The translations under genes were made by a program, and so were the position numbers. DNA of 64,000 nt from Paratrimastix pyriformis (Eukaryota > Preaxostyla > Paratrimastigidae): contig JAPMOS010000011.1 in assembly GCA_027972325.1 (NCBI GenBank), positions 436,501 to 500,500 of the forward strand, in the 5' to 3' direction. This document shows, in pieces, positions 1 to 64,000 of this stretch. Within the stretch, counting starts at the first letter, position 1. Each line of letters starts with the position of its first letter. The notes under the pieces were generated by a model. That model was given only the letters and a program-made list of their open reading frames with translations, was not told the origin of the DNA and made no database searches.

Positions 1-3000
1 CCGTCACGTCGGCCCCATCCCAGGCCAGGTCGAAGGTGGCCCCCGCCATGGCGGCCGTGCAGGGCACCGGGTTGCCGAACTGGTCGCGGGCCGTGGCGGC
101 GACCGTGAGAAGGGCGCCCTCGATGGCCACCCCGGCCACGGCCAGGCTGCTCTGGTTGGCCGCGATGGGGCCTGCAGCCAGCCAAACACAAGCCGCCACG
201 GACGGGCAGGGGTGAGCAGAAGTGTGAGGGGCGAGGGCACTGCTTCCAAGGACGGACCTGGGTGGACGGTGACCGTCTGCCAGCCGGCTCCCAGAAGGGC
301 CGAGACGTCGCTTGCGGGGGCAGGGCCCAGCCGATGAGGGGCCGCGACGGTGGGCACGAAGGTTGCCACGAATGCGGAGCCGTTCGTCGGGTCGCAGGCC
401 CAGGCCAGGCCCAGCTCCCACGGGGCCAGGCGGGCCCCGTCCCACCACAGGACGAAGAGGCCGGCCACATTGGAGGCTGAGCAGGCGATCGGGTTGGAGA
501 AGCGGTCCTGGGCCTGGATGGACACCAGGCACTCGGAGCCCGCCACCACATCCGAAGGGGCCCCGTAGGGGCACAGAGCCGACGCAGGGGCGGCTGAAGA
601 GGAATGGGCGCAGCAAACGGATGATGAGGTGGCCGAGGGATGCTGCGGGGTGGAGGACGTAGCACTCGCGAGGAGCGGGGACGGACCAGGGGTGACCATG
701 ACCGGGGTGGTGGCGCCGCCCCCGAGGGGCGCCCCGTCCCGCTGCACGAAGGGCGCCAGGCTGTGCAGGGCCGCCACCGTGGGGGCGAAGGTGACCACGA
801 AGAGCCCCTCGGCGCCCCGGCAGCCCCAGTGCAGCCCCGGCAGGGCCCCGGCCCCGTCCCAGCCCAGGGCAAAGGGCGCCCCGGCGGCGGCGGCGGCGGC
901 CTCGGGGGTGCAGGGCACCCGGTTGCTGAACCGGTCCCGGGCCGCCACCGCCACCGTCACCGTCTCCCCGGCGGCCACCGCCACGGCCCCCGCGCCCTCG
1001 CCCCCGCCCACGGCCAGCGGGCCCGCCGCGTAGGTGCTCTCCGGCCCCGCCGCTTCGGCTGCCCCGGACAGATTGCGGGCGGGAGGAGTGGGTCAGTGGC
1101 AGTGGCAGTGGCAGTGGCAGTGGCAGTGGCAGTGGCAGAGAGCAGAGGGCAGAGGGCGGTGCCATGGGTCAGCAGAGGCGGCCTGCGGACCGGGTGCCAC
1201 CACCACCACCGTCGGCCCTCCGCCCACCAGCAGGCTGCCCGCCGTCCCGGGGGCCAGCACCGGGGCCACCGTGTGGTTGGTCCCGGCCACGGTGGGCACC
1301 AGGGTCCCCACCCACACGGCCGCCCCTGCCCCTGCTCCTGCCCCTGCCCCAGCGCCCGCCGGGTCCGCCTCGCAGCCCCAGGCGAGCCCCATCTGGCCGC
1401 CCGCCGCCTGGAGGGCCCCATCCCACTCCACCCCGAAGGTGTCCGCCGCCGTGGCCGCCGTGCAGCCCAGCGGGCCCCCGGCCGCGTCGCGCGCCCGCAC
1501 CACCACCCGATAGGCGGCCCCGGCCGTCGTGCTGCCCGCGGCCTCGTACCCGCTCAGGCTCCCGTCTGACGCGCCGCCCACACCCACCCACCGTCACGTC
1601 ACATGCACAGCGCAGGGAGCCAGTCGACAAGGAGATGGGATTTGATCTGAAAAGGACAACAGCCCGAGCGCACCCAAGTGGGCAGCACGGGGCAACGGGT
1701 GCGGTGCGACAGAGTGTGCCGTGGGCGTGCCGTGGGCGTGCCGTGGGCGTGCCGTGGGCGTGCCGTGGGCGTGCCGTGGGCGTGCCGTGGGCGTGCCGTG
1801 GGCGTGCCGTGGGCGTGCCGTGGGCGTGCCGTGGGCGTGCCGTGGGCGTGCCGTGGGCGTGCCGTGGGCGTGCCGTGGGCGTGGGCGGACCGGGCATGAC
1901 GGCGACCGTGAGGCCGGTGCCGCCGGGCAGGGGCGCCCCGGCCAGGGTCACCTCGAGACTGTGGGGCCCCACCTCGGCCGGCACGAAGCTCCCCACGAAG
2001 CGGGCCGTGGGGCCCCCCGCGGCCGGATCGCACCGCCACACCAACCCCGCCGGGCTGCTGCCCGCGCCCGCCGCCCCGGCCCCGGCCCCGGCCCCGGCCC
2101 CGGCCCCGGCCCAGGCGACCCCCAGCAGGGCCTCCGTCGCCCGCGAGCTGTTGCTGTCGGCCCCGCACCCGACCGGGTTGCCGAAGGCGTCCACCGCCTC
2201 CACGGCCACCTCGAAGGGCGCCCCGGCCGTCCCGCTGGCCGCCGCCACGCACAGGCTCGCCCCGGCCGCGGCACTCGCTGCAACAGACAAGTCCAGGCGG
2301 GCAAGTGAGTGCGGTCCGCCCAGGGTCAGGGGCGGGGGCATGGGGGCTGGAGCCGGGGGGCAGACCCGGCTCGACGGTCAGGGCCAGGGGCGCGGCCCCG
2401 GCGGGCCCCACGGTGGCGTTCGCCGCGAGGGCCAGCAGCACGGCCGCCAGGGCGTGCAGACCGGCCGCCGTCGGGGCCGCCGTCGCCACGAAGTCGCCCC
2501 CGCCCGCGGCGCCCCCCGCGCAGCCCCAGCTGGCCGCCGCCCCGCCCGCGGCCGGGATCCCCGGGGCGGCCCCGTCCCACTGCAGGGCAAAGGTCCCGCC
2601 CGCAGCCGCGGCGGGGGTGCACTCGACCCGGTTGCCGAACGCGTCCCGGGCCTCGGCGGCCACCGTGTACGGCGCCCCGGCCACCGTCCGGTCGGCCCCG
2701 TCCGGGCCGGCCCCGCTGGCGCTCCGGTAGCCGCTCACACTGGCGCTGATGGCCGCTGCAGAGGGATGATGACAAAAGTGGATCAGCCCGGATCGGGGCA
2801 TGAGCGGTGCCCGGCGATCAGTGCGGCGAGGGCGACGGACCCGGCACGACAGTGACGGCCCTCGAGGCCACGTCCCCCGAGCCACCCATTCGCAGGTCGA
2901 GGGTCGCGGGGCCCGCCTGGGTCGGGGCCACGACGGCCATGAAGATCCCGTCCCCGGTGCAGCCGCCCACCGGGCTGGGGCCCAGCGGGTCGAGCAGATC

Positions 3001-6000
3001 CACCTCGCTCAGCTCCCCGGGGGTGGTACCGGCCGCAAGGGCGCTCCCGGGGGGCAGCGCGCAGCCCAGCCAGACTTGCTCGGCCCCATCCGGGCCTAGC
3101 TGTCCCGCCGCCCCGAGGGCGACCGGGCCGCCCGTGGCCGTCACCGCCAGCCCGGCCACGTCCAGCCCGGCCAGCCCCACCTCGGAGGCGCCCACTTCGA
3201 GCCGCAGCCAGCGCCCCCCGATGGGCACGGGGCCCAGCCGAACCGCCGCCCCTCCGCCGGTCCCCGGGGCGCACACGGAGGGCCCCCAGCACGCCGCGCC
3301 TGCCCAGGTGGAGCCCGCCAGCCCCCACTGGATGCCCACCTCGGCGGGCGGGGTCGCCGGGTCGGCGTAGAGCCACAGGTAGAGCCGCCCGTCGCCCTCC
3401 AGGTGGATGGTGGTGCTGGTCGTGAAGGCCCACCGGCCCCCCGAACCGACGCGGTGCCCGCCCGTGGCGCACCGCCAGCGGGTCTCGTTGCGGGGCTCCC
3501 CGTCCCAGCGCAGCCCCAGAACCCCAGCCGCGGTGGCAGGCGCGCAGCCGACCAGGTTGCCGAACAGGTCCCGGGCCGCCACCAGGACGGGGTATGCTGC
3601 CCCGGCGACCGTGCTCGGGGCCGCCAGCACCTGGCTGTTTGCGCCCGAGATGGGTCCTGCACGATGGCGATGGAAGGGGGAAGAAGAGGACGTGATGCCG
3701 TCAGTCTCGTGGGGGCCAGCAGCCACGGACCGGAGAGGATGGGGATCGTCTGGGCGCCGCCCGTGACGAGGCGCCCGTCGGCTGCGGTCAGGGTCAGGTT
3801 GCTGGCCCCGCGAGCCGTGGGGGTGAAGGTCCCCACGAAGGTGGCCGGGCTGGCGGTGGCGTTGCAGATCCACACCAGGTCCGCGGGGGCGGCCCCGTCC
3901 CAGAGCATGTCGAACGAGCTGGCGGCGTTGCCGGGGGCGCAGGGCACAAGGTTGCCGTACGCGTCGCGGCCCGTGAACTCGACCGCATAGGGGGCGGTCG
4001 CCACCCCCACCGATGGCGCGACGGCCGTGCTCAGTGGGCCCGCAGCCGCTGTGAATTGCCCGGGGGGGGGGTCAATTCGATGAAGGGAGCTGTTGCGGGC
4101 AGGCGGCGGATGAGGGGTGGGCGCGGCGGCGGACCCGGGACGACGGTCAGCTCGATGGCCGGGCCGCCCAGCGGGCTGCCCTGGAGCTGGGCTGTCAGGG
4201 GGCCCGCCCCGGCCGACGTGATGCTCTGGTCGGCCACGAAGTCGGTCCCGTTGCAGCCCCACAGGGTCGCCCCCAGGGGGGCTCCGGGCCGGTCGAGGGT
4301 GAAGGTTGTACCGGCCGTGGCCGAGGTGCAGGGGACGATGTTGCCGAACCGGTCGCGGGCCGTCACCGTGGTGGCAAAGGACTCGCCGGCCGTCACCGTG
4401 CTCGGGGCCACGTACGTGGATATGGACCCCGCAATGGGGGCTGTGCCGCAGGAAGGAAGATGCGCAATGTGCGGCGGCGGGGTGAATAGGTGGGTGCCAA
4501 GTCGAGCAGCGGACCTGGCGTGACGGTGGTGGTGACTGCTGTGCCCGTGAGGCCGGCCGCCTGAGGGGCCAGGGCGAAGCTGCCCGTCCGGTTGGGCCGG
4601 AAAAACCCCATGAAGAGGGCCGCCCCCGCCCCGCAGGTCGCGGCGGCCGAGGTGGGGCTCGCCAGGGGGTCCCACAGCCCGGCCGACTCCAGGAAGGCCC
4701 AGGCCTCGTTGAGCCCGCTGCCGGTGGCCCCCGCGGGCAGCCCGCACCCGAACCAGGGCACCTCGGTCGGCTCCGGGTCGGCCGTAAGCGCCCCGGCGGC
4801 CGCGTAGGCGGCCCGCCCGTCCGACAGAGAGAAGGACCAGCCATCGATGGACGCCGTGCCGGCGGCCAGGCCGAGGGCCGCCTGGGGGACCTCGAGGCGC
4901 GCCCACTGGCCCGGGGCAGGGAGGGGCCCCAGCCGGACGTACGAGGTGGCCGAGCCCCAGGGGGCCCCCCAGAAGAAGGTCGCCCAGGTGGCGTCGCCCT
5001 GGCCGGCCGGGTGCAACCCCAGGAAGAGCCGCCCCGGGGGGTCCGCCGGGTCGAGGAAGACCCACGCGTACAGGGCCCCCCCGACCGGGGCCGCCAGGGG
5101 CAGGGCGGCGTGCTCGAAGATGTGCATGTGGCCCGTGGGCAGCCCGGCCGAGCGGTGGCCCCCTGTGGCGCAGGTCCACTGGGTGTCGAGCCGGGGGCCG
5201 CTGCCCCACAGCAGCCCCACCGTGTCGGCCGCCGTGGCCGGGGTGCAGCCGACCGGGTTGCCCCACCCGTCCCGCGCGTCGACCAGCACGGCATACGCAT
5301 CGCCGGCAACCGTCGAGGGGGCCGCCCGAAGGAGGCTCATCGAGGCCGCCACAGCGCCTGCACCCGCCACCCCCCATCCCATCGAGAAGGAGCCCCACCC
5401 GTCATCATCATGAGCCGGGTCGAGGGGGGAGGGGAGGCGGGCGGCAGACCTGGAAGGACCGTGACGGCGGCCTGTGCGCCCACGGGGCTGCCCCCGAGGG
5501 AGCACGTCACACTGTGGGGGCCGCTGGCGGTCGGGGCGAAGGTGGCCGCCACGAGGAGGCCCTGGCAGCCCCATGCGAGGCCGTCCGGGGCGTCCCCGTC
5601 CCAGCGCGCCTCCAGCAGACCCGCCGGGACGTCCGCGCAGGGGACCGCGTTGCCGTACAGGTCGCGCACCGCCACGAGCAGCGTGTATGCGGCCCCGGCG
5701 ACGGTGCTGTTGGGGCCCGCGTGGCTGCTGGTGGTGGCCTCCGGGGCGCCTATTGCAAAGAAAGAGAGAGAGTGTGTGTGTGTGCGCGTGTGTGTGTGTG
5801 CGCGCGCCGCCTGAGGCTCGACGAGCTACGGGGCTGAGCACTGAGTGGGACGGAGCCAACCAGTTGGTATTTTAAGTGATTTCTTTTCTCTCTTTGTTCC
5901 CCTTTTACGGGCCCTGGTGGCTCGGTTTTCCGGAATATGAGAGATAAGGCCCCTGATGCCAAGAAGGGCTGCCGGACGGACTGGGGCGCACCTGGATGGT

Positions 6001-9000
6001 GCTCTGGGCGCCGACGGGGGTCAGCCCGAAGAGCACGTCCACGGTGTGGGGCCCGGCCAGCCGCGGGGCGAAGGTGGCCTCGTACCGGGCGGGGCTCAGG
6101 CTGGCATTGCAGGCCCAGCTCAGGCCGAGCCCCTCGGGGACAGCCCCGTCCCAGAGGAGGGTGAAGGTGCTCCCGGCCAGGATGTCCACGCAGTCGACCC
6201 CGTCCGGCTCCCCGCCCGTCTTGGTCCCGCGGATGGAGACCGTGTACGGGGCCCCGGCCTCGGTCGCAGCGGGCGCCGCGTAGCTGGTCAGCCCCGGGGC
6301 GATTTGCGCTGCCGCCGAGAGAGAAAGAGCGGGGGGTGAGGGGGTGACCGGGTGAGCGGGGCCGCGCCAGCGGTGCGAAGGAGAGGACGCTGCGGAGGCG
6401 GCGAGGGGGGAGGAGCCGAGCGAGCGGACAGGACACGATCAGGACGGCGGCGCCCCCGCCCCCGAGCTCGTCGCCCAGGTAGCGGGTCGACACGGTGTGG
6501 CTGCCGGCCCCGCCCGTGAGGAAGCTGGCCGTCCAGCGGGCCGGGGCCTCGGTGGTGCAGCTCCACAGCAGCCCCGCGGGGGCGCTGCCGTCCCAGGTGA
6601 GGGTGAACGTCCCGGGGGCGGCCTCGGGGGTGCACGCGACCGGGTTGGAGCACTGGTCGCGGGCCGCGATGAGGACCGCGTACTGGGAGCCCTCGGTGGC
6701 GCTCGGGGCGGCCGCGGGGGCGCTCGTGGCGGCCGTGATGGGGCCTGCATGCAGGAACGAAAGGGCACAGCGGAAGCCACCATCATTGCGGGCCCGTGTC
6801 CGTGGGCCATCATGGCCGGCGCAGGGTTGGGAGGCGCGTGCTCAACGGACCCGTGAGGACGGTCACGGCCTGGGCGCCCCCGTGGAGGAGGGCGCTGCTG
6901 TCGCCGGCCAGGATGGGGCCCAGGGTGTGTCCCCCCGCGAGGCAGGGGGCGAAGGTGGCTTCGAAGGAGGGGACCGACGCGCCTCCGGTCCCCGGTGTGG
7001 CACAGGCCCAGACCAGGCCGCCCGAGCTCAGGACGCCCCCGTCCCAGAGCAGCTCGAAGGGGGTCGCCGCGCTGGGGGCCGTGCAGGGGATGGGGTTGCC
7101 GAATCGGTCGCGGGCGGCGACCGTGACCCGGTACGGCAGGCCCGCCACCACGGACGGCCCGGCCGAGTAGGTGGACAGGGCGGCCGCGGGCGCGGCTGAG
7201 AGCGAGCGGAAGGCAGGCAGAGCCCGAAATGATCACCTGGCATGAGGCGGACAGCACGAGACCGGGCGAGCAGAAAGGGCAGCAGCAACGAGGCGCATGA
7301 CAGTAACGGACCAGGGGTGACCATGACCGGGGTGGTGGCGCCGCCCCCGAGGGGCGCCCCGTCCCGCTGCACGAAGGGCGCCAGGCTGTGCAGGGCCGCC
7401 ACCGTGGGGGCGAAGGTGACCACGAAGAGCCCCTCGGCGCCCCGGCAGCCCCAGTGCAGCCCCGGCAGGGCCCCGGCCCCGTCCCAGCCCAGGGCAAAGG
7501 GCGCCCCGGCGGCGGCGGCGGCGGCCTCGGGGGTGCAGGGCACCCGGTTGCTGAACCGGTCCCGGGCCGCCACCGCCACCGTCACCGTCTCCCCGGCGGC
7601 CACCGCCACGGCCCCCGCGCCCTCGCCCCCGCCCACGGCCAGCGGGCCCGCCGCGTAGGTGCTCTCCGGCCCCGCCGCTTCGGCTGCCCCGGACAGATTG
7701 CGGGCGGGAGGAGTGGGTCAGTGGCAGTGGCAGTGGCAGTGGCAGTGGCAGTGGCAGTGGCAGAGAGCAGAGGGCAGAGGGCGGTGCCATGGGTCAGCAG
7801 AGGCGGCCTGCGGACCGGGTGCCACCACCACCACCGTCGGCCCTCCGCCCACCAGCAGGCTGCCCGCCGTCCCGGGGGCCAGCACCGGGGCCACCGTGTG
7901 GTTGGTCCCGGCCACGGTGGGCACCAGGGTCCCCACCCACACGGCCGCCCCTGCCCCTGCTCCTGCCCCTGCCCCAGCGCCCGCCGGGTCCGCCTCGCAG
8001 CCCCAGGCGAGCCCCATCTGGCCGCCCGCCGCCTGGAGGGCCCCATCCCACTCCACCCCGAAGGTGTCCGCCGCCGTGGCCGCCGTGCAGCCCAGCGGGC
8101 CCCCGGCCGCGTCGCGCGCCCGCACCACCACCCGATAGGCGGCCCCGGCCGTCGTGCTGCCCGCGGCCTCGTACCCGCTCAGGCTCCCGTCTGACGCGCC
8201 GCCACACCCACCCACCGTCGCACACAGCAACCAACAAGGAGATGGGATTTGATATGAAAAGGACAACGGCTCAAGTGCTCCCTGCCCACTCGCACGGGGC
8301 AACGGGTGCAGTGCGACAGGCGTGGGGCATGGGCATGGGCACGGGCATGGGCGTGGGGCGTGGGGCGTGGGCGGACCGGGCATGACGGCGACCGTGAGGC
8401 CCGTGCCGCCGGGCAGGGGCGCCCCGGCCAGGGTCACCTCGAGGCTGTGGGGCCCCACCTCGGCCGGCACGAAGCTCCCCACGAAGCGGGCCGTGGGGCC
8501 CCCCGCGGCCGGATCGCACCGCCACGCCAGCCCCGCCGGGCTGCCGGCCGCGCCCGCCGCCCCGGCCCAGGCCCCGGCCCAGGCGACCCCCAGCAGGGCC
8601 TCCGTCGCCCGCGAGCTGTTGCTGTCGGCCCCGCACCCCACCGGGTTGCCGAAGGCGTCCACCGTTTCCACGGCCACCTCGAAGGGCGCCCCGGCCGTCC
8701 CGCTGGCCGCCGCCACGCACAGGCTCGCCCCGGCCGCGGCACTCGCTGCAACAGACAAGTCCAGGCGGGCAAGTGAGTGCGGTCCGCCCAGGGTCAGGGG
8801 CGGGGGCATGGGGGCTGGAGCCGGGGGGCAGACCCGGCTCGACGGTCAGGGCCAGGGGCGCGGCCCCGGCGGGCCCCACGGTGGCGTTCGCCGCGAGGGC
8901 CAGCAGCACGGCCGCCAGGGCGTGCAGACCGGCCGCCGTCGGGGCCACCGTCGCCACGAAGTCGCCCCCGCCCGCGGCGCCCCCCGCGCAGCCCCAGCTG

Positions 9001-12000
9001 GCCGCCGCCCCGCCCGCGGCCGGGATCCCCGGGGCGGCCCCGTCCCACTGCAGGGCAAAGGTCCCGCCCGCAGCCGCGGCGGGGGTGCACTCGACCCGGT
9101 TGCCGAACGCGTCCCGGGCCTCGACGGCCACCGTGTACGGCGCCCCGGCCACCGTCCGGTCGGCCCCGTCCGGGCCGGCCCCGCTGGCGCTCCGGTAGCC
9201 GCTCACACTGGCGCTGATGGCCGCTGCGACGGAGCTGAGCCAAGAGGCAGGAGGCGGCGCGACACAGACCCGGAACGACGGTGACGTTGGCCGCGCTCAC
9301 GGCTGCCCCGCCCAGCTGGGCGGCCAGCAGGTACTGGCCCGTCACGACGGGGCGGAAGGTGGCCCGAAAGTTGGAGAACGTCCCGCACCCGTCGTTCTGC
9401 GCGGGGGCATTGAACGGGTCTAACAGCTCGGCCGGGCCCAGGAAGTCCCAGCTCTGGGCGCCCGTGCTCAGCACAGCGCCCTGGGGCGGGGCGCACCCAA
9501 TCCAGGGCTGCTCGGTCCCGTCGGCGGCCAGGGTGCCCGTGGCCCCAAACGCGGCCACGCCCGCCATGAGGCCGAACTCGAGCCCGTCCAGCGAGCCGCC
9601 CGGCGAGGCGATGGCCGCGCTTGCGGGCATCTCCAGCCGCACCCAGCGCCCCGGGGCGGGCAGGTCGCCGATCCGAGTCAGGCCCGCCGACGCGGGCAGC
9701 GCAGCCCCCCAATAGGCCGACCCCCAGTCCGCCCCCGCCTGGTGCCAGGACAGGATGAGCCGGCCGGGGAGCGCCTGGGCGTCCAGGTAGACCCAGCTGT
9801 AGAGCAGGGCCCCGCTGGGGGGGCTCAGCATCTCGGCTCCGGTGGCCCCCAAGAAGCGGTGGCTCTGCGCCGCGCCCGGCCGGACCAGCCGGTGGCCGCC
9901 CGGCATGCAGCCCCACTCGAGGCCCAGGGCCGCCGGGGGGGCGGCAGGGCCCCAGAGGAGGGACAGGACGCCCCCCGGGTCCGCAGCCTGGCAGGGGATG
10001 GGGTTGCTGAAGGCGTCCCGCGGGGCCACCAGGACCGTGTAGGCCTGGCCGGCCACCGTGGACGGGGCCACCAACATCTGACTGGTGGCCGCCGAGACGG
10101 GGCCTGCCGGGGGTACGGAAAGCAGACCAAAGCACGTTGATGAGCCGGGGAGGTGGGGGAGGTGGATGGCAATCGGAGCGGACCCGGCGCGACGGTCACC
10201 GCAAAGGCGCCGCTCGGGAGGAGGCCCCCCCCGAGGGCCGAGATGGCGACCGCGTGGGGCCCCGTGACGGTGGGCGTGAAGGTGGCCGTGAAGGCGTCCC
10301 CGGCGCAGGCCCACACGAGGCCCGCGGGGGCGGCCCCATCCCAGGTCAGGCCGAAGGTGCTCGGGGCGGACCCGCTGGTGCATGGGATGACGTTGGAGTA
10401 GGTGTCGCGGGCCGTCAGGGTGGCCACGAGGGCCGTCCCCGCAGTGCCCGCGGAGGCCATGAGGAAGCTGCACCGAGCATCCACCAGGGGCCCTGCATGC
10501 ACGCACAGCAGCACCAGATTGCCACAGCGTGAACAGAGACGGTGAGCAGGTGGGCGATGATGAAGGGAGGGCCGCCGGTGGGCAGGGCGGCAGACCGGGC
10601 AGGACGGTCACGGCAAGCGGCTCCCCATGCGGCCCCAAGAGATCCCCGCCGAGGCGGGGGCCCAGCAGGAAGGAGCCCGCCACCGTGGGGGTGAAGGTGG
10701 CCGTGACGAGGGTCCCCTGCGAGCATCCCGTGGCTGCCGGGGCCTCGAAGGGGTCCAAGAGGCCCTCGGCGTCGAGGGCAACCCAAGGGTCTTCCCCAGT
10801 CGCCGGGGACGTCCCGCTGGGCGGGGAGCAGGCGAGCCAGCGCGACTCCTGGCCAGCCGCGTCCAGGCGCCCCGTGTCCCCGAAGGCGGCCCGCCCGTCG
10901 AGGACCCCGAAGGCGATGCCAGTCAGGGTCTTGGTCGCCAGCCCGGCCGCCTGCGCGTCCACCTCGAGCCGCACCCAGCGGCCCAGGGGCGGCCGGGGCC
11001 CCGCCTTGAAGGGGGCCGTCTGGCCCTCGGCCGCGCCCCAGACGGCGTTCAGGGCCGGGTCGGCCCCGTTGTTGACGTCCACCTGGAGGGCCACCCCCAG
11101 GGGCGGGTTGGCCGGGTCCAGCAGGACCCACGCGTAGAGGCGCTCCCCGGCCCCCATGGCCAGGGTGCCGTTCATGAAGCCGTGCCGGTGCCAGCCGCCC
11201 CCGGTGGCCGTCCGGTGGCCGCCCGCGGCGCAGCGCCACCGCAGGTCGCTCGGCTGGGCACCCTGCCAGAGGACAGCCAGCGACCCGTTGGCCCGGGCCA
11301 CCAGACAGTCGACCAGGTTGGCGAACTGGTCCCGGGGCGCCACCAGCACCCGGTACGGGCTCCCGGCCTGGGTGACGGGGGAGGCCTGGTAGGAGCTGAC
11401 GGACGGCCACATGGGACCTGCCAGAGGAGACGGAGGCCGAGTCTCAGGGGGGCGAGAGATGGCGGGTGGGAGCGGACCGGGGGCGATGACCATAGCGAGG
11501 GTGGTGCCCGCGACGGGGGTGCCCGCCGCCCGCACCTGGGCCACGAAGGAGCCGGCCAGGGTGGGGTGCCAGCTGGCCGCGAAGAGCCCCTCGGCCGTGC
11601 AGGACCAGACCAGCCCCGGCGGGCTGGCCGATGGGGTCGGCCACCCGATGGCGAAGGGGGCGCCCGAGGAGGCGAGCTGGTCCGTGGTGCACGGCACCTG
11701 GGCCCCGGCGGCATCGGCGCCGAAGACGGCCAGCTGGTAGAGGTCCCCAGCCACCAAGGACACGGGGCTGCTCGCCTTGACTGGGCGCCCGAGCACGGAA
11801 CGGAAAGAGAAAGCAGACCCCAATCAGCACCAGCGGGTCTGCCTCCTCATCCATCCTCCGCCGCCCCGAAGGCTGATCAGTCGGGCTCACGGACCGGACG
11901 GGGCACCGTAGCGGACGCGGGTCTGCTCGTAGAAGGCGGCCACCTGGTCGGCGCCCCGGGCCCCATCGAGCAGGGCCACCTCCCAGAAGCGCCCGTGGGT

Positions 12001-15000
12001 GTTGGCCCCGGCCACGAAGGCGGCCTTGGGGGCGCCCGCCTGCTGGCGCTGGTCGAGCATCCAGCCCGCGGTCGCCCCCAGCGAGGCCCAGGGGGCGCTC
12101 GCGACCCCGGCCAGACGGCCGTTGACGTAGAACCTCCAGTCGGCAGGCCCCAGGCGGACCGTGGTCAGCAGCAGGGGCGCGCCCGCGGGCAGCCAGCCGG
12201 CCGCGAGGGTCCCGCCGAAGGGGTCCCGGATGGCCCCGTCGTCGCATGCCAGCTCCATGGCGAAGGGCGCGTCCGCGCTGCTCGCGGTGACCATCGAGTG
12301 CACCGTCGAGGAGCCCCCCGCCTGGCAGCTCAGCGGGGCCATCCTGGTGGTGCGTGCGGTGGCGGTTGTGGTGGCGGTGGTGGCGATTGGGATGATTCTG
12401 ACGATGAGCAAGAGTCAGAGGGGGGCGTCGTCGGGGCCGATCGAGGGAGGCGGACCAGGTGTGCAGCGTCCAGCGGTCGCCCGTCGGGGCGGCCCAAGCC
12501 GCCTCGGGCATCTCCAGCGCCCGCACGAGCTGGTCGGGGGCCGTCACGTAGCCGCCCCCGTAGAGGGGCGTCCCGAGGGTGCCGCCCCGGTAGTGGGCGT
12601 GCCGCCCGTGGGGCGACTCGTCCAGCCAGGTGTCGCCCGTCATGTGGCGCACCCACAGGTGCGCATCGGCGGGCCGCTCGGCCTCGAGGAGCAGCCCGTA
12701 GGCCGACCGGCTGGCGTCGACGGCCCCCGGTGGGTCTGCCCCACAAACCCGGCAGCGGAGTGATGAGCATCGATGAGTTGCAGACGAGGTGCATGGCGGC
12801 AGATGAGGTGCATAACGGACCGGAAACGACCACGGCGACGGCGCCGCCCACCAACGGGGCGCCCCCAGCGAGCACCTCCAGAGTGTGTGGCCCCGGGCCG
12901 GTGGGCATGAAGGTCCCCTGGAAGAGGGCCGGGCTGTCGGCGGTGCAGGACCAGGTCACCGCCCCGGGCGGGGCGGCGCCATCCCAGGCCAGAGTGAAGG
13001 CCCCCGCGGCCTGTTCGGGGGTGCACGGGACCGGGTTGCCGAGGGCGTCCCGGGCGGCGACCGTGACCGTGGCAGGGGTCCCCGTCGTCACCCCGTCCGT
13101 CAGGGCGACCGTGCTCGTCCCAGCCGCGATGGCCCCTGGCGAAGGGACAGCATGATGGGCCGAGGACGCGGGGCGGCGGAGGGACAGACCGGGCGAGACC
13201 CAGACGACCAGGCTGCCCGCGGTCCCGACGGGGGCGCCCGTCCCGGTGGGGCCGAGGGTGGGCGTCAGGACGTGGCGCCCCGAGCGGCGGGGCACCCAGC
13301 TCCACACGAACCGGGCCGGGCCGTCCCCGCCGCTGCAGGCCCAGGAGCCGTCCACTTGCAGGGCGTCGTCCCAGAGGCAGGCGAAGGCCAGCCCGGCCGT
13401 CTCGGTGGTGCAGGGGACCAGGTTCGCGAACGCGTCGCGGCCGGTTAGGGCGGCCGTGTAGGTGGCGCCCGCGGTGGCCGTCTCGGCGGCGTCGAAGCTG
13501 CTCGGGGCGGCGGCAATGGCGGCTGTGCGCGGGGGGGGATGATCAGCCCGGGGGTAAGGGGGTTGTGGGGGGGAGGAGGCGGACCAGGGACGACGGTCGT
13601 GGTTGCGGGCGTCCCGATGGCCGTCGCGGCCAGGGTGGGGCTCAGGGCGTGCGGGCCGGCCGCCGTGGGGGCGAAGGAGGCCCGGAAGAGCGTCCCCGTC
13701 GCGGCGCATGACCAGGCGAGGCCCTCGGGCGGGGCGCCGTCCCACTGGAGGTCGAAGACGGCCGCCGAGCCGCCGTACGGGCAGCCGACCGGGTTGCCGA
13801 ACGCGTCCCGAGCCTGCACGTCGACCGGGAACCCCTCCCCGGCAACCGTCGTGGCCGGGGCCGTGAAGGCGCACTGGCCCGCAGACGGCGCCGCTGAGGG
13901 GGAGAAGAGTGGCGTGGGGAGGAGGGGGCGGGTCAGGGGAGGGGCCACAGAAGGGGAAGGACGGCGCGGGAGGAGGCAGCGCGACGGAGGGACGGGCCTG
14001 CGACGACGGTGACGGTGTGGGGGCACGTGGGGAGGTCGTCCCCGCCCCGTGTGATGCGGAGCGGCACCGATCCGGCCACGGTGGGGGTGAAGGTGGCCAC
14101 GAAGCGGGCCGGGTCGGCCAGGTCGCAGGCCCACAGCAGGCCCAGCCCGGTCGGGGCGCTGCCGCCGTAGAGCAGCCCGAACGTCAGGGCGGCGGTCGGG
14201 GCCGTGCAGGGGACCGGGTTGGCGAACTGGTCGCGGCCGGTGAGGGTCACCGGGAAGGGCTCACCCGCGACGGTCGAGGCGGCCGCCGCGAACTCGGACT
14301 GGCCCGCAACGGCGGCGTCTGGTTAGGGTTGGTGGCGGGCGGGGGCGACGACGGGCAGTCAGAAAATGAGAAGCGGGGGCATCGGAGGGGTATCGGGGGG
14401 GGGGGGGCATCGGGGCGCAGACCATGCAGCACCAGCACGTCGGCGAGGCCCGGCGCCACGGGCTGGCCGCCGATCAGGGGTGCCACGTGGTAGAGGCCCG
14501 CGGCCGTGGGGGCCGTGAAAGCCACCTCGAACAGGGCCGGGGTGGCCGCGGGGCAGGACCAGACCAAGCTGGCGGCCCCGGGCCAGGCCAGGGTGAAGGT
14601 GGTCTCGGCCAGGGCGGCCGTGCATTCGTACAGGTTGCCGTACGGGTCGCGGGCCGTCACCAGCAGGGCGCTCGGGCCGCCGGCCGTCGCAGTGGCCGGG
14701 GCGAGGAAGGAGCTCGTCTCCACAACGGGGGGCGCTGCGAACAGCAGAAGGCCAGAGGAGCGAGAGAGGGCCGCAGGGGCAGGGCGAAGAGGTGAGTTGA
14801 GGAGGACAGGTGGGGGTGGAGCGGACCGGGGACGATGTGGATCGCAACGGGGGCCCCGGAGATGGGGTCGCTGGCCAGCTGGGGCTCGACCTGGTAGCTG
14901 CCCGCGACGTGGGTGCGGGCTGGCCATGTGGCCCTGAAGGCGGCGCTGTCGCAGGTCCAGACGGCCTCCGTGACCAGGGCGCCCTCCCAGAGGACCGTGA

Positions 15001-16015
15001 AGGTGCCGTCCCGGGCCTCGGGGCTGCAGGGGACCGGGTTGTCGTACTGGTCGGCGGCATCCACGGCGACCCAGGTGGGCGCGCCCGCCGGGTACTGGGA
15101 GGCGAACCGGAAGGTGCTCGTGTCGGCGATGATGGCCCCTGCGCGTGTCGGCGAGGGGATATGGTGAGGAGAGCGTGGTACCAGGGCGTGGCGGGCGGGG
15201 ACAAGCACCAGACCAGGCGTGAGGGTCACGGCCAGGGCCGGGGTGCCGAGAGCCGCCGCGCCCATCTCGACCCGGACGGTGTGGGCCCCGGCCAGGGTGG
15301 GCCCCGCCAGGGTGCCCAGAAAGCGGGTGGGTGCCTCGGCCTCGGAGCAGCTCCACAAGGTGTCTGCGGCGGGCGTGATGGCGGCGTCCCAGGAGGCCTG
15401 GAAGGTGGGCATGGCCGCCGCGGCCGCCGTGCAGTCGACCGGGTTGCTCCACGCGTCCCGGGCGGCCACGCTGAGGGTGACGGCCGTCCCGACCTCGGCC
15501 GTGGCAGGGGCCCCAAAGGTGGTCGTGGCCCCGACGATGGGCCCTGAGCAACGTCCGCGCAGGGGTGGGAATGAGCGGCCGTGGGGTGGGAATGAGCGGC
15601 CGTGGGCCGTGGGGCAAGGACAGGACGGGAGGCAGACCGGGCACCACGAGGACGTCCAGGTCGCCCGTGCTGAGGGGGGCCCCCTCGAGGAGGGGCGTGA
15701 TCCGCTTGAGGCCCGCCACCGTGGCCACGACACTGCCCACGAAGACGGCCGGGGTGCCGACGCAGGCCCAGGTGATGCCCCCGACGGGGTCCACCAGGAC
15801 GCCCCCCCAGAGCAGGGTGAAGGTGCTGCTCCGGGTGGAGGTCGTGCAGGGGGCCGCGTTCGACCACGCGTCGCGGGCCGTGATGACGAGCGAGTACGTG
15901 TGGCCCGCCACGGTCGTCGTGGCTCCCGTGTAGCTGCTCTGGGCGGCCGTGATGGGACCTGGCGCCCCACAGGGGAAGGCAGCGGGTCATGTCAGGCCCC
16001 TTTAGGCAGGCGGGG

Positions 16016-16048
<33 letters not shown>

Positions 16049-19000
16049 AGACCATGGACGACGGTGAGGATCCGCGACCCTGCGGTGAAAGGGCTGCCGA
16101 AGCAGGACAGGGCGAGCATGACGCTCTGGGCCAGGGTGGGGGTGAAGGTGGCCACGAAGGTGGCCCCGCCGGCCCCGCAGGACCAGAGCAGCCCGGCGGG
16201 GCTGGTGGCGCCCCAATTCAAGGCAAACGGGGCGGCGTCCAGGTCGGCCTGGGTACAGTCGGCCACGTTCTGATAGACGTCCCGGGCCGTGACCGTCACC
16301 GAGAAGGGGTCCCCGGCCCGGGGGGTCACCGTCGGCACGGCGAAGGTGCTGTACGCGTGGTGGATGGGCCCTAGCGGAAGGAACAGGATGATGGGGTGCG
16401 GGCACCGATGTGGGCCTGCAGGGGAGGAGGGGCGCGGAGGGGAGCAGCGGGTGCAGACCGTGGTGGACGTCGATGGTGTAGGGGCCCTGGAAAAGGGCGT
16501 CCGCGCCCAGCATGGGGGCGACCGTGTGCGACCCGGCCGCGGTGGGGGTGAAGACGGCCTGGAAGGACATGGGCGCGTCGCCCAGGCAGGACCAGGCCAC
16601 CCCGCCCGCGACCGGGGCCCCGTCCCAGAGCACCGCGAAGTCGCCCCGGTTGCCGCTGACGCACCCGACGGCGTTCCCGAAGGCGTCCCGGCCCACGATG
16701 GTCACGGTGTAGCCCGCACCCGCGGTCGTGGCCGTGGCGGCAGTGAAGCTGCTCCGCGCCGCCGAGAGGGCGGCTGGAAGGACGACAGAGGGGGGGGGGG
16801 GGTTGGGGAGGAGCGCGGCGTGAGAGCGGGCAGCCCGGAGCAGAATCGGCGGGGGCGTGGAGGCGTGGGGGCGTGGGGACGCGGACCGGGGCTCACGACG
16901 AGGTGGCTGGGGCTGCCCGTCAGCAGGTCGGTGGCGTAGTCGAGGCCCAGGGCGAAGTCGCCCGCCATCCGCGGGGTGAAGGTGGCCACGTACAGGGGCG
17001 GGCTGTCCGTCGAGCAGGCCCAGGCCAGCCCGTCCGGGGCGCCCAGGCCCGCGTAGGAGAGACCGAAGAGGCCCGGGGCCGTGACGCATCCGACCCGGTT
17101 GTTGAAGCTGTCCCGGTCCGCGACCGCCACCACGTACGGGAGCCCCGCCGTCGTGCTGGCCGCGGCCGCATACGTCGTCTTCGAGGCGACAATGGGCCCT
17201 GCGCCAGGCCGGGCGTGTCAATGTGTGTGTCAATGTCAAACAGAAAGGGAGAAGGAACGGGTCAATATGTGTGTATGGAGGCGCGAGGGGGGGGGGGGGC
17301 GGACCGGGGTGACGACGACTGCCTGCGAGTTGCCCCCGATGGCCGCCCCCGAGGCCCGGGGGCTCAGGGTGTGCGTGCCGGCGGTGGTGGGGCTGAATGT
17401 GGCCACGAAGAGGTCCCCCGAGCAGCTCCAGGCCAGGTCCGATGGGGTGCCTCCATCCCAGAGCACCCCCACCACGGTCGAGGCGGTGGGATCGGTGCAA
17501 GCGATCGTGTTGCTGCAACGGTCGCGGGCCGCGATGCTCACCGCCAGGCTGTGGCCCGCCTCCAGGCTCCCGAGTGCCGTGAAGGTGCTCTCGGCCGCAG
17601 ACACGGGGCCTGCAGGGCAAAGGGACGAAAGAGAAGGAGATGGTGAGATGGTGAGATGGTGAGATGGTGAGATGGGGTGGGTGCGATCGGGGCGGACCGA
17701 TGGCGACCGTGATGGAGACGGTCGTGGGGGCGAGCGGGCTGCCCAGCCTGAGGACGGCCAGAGTGCGGGTGCCGGCCACCCGGAGGGCGAAGTCGGCCCG
17801 GAAGAGGGCCGGCGTGGCGGCCGTGCAGGACCAGCTGACGGGGGTCTCGGTCGGGGCGGTGCTCCCGTCGAGGGCCAGCACGAAGGTGCCCCCGCTGGAG
17901 GCCGTCGTGCAGGCGACCGGGTTGTCATAGGGGTCGCGGCCCGTCACGGTGATGGTCGACCCGTCCCCGGCCGTGACCGCGCTCCCCGCCGTGATGCCGT
18001 AGGTGCTCTTCGTGGCGCTCGGGGCGTCTGTTGAAGAGCGGGGAGTGCAGGCGGAGCGGGGAAGCGATGGAGGCACTGTCGCGCGTGGCGGAGCGGGGGC
18101 GCCAGGGCGAGGAAGGAGCGGGCTAAGAAGGGGAAGGGCTGGGGGCGCGCGCTGTGGGGCGGACCGGGGATGACGGTGACGGCGTACGAGTAGGGCGCGA
18201 TGGGCACGCTCTGCGAGGTGACCACCAGGGTCCGGGGGCCGGCCGTGGTCAGGGAGAAGTGGGTCACCCAGGTGGCCGGGGCCCCGGTCTGGCAGGCCCA
18301 GCTCACGGCGGCGGCGCCCGTCTCGGGGCTGGCATGCCCGTCGATGGTCAGCGAGAAGCTGGCCACGTTGAGGCCGGTGGCGCATCCGACCGGGTTGCCG
18401 TAGTCGTCCTCGCCCGCCACGACCACCGCGTACTGGCCGCCCGCCACGAAGGGCGTCCCCGAGGTGCTGAAGGTGCTCTGGGTGGCCCCCGTCAGGGCGC
18501 CTGCACCAACCACCACCACAGCCGTCGAGAAGGGCGACCTCAGCGCGATGGGGGGGGGGGGGGGGGGGGGGCGAAAGGGGGGCGGCGAACGGGACGGGGC
18601 GGGGAGGTGGCCAGCAGACCGGCCGTGACAGTGAGCGAGATGGTGGTGGGGCTGAGGGTGCCCCCACCGCACTTGACGGTGACGGTGCGGGTGGAGGCCA
18701 GGGTGACGGTGAATGCGGCCAGGAAGAGCGGCGTCGCTGCGGTGCTGCAGGACCAGCTAACGGGCCCCTCGGAGGCCTGCCCGGCCAGGGTCACCGCGAA
18801 GCTGCCCACGTTGCTGCCCGTGCAGCCGACGGGGTTGCCGTAGCTGTCCCGGCCGGTGACCGCCAGAGCGGCCGTGTTGCCGGCCACCAGGGAGGCCGCA
18901 CTGGTCAGAGCAAATGTGCTTTTGGAAGCCGCCAGGCCCCCTGCGGTGCGGCGGGGGGGGGGGGGGGGCGAACAGGGGTCGACTCAGTCGCAGCCGCGGC

Positions 19001-22000
19001 ATTCACGGCGCAACGAGCACGCGCATTGGGGGGTGGGTTATGGGCCCCGTGGGCGCAGGGCGGCGGCGCGGTTGCGGACCCGGGTCGACGCGGACGGTTG
19101 CCGAGCCGGGGCTGACGGCGCCCCCCGCGCAGGTCAAGGCCAGCACCCGGTCGCCGGCCGTCCAGAGGGGGAAACTGGCCAGCAAGGCGCTGCCCGAGCA
19201 GGCCCAGGTCACGGTGGCGCCCGTCTCGGGGCTGGCCTGCCCGCCGACGGTCAGGGCGAAGCTGCCCGCGGTGCTGCCCGTGCAGGCGACCGGGTTGCCG
19301 TAGTCGTCCTTGAGCGTCACCGTCACCAGGTAGCTCCCGCCCGCCGGGAAGGGCGTCCCCGAGGTCGCCGCGAAGGTGCTCCGTGTGCTGGCCGTGAGGC
19401 CCGCTGCAGCAGAGAGGGTCGTCAAAGGAAGGCGATGAGCAACAGGGAGGAAGAGCTGGAAGGGCGGGGAGGGCGGGGAGGGCGGGGAGGGCGGGAGGGC
19501 GGGAGGGCGGGAGGGCGGGGAGGGCGGGGAGGGCGGGAGGGCGGGAGGGCGGGGAGGGCGGGGAGGGCGGGGAGGGCGGGGAGGGCGGGGAGGGCGGGGA
19601 GGGCGGGGAGGGCGGGAGGGCGGGAGGGCGGGAGGGCGGGAGGGCGGGGAAGAAGCGGAGGGGCTGGGCCTGCGGACCTGCCGTGACGGTGACCGCAGCG
19701 GGCGAGGGGCTGAGGTTGGCAGTCAGGTAGCGGACGACGATCGACCGAGGGCCTGCCGTGGTCAGGGGGAAGGTGGCCACGAACCGGGCCGCCCCGTCGC
19801 AGCCCCAGCCCACCGAGGCGCCCGTCTCGGGCGCGGCCTGGCCGTCGACGAGGACCGTGAAGACGCCCTTGGTGGCCTCCGTGCAGTCGATCGAGTTGCC
19901 GTAGTCGTCCTGCCCCCGGACCGCCACCGTGTAGCCGGGTCCGGCCGTGAAGGAGCTCCCCGCGGTCGTGAAGGAGCTCCGGGTGCTCGTGGTCAGCGGC
20001 CCTGGACCATGACAAGGTGCCATGTGGGGGGAGGGGGAGGGGGCGGTGGGGTGAGCGGATCGCTCCGAGACGCGGGGGAGGAGGGGAAGAGGGGAGGAAG
20101 GGCTGAAGGACCTGCCGTCACGGAAACGGTTGGGGTGGCGGGACCCGGGACAGTGCCCGCAAGCTGCACGGCGACCGCCTTGGTGCCCGCTGTGGTGAGC
20201 CGGAATGTGGCCTGGAAGAGGGGGGTCGCGTCGCCCGTGCAGCTCCACGTTGCGCCGTGCTCGGGGAGGGCCGTGGCGACGGTCATGCCGAAGCTGTTGA
20301 CGTTGGCGGCCGTGCATGCGACCCGGTTGGAGAACGCGTCGGCCCCCGTCACCCGCAGGATGAACGAAAACCCGGCCGCATGGGCGGTGCTGCCCGGAAA
20401 GACCCAGCTGCTCGTCGCACCCGCCAGGGCGGCTGCTCCCGGGGATGGCATGACCGTCAGGATGGGACGAGGGGTGAGTGGCGGGTGGGGGGGGGGGGGG
20501 GGGCTGATGTCAGCAGACCTGCCGTGACGACCACGCCGGCTCCGCCGGAGGGTGGGATGGCGGTCTCGAAAGGGTCGCCCCAATGGTGTGGCTCCCGGCG
20601 GACTTGAGGGGAAAGGTGGCGACCCAGTTCTGGCCGACGCAGGCCCATGAAACCACGACCGGGGTCGCGTCGACCGTCAGCGCGAGGCCGGTCGTGGTGG
20701 TGGCCGAGCATGGCACCGTGTTCCACCCGTCGCTCCCGGTGATGGTCACCTGGTACCCGGCAGCGGCCGTCCACGAGCTGCCCGAGGTCAGCGCAAACCG
20801 GCACGCGGATGCGCTCAAGGGCCCTGCAAAAGGAGCGAGGGCAGAAGGCATTGTCGCTCATGGGGGGGAGTGGGGGGGGGGCAAGGCCGAGACGCTGACG
20901 GGAGCGGGCGCACCGACCATATGTGACTGTGACCGACGCGCTGGCGACCTGGGTGGTGCCCACGAGGACCTCCACGGTGCGGCCGGTCGCGGCCGTAGTC
21001 AGCTGGAAGTCCGCCCGGTAACGGCCGTCGCCCGTGCAAGACCAACTCACCGCGTGACCGTCGGGCAGGGCGGAATCGTCCACGGTCACCCCGTAGGTGG
21101 AGACGGTGGGGCAGAGGAGGACGTTGCCCCACGTGTCGGCGCCCGTGACCACCAGGGTGTATGTCGCCCCCGCTTGCACGGTGCTGCCCGAGACCCAGCT
21201 GACAGTCGAGACGCTGAGCGGACCTGTGGCATGCCACCCGATCAGGTCGTTCATTCCTTGCGCCCCCCCCCCCCCCCCCCCCCCCGGCGTTGCAGCCAGA
21301 CCTGCAGTGATCTGAATATTGGTGCGTTTGATCTCAGTGCTCCCGAAGGAGACCACGAACGTGTATGTGCCCACCGTCGTCGGGGGTGTGAACCCGCAGC
21401 TATAGGTGCACCCGGCCTGCAACCACGCGCAGGCGACGGGACTACCGCCGAGGACGACCGTGAAGACGTCCGACCCGGGCATTGTGCAGCTGCCCCATGC
21501 CCCTGTGGTGGTCATCGTCACGGAAGTCGCGACGGCGCTTGCCTGGAGAGAGGACGGGGGCGCGGAGGCCGTCGCCGTTGGGTTGTCTAGAGGAGAGGGG
21601 GAAGACCAGGTGAACAACAGGTGGGCGCGAAAACTGACTCGAGATAACATGCCAGCTGAGCTTAACCCCATCATATCCATCCCCGCCATCGTTGTCGGTG
21701 AACCAGCGGATCCACACCATATCAGCGTACTCATCGGAGACTGTACCACTGCAAGGATGGAAGAGGTAAACCTTGCATTGGACCTTAAGTTTTCTGTCCG
21801 ACTTGTCCCCAATGAGGTAAACTCCCATAAAGTCGGAGGTCCCAATATCCCGGTCCGAAAAATCCAGGTGAATTTTCATATAATCCTTCAAGAAGCCGGG
21901 TGGCCGGATGTCCCACCAACAATCTTCTTGGCTCCTATAGCTGCCGCCACCCACATAAAAGTTCCCAGTTGCCGTTGCCCATGTTCCTTCCCCGAGAGAG

Positions 22001-22095
22001 CAAGGTGCCCCGAGAATGACAGGTTCGAGGATCATCAGAACCAAAAACACCCACCGGATCGTGCCAATCTGTGGGAAGTAGGTGCTGGGAACCAT
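1..22095 (-). CDS. Giant secreted CUB + Ig-like repeat protein (5' end complete, 3' end beyond window)
   Basis: A single multi-exon gene read right to left. The ATG at 22095 opens a signal peptide with the hydrophobic core WVFLVLMILEPVI, then a CUB-like domain, then about 40 Ig/filamin-like repeats of 90-110 aa. Each repeat follows the pattern: AxSTF...TVAGxxY, then ARDxFGNPVxC, then a WDGA stretch, then WxC, then FxPTxAGxH, and ends in VTVxPG. Most repeats are a single exon. At every boundary I checked, the donor follows the first base of the Gly codon of the terminal PG, and the acceptor supplies the other two bases, so introns are phase 1 and repeat exons are symmetric. Two conserved Cys per repeat suggest a disulphide and an extracellular location. 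Four repeats carry a beta-sandwich insert and a LamG-like module lies at about 11.9-12.7 kb. Likely a cell-surface or matrix adhesion or defence protein; function inferred only. Exon edges inside the gene are approximate. Confidence 0.85.
1092..1137. repeat. (GTGGCA)n microsatellite, shared by both duplicate copies
   Basis: A hexamer run in an intron of the giant gene, repeated with about the same length near 7717-7762 in the second copy of the duplication. Confidence 0.85.
1717..1885. repeat. 11-bp minisatellite in an intron
   Basis: About 15 tandem copies of CCGTGGGCGTG inside an intron of the giant gene. It makes spurious long open frames on both strands. Only a short degenerate counterpart (about 8320-8370) exists in the duplicated copy, so the array expanded or contracted after the duplication. 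Confidence 0.9.
2850..3655 (-). other. Ig-like repeat with inserted beta-sandwich domain (copy 4)
   Basis: Insert begins after WRC and ATGGHR and shows LYLWLYADPATPPAEV, ACWGPSVCAPGTGGG, GRWLRLEVGASEVGL and a WLGC motif before the host repeat resumes at APTQAGPATL. It is the most diverged of the four: the DGRAAF signature is replaced and an extra cysteine pair appears. Like copy 2 it lies directly upstream of one copy of the four-repeat duplication. Confidence 0.5.
4515..5355 (-). other. Ig-like repeat with inserted beta-sandwich domain (copy 3)
   Basis: Insert begins after WTC and ATGGHR and shows LYAWVFLDPADPPGRL, an aromatic TFFWG segment, PGQWARLEVPQAALGL, FSLSDGRAAYAAAGAL and a WFGC motif. 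The host repeat resumes at FFRPNRTGSF and ends TVTPG. It shares order and key Gly, Trp and Cys residues with the other three inserts but is clearly diverged, so the insert family is old compared with the near-identical 2-kb duplication elsewhere in the gene. Confidence 0.55.
5767..5810. repeat. (GT)n-rich microsatellite in an intron
   Basis: An imperfect GT/GC dinucleotide run in an intron of the giant gene, between two repeat exons. The flanking 5815-5940 is one of the few AT-richer stretches inside this gene. Confidence 0.75.
7306..9227. repeat. Near-identical intragenic duplication, copy B
   Basis: Partner of 681-2759. It begins at the same ACGGACCAGG string and ends at the same GGCCGCTGC string. 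The eight intervening repeat exons (2.8-7.2 kb) are not near-identical to anything in the window, so this is not a simple adjacent tandem copy. Confidence 0.9.
9270..10110 (-). other. Ig-like repeat with inserted beta-sandwich domain (copy 2)
   Basis: Same architecture as the insert-bearing exon at 10.6-11.4 kb. WGC and PGGHR are followed by LLYSWVYLDAQALPGRL, a WGSAYWG segment, PGRWVRLEMPASAAI, FGLMAGVAAFGATG and a WIGC motif, then the Ig repeat resumes with FRPVVTGQY. The exon lies directly upstream (in transcript order) of a duplicated block of four repeats. Confidence 0.55.
10585..11415 (-). other. Ig-like repeat with inserted beta-sandwich domain (copy 1)
   Basis: Long exon of the giant gene. 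The usual repeat starts (TQAGSPYRVLVAPRD) and reaches its WRC motif, which is followed by a GGHR signature and about 180 extra residues before the repeat resumes at FTPTVAGSF. The insert shows LYAWVLLDPANPPLGVAL, a WGAAEG segment, GRWVRLEVDAQAAGL and a FGVLDGRAAFGDTGRL segment, and closes with a WLAC motif. It resembles ConA-like or jelly-roll carbohydrate-binding sandwiches in size and strand pattern; I cannot assign a named family. Confidence 0.55.
11890..12731 (-). other. LamG/concanavalin-like module embedded between Ig-like repeats
   Basis: Two exons encode a jelly-roll module. The first carries DAHLWVRHMTGDTWLDES and YRGGTLGTPLYGGGY. The second, from about 12342, carries ADWRFYVNGRLAG and ends FYEQTRVRYG. 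A trimmed strand order and the FYVNG motif are typical of LamG-like (Laminin_G_3) domains. An in-frame TGA at 11887-11889 is not the gene end: just before it lies a phase-1 donor G|GTCCGTGAG, and the next repeat exon (first coding base near 11787) accepts phase 1 and reads V-K-A-S-S-P. The two LamG exons are joined in phase 2, unlike the phase-1 boundaries around them. Confidence 0.65.
16016..16046. repeat. Long G homopolymer (C tract on the coding strand) in an intron
   Basis: An almost pure G run of about 30 bases inside an intron of the giant gene. Similar runs lie at about 18549-18571, 18955-18968 and 20489-20503, and an opposite-orientation C run at about 21265-21284. Length in the assembly is probably unreliable. 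Confidence 0.85.
19458..19655. repeat. GGAGGGCGGG minisatellite in an intron
   Basis: About 20 imperfect copies of a 9-10 bp G-rich unit fill most of the intron between two Ig-like repeat exons. On the coding (minus) strand it is a pyrimidine-rich CCCGCCCTCC tract upstream of the acceptor. Confidence 0.9.
21639..22095 (-). other. Signal peptide and CUB-like domain exon of the giant repeat protein
   Basis: First exon of the giant gene. After the signal peptide come four cysteines in CUB spacing, with the landmarks GGSYRSQEDCWWDI, an acidic LDFSDRDIGTSDFMGVY stretch and MVWIRWFTDNDGGDGYDG, which match the core strands of CUB domains. CUB domains are extracellular beta-sandwiches that bind protein or glycan. 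The exon ends near 21639 at donor GTCAGT; a 52-nt intron (21587-21638) follows and ends CTCTAG. This exon is clearly less GC-rich than the repeat exons downstream. Assignment to CUB is by motif recognition only. Confidence 0.65.
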
Positions 22096-22256
22096 GGCGA
22101 AAAAATTACCACGGGCAGGGCAAAAAGCCCTTCAGAAAGGTTGTTTGAACGGGATGAGAGATGGCCGAGATAACCGGTTGCATTGGCGTCAATCAATTTC
22201 GGATTCGGGCAGAACTCGAATTTTGGGACAGCGAAATTGAAAATCATCCTGAACGA

Positions 22257-23342
22257 CTAATGGACATCCAACAAACACGAATGGGGCTTCCAATCCGCTT
22301 TCATCACCCGATCTGAGCCCGCTGCAGACTCTTGAGAAGTTCGGAAACTGTTTTTGTTTTTGCAAAAAGCAGGGTTGCACCAGGTGCAACATGTTGAGGT
22401 GCGCCTTCTCCTCGGGCGGGTGCAGCAGGTGCAGCAAAGATTGTAGCTGGCCACGCCCACCGAACAACCATACCAGAAGACGAAAGGGGTGAGCACTCTT
22501 GATCACCCCCGCAGCTAGGTGCGCCTGCTGGATGGCTTCGTAGAGGGTAGTCCACTTGGAGACACGTCGGTAGCGGCGGCGTTGAAGCCGCCGGCCAGCT
22601 CCTCGCCCTGCATCTGCCAGGCCTCCCGCAGCCAGGCCAGCGCACGCTCCGCCTGGGCCAGGCTCGCCGCTGCCTGGGCACCCTCGGCCGCCTTGGCCTG
22701 GGCCACCGCCTGAGCCTGCGCCTCTGACTGGGCACGCGCCGCCTCCGACTGCGCACTCACCCTCGGCCGCCAGGGCACCCTCGAGCTGCTCGCACTGGGC
22801 CTGCACACCCTTGGCGCAGGCGGCCAGCTCGCCGGCCGCCGGGCCTGCGCCCCGCGCCACGTGGCCGTGCTCACCTCGGCCCGCAGGCCCCGCTCGCCCG
22901 CCTGGGAGGCCTCCAGGGCCGCCTGGGCCTGGGCCAGCGCCCGCCAGGGCAGCCACCCGGCTCGCGTGGGCCTCGGCCGCGGCCTCCTCGGCCGCCCGCA
23001 CCGCGGCCGGCTCGCCCTCCAGCTCGGCCAGTCGCGCCGTGGCCGCGCAGGGCCGCAGCCGCCTGGGCCGCCTCGTCTGGTGGTGAGGCTGTGGCCGCCC
23101 CACTGGACCCAGCCCGTCGGAATGACCTCGGCGCCGGTCGTCACGTTGCTGCAGGCCGTTCCATGTAATTCCGCAAGATGACCTCCTCCCGCGGTGCTGA
23201 AACCGAAAGGAACCCGGTATAAAACTGCGTACAGCGGCCCAGCCCGGAGGGGCGGCACAAACCTAAAAACCCTTTCCATCCCCTCCTTCTTCGTTCTTCT
23301 CCGGCAATTGCCCCTTCGTCCCCGGGCCCATTGAGCTTTCAA
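22257..23342 (-). pseudogene. Coiled-coil protein sequence with broken frames (gene or pseudogene)
   Basis: On the minus strand, Ala/Glu/Gln-rich heptad-like segments appear one after another in different frames: REEVILRNYMERPAA near 23170, ARLAELEGEPAAVRAAEEA near 23030, ALAQAQAALEASQAGERGL near 22910, AQCEQLEGALAAE near 22790, then a long run from SEAARAQSEAQ to WLREAWQMQGEELAGGF (22745-22590), and SKWTTLYEAIQQAHLAAG near 22540. One switch can be a short GTGAGC...CAG intron; the others look like single-base frame changes rather than introns. Either an error-ridden assembly of a real coiled-coil gene, or a decaying copy. The start and the 3' end (an open frame to about 22257) are unsure. It diverges from MO25. 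Confidence 0.35.
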
Positions 23343-23392
23343 AAAACCCTGTCATCGACTCAACACATTGGTCGAGTCCATTCGAAAGGGGG

Positions 23393-24783
23393 ATGAGTTT
23401 TTCGTTTTTCAAGAAGAAGAAGAGCCCTGTTGAACTCGTCCGGGGGATTCAAGAGATTTTGCATACACTTCCTGAACGGCAACGCGATCCTCGGAACATG
23501 GAAAAGGTCTGATTCAGGCCTTATTGCCTTTTTGCCGAAGCCATCTTTGTTCTGGGCCCTTGCGGAACGCACAAGACCGTCGAGGAACTCTCCAAGCTTC
23601 TGGCGGCCACAAAAGTTGTTCTTTACGGAGACGCAGAAAATGAGGCCAACCCGGAATCGATCGCCCAGCTTGTCTCTGAAACGGTACAGAGTGACATTTT
23701 ACCCCTCCTTATCACCAATTTGGAGGTGGCAGAATTCGAGGTTTGTCCTGCGTTTCCCCCTGTATCCGCTCATTCGCCATCCAGAGCCGAAAGGACATCG
23801 CAATGATTTTCAACGCCATTTTGCGGAGGGAAGTCGGTGGTCAAAGTGTTGTACAGTATCTTTTGGTCCATCCCGAGGTGATTGAAACACTGGTGAGGAG
23901 GTCTGCTGTCATTCAATGTTCTGCGGACGAACTTGTCTTGTGTCAAGCTACGAAAACGTTCCCATTGCCCTCACTGCCGGCAACATGCTGCGTGAGCTAT
24001 TAAGTTATGAGGTTCTGGCCCGGCAGCTCCTTGAGAGCGAGTCCTTCTATAAGTTCTTCAGCTACGTTGAGATGTCCAACTTTGACGTTTCCTCCGATGC
24101 TTTCGCCACTTTCAAGGACTTACTCACTCGCCACAAAGCAATGGTTGCCGACTTTCTCGCCCGCAACTACGACCGAGTGATGAGTTCTTACGCCACCCTC
24201 CTCAACTCGCAGAACTACGTCACCCGCCGGCAGTCTATCAAGGTACGCTTTGTTTTGCGTCCGGGGGGGGGGGGGGGGGGCTTTAAAGGGGGATGTGACT
24301 GCTTGCCCTGTTGTTCATCGATCTCCCGTGGATGGGTCTTGTGGGGTGTGGCGGCAGCTGCTGGGGGAACTCCTCTTGGATCGGGCCAACTTCTCTATCA
24401 TGACGCACTACATTAGCGAACCCAATAACCTCAAATCCATGATGATGCTCCTGAGGGACCACTCCAAAAACATCCAATTTGAGGCCTTCCATGTTTTCAA
24501 GGTCCGCCATTTCTATTCTGTTCTTCTTCCTCTGATGAAATTGGGGACGGTGATGGATATGTTGATGCAGGTTTTTGTGGCCAACCCTCAAAAGCCTGCC
24601 CCCATCGTGGAAATATTGGCCAAGAACAAGGACAAGCTCATCCAGTTTCTGACCAACTTTCACAACGACAAAGGTTGTTTGTACTTGAGCTTCCATCCCG
24701 TTGGTTCTAACATTTTTTCGGCAGAGGACGAGCAGTTCAACGAAGAAAAGCAGCTTCTTCTCCGCGAGATTGCTCGCCTGTGA
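23393..24783 (+). CDS. CAB39: MO25/CAB39-like scaffold protein
   Basis: Seven exons: 23393-23506, 23576-23740, 23785-23900, 23948-24242, 24358-24501, 24571-24673, 24725-24783. They add to 996 nt, a 331-aa protein close to the roughly 340 aa of animal MO25. It starts [12 protein letters not shown], like MPFPFGKSHKSP of CAB39, and keeps the family hallmarks [73 protein letters not shown] and [11 protein letters not shown]25 is a helical-repeat scaffold that activates LKB1/STRAD and germinal-centre (STE20/MST) kinases. All phases agree, so the model is firm. Donors are GTCTG, GTTTG, GTCTG, GTACG, GTCCG and GTTGT. The intron at 24243 carries a G run of about 17. The gene is markedly less GC-rich than its neighbours. 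Confidence 0.95.
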
Positions 24784-24979
24784 TGCCGGCCCTCTGGTTT
24801 TTCCACTTCTCCGGAATTCTGTGATTGTAGCTTACGCGTCCTCCCAAAACATCTATCAATCTCTTTCCGCATATTGACTTGGTGCTTGAGTGGCGCGTTC
24901 GCTCCAAATTTTTGCTGGTTCACCCTCGGGATTCTCACACAGTTTCCGAAAATCAAAAAAAAGGGGGGGCAGCTCGGCA
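24784..24979. other. Intergenic spacer between MO25 and the DUF4485-like gene
   Basis: 196 bp, AT-richer than the coding sequence to its right. It must hold the MO25 3' UTR and the next promoter. No clear AATAAA or TATA-like element stands out. Confidence 0.5.
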
Positions 24980-26863
24980 ATGAGCGAGTTTGAGAGATGC
25001 CTCACCTCTGTTGAAGCGCACCTCTCTTCACTCACTCGTCTTCAAATTGTCCGTGTGCGGTCTTGGCTCCAGAAGCTCCGCGCCGAGCCAACTTCTGCCC
25101 ATGCCTGGAAGAAAAACCGCGACCTTTATGCCGCCGTTTTGGAAAGGATGGTGCTGGCCAAAGTATTTACGCACCCTTTTGATAAAGCTCCCCCGACGGA
25201 ACTTTTCCAGCTCTCACCGTATCTCTACCAATCTGCCATCTTTGAGGGGCTCCAGTTCCAGCCACCGAAGCGGCAGGCCTGTTGGTCAAACGAAGATTGG
25301 CCCTCACTTTCTTTCTCGAAATCAGGCTCCTCCCGGGGCACCCGGAGGAGCTGGCCCTGGCCCGCCCTCCCCTCCGCCTCGTCCTCGGCTCCGCGCGCCC
25401 CAACCCGCTATTCGCATCATTTCGCCTGCTTCCAGCCCTCGCCGCCACCGCGCACCCCCGGCCAGACCCCCCACGCCCACCTGGCCCGGAGCACGGGTCC
25501 TTCGCCCGGGGGCCGGTCCGCCTCGGCCGGTCGGTCGCCGGCCTACTCGCCCGAGGGCCCGCCCCCCCCGCACGCGGTGGTGCCCTGCCTATCGGTCTCG
25601 GTGGACCTGCCCTCGCCCGGCAGCTCCGAGGAGGCCCCCGCCCCGCCCGATGGTGGCGGCCCCTCTTGTCCTGCCCCGGGGGAGTCCGCCCCAGGCCGGC
25701 CGGCCCTCTCGACCATGGAGCGCTACCAGGCCCTCCTGGACGCCACCTTCAACCGGCGCTCCAGAATCGCCGGCCCGGCGGCCCGCGGGGCGCCCCTCTC
25801 CGGCACCACCACCATCCGCTATGCGGCCACCCCCTCGGCCGGCCCCACCCCGGGCGGCGGCGGCATCTCGCGGGCCACCAGTCGCCCCAAGGCACGCCCC
25901 TGCTCGGCCACCCCGGCCGCCCTGCGGCCCGCAGCAACCGGCGCCCCGGAACCCACCGGTTGGGCGGCCCTGGGGCCCGTTGACCCCTCGCTGCGCCTGC
26001 CCGCCCTGGTGGTCAGCCCCCCGGGCCCCGCGGCGGCGGGCCGGCACCACCCGCCCGCCCCCCCTGCCGCCCTGTCCTCGCCCCCCAACGCCGACGCCCC
26101 GCCACGGGCAGCGGGCCATCCTCGTCCCCCCGCCGCCCAGCAGCAGCAGCAGTGTGGGGCGCGCCCCTCCTCTGCATCCCGCTCTGGGTCCATGCCGCCC
26201 CGTCAGGGGGCCCCGGCTACGGTGATACCCACCTCGGCCCTCACCGCCCCTGCCCCTGCTCCCACCCCTGCCCCTGTCCCTGCCCCCGCCCCCGCTCCAT
26301 CTCGAGGCAGACCTTCTCAGCGGCAGCAGCAGCAGCAGCCCGCGGCCCCGCGGCCCGAGCCGGGCCAGCCGGCAGGCCGGACGGCGCCCATCCCCATCCC
26401 CAACAAGACCGAGGCGGCGGCCCTGTCGGGCCCCATCCCGGGATCGGCCAAGTCGCCCAACGTGCTCAGCCACATCGCCCTCCCTGCCCTGGCCTTCCCC
26501 GCCCCCTCGGGGGCCCCCGCGCCCAGCGTGGGGCCGGTCGCGACCTCGCCTGCCCAGGTCGGCCGCGAAGGCGCTGCCGCCGGGCCCCCGACGCCCCTCC
26601 GCCCCCGCCGGGTGGCCTTCGCCTCGCCCCTGGGGCCCGCCGGGGCCGCCGAGGATGTCGAGAGCCTCATGCTGAGCACCACCATGGCCCAGGCCGACCT
26701 CCTCGCAGCCCCCGCCCCCCTTCTGCCCCAGCCCCAGCCCCAGCCCCAGCCCCAGCCCCAGCCCCAGCCCCAGCCTCAGCCCCAGACACACGCCGCCCCG
26801 CCTCGGGCCGACGAGCCGTCCGCCGACCTGCAGGAGCGGGCCCGTGCCCGCCGCATCGAGCAG

Positions 26864-26900
<37 letters not shown>

Positions 26901-27611
26901 ACAATAGCCAACCGCAACCGGATGTCAAGCCCCATCCCCAACCGCAGCCCCAACCGCATCCCCAGCCCCAGCCCCAGCCTGCTCACCCTCAGGGAGCCAG
27001 GCCGCAAGGCGATGGGTCGCCCCAGGCAGCCCCTTGCAGGCTGTGCGGCTGCGTGCCCGGGGCCGCGGGTGCGGGTGGCGGTGCCGCCGCGGCCAGCGTG
27101 TGCGGAGGGTCCGCCGAGGCCGAGGAGCGCCGCCAGCTGGAGGAGAACCTCCGCCGGGCCGTCGGGGCCCTGGCCGAGATGGAGCAGTGGGGCGCGGTCT
27201 GCCGGTCCCCCATCCCCCTCTGCCAACATGCCGCACCGCCGCACCGCCGCACCGCTCCTCACCCTCCGGGCTGCGGGCTGCGGGCGGGGACAGGTCTACC
27301 AGGGCCACATGGCTCAGTGCGAGGGCCAGCTGGCCGTCGAGGCGGCCCGGGCCAACGCCCTCCAGTCCCTCGTCGAGGTCCGCCCCCCGGCCTGCCCCCC
27401 CGGCCCCCGGCCCCCGCCCCCTGCAGCTCCCACCCCCTGCAGCTCCCACCCTCGGCCCGACCGACCACTCACCGCCACTCGGCTTCGCCCCCCCCCCCCC
27501 CCCCCCGCTCCCCCGTCCCCCGCCGCCCGGCAGGAGGCCGAGGTGGGGCTCCGCAGCCAGGCGGGATGCATCGGCTTCCTCCGGGCCGCCCTGGCGGAGG
27601 CCCATCGGGCC

Positions 27612-27682
<71 letters not shown>

Positions 27683-30362
27683 TGGATCGCCCGTGGCCCC
27701 GCTCCCCTCCGCGCCTCGCCCCGAGCAGCCCGCCGCCGCCGCCGGGGCACAGCCTCCCGCTACGGCCCGGGGCAACTCTGGCCCCGACAGCAGCACCAAC
27801 AGGCTCACAGATGCTCCCCCTCCCCTCCCCGGCCCCTCTGCGAGCCCCTCGGGGGCCTCCCACGCGCGGCATCACCGGGATCGCCATCCCTCGTCGCCCC
27901 AGCACCGACCCGAGGCGGGGGCGCCCCCCGCGCCGACTGGGGCAACCCCCGAGGTGCCGCCCCCCGAAGGCGGCGAGGCGGCCAGCCCCTCCTTCGCCGA
28001 GGCGGCCGGGTCGACGGTCGTCCGCCGGAGCCTCTCCACCTCGGCCTCGCCGTTCCCCCCGGCCGGCCCCGCCGCCATCCCTTCCTCCCCCTCCTCCTCT
28101 CCGATGGCCCTCGGCGACGCCCGCGGGGCGGCCCCCACCACCGACCAACCGCAGCTGCAACGGGCATCATCCCACACCCCGGCCCCCCCGGCCCCGGCCC
28201 CGGCCCCGACGCCCAGCCCGGCCCCGGGCGCCACCAGCAACACCACCACCAGCAGCTCGCTGGACGTGCTCAACACGGCCCTGATGTGCCCCTCCCGGTC
28301 GGGGGCGCCCACGCCCACCCCGCCGCCCGTCCCGGGGGAGCCGCTCTTCCCTGGGGGCGCCCTGGCCATCCTGCCCGCCCTGACGGCCTGCCCGGGGCTG
28401 GACGCCATCGACGCGGCCCTGATGCTGCCCTTCCGGCTGGTGCCCGCAGCCCCGCCCGCCTGCCCGGAGGCGCCCCCGCCCCCGCCCCTGGCCGCCCACC
28501 AGGCCGAGGGACGCCCCATGACCGCTGCCCAGGGCGGCCCCGCGACCGCCGCGGCAGCGCCCCCTCCCGCCCCCGCTGGGTCGCCACCCACCGCACCCGG
28601 ATCCCGCACCCCAGCAGCAGCCTTCCCGCCCACAGCCGGTGCCCCTGCCCAGGTCAGTCCCCCCGCCCCCTCTGCCCCCTCCCGTCCTTGGCCCGCGCAT
28701 CCCCCCAACCATCCCGGCGCTCACCGCCCGCCCTTCCCTCTTGGCGACCGACCACCCAGTTGGCCTCCGCCGACCGTGACCGGGACCGCGGCGACCGGAC
28801 CCTCGATGACCCGCCCGCCGCCGCCCCCTCGGAGCTGGGCGGGGGCTCGCTTTATCTGGGGCTGCCCCCGCCCCGCCACCGGGTGGGCCCCCAGGGCAGC
28901 TTCGAGGAGAGCCCCATCCTGGCGGCCTCGCCCTCGCCCTCGCCCTTCTCGCCCGCCGTGGCCCCGCCGGCCCCCTCGGAGGCCCCCTCGCCCGGCCCGC
29001 CTTCTTCCCAGGGGGCTCCGCCCCGCCTCTCCGCCGGCGCCGGCGCCGGTGCGGCGGGCTCCTCGTCGGCCCCCTCGGGCCGCCCGGGGCCTGAGGGCGG
29101 GCCGCCGGTCCTGTCGACCCCGCTGCTGGACGAGTCGACCTTCCTGAACGGGTCCCTGGGGCTGCCCGAGCAGTCCACCATGTGGGTCTCGGCCGAGCTC
29201 TCCCCCGGGGCCGCCGACCGGGAGCGGCGCGACCTCGAGGCCATGGCCGCCCGCTACTGCGGCTGCGACGTGCACCTGCTCCAGCAGCGCCCCCTGGCGA
29301 CTGCCCCCGCCGCCCCCGCCCCCGTCGGGCCGGCCCCCCGTCAGGGCTGGGGCGCGGCACTCGCCCCGGGCGTCCCCGGGCCCGACGAGGCCCTCTCGCC
29401 CCCGGGCACCCCGCCCCCCGTCCCGGTGGTGCTGGACATTAGCACCCCCGAGGAGGAGGCCCTGACGGCCGCCAGGGCGCGCCGCCACCGGCCCACCTCA
29501 TCCTGGGGCAGCGGGGCCCCCCTGGAGGCGGCCCTCGAGCGGCCCCTGCAGGGACCCGAGGGCGGGCCGGTCGCCCCGGCCGAGCAGCAGGAGCCCTCGC
29601 AGGACCAGGGGTCGCCCCTCTTCTCGCCGCCCCTCCACCGCAGCTCGGCCGTGCCCTCGCGGCCCCTGATGATGGCCCCGGCGGCCAGCATCATCGCCCC
29701 GGCGGCCGTTAGCCCCCAGCCGCCGCCCGGCCCCAGCCCCAGTCCCGCCCCCAGTGGGGGCCCTCCAACTTCATCGCCACCGCCCGCCATCAGCTCGTCC
29801 CCCAGGCAGCCCGACCCCTCGCGAGGAGGCGCCGGCGCGGCCCTGGAGACGTCCGTCAGCAGCACCGCCGCAGCCACGGCGGCGCCCAGCAGCCTGGCGG
29901 CTCCCCCCGAGGCCCCCGAGGCCGCAGCGGAGGTGGAGGCCAACCTGGTCGAGGGTCCCTTCTTCGCGGCCTTCGCCCAGGGTCCCGAGGCCGCCCCCTG
30001 CAACCCCGGCCGAGGCCGAGGCCGAGGGGGTGCAGGTGGCCTACCCCGAGCCGCCCCAGCCCCAGCCCCAGCCCCAGCCCCAGCCCCAGCCCCAGCCCCA
30101 GCCCCAGCCCCAGCCCCAGCCCCAGCCCCAGCCCCAGCCCCAGCCCCAGCCCCAGTCCCAGCCCCAGTCCCAGCCCCAGTCCCAGCCCCAGTCCCAGCCC
30201 CAGCCCCAGTCCCAGCCCCAGTCCCAGCCCCAGCCTGCCGAGGGCGCGGGGGCACGGGGGCCCACCGAGGAGGCGGAGGAGGAGCTGGGCGAGGCCGTGG
30301 ACGGAGACATGCAGATCGAGCTGCAGCCCAGCCCGGGCCCCGCGCCACCCTCGCTGCTCTGA
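24980..30362 (+). CDS. Large Pro/Ala/Gln-rich protein with N-terminal DUF4485-like domain
   Basis: ATG at 24980. The first ~90 residues match the DUF4485 pattern: FERCLTSVEAHL, RVRSWLQKL, KKNRDLYAAVLERM, THPFDKAPP, ELFQLSPYL. The rest is low-complexity (poly-Pro, Pro-Gln, Gln-Gly and Ala runs) with conserved-looking islands: STMERYQALLDATFN, VESLMLSTTMAQADLL, SLDVLNTALMCPSR, GLDAIDAALMLPFR, RRDLEAMAARYCGCDVHLL. Introns: donor GTCTGC near 27196 to acceptor near 27292; GTCCGCC near 27378 to near 27532; GTCAGT near 28652 to about 28760. The last part changes frame near 30005 (C run) and then reads a GC3-rich acidic C-terminus ending PGPAPPSLL at 30362; without that change the frame stays open to 30588 with poorer codon use. 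A centrosome or cytoskeleton role is only a guess from DUF4485 context. Confidence 0.65.
27610..27680. repeat. (GGGACA)n in coding sequence (Gln-Gly run)
   Basis: About 11 copies of a hexamer encoding alternating Gln and Gly within the Pro-rich protein. Confidence 0.85.
30057..30236. repeat. (CCCCAG)n in coding sequence (Pro-Gln run)
   Basis: About 30 copies of CCCCAG with some CCCAGT variants, encoding a Pro-Gln stretch near the C-terminus of the large Pro-rich protein. A shorter similar run occurs at about 26727-26785. The shift in reading frame of this gene lies just upstream. Confidence 0.9.
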
Positions 30363-30657
30363 CCCCCGGCGCCTCTTCATTTGGCCGCCCAGGAGCACCC
30401 CTGGCGCCGCGCCCTGTATATTGTGATCGCCCTCACCCTCCCCTCCTCTTTGGCCGCTCCTCGTCTCCCCCCCGTTCGCTGCCCGCACACACCCGGTGGC
30501 CCGATCGGAAAAAAATGCGCCGCCTGCTGGGGCGGCTCTTGAAGCCATCGATGATCGAGTGGCGGATAAATAAATTAGGGGGGTGACGGAGGAGAGAAGG
30601 CTCCTGCCGGCCGGGCGAGCGGGCCGCTCGGGGGGCGGGGTGTGTGCGCGTGTGCGC
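30363..30657. terminator. Convergent 3' region between the Pro-rich gene and the membrane-protein gene
   Basis: About 295 bp separating two convergent stop codons. An AATAAA hexamer at 30569-30574 on the plus strand could serve as polyadenylation signal for the Pro-rich gene. No other structure seen. Confidence 0.35.
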
Positions 30658-31656
30658 CTAGTGGTCCTTGGGCTTGGGCTGGTCGGCGGCGGGCAGGAGG
30701 CCCTGGGCGACCTCCATCGAGACCCGGTAGAAGAGGTACTCGGAGGCCAGGATGACCCAGTGGAAGAGCACGTTGAAGGTCAGCCAGGGCGGGAAGCTGA
30801 TGTGGCTGATCTGCAGGGCGAAGGCCACGAAGACCACCAGGATGTACAGCAGGAAGTACCGGAAGGGCAGCACCCGCAGCTCGGGCGGCTGCACCGACAG
30901 GGCGCACAGGTTGGCCGGGTCGGAGAACTCGGCCGGGGTGGCGGGCCCCGCCCGCCGGGCGAAGAGGCCAAAGAGGACCGCCGTGATGCAGCCCGAGCCC
31001 ACCGAGATCAGCACCGCCACGCCGCAGTAGAGGAAGGGCGTGTCGATCCGGGACAGCAGCACGTACATGAAGAAGACAAAGACCGTGTTCACGAACCAGC
31101 GCAGGCCGCGCCGGACCCCGGGGAGTTTGTGGGGGCAGAAGACCAGCATGAAGTAGGTAGCAAAGAGATTGCACGCGTAAACGGCAGCCTGTGGGGGAGA
31201 CAGCGAGAGAGTGCCCGCCCAGTGACGGGAAGGGCGGGGAAAAAGGGTGCGGGTCCAGACCACATCAACCTTCCAGAGGTAGAAACCGAAATCTGGGGGA
31301 TCGTCGCACTGATACCAGGCATGCTTGAAAAAGCTTGGGGAGCGAGTCAGCAGAAAGTGGTGCGAAGGGGAACAGACCCAAGGACTGAGGACAGGAAGAA
31401 GCTGGCGGCAGTGTCGAAGTGAGTCGGAGAGAATGGGCGAGGCGAAAAAACCAGACAAGAACATGTGCCAGAAGGCAGAGCGATGATGTTTGGGGAGGGC
31501 TTTCCACATCCGGATCGAGAAGAAGAACATGCACAAAGCATTCAGCAGGTCCGAGCATGCGGTAGAAAATTCCTTTGGGTCCCCTCCGATGTATTTCACA
31601 ATCCCCGAGTTGGCGGCCCGATCGGAGAGTTCATACACGGTCTCCAGGAACCCCAT
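30658..31656 (-). CDS. Multi-pass membrane protein, family unknown
   Basis: Three exons: 31656-31457, 31333-31270, 31188-30658, giving about 264 aa. It starts MGFLETVYELSDRAANSG and has about six hydrophobic helices, including LLNALCMFFFSIRMW, AVYACNLFATYFMLVFC, VNTVFVFFMYVLLS, LYCGVAVLISVGSG, YFLLYILVVFVAFALQI and LTFNVLFHWVILASEYLFY, with a short charged tail ending QPKPKDH. The first intron was set at GTCTGG...CCCCAAG (31334-31456) because its donor fits the local consensus and the join continues the frame. The second is 31189-31269. Both are multiples of three, so unspliced mRNA also stays open. I do not recognise the family. Divergent from IFT70 with a 70-bp spacer. Confidence 0.7.
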   Translation of the reverse strand: MGFLETVYELSDRAANSGIVKYIGGDPKEFSTACSDLLNALCMFFFSIRMWKALPKHHRSAFWHMFLSGFFASPILSDSLRHCRQLLPVLSPWVCSPSHHFLLTRSPSFFKHAWYQCDDPPDFGFYLWKVDVVWTRTLFPRPSRHWAGTLSLSPPQAAVYACNLFATYFMLVFCPHKLPGVRRGLRWFVNTVFVFFMYVLLSRIDTPFLYCGVAVLISVGSGCITAVLFGLFARRAGPATPAEFSDPANLCALSVQPPELRVLPFRYFLLYILVVFVAFALQISHISFPPWLTFNVLFHWVILASEYLFYRVSMEVAQGLLPAADQPKPKDH

Positions 31657-31726
31657 CCCTCAAACTTGATGTGGCAAATCAAGCCCAGGTGACAGGCCCA
31701 AACGCTCCGGTTGAAACTGTTCAAAA
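31657..31726. promoter_or_regulatory. 70-bp divergent promoter region (membrane protein / IFT70)
   Basis: Only 70 bp separate the two divergent start codons, so both 5' UTRs and any shared promoter are here or overlap the first exons. It is far less GC-rich than most of the window. No known element can be named. Confidence 0.5.
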
Positions 31727-34156
31727 ATGATGAGCACGATTACCCAGATTCCCGAGGGAAACATTACAAAAACAGTATACTCTCTGATTCGTGACCGCAA
31801 ATTCGGCGAAGCAATCCGACTTCTCTCTGGTTTCCTTCAAACTTTCCCAAAAGATCGTGGCGCACTCTCTCTGCTCGGGTTCTGCCACTATCAAGTGGAA
31901 GATTTCGAATCGGCTGCCCCTATGTCTGTGGTCTTTTTGAGTTCTCTGACCCGTTCCATCGACCCGACTCCTAGTTATGAGCAATTGGCGCGGCTCTTTC
32001 CCCAGGTGGATGAGTACAAGACCTACTACGCCCAGTCCCTCTGGAAAGCCGGACAGTATCAAGATGCTGAAAAAGCTTGCAAGACGAACGATAATCCCCA
32101 ATTCAGCCACACGGTCCATATCGCCCCCCCCCCCCCCACCACCACCACCACCACCACCAGCACCCACCCACCAGCACCCACCACCCCACCAGCACCCACC
32201 ACCCTCCTCACGACTCACTCCGACCGGGCGGTGGGGTTGGACAGATGATGAAGATGCAGGGCCTGATCAAGTACGAGCAGGACGAGCTGGCCGCCTGCCA
32301 GGACATCCTCGAGGGGTGCGTGCGGGACGACCCGGACGTGATGATCACCCAGGCGGGGCTGCTCTTCAAGGAGGAGAAGTTCGACGACGCCGCCAAGAAG
32401 TTCATCGACGCCATCAACACGGTCGGCTACCAGGCCGACCTGGCCTACAACGTGGCCCTGTGCAACTACCGCCAGAAGCAGTACGCCATCGCCCTGAAGT
32501 ACATCTCGGACGTCATCGACCGGGGCATCAAGGAGCACCCCGGTCCGCCCTCGCAAACTCTGCCCTCTACCCCTCCCCCGGGGGGGCGCCACGTCAAGCT
32601 CCGCTCGGGCCTCGAAATGACCCTCCCCTCCTCATCTCCTCTCATCTCCTCCTCCTCCTCCTCCTCCTCCTCCTCCTCCCTCCCCCGCCCTTTTGTCGGT
32701 GCTGATCGTCGGCTTGGGCTGGCTGGGCTGTGCGCGTGTGGGCCCCATTGGCGGGCGCAGGAGGCTCGGAGAGCCGCTCGGTGGGAACAGCCAGACCCTG
32801 AAGGAGACGGCCCTCATCGAGGCCTTCAACCTCAAGGCCGCCATCGAGTTCGACATGCACGAGTGTCCGGCCCCTGTCCTTGCCCCTTGCCCCTTGCCCC
32901 TTGCCCCTTGCCCTTTGCCCTTGCCCTTGCCCTTGCCCCTTGCCCTTGCCCCTTGCCCTGCCCTTGCCCTTGCCCCTGCACACAGCCACCCCTTGCCCCT
33001 GCACACAGTCACCCCCTTGCCCCTGCACACAGTCACCCCCTTGCCCCTGCACACAGCCACCCCCTTGCCCCTGCCCCCTCATCCCCCTCATCCACCCACC
33101 CGCTGACCGGTTTGGGGGCCGGGCAGTCGACCGAGCCCGGGAGGCGCTGAGCGAGATGCCGCCCCGGAGCGAGGAGGAGCTTGACCCGGTGACGCTGCAC
33201 AACCAGGCCCTGATGGGCATGGAGGCCGACCCCGAGGGCGGATTCACCAAGCTCAACTACCTCCTCACCAACGTCCGCTGGCGCCCCGCCAACCCCAATG
33301 CCCCCCGCCCCCCGCCCCACGGGCAGCCGGCTCGCTCCCCCCGCCACCCTTCACACACCCGCGCGCATACCCTCACTCGTACCTGGCCTGGGCTTCTGCC
33401 GGCACAGCCGCCCTTCCCGCCCGAGACCTTCGCCAACCTGCTTGTGCTGTACTGCAAGCACGAGAACTACGACGCGGCCGGCGAGCTGATGGCCGCCAAC
33501 GGGATGCTCGTCGCCAAGCTGCCCCCCGTCCGCCCGCACAACCCGCCCCACCAACGCCCCACCAGCGCCCACGCCCCTCCCTCGCCACCATCGCCCCCAC
33601 GCCCCACCCCGCCACCGCCGGGCCGCCCCTTCTCACGTCGACCACCGGGTGGGGGGGCTGGTGACCGTGGCTGGGGGTCCGCTGGGCGGGGCGGGGCAGG
33701 AGCTGCGGGAGTTCCTCGAGGCGGTCATCGTCCAGCAGACCAGCCCCGAGGAGGCCTACCGCAAGTTCGACCTGCTCGCCACCAGGGTCCGTCCGCCCGC
33801 CCGCCCGCCCGCCCGCCCTACCTGCGCCCTCTCTGCGCCCTCTCTGCGCCCTCTCTGCGCCCTCTCTGCGCCCTCTCTGCGCCCTCTCTGCGCCCTCTCT
33901 GCGCCCTCTCTGCGCCCTCTCTGCGCCCTCTCTGCGCCCTCTCTGCGCCCTATCTGCGCCCTCTCTGCGCCCTATCTGCACCCTCTCTGCGCCCGATCTG
34001 CGCCCGATCTGCGCCCTGCTCCCCTTCCCTTGCTCCCCGCGTCCCGCCGCCATTTGGGGGATCACCATTCATCATGGGTGATGGCTGGCTGCCCTGGGGT
34101 GGTGGCGGGGTGGTGGCGGGCGGTGGGGCGGGCGGTGGGACGGGCGGTGGTGTTCG

Positions 34157-34187
<31 letters not shown>

Positions 34188-36157
34188 CGTGGGGGCGGGG
34201 CAGCGGATCGAGGAGGTGCGCCGGCTGGCGAAGACCCTGCAGGACGTCAAGGCCCGCCAGGAGGAGGCCGCGGCCCTGGTGCTGAAGGACTTCGACGCGG
34301 CCCTGGAGGGGTACATCCCCATCTTCATGGCCCAGGCCAAGATCTACTGGGACCTGAAGAACTTCAACCAGGCCCTCAAGCTCTTCAAGCAGTCCGCAGG
34401 TCCGTCCCCGGCGGGCCGCTGCCTTGCCCCGCGCCCCGGGCGCCTCCGCCTCCACCCTCGCCCCCCCCTCCCCCCCCCCCCCCCCCCCCCCCCCCCGCTC
34501 CGGGCGGGAAGCAGTGGCGCCGGTCCCATCCCCTCCCTCCCTCACCCTCCTGGCCTCCTGTCCTGTCCTGGCCTTCCTGTCCTGTCCTGTCCTGGCCCTG
34601 GCCTGGGCAGACTTCTGCTCGGACAACGAGACGTGGAAGCTCAACCTGGCCCACGTCTACTTCATGCTGGAGCAGTACCGCGAGGCCATCCGCTACTACG
34701 ACCCGTTCGTCGACAAGAAGCTCGACAACGTCCGCCACACGCACACAGACACACACGCAAACAGGCACTCCGCGCCCACAGGACCCACTCGGACCCACTC
34801 GGACCCACTCGGACCCACTCGGACCCACTCGGGCGAGACACTCACGGCACCGCCCACCGCCGCCTGGCTGCGCTGGGGGGGGGGGGGGGGGGGGGGGATT
34901 CCGGCGGGTCCGGTGGTGGTTGTGCAGCTGCTGGAGGTGACGCCCATCATCCTGGCCAACCTGTGCGTGGCGCACATCATGAACAACCGCAACGAGAGCG
35001 CCGAGGACCTCATGCGCAAGATCGAGCGCGAGGAGGAGCGGGCCGTCTTCCAGGACCCCGAGAAGCGCGTCCGCACACGCACAGCCGCCCCCGCACACAC
35101 ACGCACGCACACACACACACGCACGCCGCATGCCCCCACTCCACCGCCATTCACGCCCCCACCCGACGGGCACAGGCTCCCCCCCCCCCCCCCCCCACGA
35201 TTGGCGACATCGGCAGACGTCGACCTCTCGCAGTCGGTGAGGTGATGAGGCCCCTGGTCGCGGCTCCCTGCCGGGCGTGCTCACCGGGGGATGTGCGCTC
35301 TCCCTGGGGCCGCGCGATGGGTGGGTGGGGGTGGGGGTGGGGGTGGCGCAGCTGTACCACCACTGCATCGTCAACCTGGTCATCGGCACGCTGTACTGCA
35401 GCAAGAGCAACTTCGAGTTCGGCATCTCGCGCATCATGAAGTCCCTCGAGCCATACCCCAAGAAGGCCCGCCCCGGCCCCTGCCCCGGCCCCGGCCCCGG
35501 CCCGGCCCCGTCCCCGGCTCTGGCCCGTGCCCCTGCCATGGGATGGATGATGATGTGTGTCTGTGTCTGTGTCTGTGTCTGTGTCTGTGTCTGTGTCTGT
35601 GTCTGTGTCTGTGTCTGTGTCTGTGTCTGTGTCTGTGTCTGTGTCTGTGTCTGTGTCTGTGTCTGTGTCTGTGTCTGTGTCTGTGTGTGTCTGTGTCTGT
35701 GTCTGTGTGTGTGTCTGTGTCTGTGTCTGTGTGTGCTGTGGGCAGCTGAACCCGGACACGTGGTACTACGCCAAGCGGTGCTTCGCGGCCCTGGCGGAGA
35801 ACCTGGCCAAGCACGTCTTCATCCTCAAGGACCAGAACTACCAGGCCCGCCCGCCCTACCGCCCTCCCTGCCCCTGCCCCTCCCGCCCACCCGCCCACCC
35901 GCCCGCCCGCCCACTGGTGGCGACACCACCCGCCCGCGACCTGCCGTGACGCTCCCTTCGGGCCGGCTTGGGTTGGGCCGGGGCCGGGGCCGGGCTGGCT
36001 GCAGGAGGTGCTTGCCTTCCTGGACGCGGCGGACAGCTTCGGGGCGACCATCTCGGCCTCGGCCACCAGCCCCGGGCCGGTCGTCGAGGGCGACGGGACC
36101 GCCACCATCGCCCAGGAGGCCCGCGCCCTCAAGCGGATCTTCCTCCGCCTCAGGTAG
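31727..36157 (+). CDS. IFT70: Intraflagellar transport protein IFT70 (TTC30)
   Basis: TPR-superhelix subunit of IFT-B that wraps IFT52 and serves ciliary assembly. Thirteen exons set by similarity to TTC30: 31727-31923, 31975-32113, 32245-32542, 32761-32864, 33127-33272, 33408-33527, 33700-33786, 34204-34399, 34611-34729, 34928-35068, 35352-35465, 35746-35844, 36005-36157. Hallmarks: TALIEAFNLKAAIEF, EELDPVTLHNQALM, PPETFANLLVLYCKHE, MAQAKIYWDLKNF, ILANLCVAHIM, HHCIVNLVIGTLYC and DTWYYAKRCF. Exons sum to 1913 nt, one short of 638 codons; the missing base lies in exon 4 at about 32783, where RSVG runs out of frame with NSQTLKETA. Expected product about 637 aa, near the usual 660. Ten introns begin GT (eight GTCCG); the two after exons 11 and 12 begin GCCCG. 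Confidence 0.95.
32872..33100. repeat. TTGCCC-rich low-complexity array in an IFT70 intron
   Basis: Pyrimidine-rich repeats of CCCTTG type, followed by about five copies of a 20-odd-bp unit containing CTGCACACAG, occupy the 262-bp intron 32865-33126. Confidence 0.8.
33824..33990. repeat. 11-bp minisatellite in an IFT70 intron
   Basis: About 14 copies of CTGCGCCCTCT fill the 417-bp intron 33787-34203, which also holds a G run of about 29 bases (34159-34187) some 15 bases before the acceptor. Confidence 0.9.
35553..35738. repeat. (TGTCTG)n hexamer array in a GC-AG intron of IFT70
   Basis: About 30 nearly perfect hexamers occupy most of the 280-bp intron 35466-35745, which starts with GC rather than GT. 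The array is pyrimidine/GT-rich and abuts the acceptor. Confidence 0.95.
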
Positions 36158-36577
36158 CCCCACGCCCCACCCTCCACACCCCACCTCCACCCCACCTCTC
36201 CACCCCACCTCCACCCCACCTCTTCCCCACGGCTGAGGCGAAGGAGGGGTCCCGAGCTCGGCCCCCTCCCCCCCCCCCCCCCTTCGTCCCCTTCCCCCCC
36301 CCCCCCCCCCTTTTTTTTCTTGCTCCTCGTGGACGCCTGGCGAATGCACAGCGGCTGTCGGGGCGCCTCAACAGCTGCAAGAACGACACCCAAAAAAATG
36401 ATCGCTGGGGTCAGGGGTGGGAAGGGAAGGATGGGGAGCGTGTGGGGAGCGTGAGGGGAGTGGGCAGGGAGGGAGAGCCCGGGGTGAGGCGGGGGGAAGC
36501 CGAGCGGCCCCGGGGCTGCACCACCGAGGCCAACCGAGAAGAGGCGGCCAGAAGGTGGGCAGAGGCATACAGACAGA

Positions 36578-36750
36578 CGGGGAGACGGGGAGACGGGGAG
36601 ACGGGGAGACGGGGAGACGGGAGACGGGGAGACGGGGAGACGGGGAGACGGGAGACGGGGAGACGGGGAGACGGGGAGACGGGGAGACGGGGAGACGGGG
36701 AGACGGGGAGACGGGGAGACGGGGAGACGGGGAGACGGGGAGACGGGGAG
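36578..36750. repeat. 8-bp GGAGACGG minisatellite
   Basis: About 21 copies, a few shortened to seven bases, in the IFT70/histidine-kinase intergenic spacer. Confidence 0.9.
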
Positions 36751-37326
36751 GGGATGATGCAGCAAAACAAGCAATCCGAAGACAGAGAGGGGCGCGAACG
36801 AGAAGCGTGCAAAGACCAGAGAGACCAGAGAAGAGCAGGCAGAGACCAGAGAGACCAGAGAAGACCAGAGACCAGAGCGCAGAGAAGACCAGAGCGCAGA
36901 GCGCAGAGCAGAGAGCAGAGAAACAGACCCGACACTGAGCGACCCGCACGGACAGCGTCCGTCTCCAGGCGACCCGACACACCAACAGAAACCAGCATGA
37001 AACCAACAGGGCCGGAACCACGGGGAGTCAGCATTCGGCACTCGGTGCTCACACTCACGGCACTCGGTGCTCACACTCACGGCACTCGGTGCTCACACTC
37101 GGCAGATGCGCAAAATGAGCACGAAACGAAACGAAGCGAAATGACAGAAACAACCGACAAAGCCCGGCCCGGGGGGGGGAGGGGGGGGGGGGGGGGGCAC
37201 TCGGCACTCATCAGTGACGCAAATGAGCATGATCAAATGAAATGAAATGAAACGACACGCCACCAAACGACCAGGACACCACAGGCCAAGGCCAGCGCTC
37301 GGCGGTCGGCACACGAACAGCACGGG

Positions 37327-37540
37327 ACACTCGGCACACTCGGCACACTCGGCACACTCGGCACACTCGGCACACTCGGCACACTCGGCACACTCGGCAC
37401 ACTCGGCACACTCGGCACACTCGGCACACTCGGCACACTCGGCACACTCGGCACACTCGGCACACTCGGCACACTCGGCACACTCGGCACACTCGGCACA
37501 CTCGGCACACTCGGCACACTCGGCACACTCGGCACACGGG
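37327..37540. repeat. 9-bp CACTCGGCA minisatellite
   Basis: About 23 perfect copies close to the 3' end of the histidine-kinase gene. Because the unit is a multiple of three it stays open in all frames, which gives long false ORFs. Confidence 0.95.
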
Positions 37541-37571
37541 ACACCCGCCAGGGAATTCTCCAGGCCGCCCC

Positions 37572-40500
37572 TCAAAGGGCCGGCGATGGGGCCCCACCGC
37601 CACCCCCGCCGCTGCCGGCGGCGTCGGGGCCCCGGCGGAGGAGGTCGGCGAGGGTCTCCTCGAGGACGGCCATCGGGTAGGGCTTCTGCAGGAAGCGGGC
37701 CCCGGCCCGGGTGAGCTCCTCCACGTCGGCCCCGCCCGGGAAGCCCGACACGATCAGCACGGGCACCCGGGGGTCGGCCTGCCGCATGGCCAGGTAGGCG
37801 TCGCGGCCGCCCATCCGGGGCATGACCATGTCCAGCATGACCGCCCCCAGGGCCCCCCCGTGGGCCCGGAACTGCTCCAGCCCCTCGACCCCGTCGCAGG
37901 CCTGCAGCACCCCGTAGCCCAGGTGGCGCAGCATCCGCTCGGCAACCTTCCGCACCACAGGGTCGTCGTCTGACCCGTGAGGCCCGGGGCGGCGGGAGGG
38001 GGGGGGGGGGGGGGGGGGGGGATGAGGGTGGTGAGGGTGGTGAGGGTGGTGAGGGTGGGGTGGTGAGGGTGGTGAGGGTGGTGAGGGTGCGGGATGGGGG
38101 GCGATGGCGAGAGTGTGATGTGGGGCATCAGCATATCGAACGAGAGAGTGTGATGTGGGGCATCAGCATATCGAACGAGAGAGTGTGATGTGGGGCATCA
38201 GCATATCGAACGAGAGAGTGTGGGGCATCAGCATATCGAACGAGAGAGTGTGATGTGGGGCATCAGCATATCGAACGAGAGAGTGTGATGTGGGGCATCA
38301 GCATATCGAACGAGAGAGTGTGATGTGGGGCATCAGCATATCGAACGAGAGAGTGTGATGTGGGGCATCAGCATATCGAACGAGAGAGTGTGATGTGGGG
38401 CATCAGCATATCGAACGAGAGAGTGTGATGTGGGGCATCAGCATATCGAACGAGCCCCGTGAGGCCCCGTGGGTGCACGCGTGCCTGCATGTGGGGGCCG
38501 GGCTGCCGCTGGGACGGACCCACGAGGAGGATGGTCTTGGGCTCGGCGTCCGGGGGGGCGGCGACCCGGTGGCGGTGGCGGCGGCTGCGGCCCTTCTTGG
38601 AGCGGCGGGCGGCCATGGGCGACGAAAGGGGCGACCCGGGTGACATGGGGGCCACCGGGGGCGACATGGGGGCCACCAGGGGCGACACAGGTGGCGACGT
38701 GGGTGCCAACAAAGGCGACGTGGGTGCCACAGGCGATTCGAGTGCCGCCGGCGGCGCGTCATATGATGGAGGTGGGGGCGATGGGAGCGATGGGGGCGAT
38801 GGGGGCGATGGGGCGCCGGGCGGTGCTCTGGACGCCGAATGGGAAGTCGAACGCCAGCAGCGGGAGGTTGCCGCCGCCATCCGCGGCTCCGGGGGCCGGG
38901 CTCGGGGCCGGGGCCGGGGGGACCGTGGACAGGGCAGGGGACGGCTCCGGGACGGGCGAGGGAATGACGGAGAGGGGGAGGGACCGCGCGGCCCGGCGGG
39001 GGGGCCAGGAGGAGGAGGAGGAGGGCAGGCCGGGCCGGAGGCGGGCCAGGAGCCGCACCAGGTCGGCCCGGCCGAAGGGCTTGGCCAGGCAGCAGCCGAT
39101 CCCCAGGGCGGCCAGCTCGGCCTCCTGGGCCCCGCTGGCGGGGGCGGTCAGAGCCACCAGGGGCAGGCCCGGGGCCAGCAGGCGGAGCTGGGCCAGCAGC
39201 CCCTCGGCCCGCAGCCCGGCTCCCCCGACCGGGGCGGCGACCATGTCCAGGTCGAAGAGGACTGCGTCGAAGGTCCCCCGGGGCGCCCCCCGGAGGGCCT
39301 CGAGGGCCTCGGCCCCGTCGGCGGCCAGCCGGACGGGGATGCCCAGGCCGCCCATCAGGCGCGCCCCCAGGGCCCGGATGAAGAGGTCCCCCTCGGCCCA
39401 CAGCACCGACAGCGGCCGGCCGTCGCCCGTGGGGGGGAAGGCCATCCCCGGCGGGGTCGGCGGGTCGGGCTCGGTGGCGGTGGGCGAGGAGGGCATCGGG
39501 CGGGGCACCTCCAGCAAGGGGGCAGCCAGCGCGGGGGGGCGGATGGGCGCCGCGTCGGAGATGGGCGGCGGAGACACAAGGGCCGAGGGGACGGCGGCAG
39601 GGGAGGGCAGGCGCGGGGGCGGGTCGGCCGACTGGCGCAGGCGGAGCATATCGCCCCGCTCGGCCACCGGCTGCTGCCCCTGGCGGGCCTGCAGCGGCAT
39701 CCAGAGGGCGAAGGAGGAGCCCCAGGGCCCGGTGGCCACGTCGATCCAGCCGCCCAGGTCCTGCATCATCCCGAAGACGGCCGCCAGCCCCAGGCCGGCC
39801 GCCCCGGGCTTGGTGGTGAAGGGCTCGAAGAGGTGCGCCAGGGCCGGGGCCGCGATGCCCGCCCCCGTGTCGCCCACCGACACCACCAGGTACCGGCCCG
39901 GCTGGGCGGCCGCCGGCAGGGGCTCGCTCGCCCAGGCGGCGTCCCCGCCGACGGGGGCATCCTCGGGCAGGGTCGCGTTGCGGGTGGCCAGCAGCAGGGC
40001 GCCCCCGCTGGGCATGGCGTCCCGCGCGTTGACGGCCAGGTTGAGCAGCGCCGACCGGACCAGCGTCTCGTCGTACTGCACCGGCGCCCCCGCCACCGCC
40101 ACCGCCCACAATCGCACAACAACCACGCAGCAACACCACCAACAGCAACGCCCACCGCCAGAGGGGATGAGCGCGGGCAAGGCCGTATCATCATCGCCTC
40201 ACCGCCCATCGAACCGCCACCACCCAGCATCATCGTCGCCACCAGGTGGGGCGGTGGGGCGATGGGGCTGGGGGGCTGGGGGGCTGGGGGGCTGTGGGAC
40301 GATGGGGCTGTGGGCTGTGGGCGGGGCGGGATGGGGGCCGGACCTCGATGTCGTGGGCGGGGGCCCGCAGGGCGCACCGGAGGACGATGCGGGGGTCGAG
40401 CGAGTCCCGCAGCAGGCCGGCGATGGTGTCGAGGCACCGGTGCAGGTCCGCGTGGGAGGAGCCGTGGGGCGCCCGCCGGGAGAACATGAGCAGCTTGCCC

Positions 40501-43500
40501 ACGATCTCCGAGGCCCGGCCCGCCATGGCCAGCACCTCGCGGAGGGGCTCGTCCGAGGCCACGAAGGGCCCCGCCCGCTCCCGGAGCAGCTCCACGTTGA
40601 GGGTGATCCCCGTCAGGGCATTGTTGATCTCGTGGGCCACGGCCCCCGCGAAGCGGCCCGTCGACTCGGCCTGGGTCAGGTCGTGCAGCTGCTTGGTGAA
40701 GGCGGCGCACGAGAGCCGGTCGGCCACCAGCGGGGTGAGGTCCTCCAGCAGCAGCAGCAGCAGGCCGCCCTCGCCCACCTCCACCAGGTGGCCCGCCACG
40801 TGGCGCTGGGCCCCGGCGGCCGTGGTCACCAGAAAGTGGGGCGCCCGAGGCGGGCCCGCCCCGGCCGGGTCGCCCGCGGCCAGCAGGTCATCCGTGGGCC
40901 GCAGCAGGGTCTCCAGGGGCGGCAGGGCGGCCTGGTCGTAGCCCAGCTCGGCCGCGCAGCGCCCGTTGACGGCCTCCACCCGCAGGGTGGCCAGGAAGTC
41001 GGCCGGCTGGGCCCGCAGCGCCGCCGCGGCCGTCGGGGGGACGAGGGGCCCTTGGCGAAGCTGGATGGCCCGGGTCCGCTGGCTCCGGACGACCAGGCAG
41101 ACAAAGGGGATCGCTGCGGGCAGGGCCGACAGGCGGGAGGTGGTGGTGCGTGGGGTCAAGACAGAGGACGGAAACGACAGCAGCGGGAATGCGTGGTGAT
41201 GGTGGTGGTGGTGACGGCGGCGGTTGGGGTGGGAGGGTGTGGGGTGGGAGGGTGTGGGGTGGAGGGTGTGGGGTGGGAGGGTGGGGCGGGGCGGACCTTC
41301 GACGAGGGAGCTGACCATGGGCACCTCCGACTGCAGCCTGCGGACGACCATCAGGGCCTCCTCGATCTCCCGGAACCAGCTGCCCGCCACGGGCGGGGCG
41401 GCCCGCGGATGGTGCCGGTGCCGGTGTTGCTGGTCGCCGCCCTCGGGGAGGGGCCCGGCCCGGAGGTGGGTCACCTGCTGCTGGACGGCCTCGGCCACCC
41501 GGCGGGGCAGCCGGTCGAAGCCGCGCACCCCGAAGTGGATCATCATCCAGATCAGGGCCAGGGTCACGGCCACCTGGGCGGACGAGACCACGTACAGGCT
41601 GACCATGTTGCCGTAGAAGGAGTCCGCGTAGAGGGCGCCCAGGGGGGCCGCCGACCCGACCACCAGCCGGAGGCCCCCCCAGCCGAAGGCCATCGCGGCC
41701 AGGTGCTGCTGCGGGCTGGTCGCCCCGGACAGGAGCAGCACCGTCCCGTCGGCCAGCTGGTCCAGGCGGGCCGCGAGGGTCCCCTGCAGGACGGCCACAA
41801 CCTCGGGGCTGGGGTCCGAGCCGGCGTCCATGGGCCGCGGCCGCCCCGCCGCGTCGCCCGGGGGCCAGTCGAAGAGGATGGTGTGGAAGCGCTGGTCCAC
41901 GGGGGCCGACCGGTTGGCCGGGAAGATGCGCTCCGTGGCCAGGCTCAGCTCGCTCATGATCACCAGCCGCTGCGCCGGCGGCCCGCTGCTGCCGTTCAGG
42001 GCGGCGGGCACGACAACCGGCCGCGTGCAGCGCAGCCGGCGGGCGGGGCAGTCCGTGGCGAGGCCCGTGCAGGGCAGCGGGTCGGTGATGTTGCAGGTCG
42101 GCTCGCCCTCCTCGGCCTCGGGGCCACGGCCGGCGGCCGCCTCCAGGGCGGCGACCTCGTCGGGGCCCAGGAAGGCCGCCCCCAGGGGCCGGGTGGCATT
42201 GCCGGGGCTGCCCCAGGGGTAGGCCGCCCCCAGGTCCTGCGCCCAGCAGGCGGGGGGGACCCCGCCGCCGCCACCAGGGCCAACCGCCCCGGCGGCCGAG
42301 TAGTTGCACCAGAGCAGCTCCGGGTAGGCCAGCCGGGCCGCGCCGAGCAGGGCCCCCGTGGCCGGGTCGAGGGCGGCCAGGGTCAGGTTGCTGGCGGGGT
42401 CGCCCAGCATCCGCCCCGCGACGGCCGGCAGCAGGATGGCGGCCGCCACCGAGCCTGGCAGCCCCCCGGCAGCCCCGGCTTGGGCCGCCAGCTCGCCGGC
42501 CGCCAGGGCGGGGGCCACGAGGCTGCCCCGGAAGGCCTCGGCGAAGGCCCCGGCGGCCCCCATGACCAGGTGGCCCTGGGTGCTGGCCGTGAACTGGCCC
42601 AGGACGGCCTGGGTGGAGGCCGCGTAGAGGAAGGCCGAGGGGGCCGTCGAGACCACCGCCGCCAGCAGGAAGGCCGTCACCAGGGCCCACCGGAGGGACA
42701 CCGCCCACGGGCAGCCGCACCGCCCGGCCCGAGGATGGCCGCCGACGGGGGCCAGCGCGGAGGCGGAGGAGCCGGGCGTGGCGAGCGCAGGGAGCGAGGC
42801 CGCCGAGCGTGGGCTGTGGCCCAACGGGGGGCAGCCCCCGGGCGCCGGGCCGGGGGACGGCGTCAGGGCGGGGGTCGGGGAGGATGACGCCGCGGCGGAC
42901 AGGGCCGACGTGGAGGCGGACGTGGAGGCGGACCGGGGCGATAGGGCGACCAGCGGAGCGGCGCTGATCGGCTCGGGGTCGCTGCCCCCTCCCGGGCTGG
43001 GGGGGCTGTCGGGGGCGGCGACCTCCGGGGCGAAGGCCAGCCGCGAGCGGACGTGCGGTCGGGCCCGGGCTCCTCGCGGGCCGGCCCCCGTCGCAGTCGG
43101 GGGGGTGCTGGCGCTGGTGGTGGCGGTGGCGGTGGCGGCGGGCGCGCCCACCCCCATCGTGGGAGTGGAGGCCAAGGAGGCGACGGAGGGGGCGGGCAGG
43201 ATCGAGTCCAGCGAGGCGGCCGAGTCGGCGAGGGCGGGGGGCCGCAGCCGGGCCGCCGTGAGGGCCTCCAGCCGATAGGGCTTCCGCAGCAAGCCGGCCG
43301 CCCCCGAGCGGAGGAGGCTCCGCAGCTCGGCCTCCAGGTCGGGGCTGGGGGCGGCCTCCCGGGGGGGCCGCACCAGGACGATGCTGGCCAGGGGGGTCGC
43401 CCGGCGGATCCGCTCGAAGAGGCCGCGCAGCTGGGGGCCGCCCGGGGCGGGGGCGGCGGCCGGGGTGGTGATCTCCAGGAAGACCAACTTCAGGTCGGCC

Positions 43501-46500
43501 GTCCGGCGGTGCTGCTCCAGCTGGCCCAGGGCCTCGCCCTCGGTGGCGGCCGTGATGACCCGGTAGCCCAGCAGGCCCAGCAGCTGGCCGGCCGACTGGC
43601 GGGCCTCCGGGTCGGGATCCACAAGCAGCGCGCACTCGGAGGACTGCGCTCCCCCAGCCCCAGCCCCGCCCCCGCCAGGATATGGATATCGCCACACAAG
43701 AAACCACCAGCCACCAGCCACCAGCCACCAGCCACCAGCCACCAGCCACCAGCCACCAGCCACCAGCCACCACCAGCGCCAAGCCCAGAGGCCGTGATGA
43801 TGAAAATGGGGGGACACCGGCGGGGGGCGGGGCGCGTCCCGGATGGCAGGGACGGACCTCGTCGAGCTCCAGGAAGAGGGAGGGGCGCGAGGCCCGGCTG
43901 GGGGTGGGGCGGGACGAGGGGGACCGCCTGAGGGCGGCCGCGTAGGCGGGGCTCATGTCCGAGGGGCCCGTCCCCGTCCCCGTCCCGGTGGCCGTCCCCG
44001 TGACCGTGCCAGTGCCACTGCCCCCCGAGGCGGCCGCAGAGTGGGGCTGCGCGGGCTGGGCCAGGGGCTGGAAGCGGGCGTAGTGGGTCTGCAGAACCCC
44101 GCCCCCCTCGGCCCCGCCCCCCGTGGGCCGGTCGAGGGGCAGCAGGATTTCCACCCTGCAGGGCAGGGGGGGGCACAGCCGGGGCGGGCCGGGGAGCGGC
44201 GATCATCAGGAGGGTTGTGGGCAGCACGAACGCCGCCCCGCCCAATGAATTGCCGAAGCCCGGCCCGTGATGGGGGAGGGGCGAGGGTGGGCGCCGGCGG
44301 GGGCAGGAGGGAGGGAGGGAGGGAGGGAGGGAGGGAGGGAGGGAGGGAGGGAGGGAGGGAGGGGGGGAGGGAGGGAGGTGGGGGGGTGCGGACTGGGTGC
44401 CCCAGGGGCCGCTCCAGATGTCCAGCGAGCCGCCCAGGTCGCAGAGGATCCGCCTGACCATGGTCAGCCCCACCCCGGCCGCCTTGGCCTCCTTGCTGGT
44501 GAAGAATGGCTGGTTGAGGTGTCCCAGGGTGGGCGCGTCCATCCCGCAGCCCGTGTCCGTCACGCAGAGCATCTGCCCCCGCCCCCCACGGACGGACAGG
44601 GGGCCGCTTCGGTCAGCGCTTGCCCGGCAGGGGGGCAGGGGGGCAGTGGGGTAGGGGGGCAGGGACAGACCAAGTGGGTCGGGACGCCCCGTCCATCGGC
44701 CCCCGGGGCTGCCGGGCGGGGAGCCGCGGGGCCGTCGTCCTCTGGGCTGGGCGCCAGCCAGACCGAGGCCGTGCTGACGTGCACCTCCCGGACGGCGTCG
44801 CCCGAGGGCGGCTGCTGGCAGGCCTCGACCCCGTTGGCCACCAGGCTGTCCAGGGCCTGCAGCAGCTGCCCCGGGTCGTACTGCCCGCGGCCAGCGACCA
44901 AGCAACAGGTGCAGGTGGGTGGCGGGCGGGGGTGGGCAGGGTGCCCATGGGGGTGACGTGCAGGGGTGTGGGGCGCGGCGGGCGGGCGGGGCCGACCTGG
45001 ATGGCGTGTCCCGAGGCGGCCAGGTCGGCCCGCAGGATCACCCAGGGCGGGGCCGAGGCCCGGGCCTTGCCGATGGCCGTCTCGATGCACTGCGCCGCCG
45101 GGGGGGGGGGGGGGCGGCGGGCAGCAAGCTGAGCACACCCGCAGGCCACCCCCTCCCCTCCCCTCCCCCTCCTCTCCCAGGCGGCAGGCGGCAGGCGGCA
45201 GGCGGCAGGCGGCAGGCGGCAGGCGGCAGGCGGCAGGCGGCAGGCGGACCTGGTGGATGTCGGTGGAGGTGAGGGCCTGGGGGGCGCCCGTGGTGCGGGT
45301 CAGGTCGGCCACGGTGGCGGTCACCGTGTGGGCCATGCTCAGGGCGTCCTCCAGCAGGTCCAGCGACTCCTCCAGGGGCGTCGCCGGCCGGCCGGGGGGC
45401 GGCGGGGCGGCCCCGGGCGGGGCGGTGGGGCAGGCCTCGTCGGCCAGCTGGGCCTCGAGGTGCACCTGGAGCAGCTCCAGCGTGCTGACCATCCCGCACA
45501 GGCAGTTGTTCAGCCCCAGGGCAAAGCCTGCGCCACCCGAGAGAGTGTGAGCGAGATGAGCGCGAGTGAGCGCGAGAGTGAGCGAGAGAGTGTGAGCGAG
45601 ATGAGCGAGAGAGTGTGAGCGAGATGAGCGAGAGTGAGCGCGAGAGTGAGCGCGAGAGTGAGCGACGCCCCAGCGGGAGGGATGGCGGGGCGGGGGCGGG
45701 GGCGGACCACGGGCGAGGCGGCCGATGCACTCGATGCGCTGCTTCTCGAGGAGGCTCCGCTCGAGCCGCAGCCGGCGGGTGGTCTCCTGCAGGATGCCCG
45801 AGACATCCTGCAGCACCAGGAAGCCCAGCGTGGGCCTGCAGCAGAAGATGCGGCGGCCCCCCCATGGACAGCGAGGAGAGGGAGAGTGGAGGGGCTGCCG
45901 GACGGGAGGGGCGGCAAGGGGTGGGCGGGCGCGGACGTGACGAAGGCCGTGCTGAGGACGACCTGGGCGGGCGGGCCGTCCTTGGTGCGCAGGGCGAGGG
46001 GCTGCCCGCTGGCGGGGTTCCACCCACCGCCATCCCCCAGCTCGGCCTGGCGGGCCCCCCCCAGGAGGGCCCCCAGTGGGGGCAGCTCGGCCGGGGCGGC
46101 GTAGCCGAAGTGGCGGGTGACGGCCCGGTTGAGGTGGACCACCTCCCAGCCCCGGAGTCCCTCGGCCCCCACCCCCCGCCCCCGCCGGCGGATCCGCGGC
46201 GGGGCAGGAGAAGGCCGACGCCGGCCCGCCGTCCCGCTCGAGGGGCGCGGCGGCCCGCTGGATGGAGAGCAGCGGGAAGGGCAGCCGCTCCAGGAGGGCC
46301 CTGCCCCGGGCGAAGCAGACCCAGACCCAACAGACCCAGCCCCAACCCCCAGCCAACCCCCAGCCAACCCCCAGCCAGTCGTCACTCGGTCGCCCGACCC
46401 GGGGGGGGGGGGGGGGGGGGCAGAGGATAGAGGGCAGAGCAGAGGGCAGAGGGGGCCGGTGCACCGACAAGAGGAGGTTGCGCTTGGTCTCGACCAGGTG

Positions 46501-48012
46501 CATCAGGGCCAGGGTCTGGGAGGCCTCGCGGATGACCAGCCCGCCGCAGGCTGCGCCCCTGGGGGGGCCGCCGAAGTCCTCGTCGGGTCCTGCCAGGGGC
46601 CGGGCCAGCGCCTCGCGCATCTGGCCGGGCAGGGCCCGGAGGGGCCGCCGCACGACCAGGGCCGTGACGATGACCCCGATCGTGGCCAGGGTCAGGGAGG
46701 ACGCCCGGACGGCCGTCCACCGGGTGAGGATCTCGGTCAGCTGGCTCTCGTAGACGCCCCACGGGAACCGGATGGCCAGCACCAGGGCCGACCGGTTGTG
46801 GCCCTCGGCGCCCTCGGTGCCCTCGGCCGGCAGGGCGAACCGGGCCGCGCTCCAGAGGGCCCCGTCCATCATGCCCAGGTCACACGCGTAGAGCTCGGGG
46901 ATGGGCTGCCGGGCGGCCACCAGGGCCCGCACCTCGGCGACCAGCAGGCCCGTCGCCGCGCCGAAGCAGCCGCCCACCATCGGCATGCCGGCACCCTCCG
47001 CAAAGACCCTGCCAGCCAGTCCCGCCCCCCCAGGACGACGTGAAGATAAGACGAAGGCGGCGCCCCGAGGAGGGCAGGTGGCAGAAAGGGGCGTCCCGGG
47101 GCGTGGGCATGGAGACGGACATCAGCTGGGCGTGGTCGCTGGTCTCGTTCTGGTACGGGAAGAGGGCGCTGGGGGGAGGGGGGAGGGTAGCCATCGAAAC
47201 CGGCAGGGGGGGGGGGGGGGGGAGGAAGCTGGGGGGCAACGGCACGGGGCGCGCGGGGGGGCGGACCTCCAGTCGGTGATGGTCACGGCCGTCAGGACGC
47301 CCCCCGCCAGGCGGCCCCCGGGGTCCGTGATGGCGGCCCACACGCCCAGCGTCACCAGGTGGCTCTGCGGGTCGACCTCCATGATCAGCTGCTGGGACCG
47401 GTTGCCCAAGGCCGCCAGCGAGGCCGCCGTGCAGAATCGGAGGGCAGTAGGAAGTGCCTCCCCGGGGAGGGAGGCGTTGATGGGCCCGCCCAGCGACCAC
47501 GGGTTGGCACGCAGCGGATAGTCGGTCCAATGGGTCGGCTCGAAGGCCTCGGCCACCGAGCACCGATCCCCGGTGCAGGCCAGGGCTGCCCCGGCCGTGG
47601 TCAGCAGCAGCTGCAGGGGCCGCTGGCCCCGGATGTCCGAGTGGGTGCAGGTCAAGAGGGCCCCGTACTGGAGGGGGTTGCTCGTGAAGTGACCAACCGA
47701 GAGGGGAGACACGATCGCCGCAAGCGTCCGAGAGGTCTCCGTGAGGGTCGAGAGCAGGGCCGACAGCGACCCGACGGGCGCTTGATACAGGCTGGACGCA
47801 ATTTTATGCGAGGGAACCTGAGAGGGACACAAACAGGGCATTTAGATTTGGTCCTGCGAGAATCAGACCTGGAAGTCGCGGGTAAAAAGGAACACTGCCG
47901 CAAGGAAGGGCGCAACTTGAAGCACGGCCGAAAAAGCAGAGACAATCAGAGAAAACTGGAGAATATTGATTGAACAAGAACATCTCGTCTTCTTTCGACC
48001 CATCTGCATCAT
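37572..48012 (-). CDS. Double hybrid histidine kinase (two sensor-kinase units fused in one protein)
   Basis: Transcript order: TM1 (47985-47870), extracellular sensor 1, TM2 (about 46700-46650), PAS-like LNRAVTRHFGYA (about 46120), degenerate HisKA (about 45780-45260), HATPase 1 (VANGVEA, DTGCGMD, GVGLTM, ending QVEILLPL, about 44870-44140), REC1 (43650-43270), TM3 (about 42690-42620), N-glycosylation-rich sensor 2, TM4 (about 41610-41535), PAS, HisKA 2 with VAHEINN (His at 40632-40634), HATPase 2 (LAVNARDAM, DTGAGI, AGLGLA), REC2 (39420-39030) and REC3 (TILLVDDDP, VMLDMVMP, LQKPY; stop 37572). HATPase 1 joins REC1 through phase-matched introns, and REC1 runs into sensor 2 in one uninterrupted frame, so I call one gene. 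Exons include 48012-47869, 47817-47277 and 47008 onward. Several start codons (48060, 48012, 48003) are possible. The PAS-1 exon needs a frame change near 46190. Confidence 0.8.
38110..38455. repeat. 35-bp minisatellite in the intron before REC3
   Basis: About 10 direct copies of a 35-bp unit containing GGGGCATCAGCATATCGAAC, one with an internal deletion, head to tail with no spacers. They lie in the intron splitting REC3 between its LLVD and DDP residues. Confidence 0.95.
43690..43775. repeat. 7-bp CCACCAG minisatellite in an intron before REC1
   Basis: About 12 copies; read on the minus strand it gives a false Trp/Gly-rich open frame. It lies in the intron joining HATPase 1 to REC1. Confidence 0.9.
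44303..44385. repeat. (GGGA)n microsatellite in a histidine-kinase intron
   Basis: About 19 copies in the intron that splits the last strand of HATPase 1; a pyrimidine tract on the coding strand. Confidence 0.9.
45178..45247. repeat. 7-bp GGCAGGC minisatellite in a histidine-kinase intron
   Basis: About 10 copies just after the degenerate HisKA exon (in transcript order). A further imperfect GAGAGTGTGAGCGAGATGAG-type array lies at 45541-45665. Confidence 0.9.
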
Positions 48013-48111
48013 CGGCGGGCAGCCACACCTCCGAGCGAGTGTTGGACCGCCCCTGCGCACAGTAGAGTTTGCCCTTTAGGTCTTTCCCACTGTTCCGTAT
48101 CGAAACAAGAA
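48013..48111. promoter_or_regulatory. Short divergent promoter region (histidine kinase / EGF membrane protein)
   Basis: About 100 bp between the 5' ends of two divergent genes, AT-richer than their bodies. No identifiable element. The exact starts on both sides are unsure. Confidence 0.4.
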
Positions 48112-50170
48112 TTGCTCGTCACCAGAGCAGCCGATAGGAGTCAAGGAGAAGGGGGATTCAGTTGTCGTCGTTGGCGAGAATTATTATGGATCCTTCTCCT
48201 CACCTCCTTGAGCCACGTTTGTGCAACCCCTTGGAATTATCATCACTCCGGAGTTGCTCGCAGTGGTGAGGCTGGCGATGTTCCATGGGACATCGTCCTT
48301 CCAGTATTTGCTAATCAGACAGTGCTCGATCTCACCGATGGGGCAACTCTCTGCTTGGCCCGGGCCCTCGTCCCAATTTCTGCCCACGACGGCCTTCCCG
48401 CGTACATGGCGTGCTACTCTGAGTTTCCACTGGCCCTCGATTTGGAGTCGGGCCATTGGCGATTCTCCGTGCGGACCGCCCTGGCCGAGGTGGCCTTCAA
48501 CCTGACCCTGTCGGCCTCGGTGTGCGAGTGGGCCAACCGGACGGGCACCACCCCGCACGAGTGCGATATTTGTCTGTGGCTCGTCCTCCTCGGGGCAGCC
48601 CCTCCACCTCCACTTTTTCCGCCCCCCCGGTGGCGCAGACCTCCGGTCCCTGAGCCTGTGCTACCCCAAGACGGGCTCGATCGCCCCCTCCGCCCCGCAC
48701 TACTTCACCTTCCTGGTCTGCCCCTCCCGGTGACCCGCCCGCCCGCCCGCCCGCCCGCCCGGGCCTCCGCCTGGTGGGCTCATCTCATCTCATGGGTGGG
48801 GGCCACCGGGCCACCTTGGGGGCTGGGCGACCAACCGCAGGTGCCGACTGTGATCTCGCAGCTCTACCTGACCCTGCGCCCGGTCCTGCCCCTGGCGGCC
48901 CCCCTCAACCTCTCGCTGGCCCTCCGCTACGGGCACCCCGCCCACCCAGGCGTGGCCGCCCTCAGCCCCGCCCGCGAGGCGTACACCGGCCGGGTCGTGT
49001 GGAACGAGAGCAACCCCGCCATGTCGGCACCCCTCCTTCCGAGCGGCGGGGCCTCGTACCCGGTGCCCGCCGACGCGGCCCTGGTCGTGGGCTACCCCCG
49101 GGCGGGCCAGTGGTACCTCACCATCCTCTGAGAGGCCCCCGCCTCTGCCGAGCCGCCCGTCGCGTACACCATCCAGGCCTGTTTCGACAAGGGTCCGTCG
49201 CCTGCCTCGGCGCTGCCTCTCTCGGCTTCCCTCCTCCCAGCCCCCATTCATCCCAATGCCCCACGTGTCTGTTCTTCGATCGCGGTGCCTCGCCGGGTGC
49301 GGGCCCAGTGTGCCCAGACGATCACCCGGGGCCCCAGTGCGACATCCGTCCGTCCCGCCCTTGGCCCGCCCAACTGCCTGACCTGCCCCCCCCCCCCCCC
49401 CCCCCCCCCCCTGCTGCCGTCCCTCGCGCTCACCTGCCTCCTCCCTCGGCTGGCGGGTGACCGTTGGCGGCGCAGCGGCGACCCTGTTCGACAACAGCTC
49501 GATGCCCCACCCGACGCCCATCGACCCCACGCGGCCCCTGCTCTTCTTCCTCCCCGCCTGGTCCGCCCCGCACCCAGCCGCGCACCCAGCCGCGCACCCA
49601 GCCGCGCACCCCGGGCCGTGTCGCTCACCACGCCGCGCCCTGCCGCTCTTGGGGGGGCTGCCCAGGGGCTGCCCGTCGGGACCCGATCAGCCGCTGGACT
49701 CGCTCGTGCTCTTCCTCACCGCCTGCTTCTCGGTCAACCGTCCGTCCCGCCCTTGTGCCCTTGTGCCCTTGTGCCCTTGTGCCCTTGTGCCCTTGTGCCC
49801 TTGTGCCCTTGTGCCCATATGCCACGCCCACGCCCGGACTCGGAGCCTAGTTTCCACGTTTCAATTCCGGCAGTGGCATTCCTTGTTCAAGCCCGAGAAC
49901 TCCCGTGCATCAGCGCAGGGGGCGTGACCGGCAAACGACCCAGCATGCCCGTGCCCTGTCTCATATCCAATCCGTCCCCTTTCCGCCCCCGCCGCCAGAG
50001 CGCTCGTGCGTGGCCAGTTCGCTGGGGCCCGTGCCGCTGAACATGACGCTGCGCTGGGGCAACGTGCCCTCGGCCAGCCGGTTCGACCTGCAGGGCAGCC
50101 CCCTCGAGATGGCCTCCGTGCTCAGGGTCCGCAGCACCACCCGCAGCACAGCAGCCCCCCCAGCAGCCCC

Positions 50171-50203
<33 letters not shown>

Positions 50204-51814
50204 TCCCATGGCATGTCGTGCCCAAGGAATCGGCCCGCCCCTCGCCGGTCGTCCTCATCGCCTTCCCGCCTCCCGCGCCGGCGGGTTTGGCGGGCTCGAT
50301 GGAGCCGTTCCCATTGCCATTGCTGACCCCTCCAATTCCCTTCCCCCCCCCCCCCCCCCCCCCCGTGGCGGCGGCAGGTGGACTGGCTCTCGCCCTACGT
50401 GCCGTGGTACCTGGCCCTGACGGCCACCCTGCCCCCCGATCCCGACGGCTCCGAGGGCCCCGACGGCGCCGGCACCGCCGCCCCTGCGGCCATCGGCCCC
50501 GGGACCCTCCGAGCTGCCCTCGACTCCCCCGCCCCGGCGGCCACCCCGTCGCCCCCGCCGGGGCCCCCGCCAGCCCCACCGCCGAGCAACGGGAGCGAGC
50601 TGGTCCTGCTCCAGTGGGCCCTCGAGGCGTGCCCCATGGGCTGCTACGAGCAGGCCGGCCACGGTCCGCCTTGACTCTTTCTCCCGCCTTCCTGCCTTCC
50701 CGCCTTCCGTCCCTCCCTCCCTCCCCGGGCTGGCTGCGCTGATCGCCGTGCCCCATCCCCCGAGGATGGGTCCACTCATTGGCCTCGCCCTCTCCGTCCT
50801 CACGCCCGCTTCCACCACCACACCACCGCGCCCCCTCACTGCTGTGCCACGGGGGGCCACACCGCAGGCGGCTGCTCGCTGCCCTCGCCCACTTGGGTGC
50901 CCGTGCCCGTGCCCGCCTCCCTCCACCCCTCCTCGTCTCCGTCTCCGTCCCCCCTCCACCTGTCCCCCTCCCTCCTCTCGGCCCTTGCCGGCTTCCTGGC
51001 GAGCCGCCCCGACCCGCCCCGGGGACCCCTCCTCTCCCCCCACCCGCGGGGGGCCGCCGAGCCGGCCGGTGGGATCCCCAGCTACCGCCTCGACTGGCAC
51101 GGGCCCACAGCGGGGCCCGGGATCTGCCGCTGCCTGGGCAACTACTCGGGGCCCCTGTGCGGGTGCCCCTTCGACTGCTACGCCGACGCCCGCCACGGGG
51201 TGTGCGCTCACTCCGGTCCGCAGCTGCGCAGCATCCGCCGCCTCGCCCCTGCCCGTCCCACCCCGGCGGCCCCTCCCCATGTCCCTTCCTCGTGTCCCTT
51301 CCTCGTGTCCCTTCCCCACCTGCTTCCTTCCCCACCTGCTTCCTTCCCCACCTGCTTCCTTCCCCACCTGCTTCCTTCCCCACATGCTTCCTTCCATCCC
51401 CCGGGTGCGGCGGCCTGGTGGTGATGGCCAGACGAGTGCCACTGCACCCCCCCGTACTCGGGCCCCTGGTGCGAGTCGCGCCCCGTGGAGCCGTGGAACC
51501 CGGCCCCGGTGATCATCGCCAGCTCGGCCGTGGGGCTGGCCCTGGGGGTGGTGGTCATTCTGGGGGCCGTGGTCCGGGTGCGCCGCTCCCACCGGCGGGC
51601 CGCCGCCGCCGCCGCCGCCCAGGCCGAGAACTACGACGCGGGCTGGTGGCGCGAGACCCCCCAACCCGGCGGGGGCATCCGCGACTACGCCCGCCCCGCG
51701 AGCCGGGCCCCGGCGGGGGGCACGGGCAGCCCCATCCTGGACGACCACATCGGCGAGACGGTGGGCCTGCTGGCCGACGACGACCAGGAGCAGCTCGTCT
51801 ACAACGGCTACTGA
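48112..51814 (+). CDS. Type I membrane protein with EGF-like domains
   Basis: The N-terminal exon carries a signal peptide core (LLWILLLTSLSHVCA) and N-glycosylation sites. Later segments include LCYPKTGSIAPSAPHYFTF (about 48650), VISQLYLTLRPVLPL (48850), GQWYLTIL (49110), TLFDNSSMPHPTP (49485), QGSPLEMASVL (50090) and VDWLSPYVPWYLALTATL (50380). Near the C-terminus two Cys-rich EGF-like pieces (ICRCLGNYSGPLCGCPFDC near 51125, CHCTPPYSGPWCES near 51440) precede a single TM helix (VIIASSAVGLALGVVVILGA) and a cytoplasmic tail ending EQLVYNGY at 51814. Probably a surface receptor or adhesion protein. No ATG is visible in frame upstream of the signal peptide, so the true start may be in an unseen small exon. 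The exon at about 48840 meets an in-frame TGA at 49129-49131, after which the same frame continues with coding character. Exon edges are approximate. Confidence 0.6.
49743..49815. repeat. 8-9 bp CCCTTGTG array in an intron
   Basis: About eight copies in an intron of the EGF membrane-protein gene, next to the exon ending FSVN at a GTCCG donor. Confidence 0.85.
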
Positions 51815-52106
51815 GAGAAGGGCCCCCCCAGATGCCCACACGCACACACACCAGCATGTACGCCAACACCACGCACGCACATTCTTCCCGTTCTTCGGAG
51901 TTCGCGCGGGAGCGGCCGTTGGCCGGCCCGATGTTCTTCCATTCTTTGAGTGGCCTTCCTTTTGGGGGGTGAATTCCCCTCTTTCAAGATATGCCGTGTA
52001 TTTTGCAGTCGAGTCGACCCACTTGGGGGAAACTCCGGGGAAACTCCGTGGCCGTCGAAATGGCTAAAACCCCGTAAAAGGGCGCTTGAGGCAGAGCCGT
52101 TTTTTG
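51815..52106. promoter_or_regulatory. Intergenic region upstream of the kinesin
   Basis: 292 bp between two genes on the same strand, turning AT-richer toward the kinesin start (52107). A short CGGGGAAACTCC direct duplication occurs at about 52025-52050. No recognisable promoter motif. Confidence 0.4.
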
Positions 52107-55100
52107 ATGAGCGCAGAGTCGTCAAACATTAATGTATCAATTCGTCTCAGACCTTTAGACGCGGCGCATGAGGATGAAGTTGCTCAGCATTTTGCATTTA
52201 ATGCTGCTCAACCGGGCTTGATTTCCATTCGCGCACCTGCCACCCGCACATCCACGGATCAAACCGATGGAACGACCTCCCAAGAGCGCGAATTCCCCTT
52301 TGATCACATTTTCCATACGAGTTCCACACAGGAGGAGATTTTTGAGCATGTCTGTGCGATGATGCCGCCACTCTTCCCCGCATTCGCCCCCTCCCCTCGT
52401 CCAGGTTCGTCCCTTGGTCATGCATGTTCTCGAAGGGTTCAACGCATGCTGTTTCGCCTTCGGCCAGACGGGCAGCGGGAAGACCTACACCATGATTGGT
52501 GAGGGGGCCCGGCTGCGGGGGCTCATCCCCCGGTGCCTGGAGCTCCTCTTCTCCAGCCTGGCAGCCCGGAGCCACCCCCCAGGCACGGCCGGCGCCACGC
52601 CGCCGGGGCAAGTTCCCCGGATCGACGACGGGCCCGACCCGGCGGGCCGGCGGGCCTCGGTGTTCGTCTCGCTGGTGGAGATCTACCTCGACCAGGTGCG
52701 CGACCTGGGCAAATAGTCCGCCCCGGCCCGCCATGCCCCTCCTGCCCAACCACACCACACCCCGGCACCATCCACCCCCCCACCCCCCCTCTCCCCTCGG
52801 TTCTGTCCATGGGTGGCTGACGGGGCATGGCTTGGTCATGATGCTGCAGCTACAGCCCCGCCGAAATGGCCCCGTCCGGATGCCCCGCGGGGGCCCCGCC
52901 ACGGCCTGGCTCTGCCCAATCATCGCAGGTCGGCCCACTCGGTCTGGCGACACTCACAAGCTCTCGCCCCCTCGCCCCCTCACTTCCTCGCCTCCTCGCC
53001 CACCCGGCCACGAATCGTCGCGGACTCACACCGCCCACCCTGCCGCCACCCCCAGGGCGGCCATCGGCCGTACCGCTCAGCGGCCGCCGCAGCGGGCTCG
53101 AGCGGCTCGAGGTCTGCGCCCCGTCGCCGTCGCCACCGCCACCGCCCTCCCCTGCCCGCCTGCCCCTCTTGGCCGGTGCCTGTTTCTTGGCCTTGTTCCG
53201 GCAGTGGCTCACAGCCGAGCGGTCGGGCGGCGGTGCCGGGCCATGCTGATGCTGGGGGTGTGTGTAGAGCGACGACTACGTGTACAGCTCGCTGGACATC
53301 CGCGAGAGCCCCGACGGGATCATCTACGTCAAGGACCTCACCGCCATCCCCGTCCACTCGGTCACCGAGGTCCGACCAGCCCCCCCCCCCCCCCCCCCTC
53401 CTCCTCCTCCTCCTCCTCCTCCTCCCCAGCATGGCCCGGCACCGCCAAGCACTGGTGAGGTGCGGTCAGGTGTGGTTCGACCCTCACGATGCACGATGGC
53501 GTCTGGGGGTCTGGGCATGGGGGGCATGGGGGGCATGGGGGGGCACGGGGGCAGATCTTCGAGATCCTGCGGCGGGGTCTGGCCAAGCGGGCCACGTACG
53601 GGACCGACATGAACGACGTGTCCTCCCGCTCGCACACCATCCTCACGGTCAACCTGGTCCAGACCAACGGCCCCGCCGGTCCGCGCCCTCCGCCGCCTCA
53701 CACTCCTCCCTGGCCCCGCCTCACACTCCTCCCTGGCCCCGCCCCCGCTCCCCCCCCCCCCCCCGAACCCCATGGTGGCGTCTGGCCGGCCTCGATGCTG
53801 ACGTTCGCCATTCTGACCGCTCGGGGGGGTGGGGCGGCAGGCTCGATGGGGCCGGGGGGCATGGGCGGGGCCGAGGCGGGCGAGACGACGAGCAGCTTCC
53901 TGAACCTGGTCGACCTGGCCGGCTCGGAGCGGCTCTCCCGCAGCCACAGCACCGGCCAGCGCCTCAAGGAGGCAGCCATCATCAACAAGTCCGCAGCCGG
54001 CCCCTCCCCCTCCGTGCCCGCTCCCCCATCCGCCCCAACCCCCGTGCTGACCCTCCGCCGGGGGGGGCGCGGTGGCAGATCGCTGAGCGCACTGGGGAAC
54101 GTCGTGCGGGCCATCAACTGCCGGGACGACCACATCCCCTACCGCGACTCCAAGCTCACCCGCATCCTGCAGAACTCCCTCGGTCCGGCCCAGCCTTCCT
54201 TCCCCCGGGGGGGGGAGGGGAGGGAGGGGAGGGGGTGTGGTGTTGTGGAGGGGGGTGCCGCCTTGGCTCACCTGCGCGTCCACGATGCAGGGGGCAACGC
54301 CTTCACGCACCTCATCGCGACCGTGCACCCGGCCCTGGCCAACCACGACGAGTCCCTGGCCACGCTGCAGTTCGCCCACCGGTGCCGCAACGTCACCAAC
54401 CAGCCCCGGGTCAACTACATGGACACCGACATGGCCTCGCAGGTCGGGCCGCGCCCCCCCCATCGATCGCCCCTCTGGGGCGGGTCTTCATCCCCTGGAT
54501 GGGATTTCCGGCCCGCCTTGCCCCCCCGGGTAGGAGCGGCGCATCAAGCTGCTGCTCGACGAGGTTGCCTCGCTCAAGCACCGCCTGGCCGAGGCCGAGA
54601 CGGGCAGCACGAGCCGCCTGCAGGCCATGCAGACCCAGATCCAGCAGTACCAGCAGGTCCTGGGCCCGGCCGGGGTCGGAGGGGGCTCCGGCGGGATGGC
54701 AACGAGGGGCCCCGAGCCTGCCAAGCTGCTCGGTCTGCCGCGGTGACATCGCCGCCGTGGGGGGAGGACCCACCTGACCCGAGGCGGTGATGCCGGTCTT
54801 CTTCATTTCGGTGGTTGGGGGGCGGGGGCGGGGGGCGGGGGGCTCTTAGAGTTGGCCCGAAGCGACAACAAATTTCTGCGTGATAAGCTCGAGAAGCGCC
54901 GGCAGGACTTCCAGTCCGTCCAGCGGCGGATCATGGAGGAGAAGGAGCGTCACGTGCAGGAGGTCTGTCAGTTTGCTGACGGGGACCTCATTTTCCGGTG
55001 CAGTCCCAATCCTTCAGGAAACGAATGGAGACCCTGGCGAACGATATCCTCGTTGGAAAGCAGGTCTGTGTAGCCGACCTTCCGTCTTTTCATCTTTCAT

Positions 55101-55791
55101 CTTTTGCTATCAGGACCTGGTTCTGGCCATCAATCAACAACTTGCGGCTCACGAAAGCGAGGTGAATGCTTTGATCGCGCACAACCAATCTCTTCTCCAG
55201 GTCTGTCCCTCCTCAGAGCGCCGATCAAATGGTGCAAACTTGCCGGAAACAGTTGGGTTTGCCAGGGAACACCACTCATTTTCAAAATTTTAAATGGAAG
55301 AGAAGAAGGCTGAAACTCTCCCCACCAAGCGTGCGCCACCAAAGATTGTGGATGACGATGAAGAGGAGCACAAAGGTCAGATTTTTTCCTTGTTGACTCG
55401 ACGATCCTACCCTCCTGTACCCATCTCTCGGTTCTGAAGAGGTCAAAGTGAAGAACGAGAAACCTCCGAAGCCGGAGCCGGAGGAAGAGAAAAAGGAAGA
55501 GGAGGAAGAGGAAGAAAGCAGCAGCGAAGAAAGCAGCGAAGAAAGCAGCGAAGAAGAGAAACCGAAGCAGAAAAAAAAGCCAAAGAAGTCTCGCGATGAC
55601 GATGACGATGGTGACAGTGATCTTGCCAGCATTCACTCGAGTGATTCGGGTCTTTTTCCATTATTGCCATGTTTGCATTGCTCATATTCCCCTTAGAGGG
55701 CATCAGCACTGAAAATGTTGTTGCCAGTCGTACACGTGGGCGTGTTCTTCACTTTACTCCGGCCGATTTCGCCGGTGCTGACGATGATTAA
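52107..55791 (+). CDS. N-terminal-motor kinesin
   Basis: Fourteen exons: 52107-52349, 52405-52715, 53270-53369, 53565-53678, 53841-53988, 54079-54182, 54291-54442, 54534-54732, 54850-54970, 55018-55073, 55114-55200, 55303-55375, 55440-55649, 55697-55791. They total 2013 nt, a 670-aa protein, all phases agreeing. Motor landmarks in order: NVSIRLRP, the P-loop [21 protein letters not shown], switch I VSSRSHTI, switch [19 protein letters not shown] and [16 protein letters not shown] coiled coil follows ([43 protein letters not shown]), then a Glu/Ser/Lys-rich tail and a short end [16 protein letters not shown]-driven microtubule transport; the family cannot be fixed from motifs. The exon-8 join (LLG|AG to LLELARSDN) restores heptads, and the 53989 donor restores INKSLSALG. 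Thirteen donors: five GTCCG, four GTCTG, four other. Confidence 0.95.
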
Positions 55792-58640
55792 GATGGTTTT
55801 TGGTTTTGTTTTTTTTCACTCCTTCCACTCTTCCCCCACTCCTCCCTTGCTCGCACAGCTTAATTGTGTGTCGAGTGAGACTCGGACCAAACAGGTATTT
55901 TCGTCTTCGTCGGAGCGGGGGGGATCGAGACGACAGGCGCGGGTTGGAGGGAGGGAGTATGTGCGTTCCTTGTCTCACCCGCCCCGCCCGACCGTGGGGG
56001 CGACCACCCCCAGGAGCACCATGCGCTGCTGAGCTCCATCCCGGCCAGCCTCCGGGCCGCGGCCACCGAGCGGGTCAGCATCGAGGAGGCCCAGGAGCGC
56101 GCCCGCAAGGAGGTCTCCCGAGCCAGCCTCCCCTTCCCCTCGCGGGGGCGGGTGGGAGCCCGGTCGGCCGGGGCGACCTCCCCACTCGCTCATTCTGCCG
56201 CCTTGGGTGGGTGGGGGCGGTGGCCAGCTGCACGCGCAGCACCTGGAGCAAGTGCGGGCCCTGGACCAGTCCAAGGACCAGGAGGTGGCCGGGGTGCGGG
56301 CCCGGTACGAGTTCCTGCTGGAGAAGCGCCGGGCAGAGCTGGAGCAGTGCTCGGCCGAGTTCGCCAGGTTCCGCCGCCAGACCAACGACGAGATCCACGC
56401 CATCAGGCCCGCCCCCCGGCCCGGCCCTCCTCCCCCGTCCGGGGTGTGGCGTAGGCCCCCCTCCCCCCCCCCCCCCCCCCCCGATCGACTGAGCGATCTA
56501 GGGGCATCCCCGGGGTGTGGCGGTGGGCGGCGCCCGTCTGGGTCCGTGTGGGGGGCGCAGGCAGGAGAACGAGTGCCTCTACGCGTACGCGCACAAGCTG
56601 AGCCTGATCGCCGACCACGCGTACCCATTCCTGACGGCCGCCCTGGCCCTCTCCGGGGCCCCGGCCTCCCAGCCGCAGCCCCCATGCGGCCCGCCCACGT
56701 CGGGCTCGCCGGCGTCCCCCTCGACTGTCCCCGGCCAACCTCGAGCCCGGGGTCTGTTCACAGGCCTCGCTGTCTGGCCATCGGGCGCTGATCGTCTGGT
56801 CTTCGGTGTCTGTGGTGGCGGTGGTGGTGGCGGTGGTGGCGGTGGTGGGCTCCGACCGGGCAGCGGGCAGCGCCTCGTCCTCGTTCATGCGCCGCTCGAC
56901 CGACCCGGGGCAGGCCGCCCCTTCCACCGTCCCCCCGCGGCCTCCCTCGGGGCCCCCCGGCCCGCGCCCCCTCCGGGCCTCGGTGAGCGCCTGCTGCACG
57001 GGGGGACGCCCCTCGACGGCCCCCGCCCCGCCCCGGTCGGCCCCCCTGGACGGTCCCCCGGCCCCGGGGCCCGTCTCACCGGCCCTCGGCACCTCGGCCG
57101 CCCTCTCTCCGCCCCGCATCCTGCGCCTTCCGCAGCGATGCCGCTCGCCCGGCCGGGTCTCGCGGGCCCCCAGTGCCGGCCGGGGCTCGCTGGGCGCCAG
57201 CTCGGCCTCGGCGGCGGTGCGGCTCTCGGCCAGCTCCACGGCGGCGGCCGGCCTGCTGGGGGCATCCGCCGCCCCCGCTGAGGGGCCCTCGCTGCCCGGG
57301 CGACCCCCGTCTCGCCCCCAGGCGGGCGGCTTTGTCACCCCAGAGGAGCCGCCGTCGCCCGGCCAGCCCCCCTCCAAGCGCCGCGACACGTGCGTCCTGC
57401 TGCAGTCCGTGACCCCCCCCCCCCCCCCCCTCCCCCCCCCCCGCGCTGCGACAGCATAGGCATGCCTCGCATAGGTTGGGACGGGACATCTCACGGAGCC
57501 CCCTCCTCCTCCTCCTCCTCCTCCTCCTCCTCCTCCCCTGGTGGTTCTGGGCCTGGCGAGCAGGGAGCTCACCCAGCGGGCGGCAGGGCTGCTGCGGGAC
57601 CTGGCCCAGTGCCCACTGCCCAACCTGGTGCCCCTGCTGCAGGCGGGCAGGGCCCCGCAGCCCCGACCGCGACGGCCGCCCCGACGCTGCTGCTCAGACA
57701 GCCGCCGCCTCCCTTGGGCGGCCGGGCAGGGAGGCCGAGCCGAGGCGGCGGGTGACCCTCGCGGACGGCACCGGCGGCCCGGAGGAGGAGGCCGGCGACT
57801 GGGCGCCCTCGGTCCGCCCGGGCCTCCTGCCCCCATCCACCCCTGCGGCCACGCCCGCCCCTGGCCGCCCGCCCGCCCGCCCGCCCGCCCGCCCGCCCTG
57901 CCTTTCGGCCGCCCTTTCCTTTGCCATCCGCCTCACGCGCCGGGCCCCCCTGTCGCTGTCCCGGCCGCCCAGGCCCCGGGGAGGCCGATGAGCCGCTCGA
58001 CGGGGATGAGGCCGCCAGCCGGGACAGCGCCGCCCCTGAAGGACAGCCGGCCCCGCCCCCACCAGTGGCCCGCCAGCTCCCGCCATCGCCGGCCCTCCGC
58101 CCGCCACGGTCCGCCCCTCGCCGGCACACGCACTCGGACTCCCTTATGTCCCTCCTCATGCCCCTCCTCATGCCCCCCCCCCCCCCCTGCTCACAACTCG
58201 GGCCCATCCTCCCTCAGGCCCGCCAGCCAGCTCGGCCCCCACGTGGCAAGGGGCCGGGTGGAGGGCCCATCCGCCGGCCGTTCGGCCTCGAGGTCCGCCC
58301 TCCCTGTCCATCCCTGTCCCCCCCCCCCCCCCGGAGGCGACCCCACCCGCATGGGGAGAGGCTCCTTCGTGAGACATGGGAATGACCGCCTGGATTACCC
58401 GCTGACATCGGCTGGGACATCGGGGCACCCGGGTCCGTGTGGCGGGGGGGGGGGGGGGGGGGGGAAGACTGGCGGGGCCAGTGGCGGGGTACATTGCGGG
58501 CCTGGAGGAGGACCGGGCCCAGGTCCGGGAGCGGCTGCAGGCCCAGACGGAGCGGGTCCAGGCCCTGACCGTGGCCGCCATGGCCAAGGATCGCCTCCTG
58601 GCCGCCATGCAGCTCCAGCGGTCCGCCCGCCGCCACCTCC
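55792..58640 (+). CDS. Coiled-coil protein directly downstream of the kinesin (partial model)
   Basis: Exons supported by splice signals and heptads: 55859-55894 (LNCVSSETRTKQ), 56014-56112 (EHHALLSSIPASLRAAA to ERARKE), 56228-56406 (HLEQVRALDQSKDQEVAGV, KRRAELEQCSAEF), 56561 onward (QENECLYAYAHKL). Then come a Pro/Ser-rich segment (about 56880-57405) ending KRRDTCVLLQ, ELTQRAAGLLRDLAQC (about 57570), RRRVTLADGTGGPEEEAGD (about 57745), GEADEPLDGDEAASRDSAA (about 57980) and a final heptad exon IAGLEEDRAQVRERLQAQ to LLAAMQLQR ending at GTCCG near 58621. The intron after 56406 begins GCCCG. The start is unclear: an ATG at 55785 overlaps the kinesin stop in another frame. It could be a separate gene or an extension of the kinesin by another splice form. 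The 3' end is unknown. Confidence 0.5.
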
Positions 58641-59283
58641 TTCCTCGCGCCCGTAGGATTGCGCCGCCGCCATGGCCAGGACGGTCGGCTGTGCGGTGGG
58701 GGGGGGGGGGGGGGGCACCAGGCACCCGCTCTCTGCCCCGATGCGCACTGACCCTCTGCCCTCGGCTCTGCCCCGATGCGCACTGACCCCCCGGGCTCCG
58801 GCTCCGGCCCCGCCTGCCTCCTGGCTGCTGCTGCGTGCAGGGCGCCCCGAAGAAACCCGCCGGACCCTTCCGATGATGATGCCGCCGTGGCTCTTCCGTT
58901 GCCCGCCCCTTCCGTTGCCCTTGCCCCCCCTTCCGTTGCCCCCTTCCGTTGCCCCCTTCCGTTGCCCCCCCTTCCGTTGCCCCCCCTGCCCTTGGTCGGG
59001 GATGTGGGCGGGTTTCTTCGTCTTCTTGTGGCCTCGTGTCCATCGTCTTCTCCGTGCTGTTTTTCGGGGGCCGACCCAAAGACCGTCCCAGCGCGCCCTG
59101 TCGTCGGCCGGGGCTCATCTCCTGGTGCCGGGGTGAGGCTGACGGCCTGGGGCCGCTCCCTCCTCTCGGGCTGGCGGTCGGGGTGCTCCCCTCCTCCCCT
59201 CTTCGCCTCCTCTCCACTCCGCCCTGCGCGCGGCCGCGGGGCGGTGATGGTGGATGGGTGGCTGGGACCGGCCAGGGCGCCGG
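58641..59283. other. Convergent region between two coiled-coil genes
   Basis: Between the last sure exon of the plus-strand gene and the stop of the minus-strand gene. It contains a G run (58698-58715), a TTCCGTTGCCCC-type array (about 58895-58985) and an AT-richer stretch near 59000-59060. One possible last plus exon starts near 58841 after GCTGCGTGCAG, but no phase-consistent join was found. Confidence 0.4.
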
Positions 59284-59532
59284 TCATGTCCTGTGCTGCT
59301 GCTGGGGGCGGTGGTCGGGGGCGCACGGGAGGCGGCTCAGCGAGACCACGGCCTGTGGGCGGCCCGTCGTCGGGGGGGGCGACCGGTCCAGGGGGGCGGG
59401 CGGGGCCTGGCAGATGGCGGGCAGGTCGTGGGCTAGGTCGATCCGCAGCACCGGCCGGGCCATTTCGCCCTCGGGCGACCCAACCAGCGGCACCCGCAGA
59501 CGCCCACGCTGCACGGTGGCGAGGGCGAGGGC

Positions 59533-59563
<31 letters not shown>

Positions 59564-61152
59564 AGTGAGGGTGTGGGTGTGGGTGTGGGTGTGGGTGTGG
59601 GCGGGTGATGATGGCCAGCCTGCCAAAGGAGGGGGGCAGGAGCTGGGGCGGGAGGGCGGTGCGGGACCTCCTTGGGGGGCGCGTAGCGGGCCGAGTGGGC
59701 CGAGACGGCACTCGAGAAGACGGGCCTGCCGGCCGCCTGCCAGGGCCGGTCCAGGTCCTTCTCGGGGCCCGCAGGCCCGCGGGAGGTGGCCGGGCGCCCC
59801 TTGGAGGTGCGCGCGCTGCCTGGGGGCGAGCTGGTGCGCGTCTGGCGGCTGCGGGCCGTGAGGGGGGGCGGGGGCAGTGGCGTGTCGGCCGTGATGAGGC
59901 TCGGAGGCGCCGCCTCGGCCGGCTGCTGGGCGGGCACCTCGCGGGCGGCCTGGTCGAGCCGCTGCCGGTAGAAGAGCATCGTCGCCGAGGGGTACGGGAC
60001 CCCCCATCGGCCCCGCCAGGGCCCCGGCTTCCGGGGATGACCCATCTGCGGGGCGGTAGTGAGTGAGAAGGGGAAAGGGGATGGCCCAGTCCCAGGGAAG
60101 GAAGAGGAGGTGGAGGGAGGGAGGGAGGGAGGGGACGAACCTACTGCTGATGAGGCCAACATCTGTCCGAGAAAAGAGGAGGGGAGGAGGGGAGGATGGA
60201 GGAGGGGGCGGAGGAGGAGGTCGCGCAGGAAAACGGGACCCCGTGTGGCGAGGCAAGAGTCAGGTCTCATCGTCAGGGGGGGCGGGCGGGCGGGGCGGGC
60301 CTCAGGGGCGATGTCCTCGGAGAGGATGCCGTACATCTCGGTCTCCAGCTCACGCCTGCGGGTCTGCTCGGCGGCCCACTGGCGGGTGCGCTGCTCCAGG
60401 CTGGCCCCATCGCGTCCCGCTCGGCCTGCGCTGCGGCCAGCTGCTCCCGGAACTGGCCAACCAGCACTGTCGCCCACCCCGCCCCGTGGCCACCCGACGA
60501 CGGGTCAGTGGGAGGGACGCAACAACCGGGGGGGAGGGGGGGGGGGGGGGCGGACCCTCCATCTCGGCGGTGTCCTTGGCCAGCCGTTCCACCAGCATGT
60601 CGCGCTCCTGGGTGACCGACCTGCACGGGGTGGCCAGCAACCACGCGCCAGTGCCGGTGAGCAATCCCGAACGGGGTGGTGGCGGCCCGACGGACCGGAC
60701 GGTGCCGCGGGCCTCCTCGAGGGCCTCCTCGGCGGTCCGCTTGGCCGCTTGGAGCTCGTCCAGGTTTTGGAGAAGCTGCACGTCCACCCGCCCACCCAGA
60801 AGGGTCACAAATCATCACACGTGCGAAAAGTGAGCGCAGACCTCATTGCGTTGGGCGACCAACGTCCGCACCCGAGCGTCGTCTTCCGCATCCTATGGGC
60901 AGCAGTGAAATCAAAATGAGAAAAGTAGGAAGCCCCGCGACAAACTTTCTGAGGGGGACGGGGATCTAAATGAAACACCGCTCTTTCGCTTGGTGGGGTG
61001 TTTTGCGAGGAACGTTTCGCAGGAAGTGGCATCGGGTGAGCCATCTGTCCCGGAGTCATCGACGGAGAGGGAGCAACAACTGGGGAAATTTGTGGTGTCT
61101 GAGCACCCGACGGATCTCTGAGTCTCGACAATAACGCGCCCGGGTCAAACAT
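59284..61152 (-). CDS. Coiled-coil protein with disordered C-terminus
   Basis: Exons: 61152-60946 (starts MFDPGALLSRLRDPSG), 60892-60842 (DAEDDARVRTLVAQRNE), 60775-60696 (LLQNLDELQAAKRTAEEAL), 60620-60556 (VTQERDMLVERLAKDTAEM), then an exon from about 60462 (VGQFREQLAAAQAERDA, SLEQRTRQWAAEQTRR, YGILSEDIAPE) to 60301, 60045-59668 (MGHPRKPGPWRG, MLFYRQRLDQAAREV, then Ser/Pro-rich) and 59508-59284 (LRVPLVGSPEGEMARPVLR). Roughly 350-370 aa. The fifth exon changes frame at a four-base C run (60405-60408). The intron before 60045 begins GCCCG. Function unknown; likely a cytoskeletal or centrosomal coiled coil. Divergent from the small gene at 61226 with a 73-bp spacer. Confidence 0.7.
59521..59605. 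repeat. (GTGAGG)/(GTGTGG)n hexamer arrays in an intron
   Basis: Two adjacent hexamer arrays inside intron 59509-59667 of the minus-strand coiled-coil gene. Confidence 0.85.
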
Positions 61153-61225
61153 CGAATTTGAAAAGGGCGAACCGTCACGGGATAATTATTATTGCCTGTG
61201 AGGTTCTTTTTACTCGCGCGAAAGC
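61153..61225. promoter_or_regulatory. 73-bp divergent promoter region
   Basis: Separates the start codons of the coiled-coil gene (minus) and the 89-aa gene (plus). It contains an AT-rich core around 61180-61215 in otherwise GC-rich DNA. No named motif. Confidence 0.5.
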
Positions 61226-61575
61226 ATGAGCGAAGAGGCCAGCGGTGAGTCTCAGGTTACGCAGGACCCTAATATGACCGTCGAGGAATACCTCGTCAAG
61301 TATTGCGAAGAAAGGTGCGAAGAACTGAAGCGAAGAACAGAACAGGAGATCTCCGATTTTACGCAGGCCATCGAGGCCGCCAAGGCCGAGATCCAGGTAG
61401 GTACCCTTGTCTCGCCGTTTCTGATATATCATTCGTACTACGGCAGGCACGCCCACCCTCTTGATGTGGAATCCAGATAGAAACCAGGAACAACCAACTT
61501 TCGGCGGCACAGCCCCTTTTTCGTCTGGGCCTCGCGCCGCGTTCTTTTCTTGTGCGCCCCACCTCCCTGCCCTGA
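61226..61575 (+). CDS. Small (89-aa) helical protein, unknown
   Basis: Two exons, 61226-61396 and 61477-61575, joined in phase 0 across an 80-nt intron (donor GTAGG, acceptor CCAG). It starts MSEEASGESQVTQDPN and has a charged helix (TVEEYLVKYCEERCEELKR, DFTQAIEAAKAEIQ), then IETRNNQLSAAQPLF and a short basic end. Codon use and GC are those of the AT-richer island around gene starts. The stop (61573-61575) lies 71 bp from the EXOC5 stop on the other strand. No family recognised. An alternative is that exon 1 belongs to a longer gene spliced further on, but no downstream plus-strand exon fits. Confidence 0.55.
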
Positions 61576-61646
61576 CCACAACTTCTGCCCTCGGCATATT
61601 CATTATGTGCAACATGGGCGCCCCCGAGCGCCCCCGAGCGCCCCCG

Positions 61647-64000
61647 TTAGAGGGGCGGTGCGTCCTTCTCCTTGGGGTCCTTGGGGTCCTTGGGGTCCTT
61701 GGGGTCCTTGGGGTCCTTTGCGGGGTCCCTGGTCTCGCCGTCGGGGCCCACGCCGGCCCCCAGGTGGAACGTGTCGGGCGGGAAGAGCCGCGCCACCTTG
61801 GCCGTCTTGAAGTCGGCCCGCATGCGGATGTGCGAGAGGACATCCGACCTGCGGGGGGAGGAGGGAAGAGGAGACGTGAGAACGACAGGTCAGGGGCGGG
61901 GACGGGGACGGAGGGCGACAGGTCGGGGGAGGGGGAGGGGGGGGGGGGGGAGGGGGGGAGGGGGAGGGGGGCGTGGGAGGCGGACCGGTTGGAGCGCCGG
62001 AAGCCGGTCTCGACCAGGTGGGTAGGTTCGGGGGGGCAGCATGATGTTGGCCAGCTCGCGGAGGCTCTCGAAGGGCTCGGCCACCGTGGTCAGGCCCATC
62101 TCGCCCACCCAGGCCTGATACTCGGTCAGGTCCCTGCGGGGGGGGGGGGGGGGGGCAGGTTCAGGGCGGAAGGGGAGGCGGGAGGCGGTGGCACGAGCCG
62201 GCAGCCCCATGACGGATGGGCGGTGCGGACCGGGCCAGGCGCAAGGCCCCGTGGTGCTGATGATGAACCTGCGGATCTGAGCCTGGAGGAGGCTGTGGTG
62301 GGGGCCGCGGAGGCGGGGCGGTGAGCGAACCAGCGAGCGGGGGCCGGGGGCCGGGGCCGGGCGGACCTCAGAGGCGCAGGCCGAGCTCGGTGAAGAAGGA
62401 GACCGCGTTGCGCCCGTTGAGGTTCATCCGCACCCGGGAGACCTGCGTCCGCAGGAAGTCTAGCACAGCCATGGTCTAGCTTCCCCCCCCCCCACGGGTT
62501 CCACAGAGGCCCCGTGTCAGGGCGGAGCCGTGCGAGAGAGGAGGAGGGTGGGGGGGGGGGGGGCGGTGGGGGCGCGGACCTGGGAGATGGGCTGGTCGAC
62601 GACCGCGTTCTCGTCGAGCGGGTTGTAGTCGGTCTTGGGCTGCTCGGTGAGCAGGTGGTTGATCCACAGCACGAAGGCTGCCCCGCCCCCACAGTACCAG
62701 CCGGCGAGCGGGGCGGCGGGGAAGGAGAGAGTCGACGAGAATCATGAGGCCGCAGAAAGGAGGGGCCGAGGAAAGGGGGGAGGGGCGCCAGAAGGGGAGG
62801 GGGATGAGGAGGGAGGGGGAGCGGGGTCGGAGGGGGGGCCCAGGCGGACCCTCGAGGAGGCCCGCGATGCCGCGCTCGATGCGCTCCTCGAGGTGCAACA
62901 GCAGGGCGCCCACCTTGGCTTGCAGGTCCGTCCCCGGCACCAGCGGCGCCTGCCCGGCACCAAAGGAGGTTGCGACGGGACGGATCGGGTCGGGTGGGCG
63001 CGCTCATGAGGACGGCGGCCGTGGACAGGCAGAGGCGGGGCGCGCATGGGCGCATGGCGTGGACGCATGGCGTGGGCGCATGGGCGCACGGGCGCATGGG
63101 GTGTGTGCGTGGGTGGGGGTGCGTGTGCCGGCGTGGGGGCGGACCACCTGGACGGTGCAGTGCTCCTGCAGGAGGAGGGTCACCTCGGTCAGCCGCTGGA
63201 CGGCCGTCAGGTAGACCGTCGTGGGGGGCGCCCGGAAGTCGTCGTCCACCGAGGGCAGATCAACCCTGCGTCCCCATCCACCCACATCCACCCCCCCAAC
63301 CCGCCCGGTGGCGCAGAAGAGGCATCGATCGGGAGGGTGAGGCTGCCGTTGGAAGGCTGGGGGAAGAGTGGGGCCGGGGCGGCGGCGGACCCGTCGAGGG
63401 TGATGTGGAGGGTGGCGGCCACCAGGTCGGCCAGCACGAAGAAGAGCGTCTCGATGTAGCGCGGCCTGCGGGCCCCGTGCGGCCCCCAACCGCGAGAAGG
63501 ACGAGCAAATTCAACACAAGGCCAGCACATCCGCCCATCCGCCCATCCGCCCATCCGCCCATCCGCCCATCCGCCCATCCGCCCATCCGCCCATCCCAGC
63601 CAGCGGGCGGCGGACCGGTCGGGGGCGACGCGAGGTGCTTGCCCGCTCGATGGCGGCCATGTTCTCGTCGATGAGCCGCTGCAGGACGGGCGGGGTCAGC
63701 GGCACCGTCGAGGCGGTCAGCGCGAACAGGTCCGACGCCGAGGCCAGCGCCGACCGCACCATCCCGAAGGCTGCCGGGAACGGCACGGGCAGCCGGGCGG
63801 GCAGGCAGAGGGTCATGACGATGATGGCTGGCGGGCTCACCCAAGCCAGAGGTCATGCAGTGGGGGGCAAAGGCGGCCAGCTGGAGGGGGGGGGTGGGGT
63901 GGGGGGAGTCCGGCGGACCCTTGTCGGCCTTGTCGGGCCGGGCGGGCTTCGTCGGCTGCCAGGTCGAAAGGCAGCCCCGAGGTGGCGAAGGACTGCCCGC
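61647..64000 (-). CDS. EXOC5: Exocyst subunit Sec10 / EXOC5, C-terminal part
   Basis: The exocyst tethers secretory vesicles to the plasma membrane. Exons on the minus strand show, in order: QSFATSGLPFDLAADEA (window edge), LAAFAPHCMTSGL, PPVLQRLIDENMAAIERA (about 63660), RYIETLFFVLADLVAATLH, VYLTAVQRLTEVTLLLQE, LEERIERGIAGLLEG, LLTEQPKTDYNPLDENAVV, FLRTQVSRVRMNLNGRNAV and FFTELGLRL (about 62380), IRRFIISTTG, DLTEYQAWVGEMGL (exon 61986-62133), and the last exon 61848-61647 with HIRMRADFKTAKVARLF, then KDP repeats and KEKDAPPL. KTDYNPLDEN, the DLTEY segment and RADFKTAKVA match Sec10 (human KTDFKPEDEN, RADYRSARLA). Frame breaks occur near 62382 and at the seven-base G run 62030-62036. The KDP tail comes from a 9-bp repeat and is unusual for Sec10. 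The 5' part is outside the window. Confidence 0.85.
61672..61718. repeat. 9-bp GGTCCTTGG repeat in coding sequence
   Basis: About five copies that encode a Lys-Asp-Pro run near the C-terminus of EXOC5. Confidence 0.85.
63534..63598. repeat. 9-bp CGCCCATCC repeat in an EXOC5 intron
   Basis: About seven copies, between exons RYIETLFF and QRLIDENM. Another GGGCGCATGG-type array lies at about 63042-63100 in a neighbouring intron. Confidence 0.9.

Follow-up and report, generated by a model that had tools for sequence, protein, structure and literature searches.

Few RNA segments of eukaryotes are as conserved as the 5' end of U1 snRNA, and standard donors carry a purine at +3 because standard U1 has a U facing that position. 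Within a stretch of 64,000 nucleotides from the genome of Paratrimastix pyriformis (Metamonada, Preaxostyla; the stretch is hereafter the window), introns seem to begin mostly with GTCCG or GTCTG, where GTRAGT would be standard, which raises the question of whether this motif is real and by which RNA such donors are read. An earlier note had described the motif from three genes, giving counts but no join coordinates, and the joins were placed anew:

23393..24783, plus strand, MO25 (CAB39) gene, 6 introns; spliced product is the deposited P. pyriformis protein
23507..23575, plus strand, MO25 intron, donor GTCTG after exon aag
23741..23784, plus strand, MO25 intron, donor GTTTG after exon gag
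23901..23947, plus strand, MO25 intron, donor GTCTG after exon gag
24243..24357, plus strand, MO25 intron, donor GTACG after exon aag
24502..24570, plus strand, MO25 intron, donor GTCCG after exon aag
24674..24724, plus strand, MO25 intron, donor GTTGT after exon aag
31727..36157, plus strand, IFT70 (TTC30) gene, 12 introns; joins by hand and by alignment, except where stated
31924..31974, plus strand, IFT70 intron 1, donor GTCTG
32114..32244, plus strand, IFT70 intron 2, donor GTCCA
32543..32760, plus strand, IFT70 intron 3, donor GTCCG; hand join only
32865..33126, plus strand, IFT70 intron 4, donor GTCCG
33273..33407, plus strand, IFT70 intron 5, donor GTCCG
33528..33699, plus strand, IFT70 intron 6, donor GTCCG
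33787..34203, plus strand, IFT70 intron 7, donor GTCCG
34400..34610, plus strand, IFT70 intron 8, donor GTCCG
34730..34927, plus strand, IFT70 intron 9, donor GTCCG
35069..35351, plus strand, IFT70 intron 10, donor GTCCG
35466..35745, plus strand, IFT70 intron 11, GC-AG, donor GCCCG
35845..36004, plus strand, IFT70 intron 12, GC-AG, donor GCCCG
52107..55791, plus strand, kinesin gene; 3' end as in the earlier note, homology tested to ~55,113
52350..52404, plus strand, kinesin intron, donor GTCTG
52716..52855, plus strand, kinesin intron, donor GTCCG; acceptor uncertain (reference-dependent, weakly conserved stretch)
53112..53287, plus strand, kinesin intron, donor GTCTG; acceptor uncertain (reference-dependent)
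53370..53554, plus strand, kinesin intron, donor GTCCG
53679..53840, plus strand, kinesin intron, donor GTCCG; hand join that keeps the frame open, alignments favouring a GC 4 nt upstream
53989..54078, plus strand, kinesin intron, donor GTCCG
54183..54290, plus strand, kinesin intron, donor GTCCG
54443..54533, plus strand, kinesin intron, donor GTCGG
54733..54849, plus strand, kinesin intron, donor GTCTG
54963..55003, plus strand, kinesin intron, donor GTCTG
55064..55113, plus strand, kinesin intron, donor GTCTG

These 29 introns (MO25 6, IFT70 12, kinesin 11) bear out the non-canonical motif. C stands at +3 in 26/29 (27/31 in the earlier note) and G at +5 in 27/29 (28/31); GTRAG occurs in 0 of 29, in line with the reported lack of GTRAGT; and GTCCG is the commonest donor, with 14 occurrences in both counts. 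GTCTG keeps its second rank, with 8 occurrences rather than 6. The intron numbers given for MO25 (6) and IFT70 (12, all placed by hand and 11 of them identically by alignment) were recovered, while of the 13 claimed for the kinesin 11 are supported over the part in which homology was tested. The spliced MO25 translation is identical in every letter to a deposited P. pyriformis protein of 331 amino acids, from an annotation reported to have used RNA-seq intron hints (PMC10703272), which may include this gene. This gene is lower in G+C, and just 3/6 of its donors have C at +3. IFT70 has C there in 12/12 (GTCCG 8, GTCTG 1, GTCCA 1 and GCCCG 2, the last from GC-AG introns); the aligned donor of its intron 3 lies 19 nt downstream of the hand join because the reading frame of the following exon appears to break by one base. 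The kinesin donors are GTCCG (5), GTCTG (5) and GTCGG (1), and acceptors between 52,550 and 53,290 vary with the reference and are therefore uncertain. A deposited protein of this kinesin was absent among the 120 matches listed, so that, as far as these go, MO25 alone has an independent gene model.

The pattern reaches beyond the window. Spliced alignment, constrained only to GT/GC...AG and flat after GT/GC, gave 238 unique intron calls, of which 139 from 21 loci were kept at a margin of at least 6; calls below this margin or overlapping a better one were excluded, as was the kinesin region C485 (score 174, floor 300). Most of the reference proteins may be inexact, and the sampled introns stem almost entirely from one gene family, the kinesins. 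GTCCG was found 53 times, GTCTG 35 times and GTRAG not at all, although GTRAG makes up 1.5% of the non-donor GTs in these loci. Together, GTCCG and GTCTG account for 88/135 GT donors (65%) against 5.5% of the remaining GTs of these loci (binomial p ~8e-76, the sites not being fully independent). An expanded set that included IFT70 and priced GC like GT comprised 151 introns at margin 6 (133 GT, 18 GC; GTCCG 59, GTCTG 32) and 108 at margin 12 (GTCCG 49, GTCTG 27, GC 3). An exon AG precedes the donor and acceptors are mostly CAG, the AG of the acceptor, like the GT/GC of the donor, being imposed by the aligner.

At +3 the 135 GT donors have C in 114, T in 13, G in 6 and A in 2 cases, compared with 34% C, 36-37% G, 21-24% T and 5-9% A at non-donor GTs in the loci. 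The earlier suggestion that G+5 might carry most of the recognition holds in part: +5 has 0.95 bits, but +3 has 0.85 bits, with little signal beyond +6. GTCNG donors have C more often than T at +4 (53 and 35), and T shows no enrichment relative to background GTCNG (odds ratio 0.59, p 0.05; against introns alone, 0.26, p 9e-5), which argues for a preference for pyrimidines over purines at +4 (odds ratio 4.9, p 2e-7) rather than for strict pairing. T versus C at +6 is the same as in the background (odds ratio 0.91, p 0.79), and donors with C+4 pair no more strongly elsewhere (p 0.26).

The U1 snRNA genes match this donor. All eight complete copies, on eight contigs, start with AUACAGACC and not with AUACUUACC (5' start AUACAGACCUUG in each), with nt 6 changed from U to G and nt 5 from U to A in 8/8; nt 6 faces donor position +3 and nt 5 faces +4. 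Nt 11 differs as well, and as U predicts A at -3, where C is most frequent (C 55, A 37, G 28, T 15; n=135). The copies, 96-100% identical to one among them, match Rfam RF00003 over model positions 1-166 with E values of 2e-10 to 4e-13; their scores of 50.8-60.2 bits lie under the gathering cut-off of 69.5, which is a curation threshold and not a biological feature, and the Rfam alignments show the altered 5' end along with mismatches in the stems. The six copies displayed there cover the whole model, one copy folded into a cloverleaf, and all eight sequences possess an Sm-type site (CAUAAUGUUUGG, in one copy CAGAAUGUUUGG) and a 3' hairpin sequence. The 5' end is further supported by the common spacing of an upstream CCCATAA, found ~60 bases before the start in 8/8 U1 and in the 4/4 U2 genes read, and ~66 bases before 4/4 U6 genes. 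With nt 5-6 left free, pattern searches returned no dinucleotide other than AG in genes recognisable as U1, and no copy of a standard AUACUUACC U1 was found by DNA, Rfam and pattern searches of the assembly. A further copy (L021) adjoins an assembly gap and lacks its 5' part.

The changed U1 5' end is complementary to the P. pyriformis donors, with A.C tolerated at +4 and +6. Its predicted pairing with the donors has a mean of -7.1 kcal/mol (other GTs -3.8), whereas a standard U1 reaches -3.9 (other GTs -2.8), and among the 16 possible dinucleotides at nt 5-6, GG gives the best fit to the donors and AG the next best. G6 can pair with C+3 and form a wobble with T, which ranks second at this position, while C+4 has a Watson-Crick partner in neither U1 nor U6. 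On the ground that a standard U1 would mispair at +3 and +4, the earlier note had supposed U1 or U6 recognition to be altered and called for a comparison of both with the donors; the alteration lies in U1, facing +3 and +4, and a changed U6 was rejected, its ACAGAGA being standard in 4/4 copies (RF00026, 96.7 bits, above cut-off). A changed U2 was likewise rejected, as the branch-recognition region is standard in the copies read (GUGUAGUA in four). Major-type U1, U2, U5 and U6 genes were all matched. LUC7 occurs at two loci. A search of the genome for U1C did not find the gene and returned a single zf-U1 match, presumably WBP4-like; that for METTL16 yielded no clear METTL16 gene, just a Methyltransf_10 exon (C332:38824-39153).

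From the donor consensus of the sampled genes, the U1 gene sequences and the unchanged U6 and U2, we conclude that U2-type introns of P. pyriformis are very probably read through a changed 5' code, in which U1 with AUACAGACC replaces AUACUUACC and donors of the form GTCYGY replace GTRAGT. It would seem that U1 and the donors, the two sides of the splicing code, have both been rewritten. The U1 genes would be expressed with a AUACAGACC 5' end that pairs with donors in the cell; the order of change, U1 versus donors, is something that we infer rather than observe. The predicted helix would consist of G+1-C8, U+2-A7, C+3-G6 or a U+3.G6 wobble, U+4-A5 (C+4 tolerated), G+5-C4 and U+6-A3 (C+6 tolerated), with C9 and U10 of U1 pairing with the exon AG. 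U6 could remain unchanged, its ACAGA box being already complementary to UCUGU, so that U1 and then U6, the successive donor readers, would both present AUACAGA. Indeed, the first seven bases of U1 are those around the U6 ACAGA box, and GUCUGU can therefore pair fully with both RNAs. We tentatively consider, at somewhat less than even odds, that the donor has become a single code for two readers. Standard U1 (AUACUUA) and U6 (AUACAGA) share five of seven bases, and the two differing ones would have been replaced; the handover from U1 to U6 would then swap one sequence for an identical one and do away with the compromise made elsewhere between A+3/A+4, which are good for U1, and U6. C at +4 or +6, facing A in both RNAs, may be tolerated as A.C or be read by a modified A (inosine).

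That gene models or base composition generate the GTCCG pattern is highly improbable. The genome is G+C-rich (60.9%, as reported in PMC10703272; 63-77% per 4-kb block of the window), and an aligner may misplace joins. However, the aligner was flat after GT/GC, the MO25 product equals a deposited protein, and among the quarter of introns lowest in G+C (33-51%) the GTC donors with G+5 have T 15, C 9 and G 1 at +4; a composition artefact was rejected on the background GT comparison. It is equally improbable that the introns belong to the minor (U12) class or some other class outside the U2 type, which donors off the standard consensus might suggest: the donors are unlike the minor-type consensus ATATCC, an exon AG lies ahead of them, acceptors are mostly CAG, and the matched snRNAs are of the major type.

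It is more conceivable, though still unlikely, that U6 (C42 to G+5, G44 to C+3) and U5 or proteins fix the donor and that the U1 change is drift. The full complementarity of U6 ACAGA to UCUGU would fit, as would a reported contact of U6 G44 with +3 (PMC9803359) and the leading role in final donor choice that a human/yeast review assigns to U6 (PMC11732430). Yet drift would hardly hit the second-best of 16 dinucleotides in all eight complete copies, and ACUUACC is reported invariant wherever U1 was found (227/230 Saccharomycotina genomes, 9/10 outgroups), with the +4 preference shifted (PMC10581693). Slightly less probable again is an additional U1 that carries GG at nt 5-6, escaped detection and reads the commoner GTCCG, leaving GTCTG to AUACAGACC. 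GG is the best-fitting dinucleotide, the assembly has gaps, one of them beside the 5'-less U1 copy, and a reported BUSCO completeness of 76% (PMC10703272), and one of 13 one-mismatch places (C288:230297-230317) begins with ATACGGACC. A reversed control gave 11 such places, however, the DNA, Rfam and pattern searches revealed no GG among the eight complete genes, and GTCCG and GTCTG are mixed within single genes and track intron G+C (means 0.667 for GTCCG and 0.564 for GTCTG) as one degenerate signal would. The one ATACGGACC site with CCCATAA upstream (L089) was rejected as a GG-type U1, since Rfam gave no U1 match for it and a plain fold no cloverleaf.

The changed U1, predicted to read changed donors, shares with the standard system of human, plants and most eukaryotes the complementarity from -2 to +6, the cloverleaf, Sm site, 3' hairpin and U6 ACAGA, and differs in AG instead of UU at U1 nt 5-6, C/T instead of A/G at +3 and C/T instead of A at +4. 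In budding-yeast GTATGT donors, too, T+4 pairs with the middle A of ACAGA in U6 (PMC9803359), but there U1 is reported to keep ACUUACC (PMC10581693) and +3 stays A, while in P. pyriformis U1 itself has changed. The oxymonad Streblomastix strix, of the same phylum, has G+5, and U+4 like part of the P. pyriformis donors, but differs in A+3 (A+3, U+4 and G+5 conserved among 21 introns; PMC1501061). In Giardia lamblia, also a metamonad, the U1 5' end pairs with the donor as well, but 5' ACUUAC is described as retained, with a U-U mismatch against UAUGUU (PMC3510501). A natural U1 with an altered 5' end is reported from the diplonemid S. specki, there as an extra C-stretch copy beside a conserved U1 and with comparable fit to canonical donors (PMC12621601), whereas in P. 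pyriformis the eight complete copies found all carry the change and the searches revealed no standard U1. Cyanidioschyzon merolae likewise has a change in a donor-reading RNA, in its case with U6 changed and U1 lost (PMC10581693, PMC11732430), as opposed to U1 changed and U6 kept.

The searched open-access literature yielded no account of the U1 and donor change in P. pyriformis. Laboratory suppressor U1s are reported to make paired changes workable on a test gene (PMC11732430), and in the Bigelowiella natans nucleomorph the U1 5' end is described as unchanged and the introns as having no donor motif beyond GU (PMC6461891). P. pyriformis seems to have carried the paired change through the whole of an intron-rich genome. 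GTRAGT-expecting gene finders and intron classifiers would do badly here, and perhaps in its relatives. The organism provides a natural experiment on change in a code common to many introns and a single RNA, on the respective shares of U1 and U6 in donor choice, and on other constraints on the U1 5' end.

Paratrimastix pyriformis (Metamonada, Preaxostyla) is a free-living flagellate whose assembly comprises 495 contigs and 56.06 Mb, the window being positions 436501-500500 of contig C13. The available parts of the genome paper give 56.6 Mb in 633 scaffolds, describe gene prediction based on training with curated genes and RNA-seq intron hints, and mention free-living flagellates within Preaxostyla with the species unnamed there; these parts contain no discussion of donor sequences (PMC10703272). 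Introns were placed in three genes of the window:

23393..24783, forward strand: MO25 (CAB39)
31727..36157, forward strand: IFT70 (TTC30)
52107..55791, forward strand: kinesin (3' end taken from the earlier note)

Placement relied on our own spliced protein-to-DNA aligner, in which an intron has to run from GT (GC being allowed at a penalty) to AG and no other donor base influences the placement. In MO25 it returned six introns, the number counted in the earlier note, with joins unchanged when the deposited protein served as reference, and the 331 aa spliced from the window are all identical to that P. pyriformis protein. Twelve introns were placed by hand in IFT70, of which the aligner recovered 11; the aligned join of intron 3 is shifted because the exon that follows (window ~32,761-32,864) seems to be broken by one base, the conserved reading switching frame internally, apparently through a one-base assembly error or break. 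For kinesin, 11 introns are backed by the aligner or by open frame, against 13 counted in the earlier note, homology covering the gene to ~55,113. The donor pattern described earlier persists in the re-placed joins: +3 is C in 26/29 and +5 is G in 27/29 window introns, none of the 29 reads GTRAG, and GTCCG (14) and GTCTG (8, previously 6) are the commonest donors.

Some further features of the window deserve mention. Two consecutive IFT70 introns are of the GC-AG type (35466-35745 after AAG, 35845-36004 after CAG; both GCCCG), very long simple repeats (CCCCAG runs) occupy apparent coding sequence at 26700-30250, and a putative response-regulator receiver domain, recognized by eye, adjoins IFT70 on the minus strand from 37601. 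Poly-C/poly-G tracts occur within many introns.

The donor sample was extended beyond the window through a kinesin-family search with 135 exon matches, the best 30 of which were used: 29 were merged into 20 regions and the 30th is represented by the window, and after one region was dropped for low score and MO25 was added, 21 loci remained. Retaining non-overlapping introns whose alignment score dropped by 6 or more units once the selected donor was changed left 139 of 238 unique calls, a sample from the kinesin family alone, save MO25 and (where added) IFT70. Their donors are GTCCG (53), GTCTG (35), GTCGG (8), GTTTG (6), GTCCC (5) and others (32), with GTRAG in 0/139, while background GTs of the same loci read GTCYG in 5.5% and GTRAG in 1.5%. 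Among the 135 GT donors, +3 is C 114, T 13, G 6, A 2 (0.85 bits), +4 is C 67, T 47, G 17, A 4 (0.34 bits), +5 is G in 111 (0.95 bits) and +6 is C 67, T 52, G 10, A 6 (0.42 bits); on the exon side, A at -2 (69) and G at -1 (95) carry 0.39 and 0.58 bits, and positions +7 to +10 only 0.02-0.08 bits. With GC priced as GT and IFT70 added, a margin of 6 yielded 151 introns including 18 GC, and a margin of 12 yielded 108 including 3 GC, two of them the IFT70 GCCCG introns.

An altered U1 or U6 had been proposed as the cause, and it is the U1 part of this proposal that stands. An Rfam search over the whole genome, in which 41 of 992 first-look candidates were scored, recovered eight U1 genes, and a DNA search with one copy as query found the same eight plus one truncated by an assembly gap. 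All eight start with AUACAGACCUUG, which departs from the Rfam consensus AUACUUACCUGG by AG for UU at nt 5-6 and U for G at nt 11, whereas U6 is standard in 4/4 copies; U2 retains GUGUAGUA in the copies read, and U5 has seven matches. The mature U1 5' end in the cell is predicted to be AUACAGACC. The U1 copies are 96-100% alike across 156 bases and their flanks diverge, except for the element CCCATAA ~60 bases upstream of the start (8/8), which also lies ~60 bases upstream of U2 (4/4 copies read, among 10 matches) and ~66 bases upstream of U6 (4/4), so that additional small-RNA genes may be flagged by its remaining copies.

A 5'-region pattern with nt 5-6 left free matched exactly eight times, always with AG; one mismatch gave 13 matches against 11 in the reversed control, including C288:230297, which starts ATACGGACC and is known from the matched string alone. 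The upstream element combined with ATACNNACC, nt 5-6 again free, occurs at 12 places, the eight U1 genes and four others. Three of these loci (L089, L093, L095) were rejected as U1 since the downstream sequence is not U1, L089 and L093 also by comparison with Rfam; the fourth is known as a matched string alone. CCCATAATNNNNCCG occurs at 225 genome places (e.g. loci L022-L051) against 4 for its reversed control, and among the first 100 of the 225 listed it is concentrated on contigs C42, C56, C58, C60 and C101.

In the proposed pairing, G at U1 nt 6 would pair with C+3 and wobble with U+3, and the observed order at +3, C then T, matches this; in the standard system, by contrast, nt 6 is U and +3 is A or G. 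A at nt 5 would pair with U+4, C+4 being tolerated. Calculated pairing of the organism's own U1 averages -7.1 kcal/mol with its donors and -3.8 with other GTs, against -3.9 and -2.8 kcal/mol for standard U1, and AG ranks second, after GG, of the 16 possible nt 5-6 dinucleotides in separating donors from background. T at +4 is not enriched above background and C is commoner, so the nt 5 change accounts for 'no purine' better than for 'T'. The +4 base tracks intron G+C (mean 0.667 with C, 0.564 with T), C+4 donors pair no better at other positions, T and C at +6, facing A3, occur as in background, and the -3 base does not track U1 nt 11. As +4 and +6 both lie opposite A in U1 and U6, the recognition must put up with A.C pairing or involve a modified A at these positions.

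In a human structure, U6 C42 pairs with G+5, A43 lies opposite +4, G44 contacts +3 and A45 pairs with U+2 (PMC9803359, in the part available); a donor UCUGU, with C+3 and U+4, is therefore fully complementary to U6 ACAGA. Standard U1 AUACUUA differs from U6 AUACAGA at exactly the two changed places, so that U1 and U6 of P. pyriformis share one heptamer, an identity that a single dinucleotide among the 15 non-standard ones produces. We regard the match as suggestive and not proven, because adaptation to a C-rich donor could by itself yield AG or GG.

As for protein factors, the genome has a single zf-U1 match (L096, C86:24800-24930), which looks closer to a WBP4-type zinc finger than to U1C; the latter may be missing, diverged or intron-split. 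A METTL16-family exon (Methyltransf_10; C332:38824-39153) and two LUC7 loci (C474:74550-75448, C46:373670-375001) are present, factors reported elsewhere to bear on donor classes.

Among the best-matching open-access papers listed, none described a comparable genome-wide U1/donor change, and no paper of that library combines 'Paratrimastix' with 'snRNA'; earlier notice is possible elsewhere, most subscription papers and bioRxiv lying outside this scope. In the available part of a Saccharomycotina survey, a change of U1 nt 5 to A matching +4 U was floated, with U1 ACUUACC invariant (PMC10581693), and a 2019 paper, as far as available, refers to candidate snRNAs of Monocercomonoides whose data it does not show (PMC6679479). 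Unlike P. pyriformis, Streblomastix has A, U and G at donor positions +3 to +5 (PMC1501061, in part) and Giardia U1 reads ACUUAC (PMC3510501, in part), from which we infer that the switch at +3 probably took place inside Preaxostyla.
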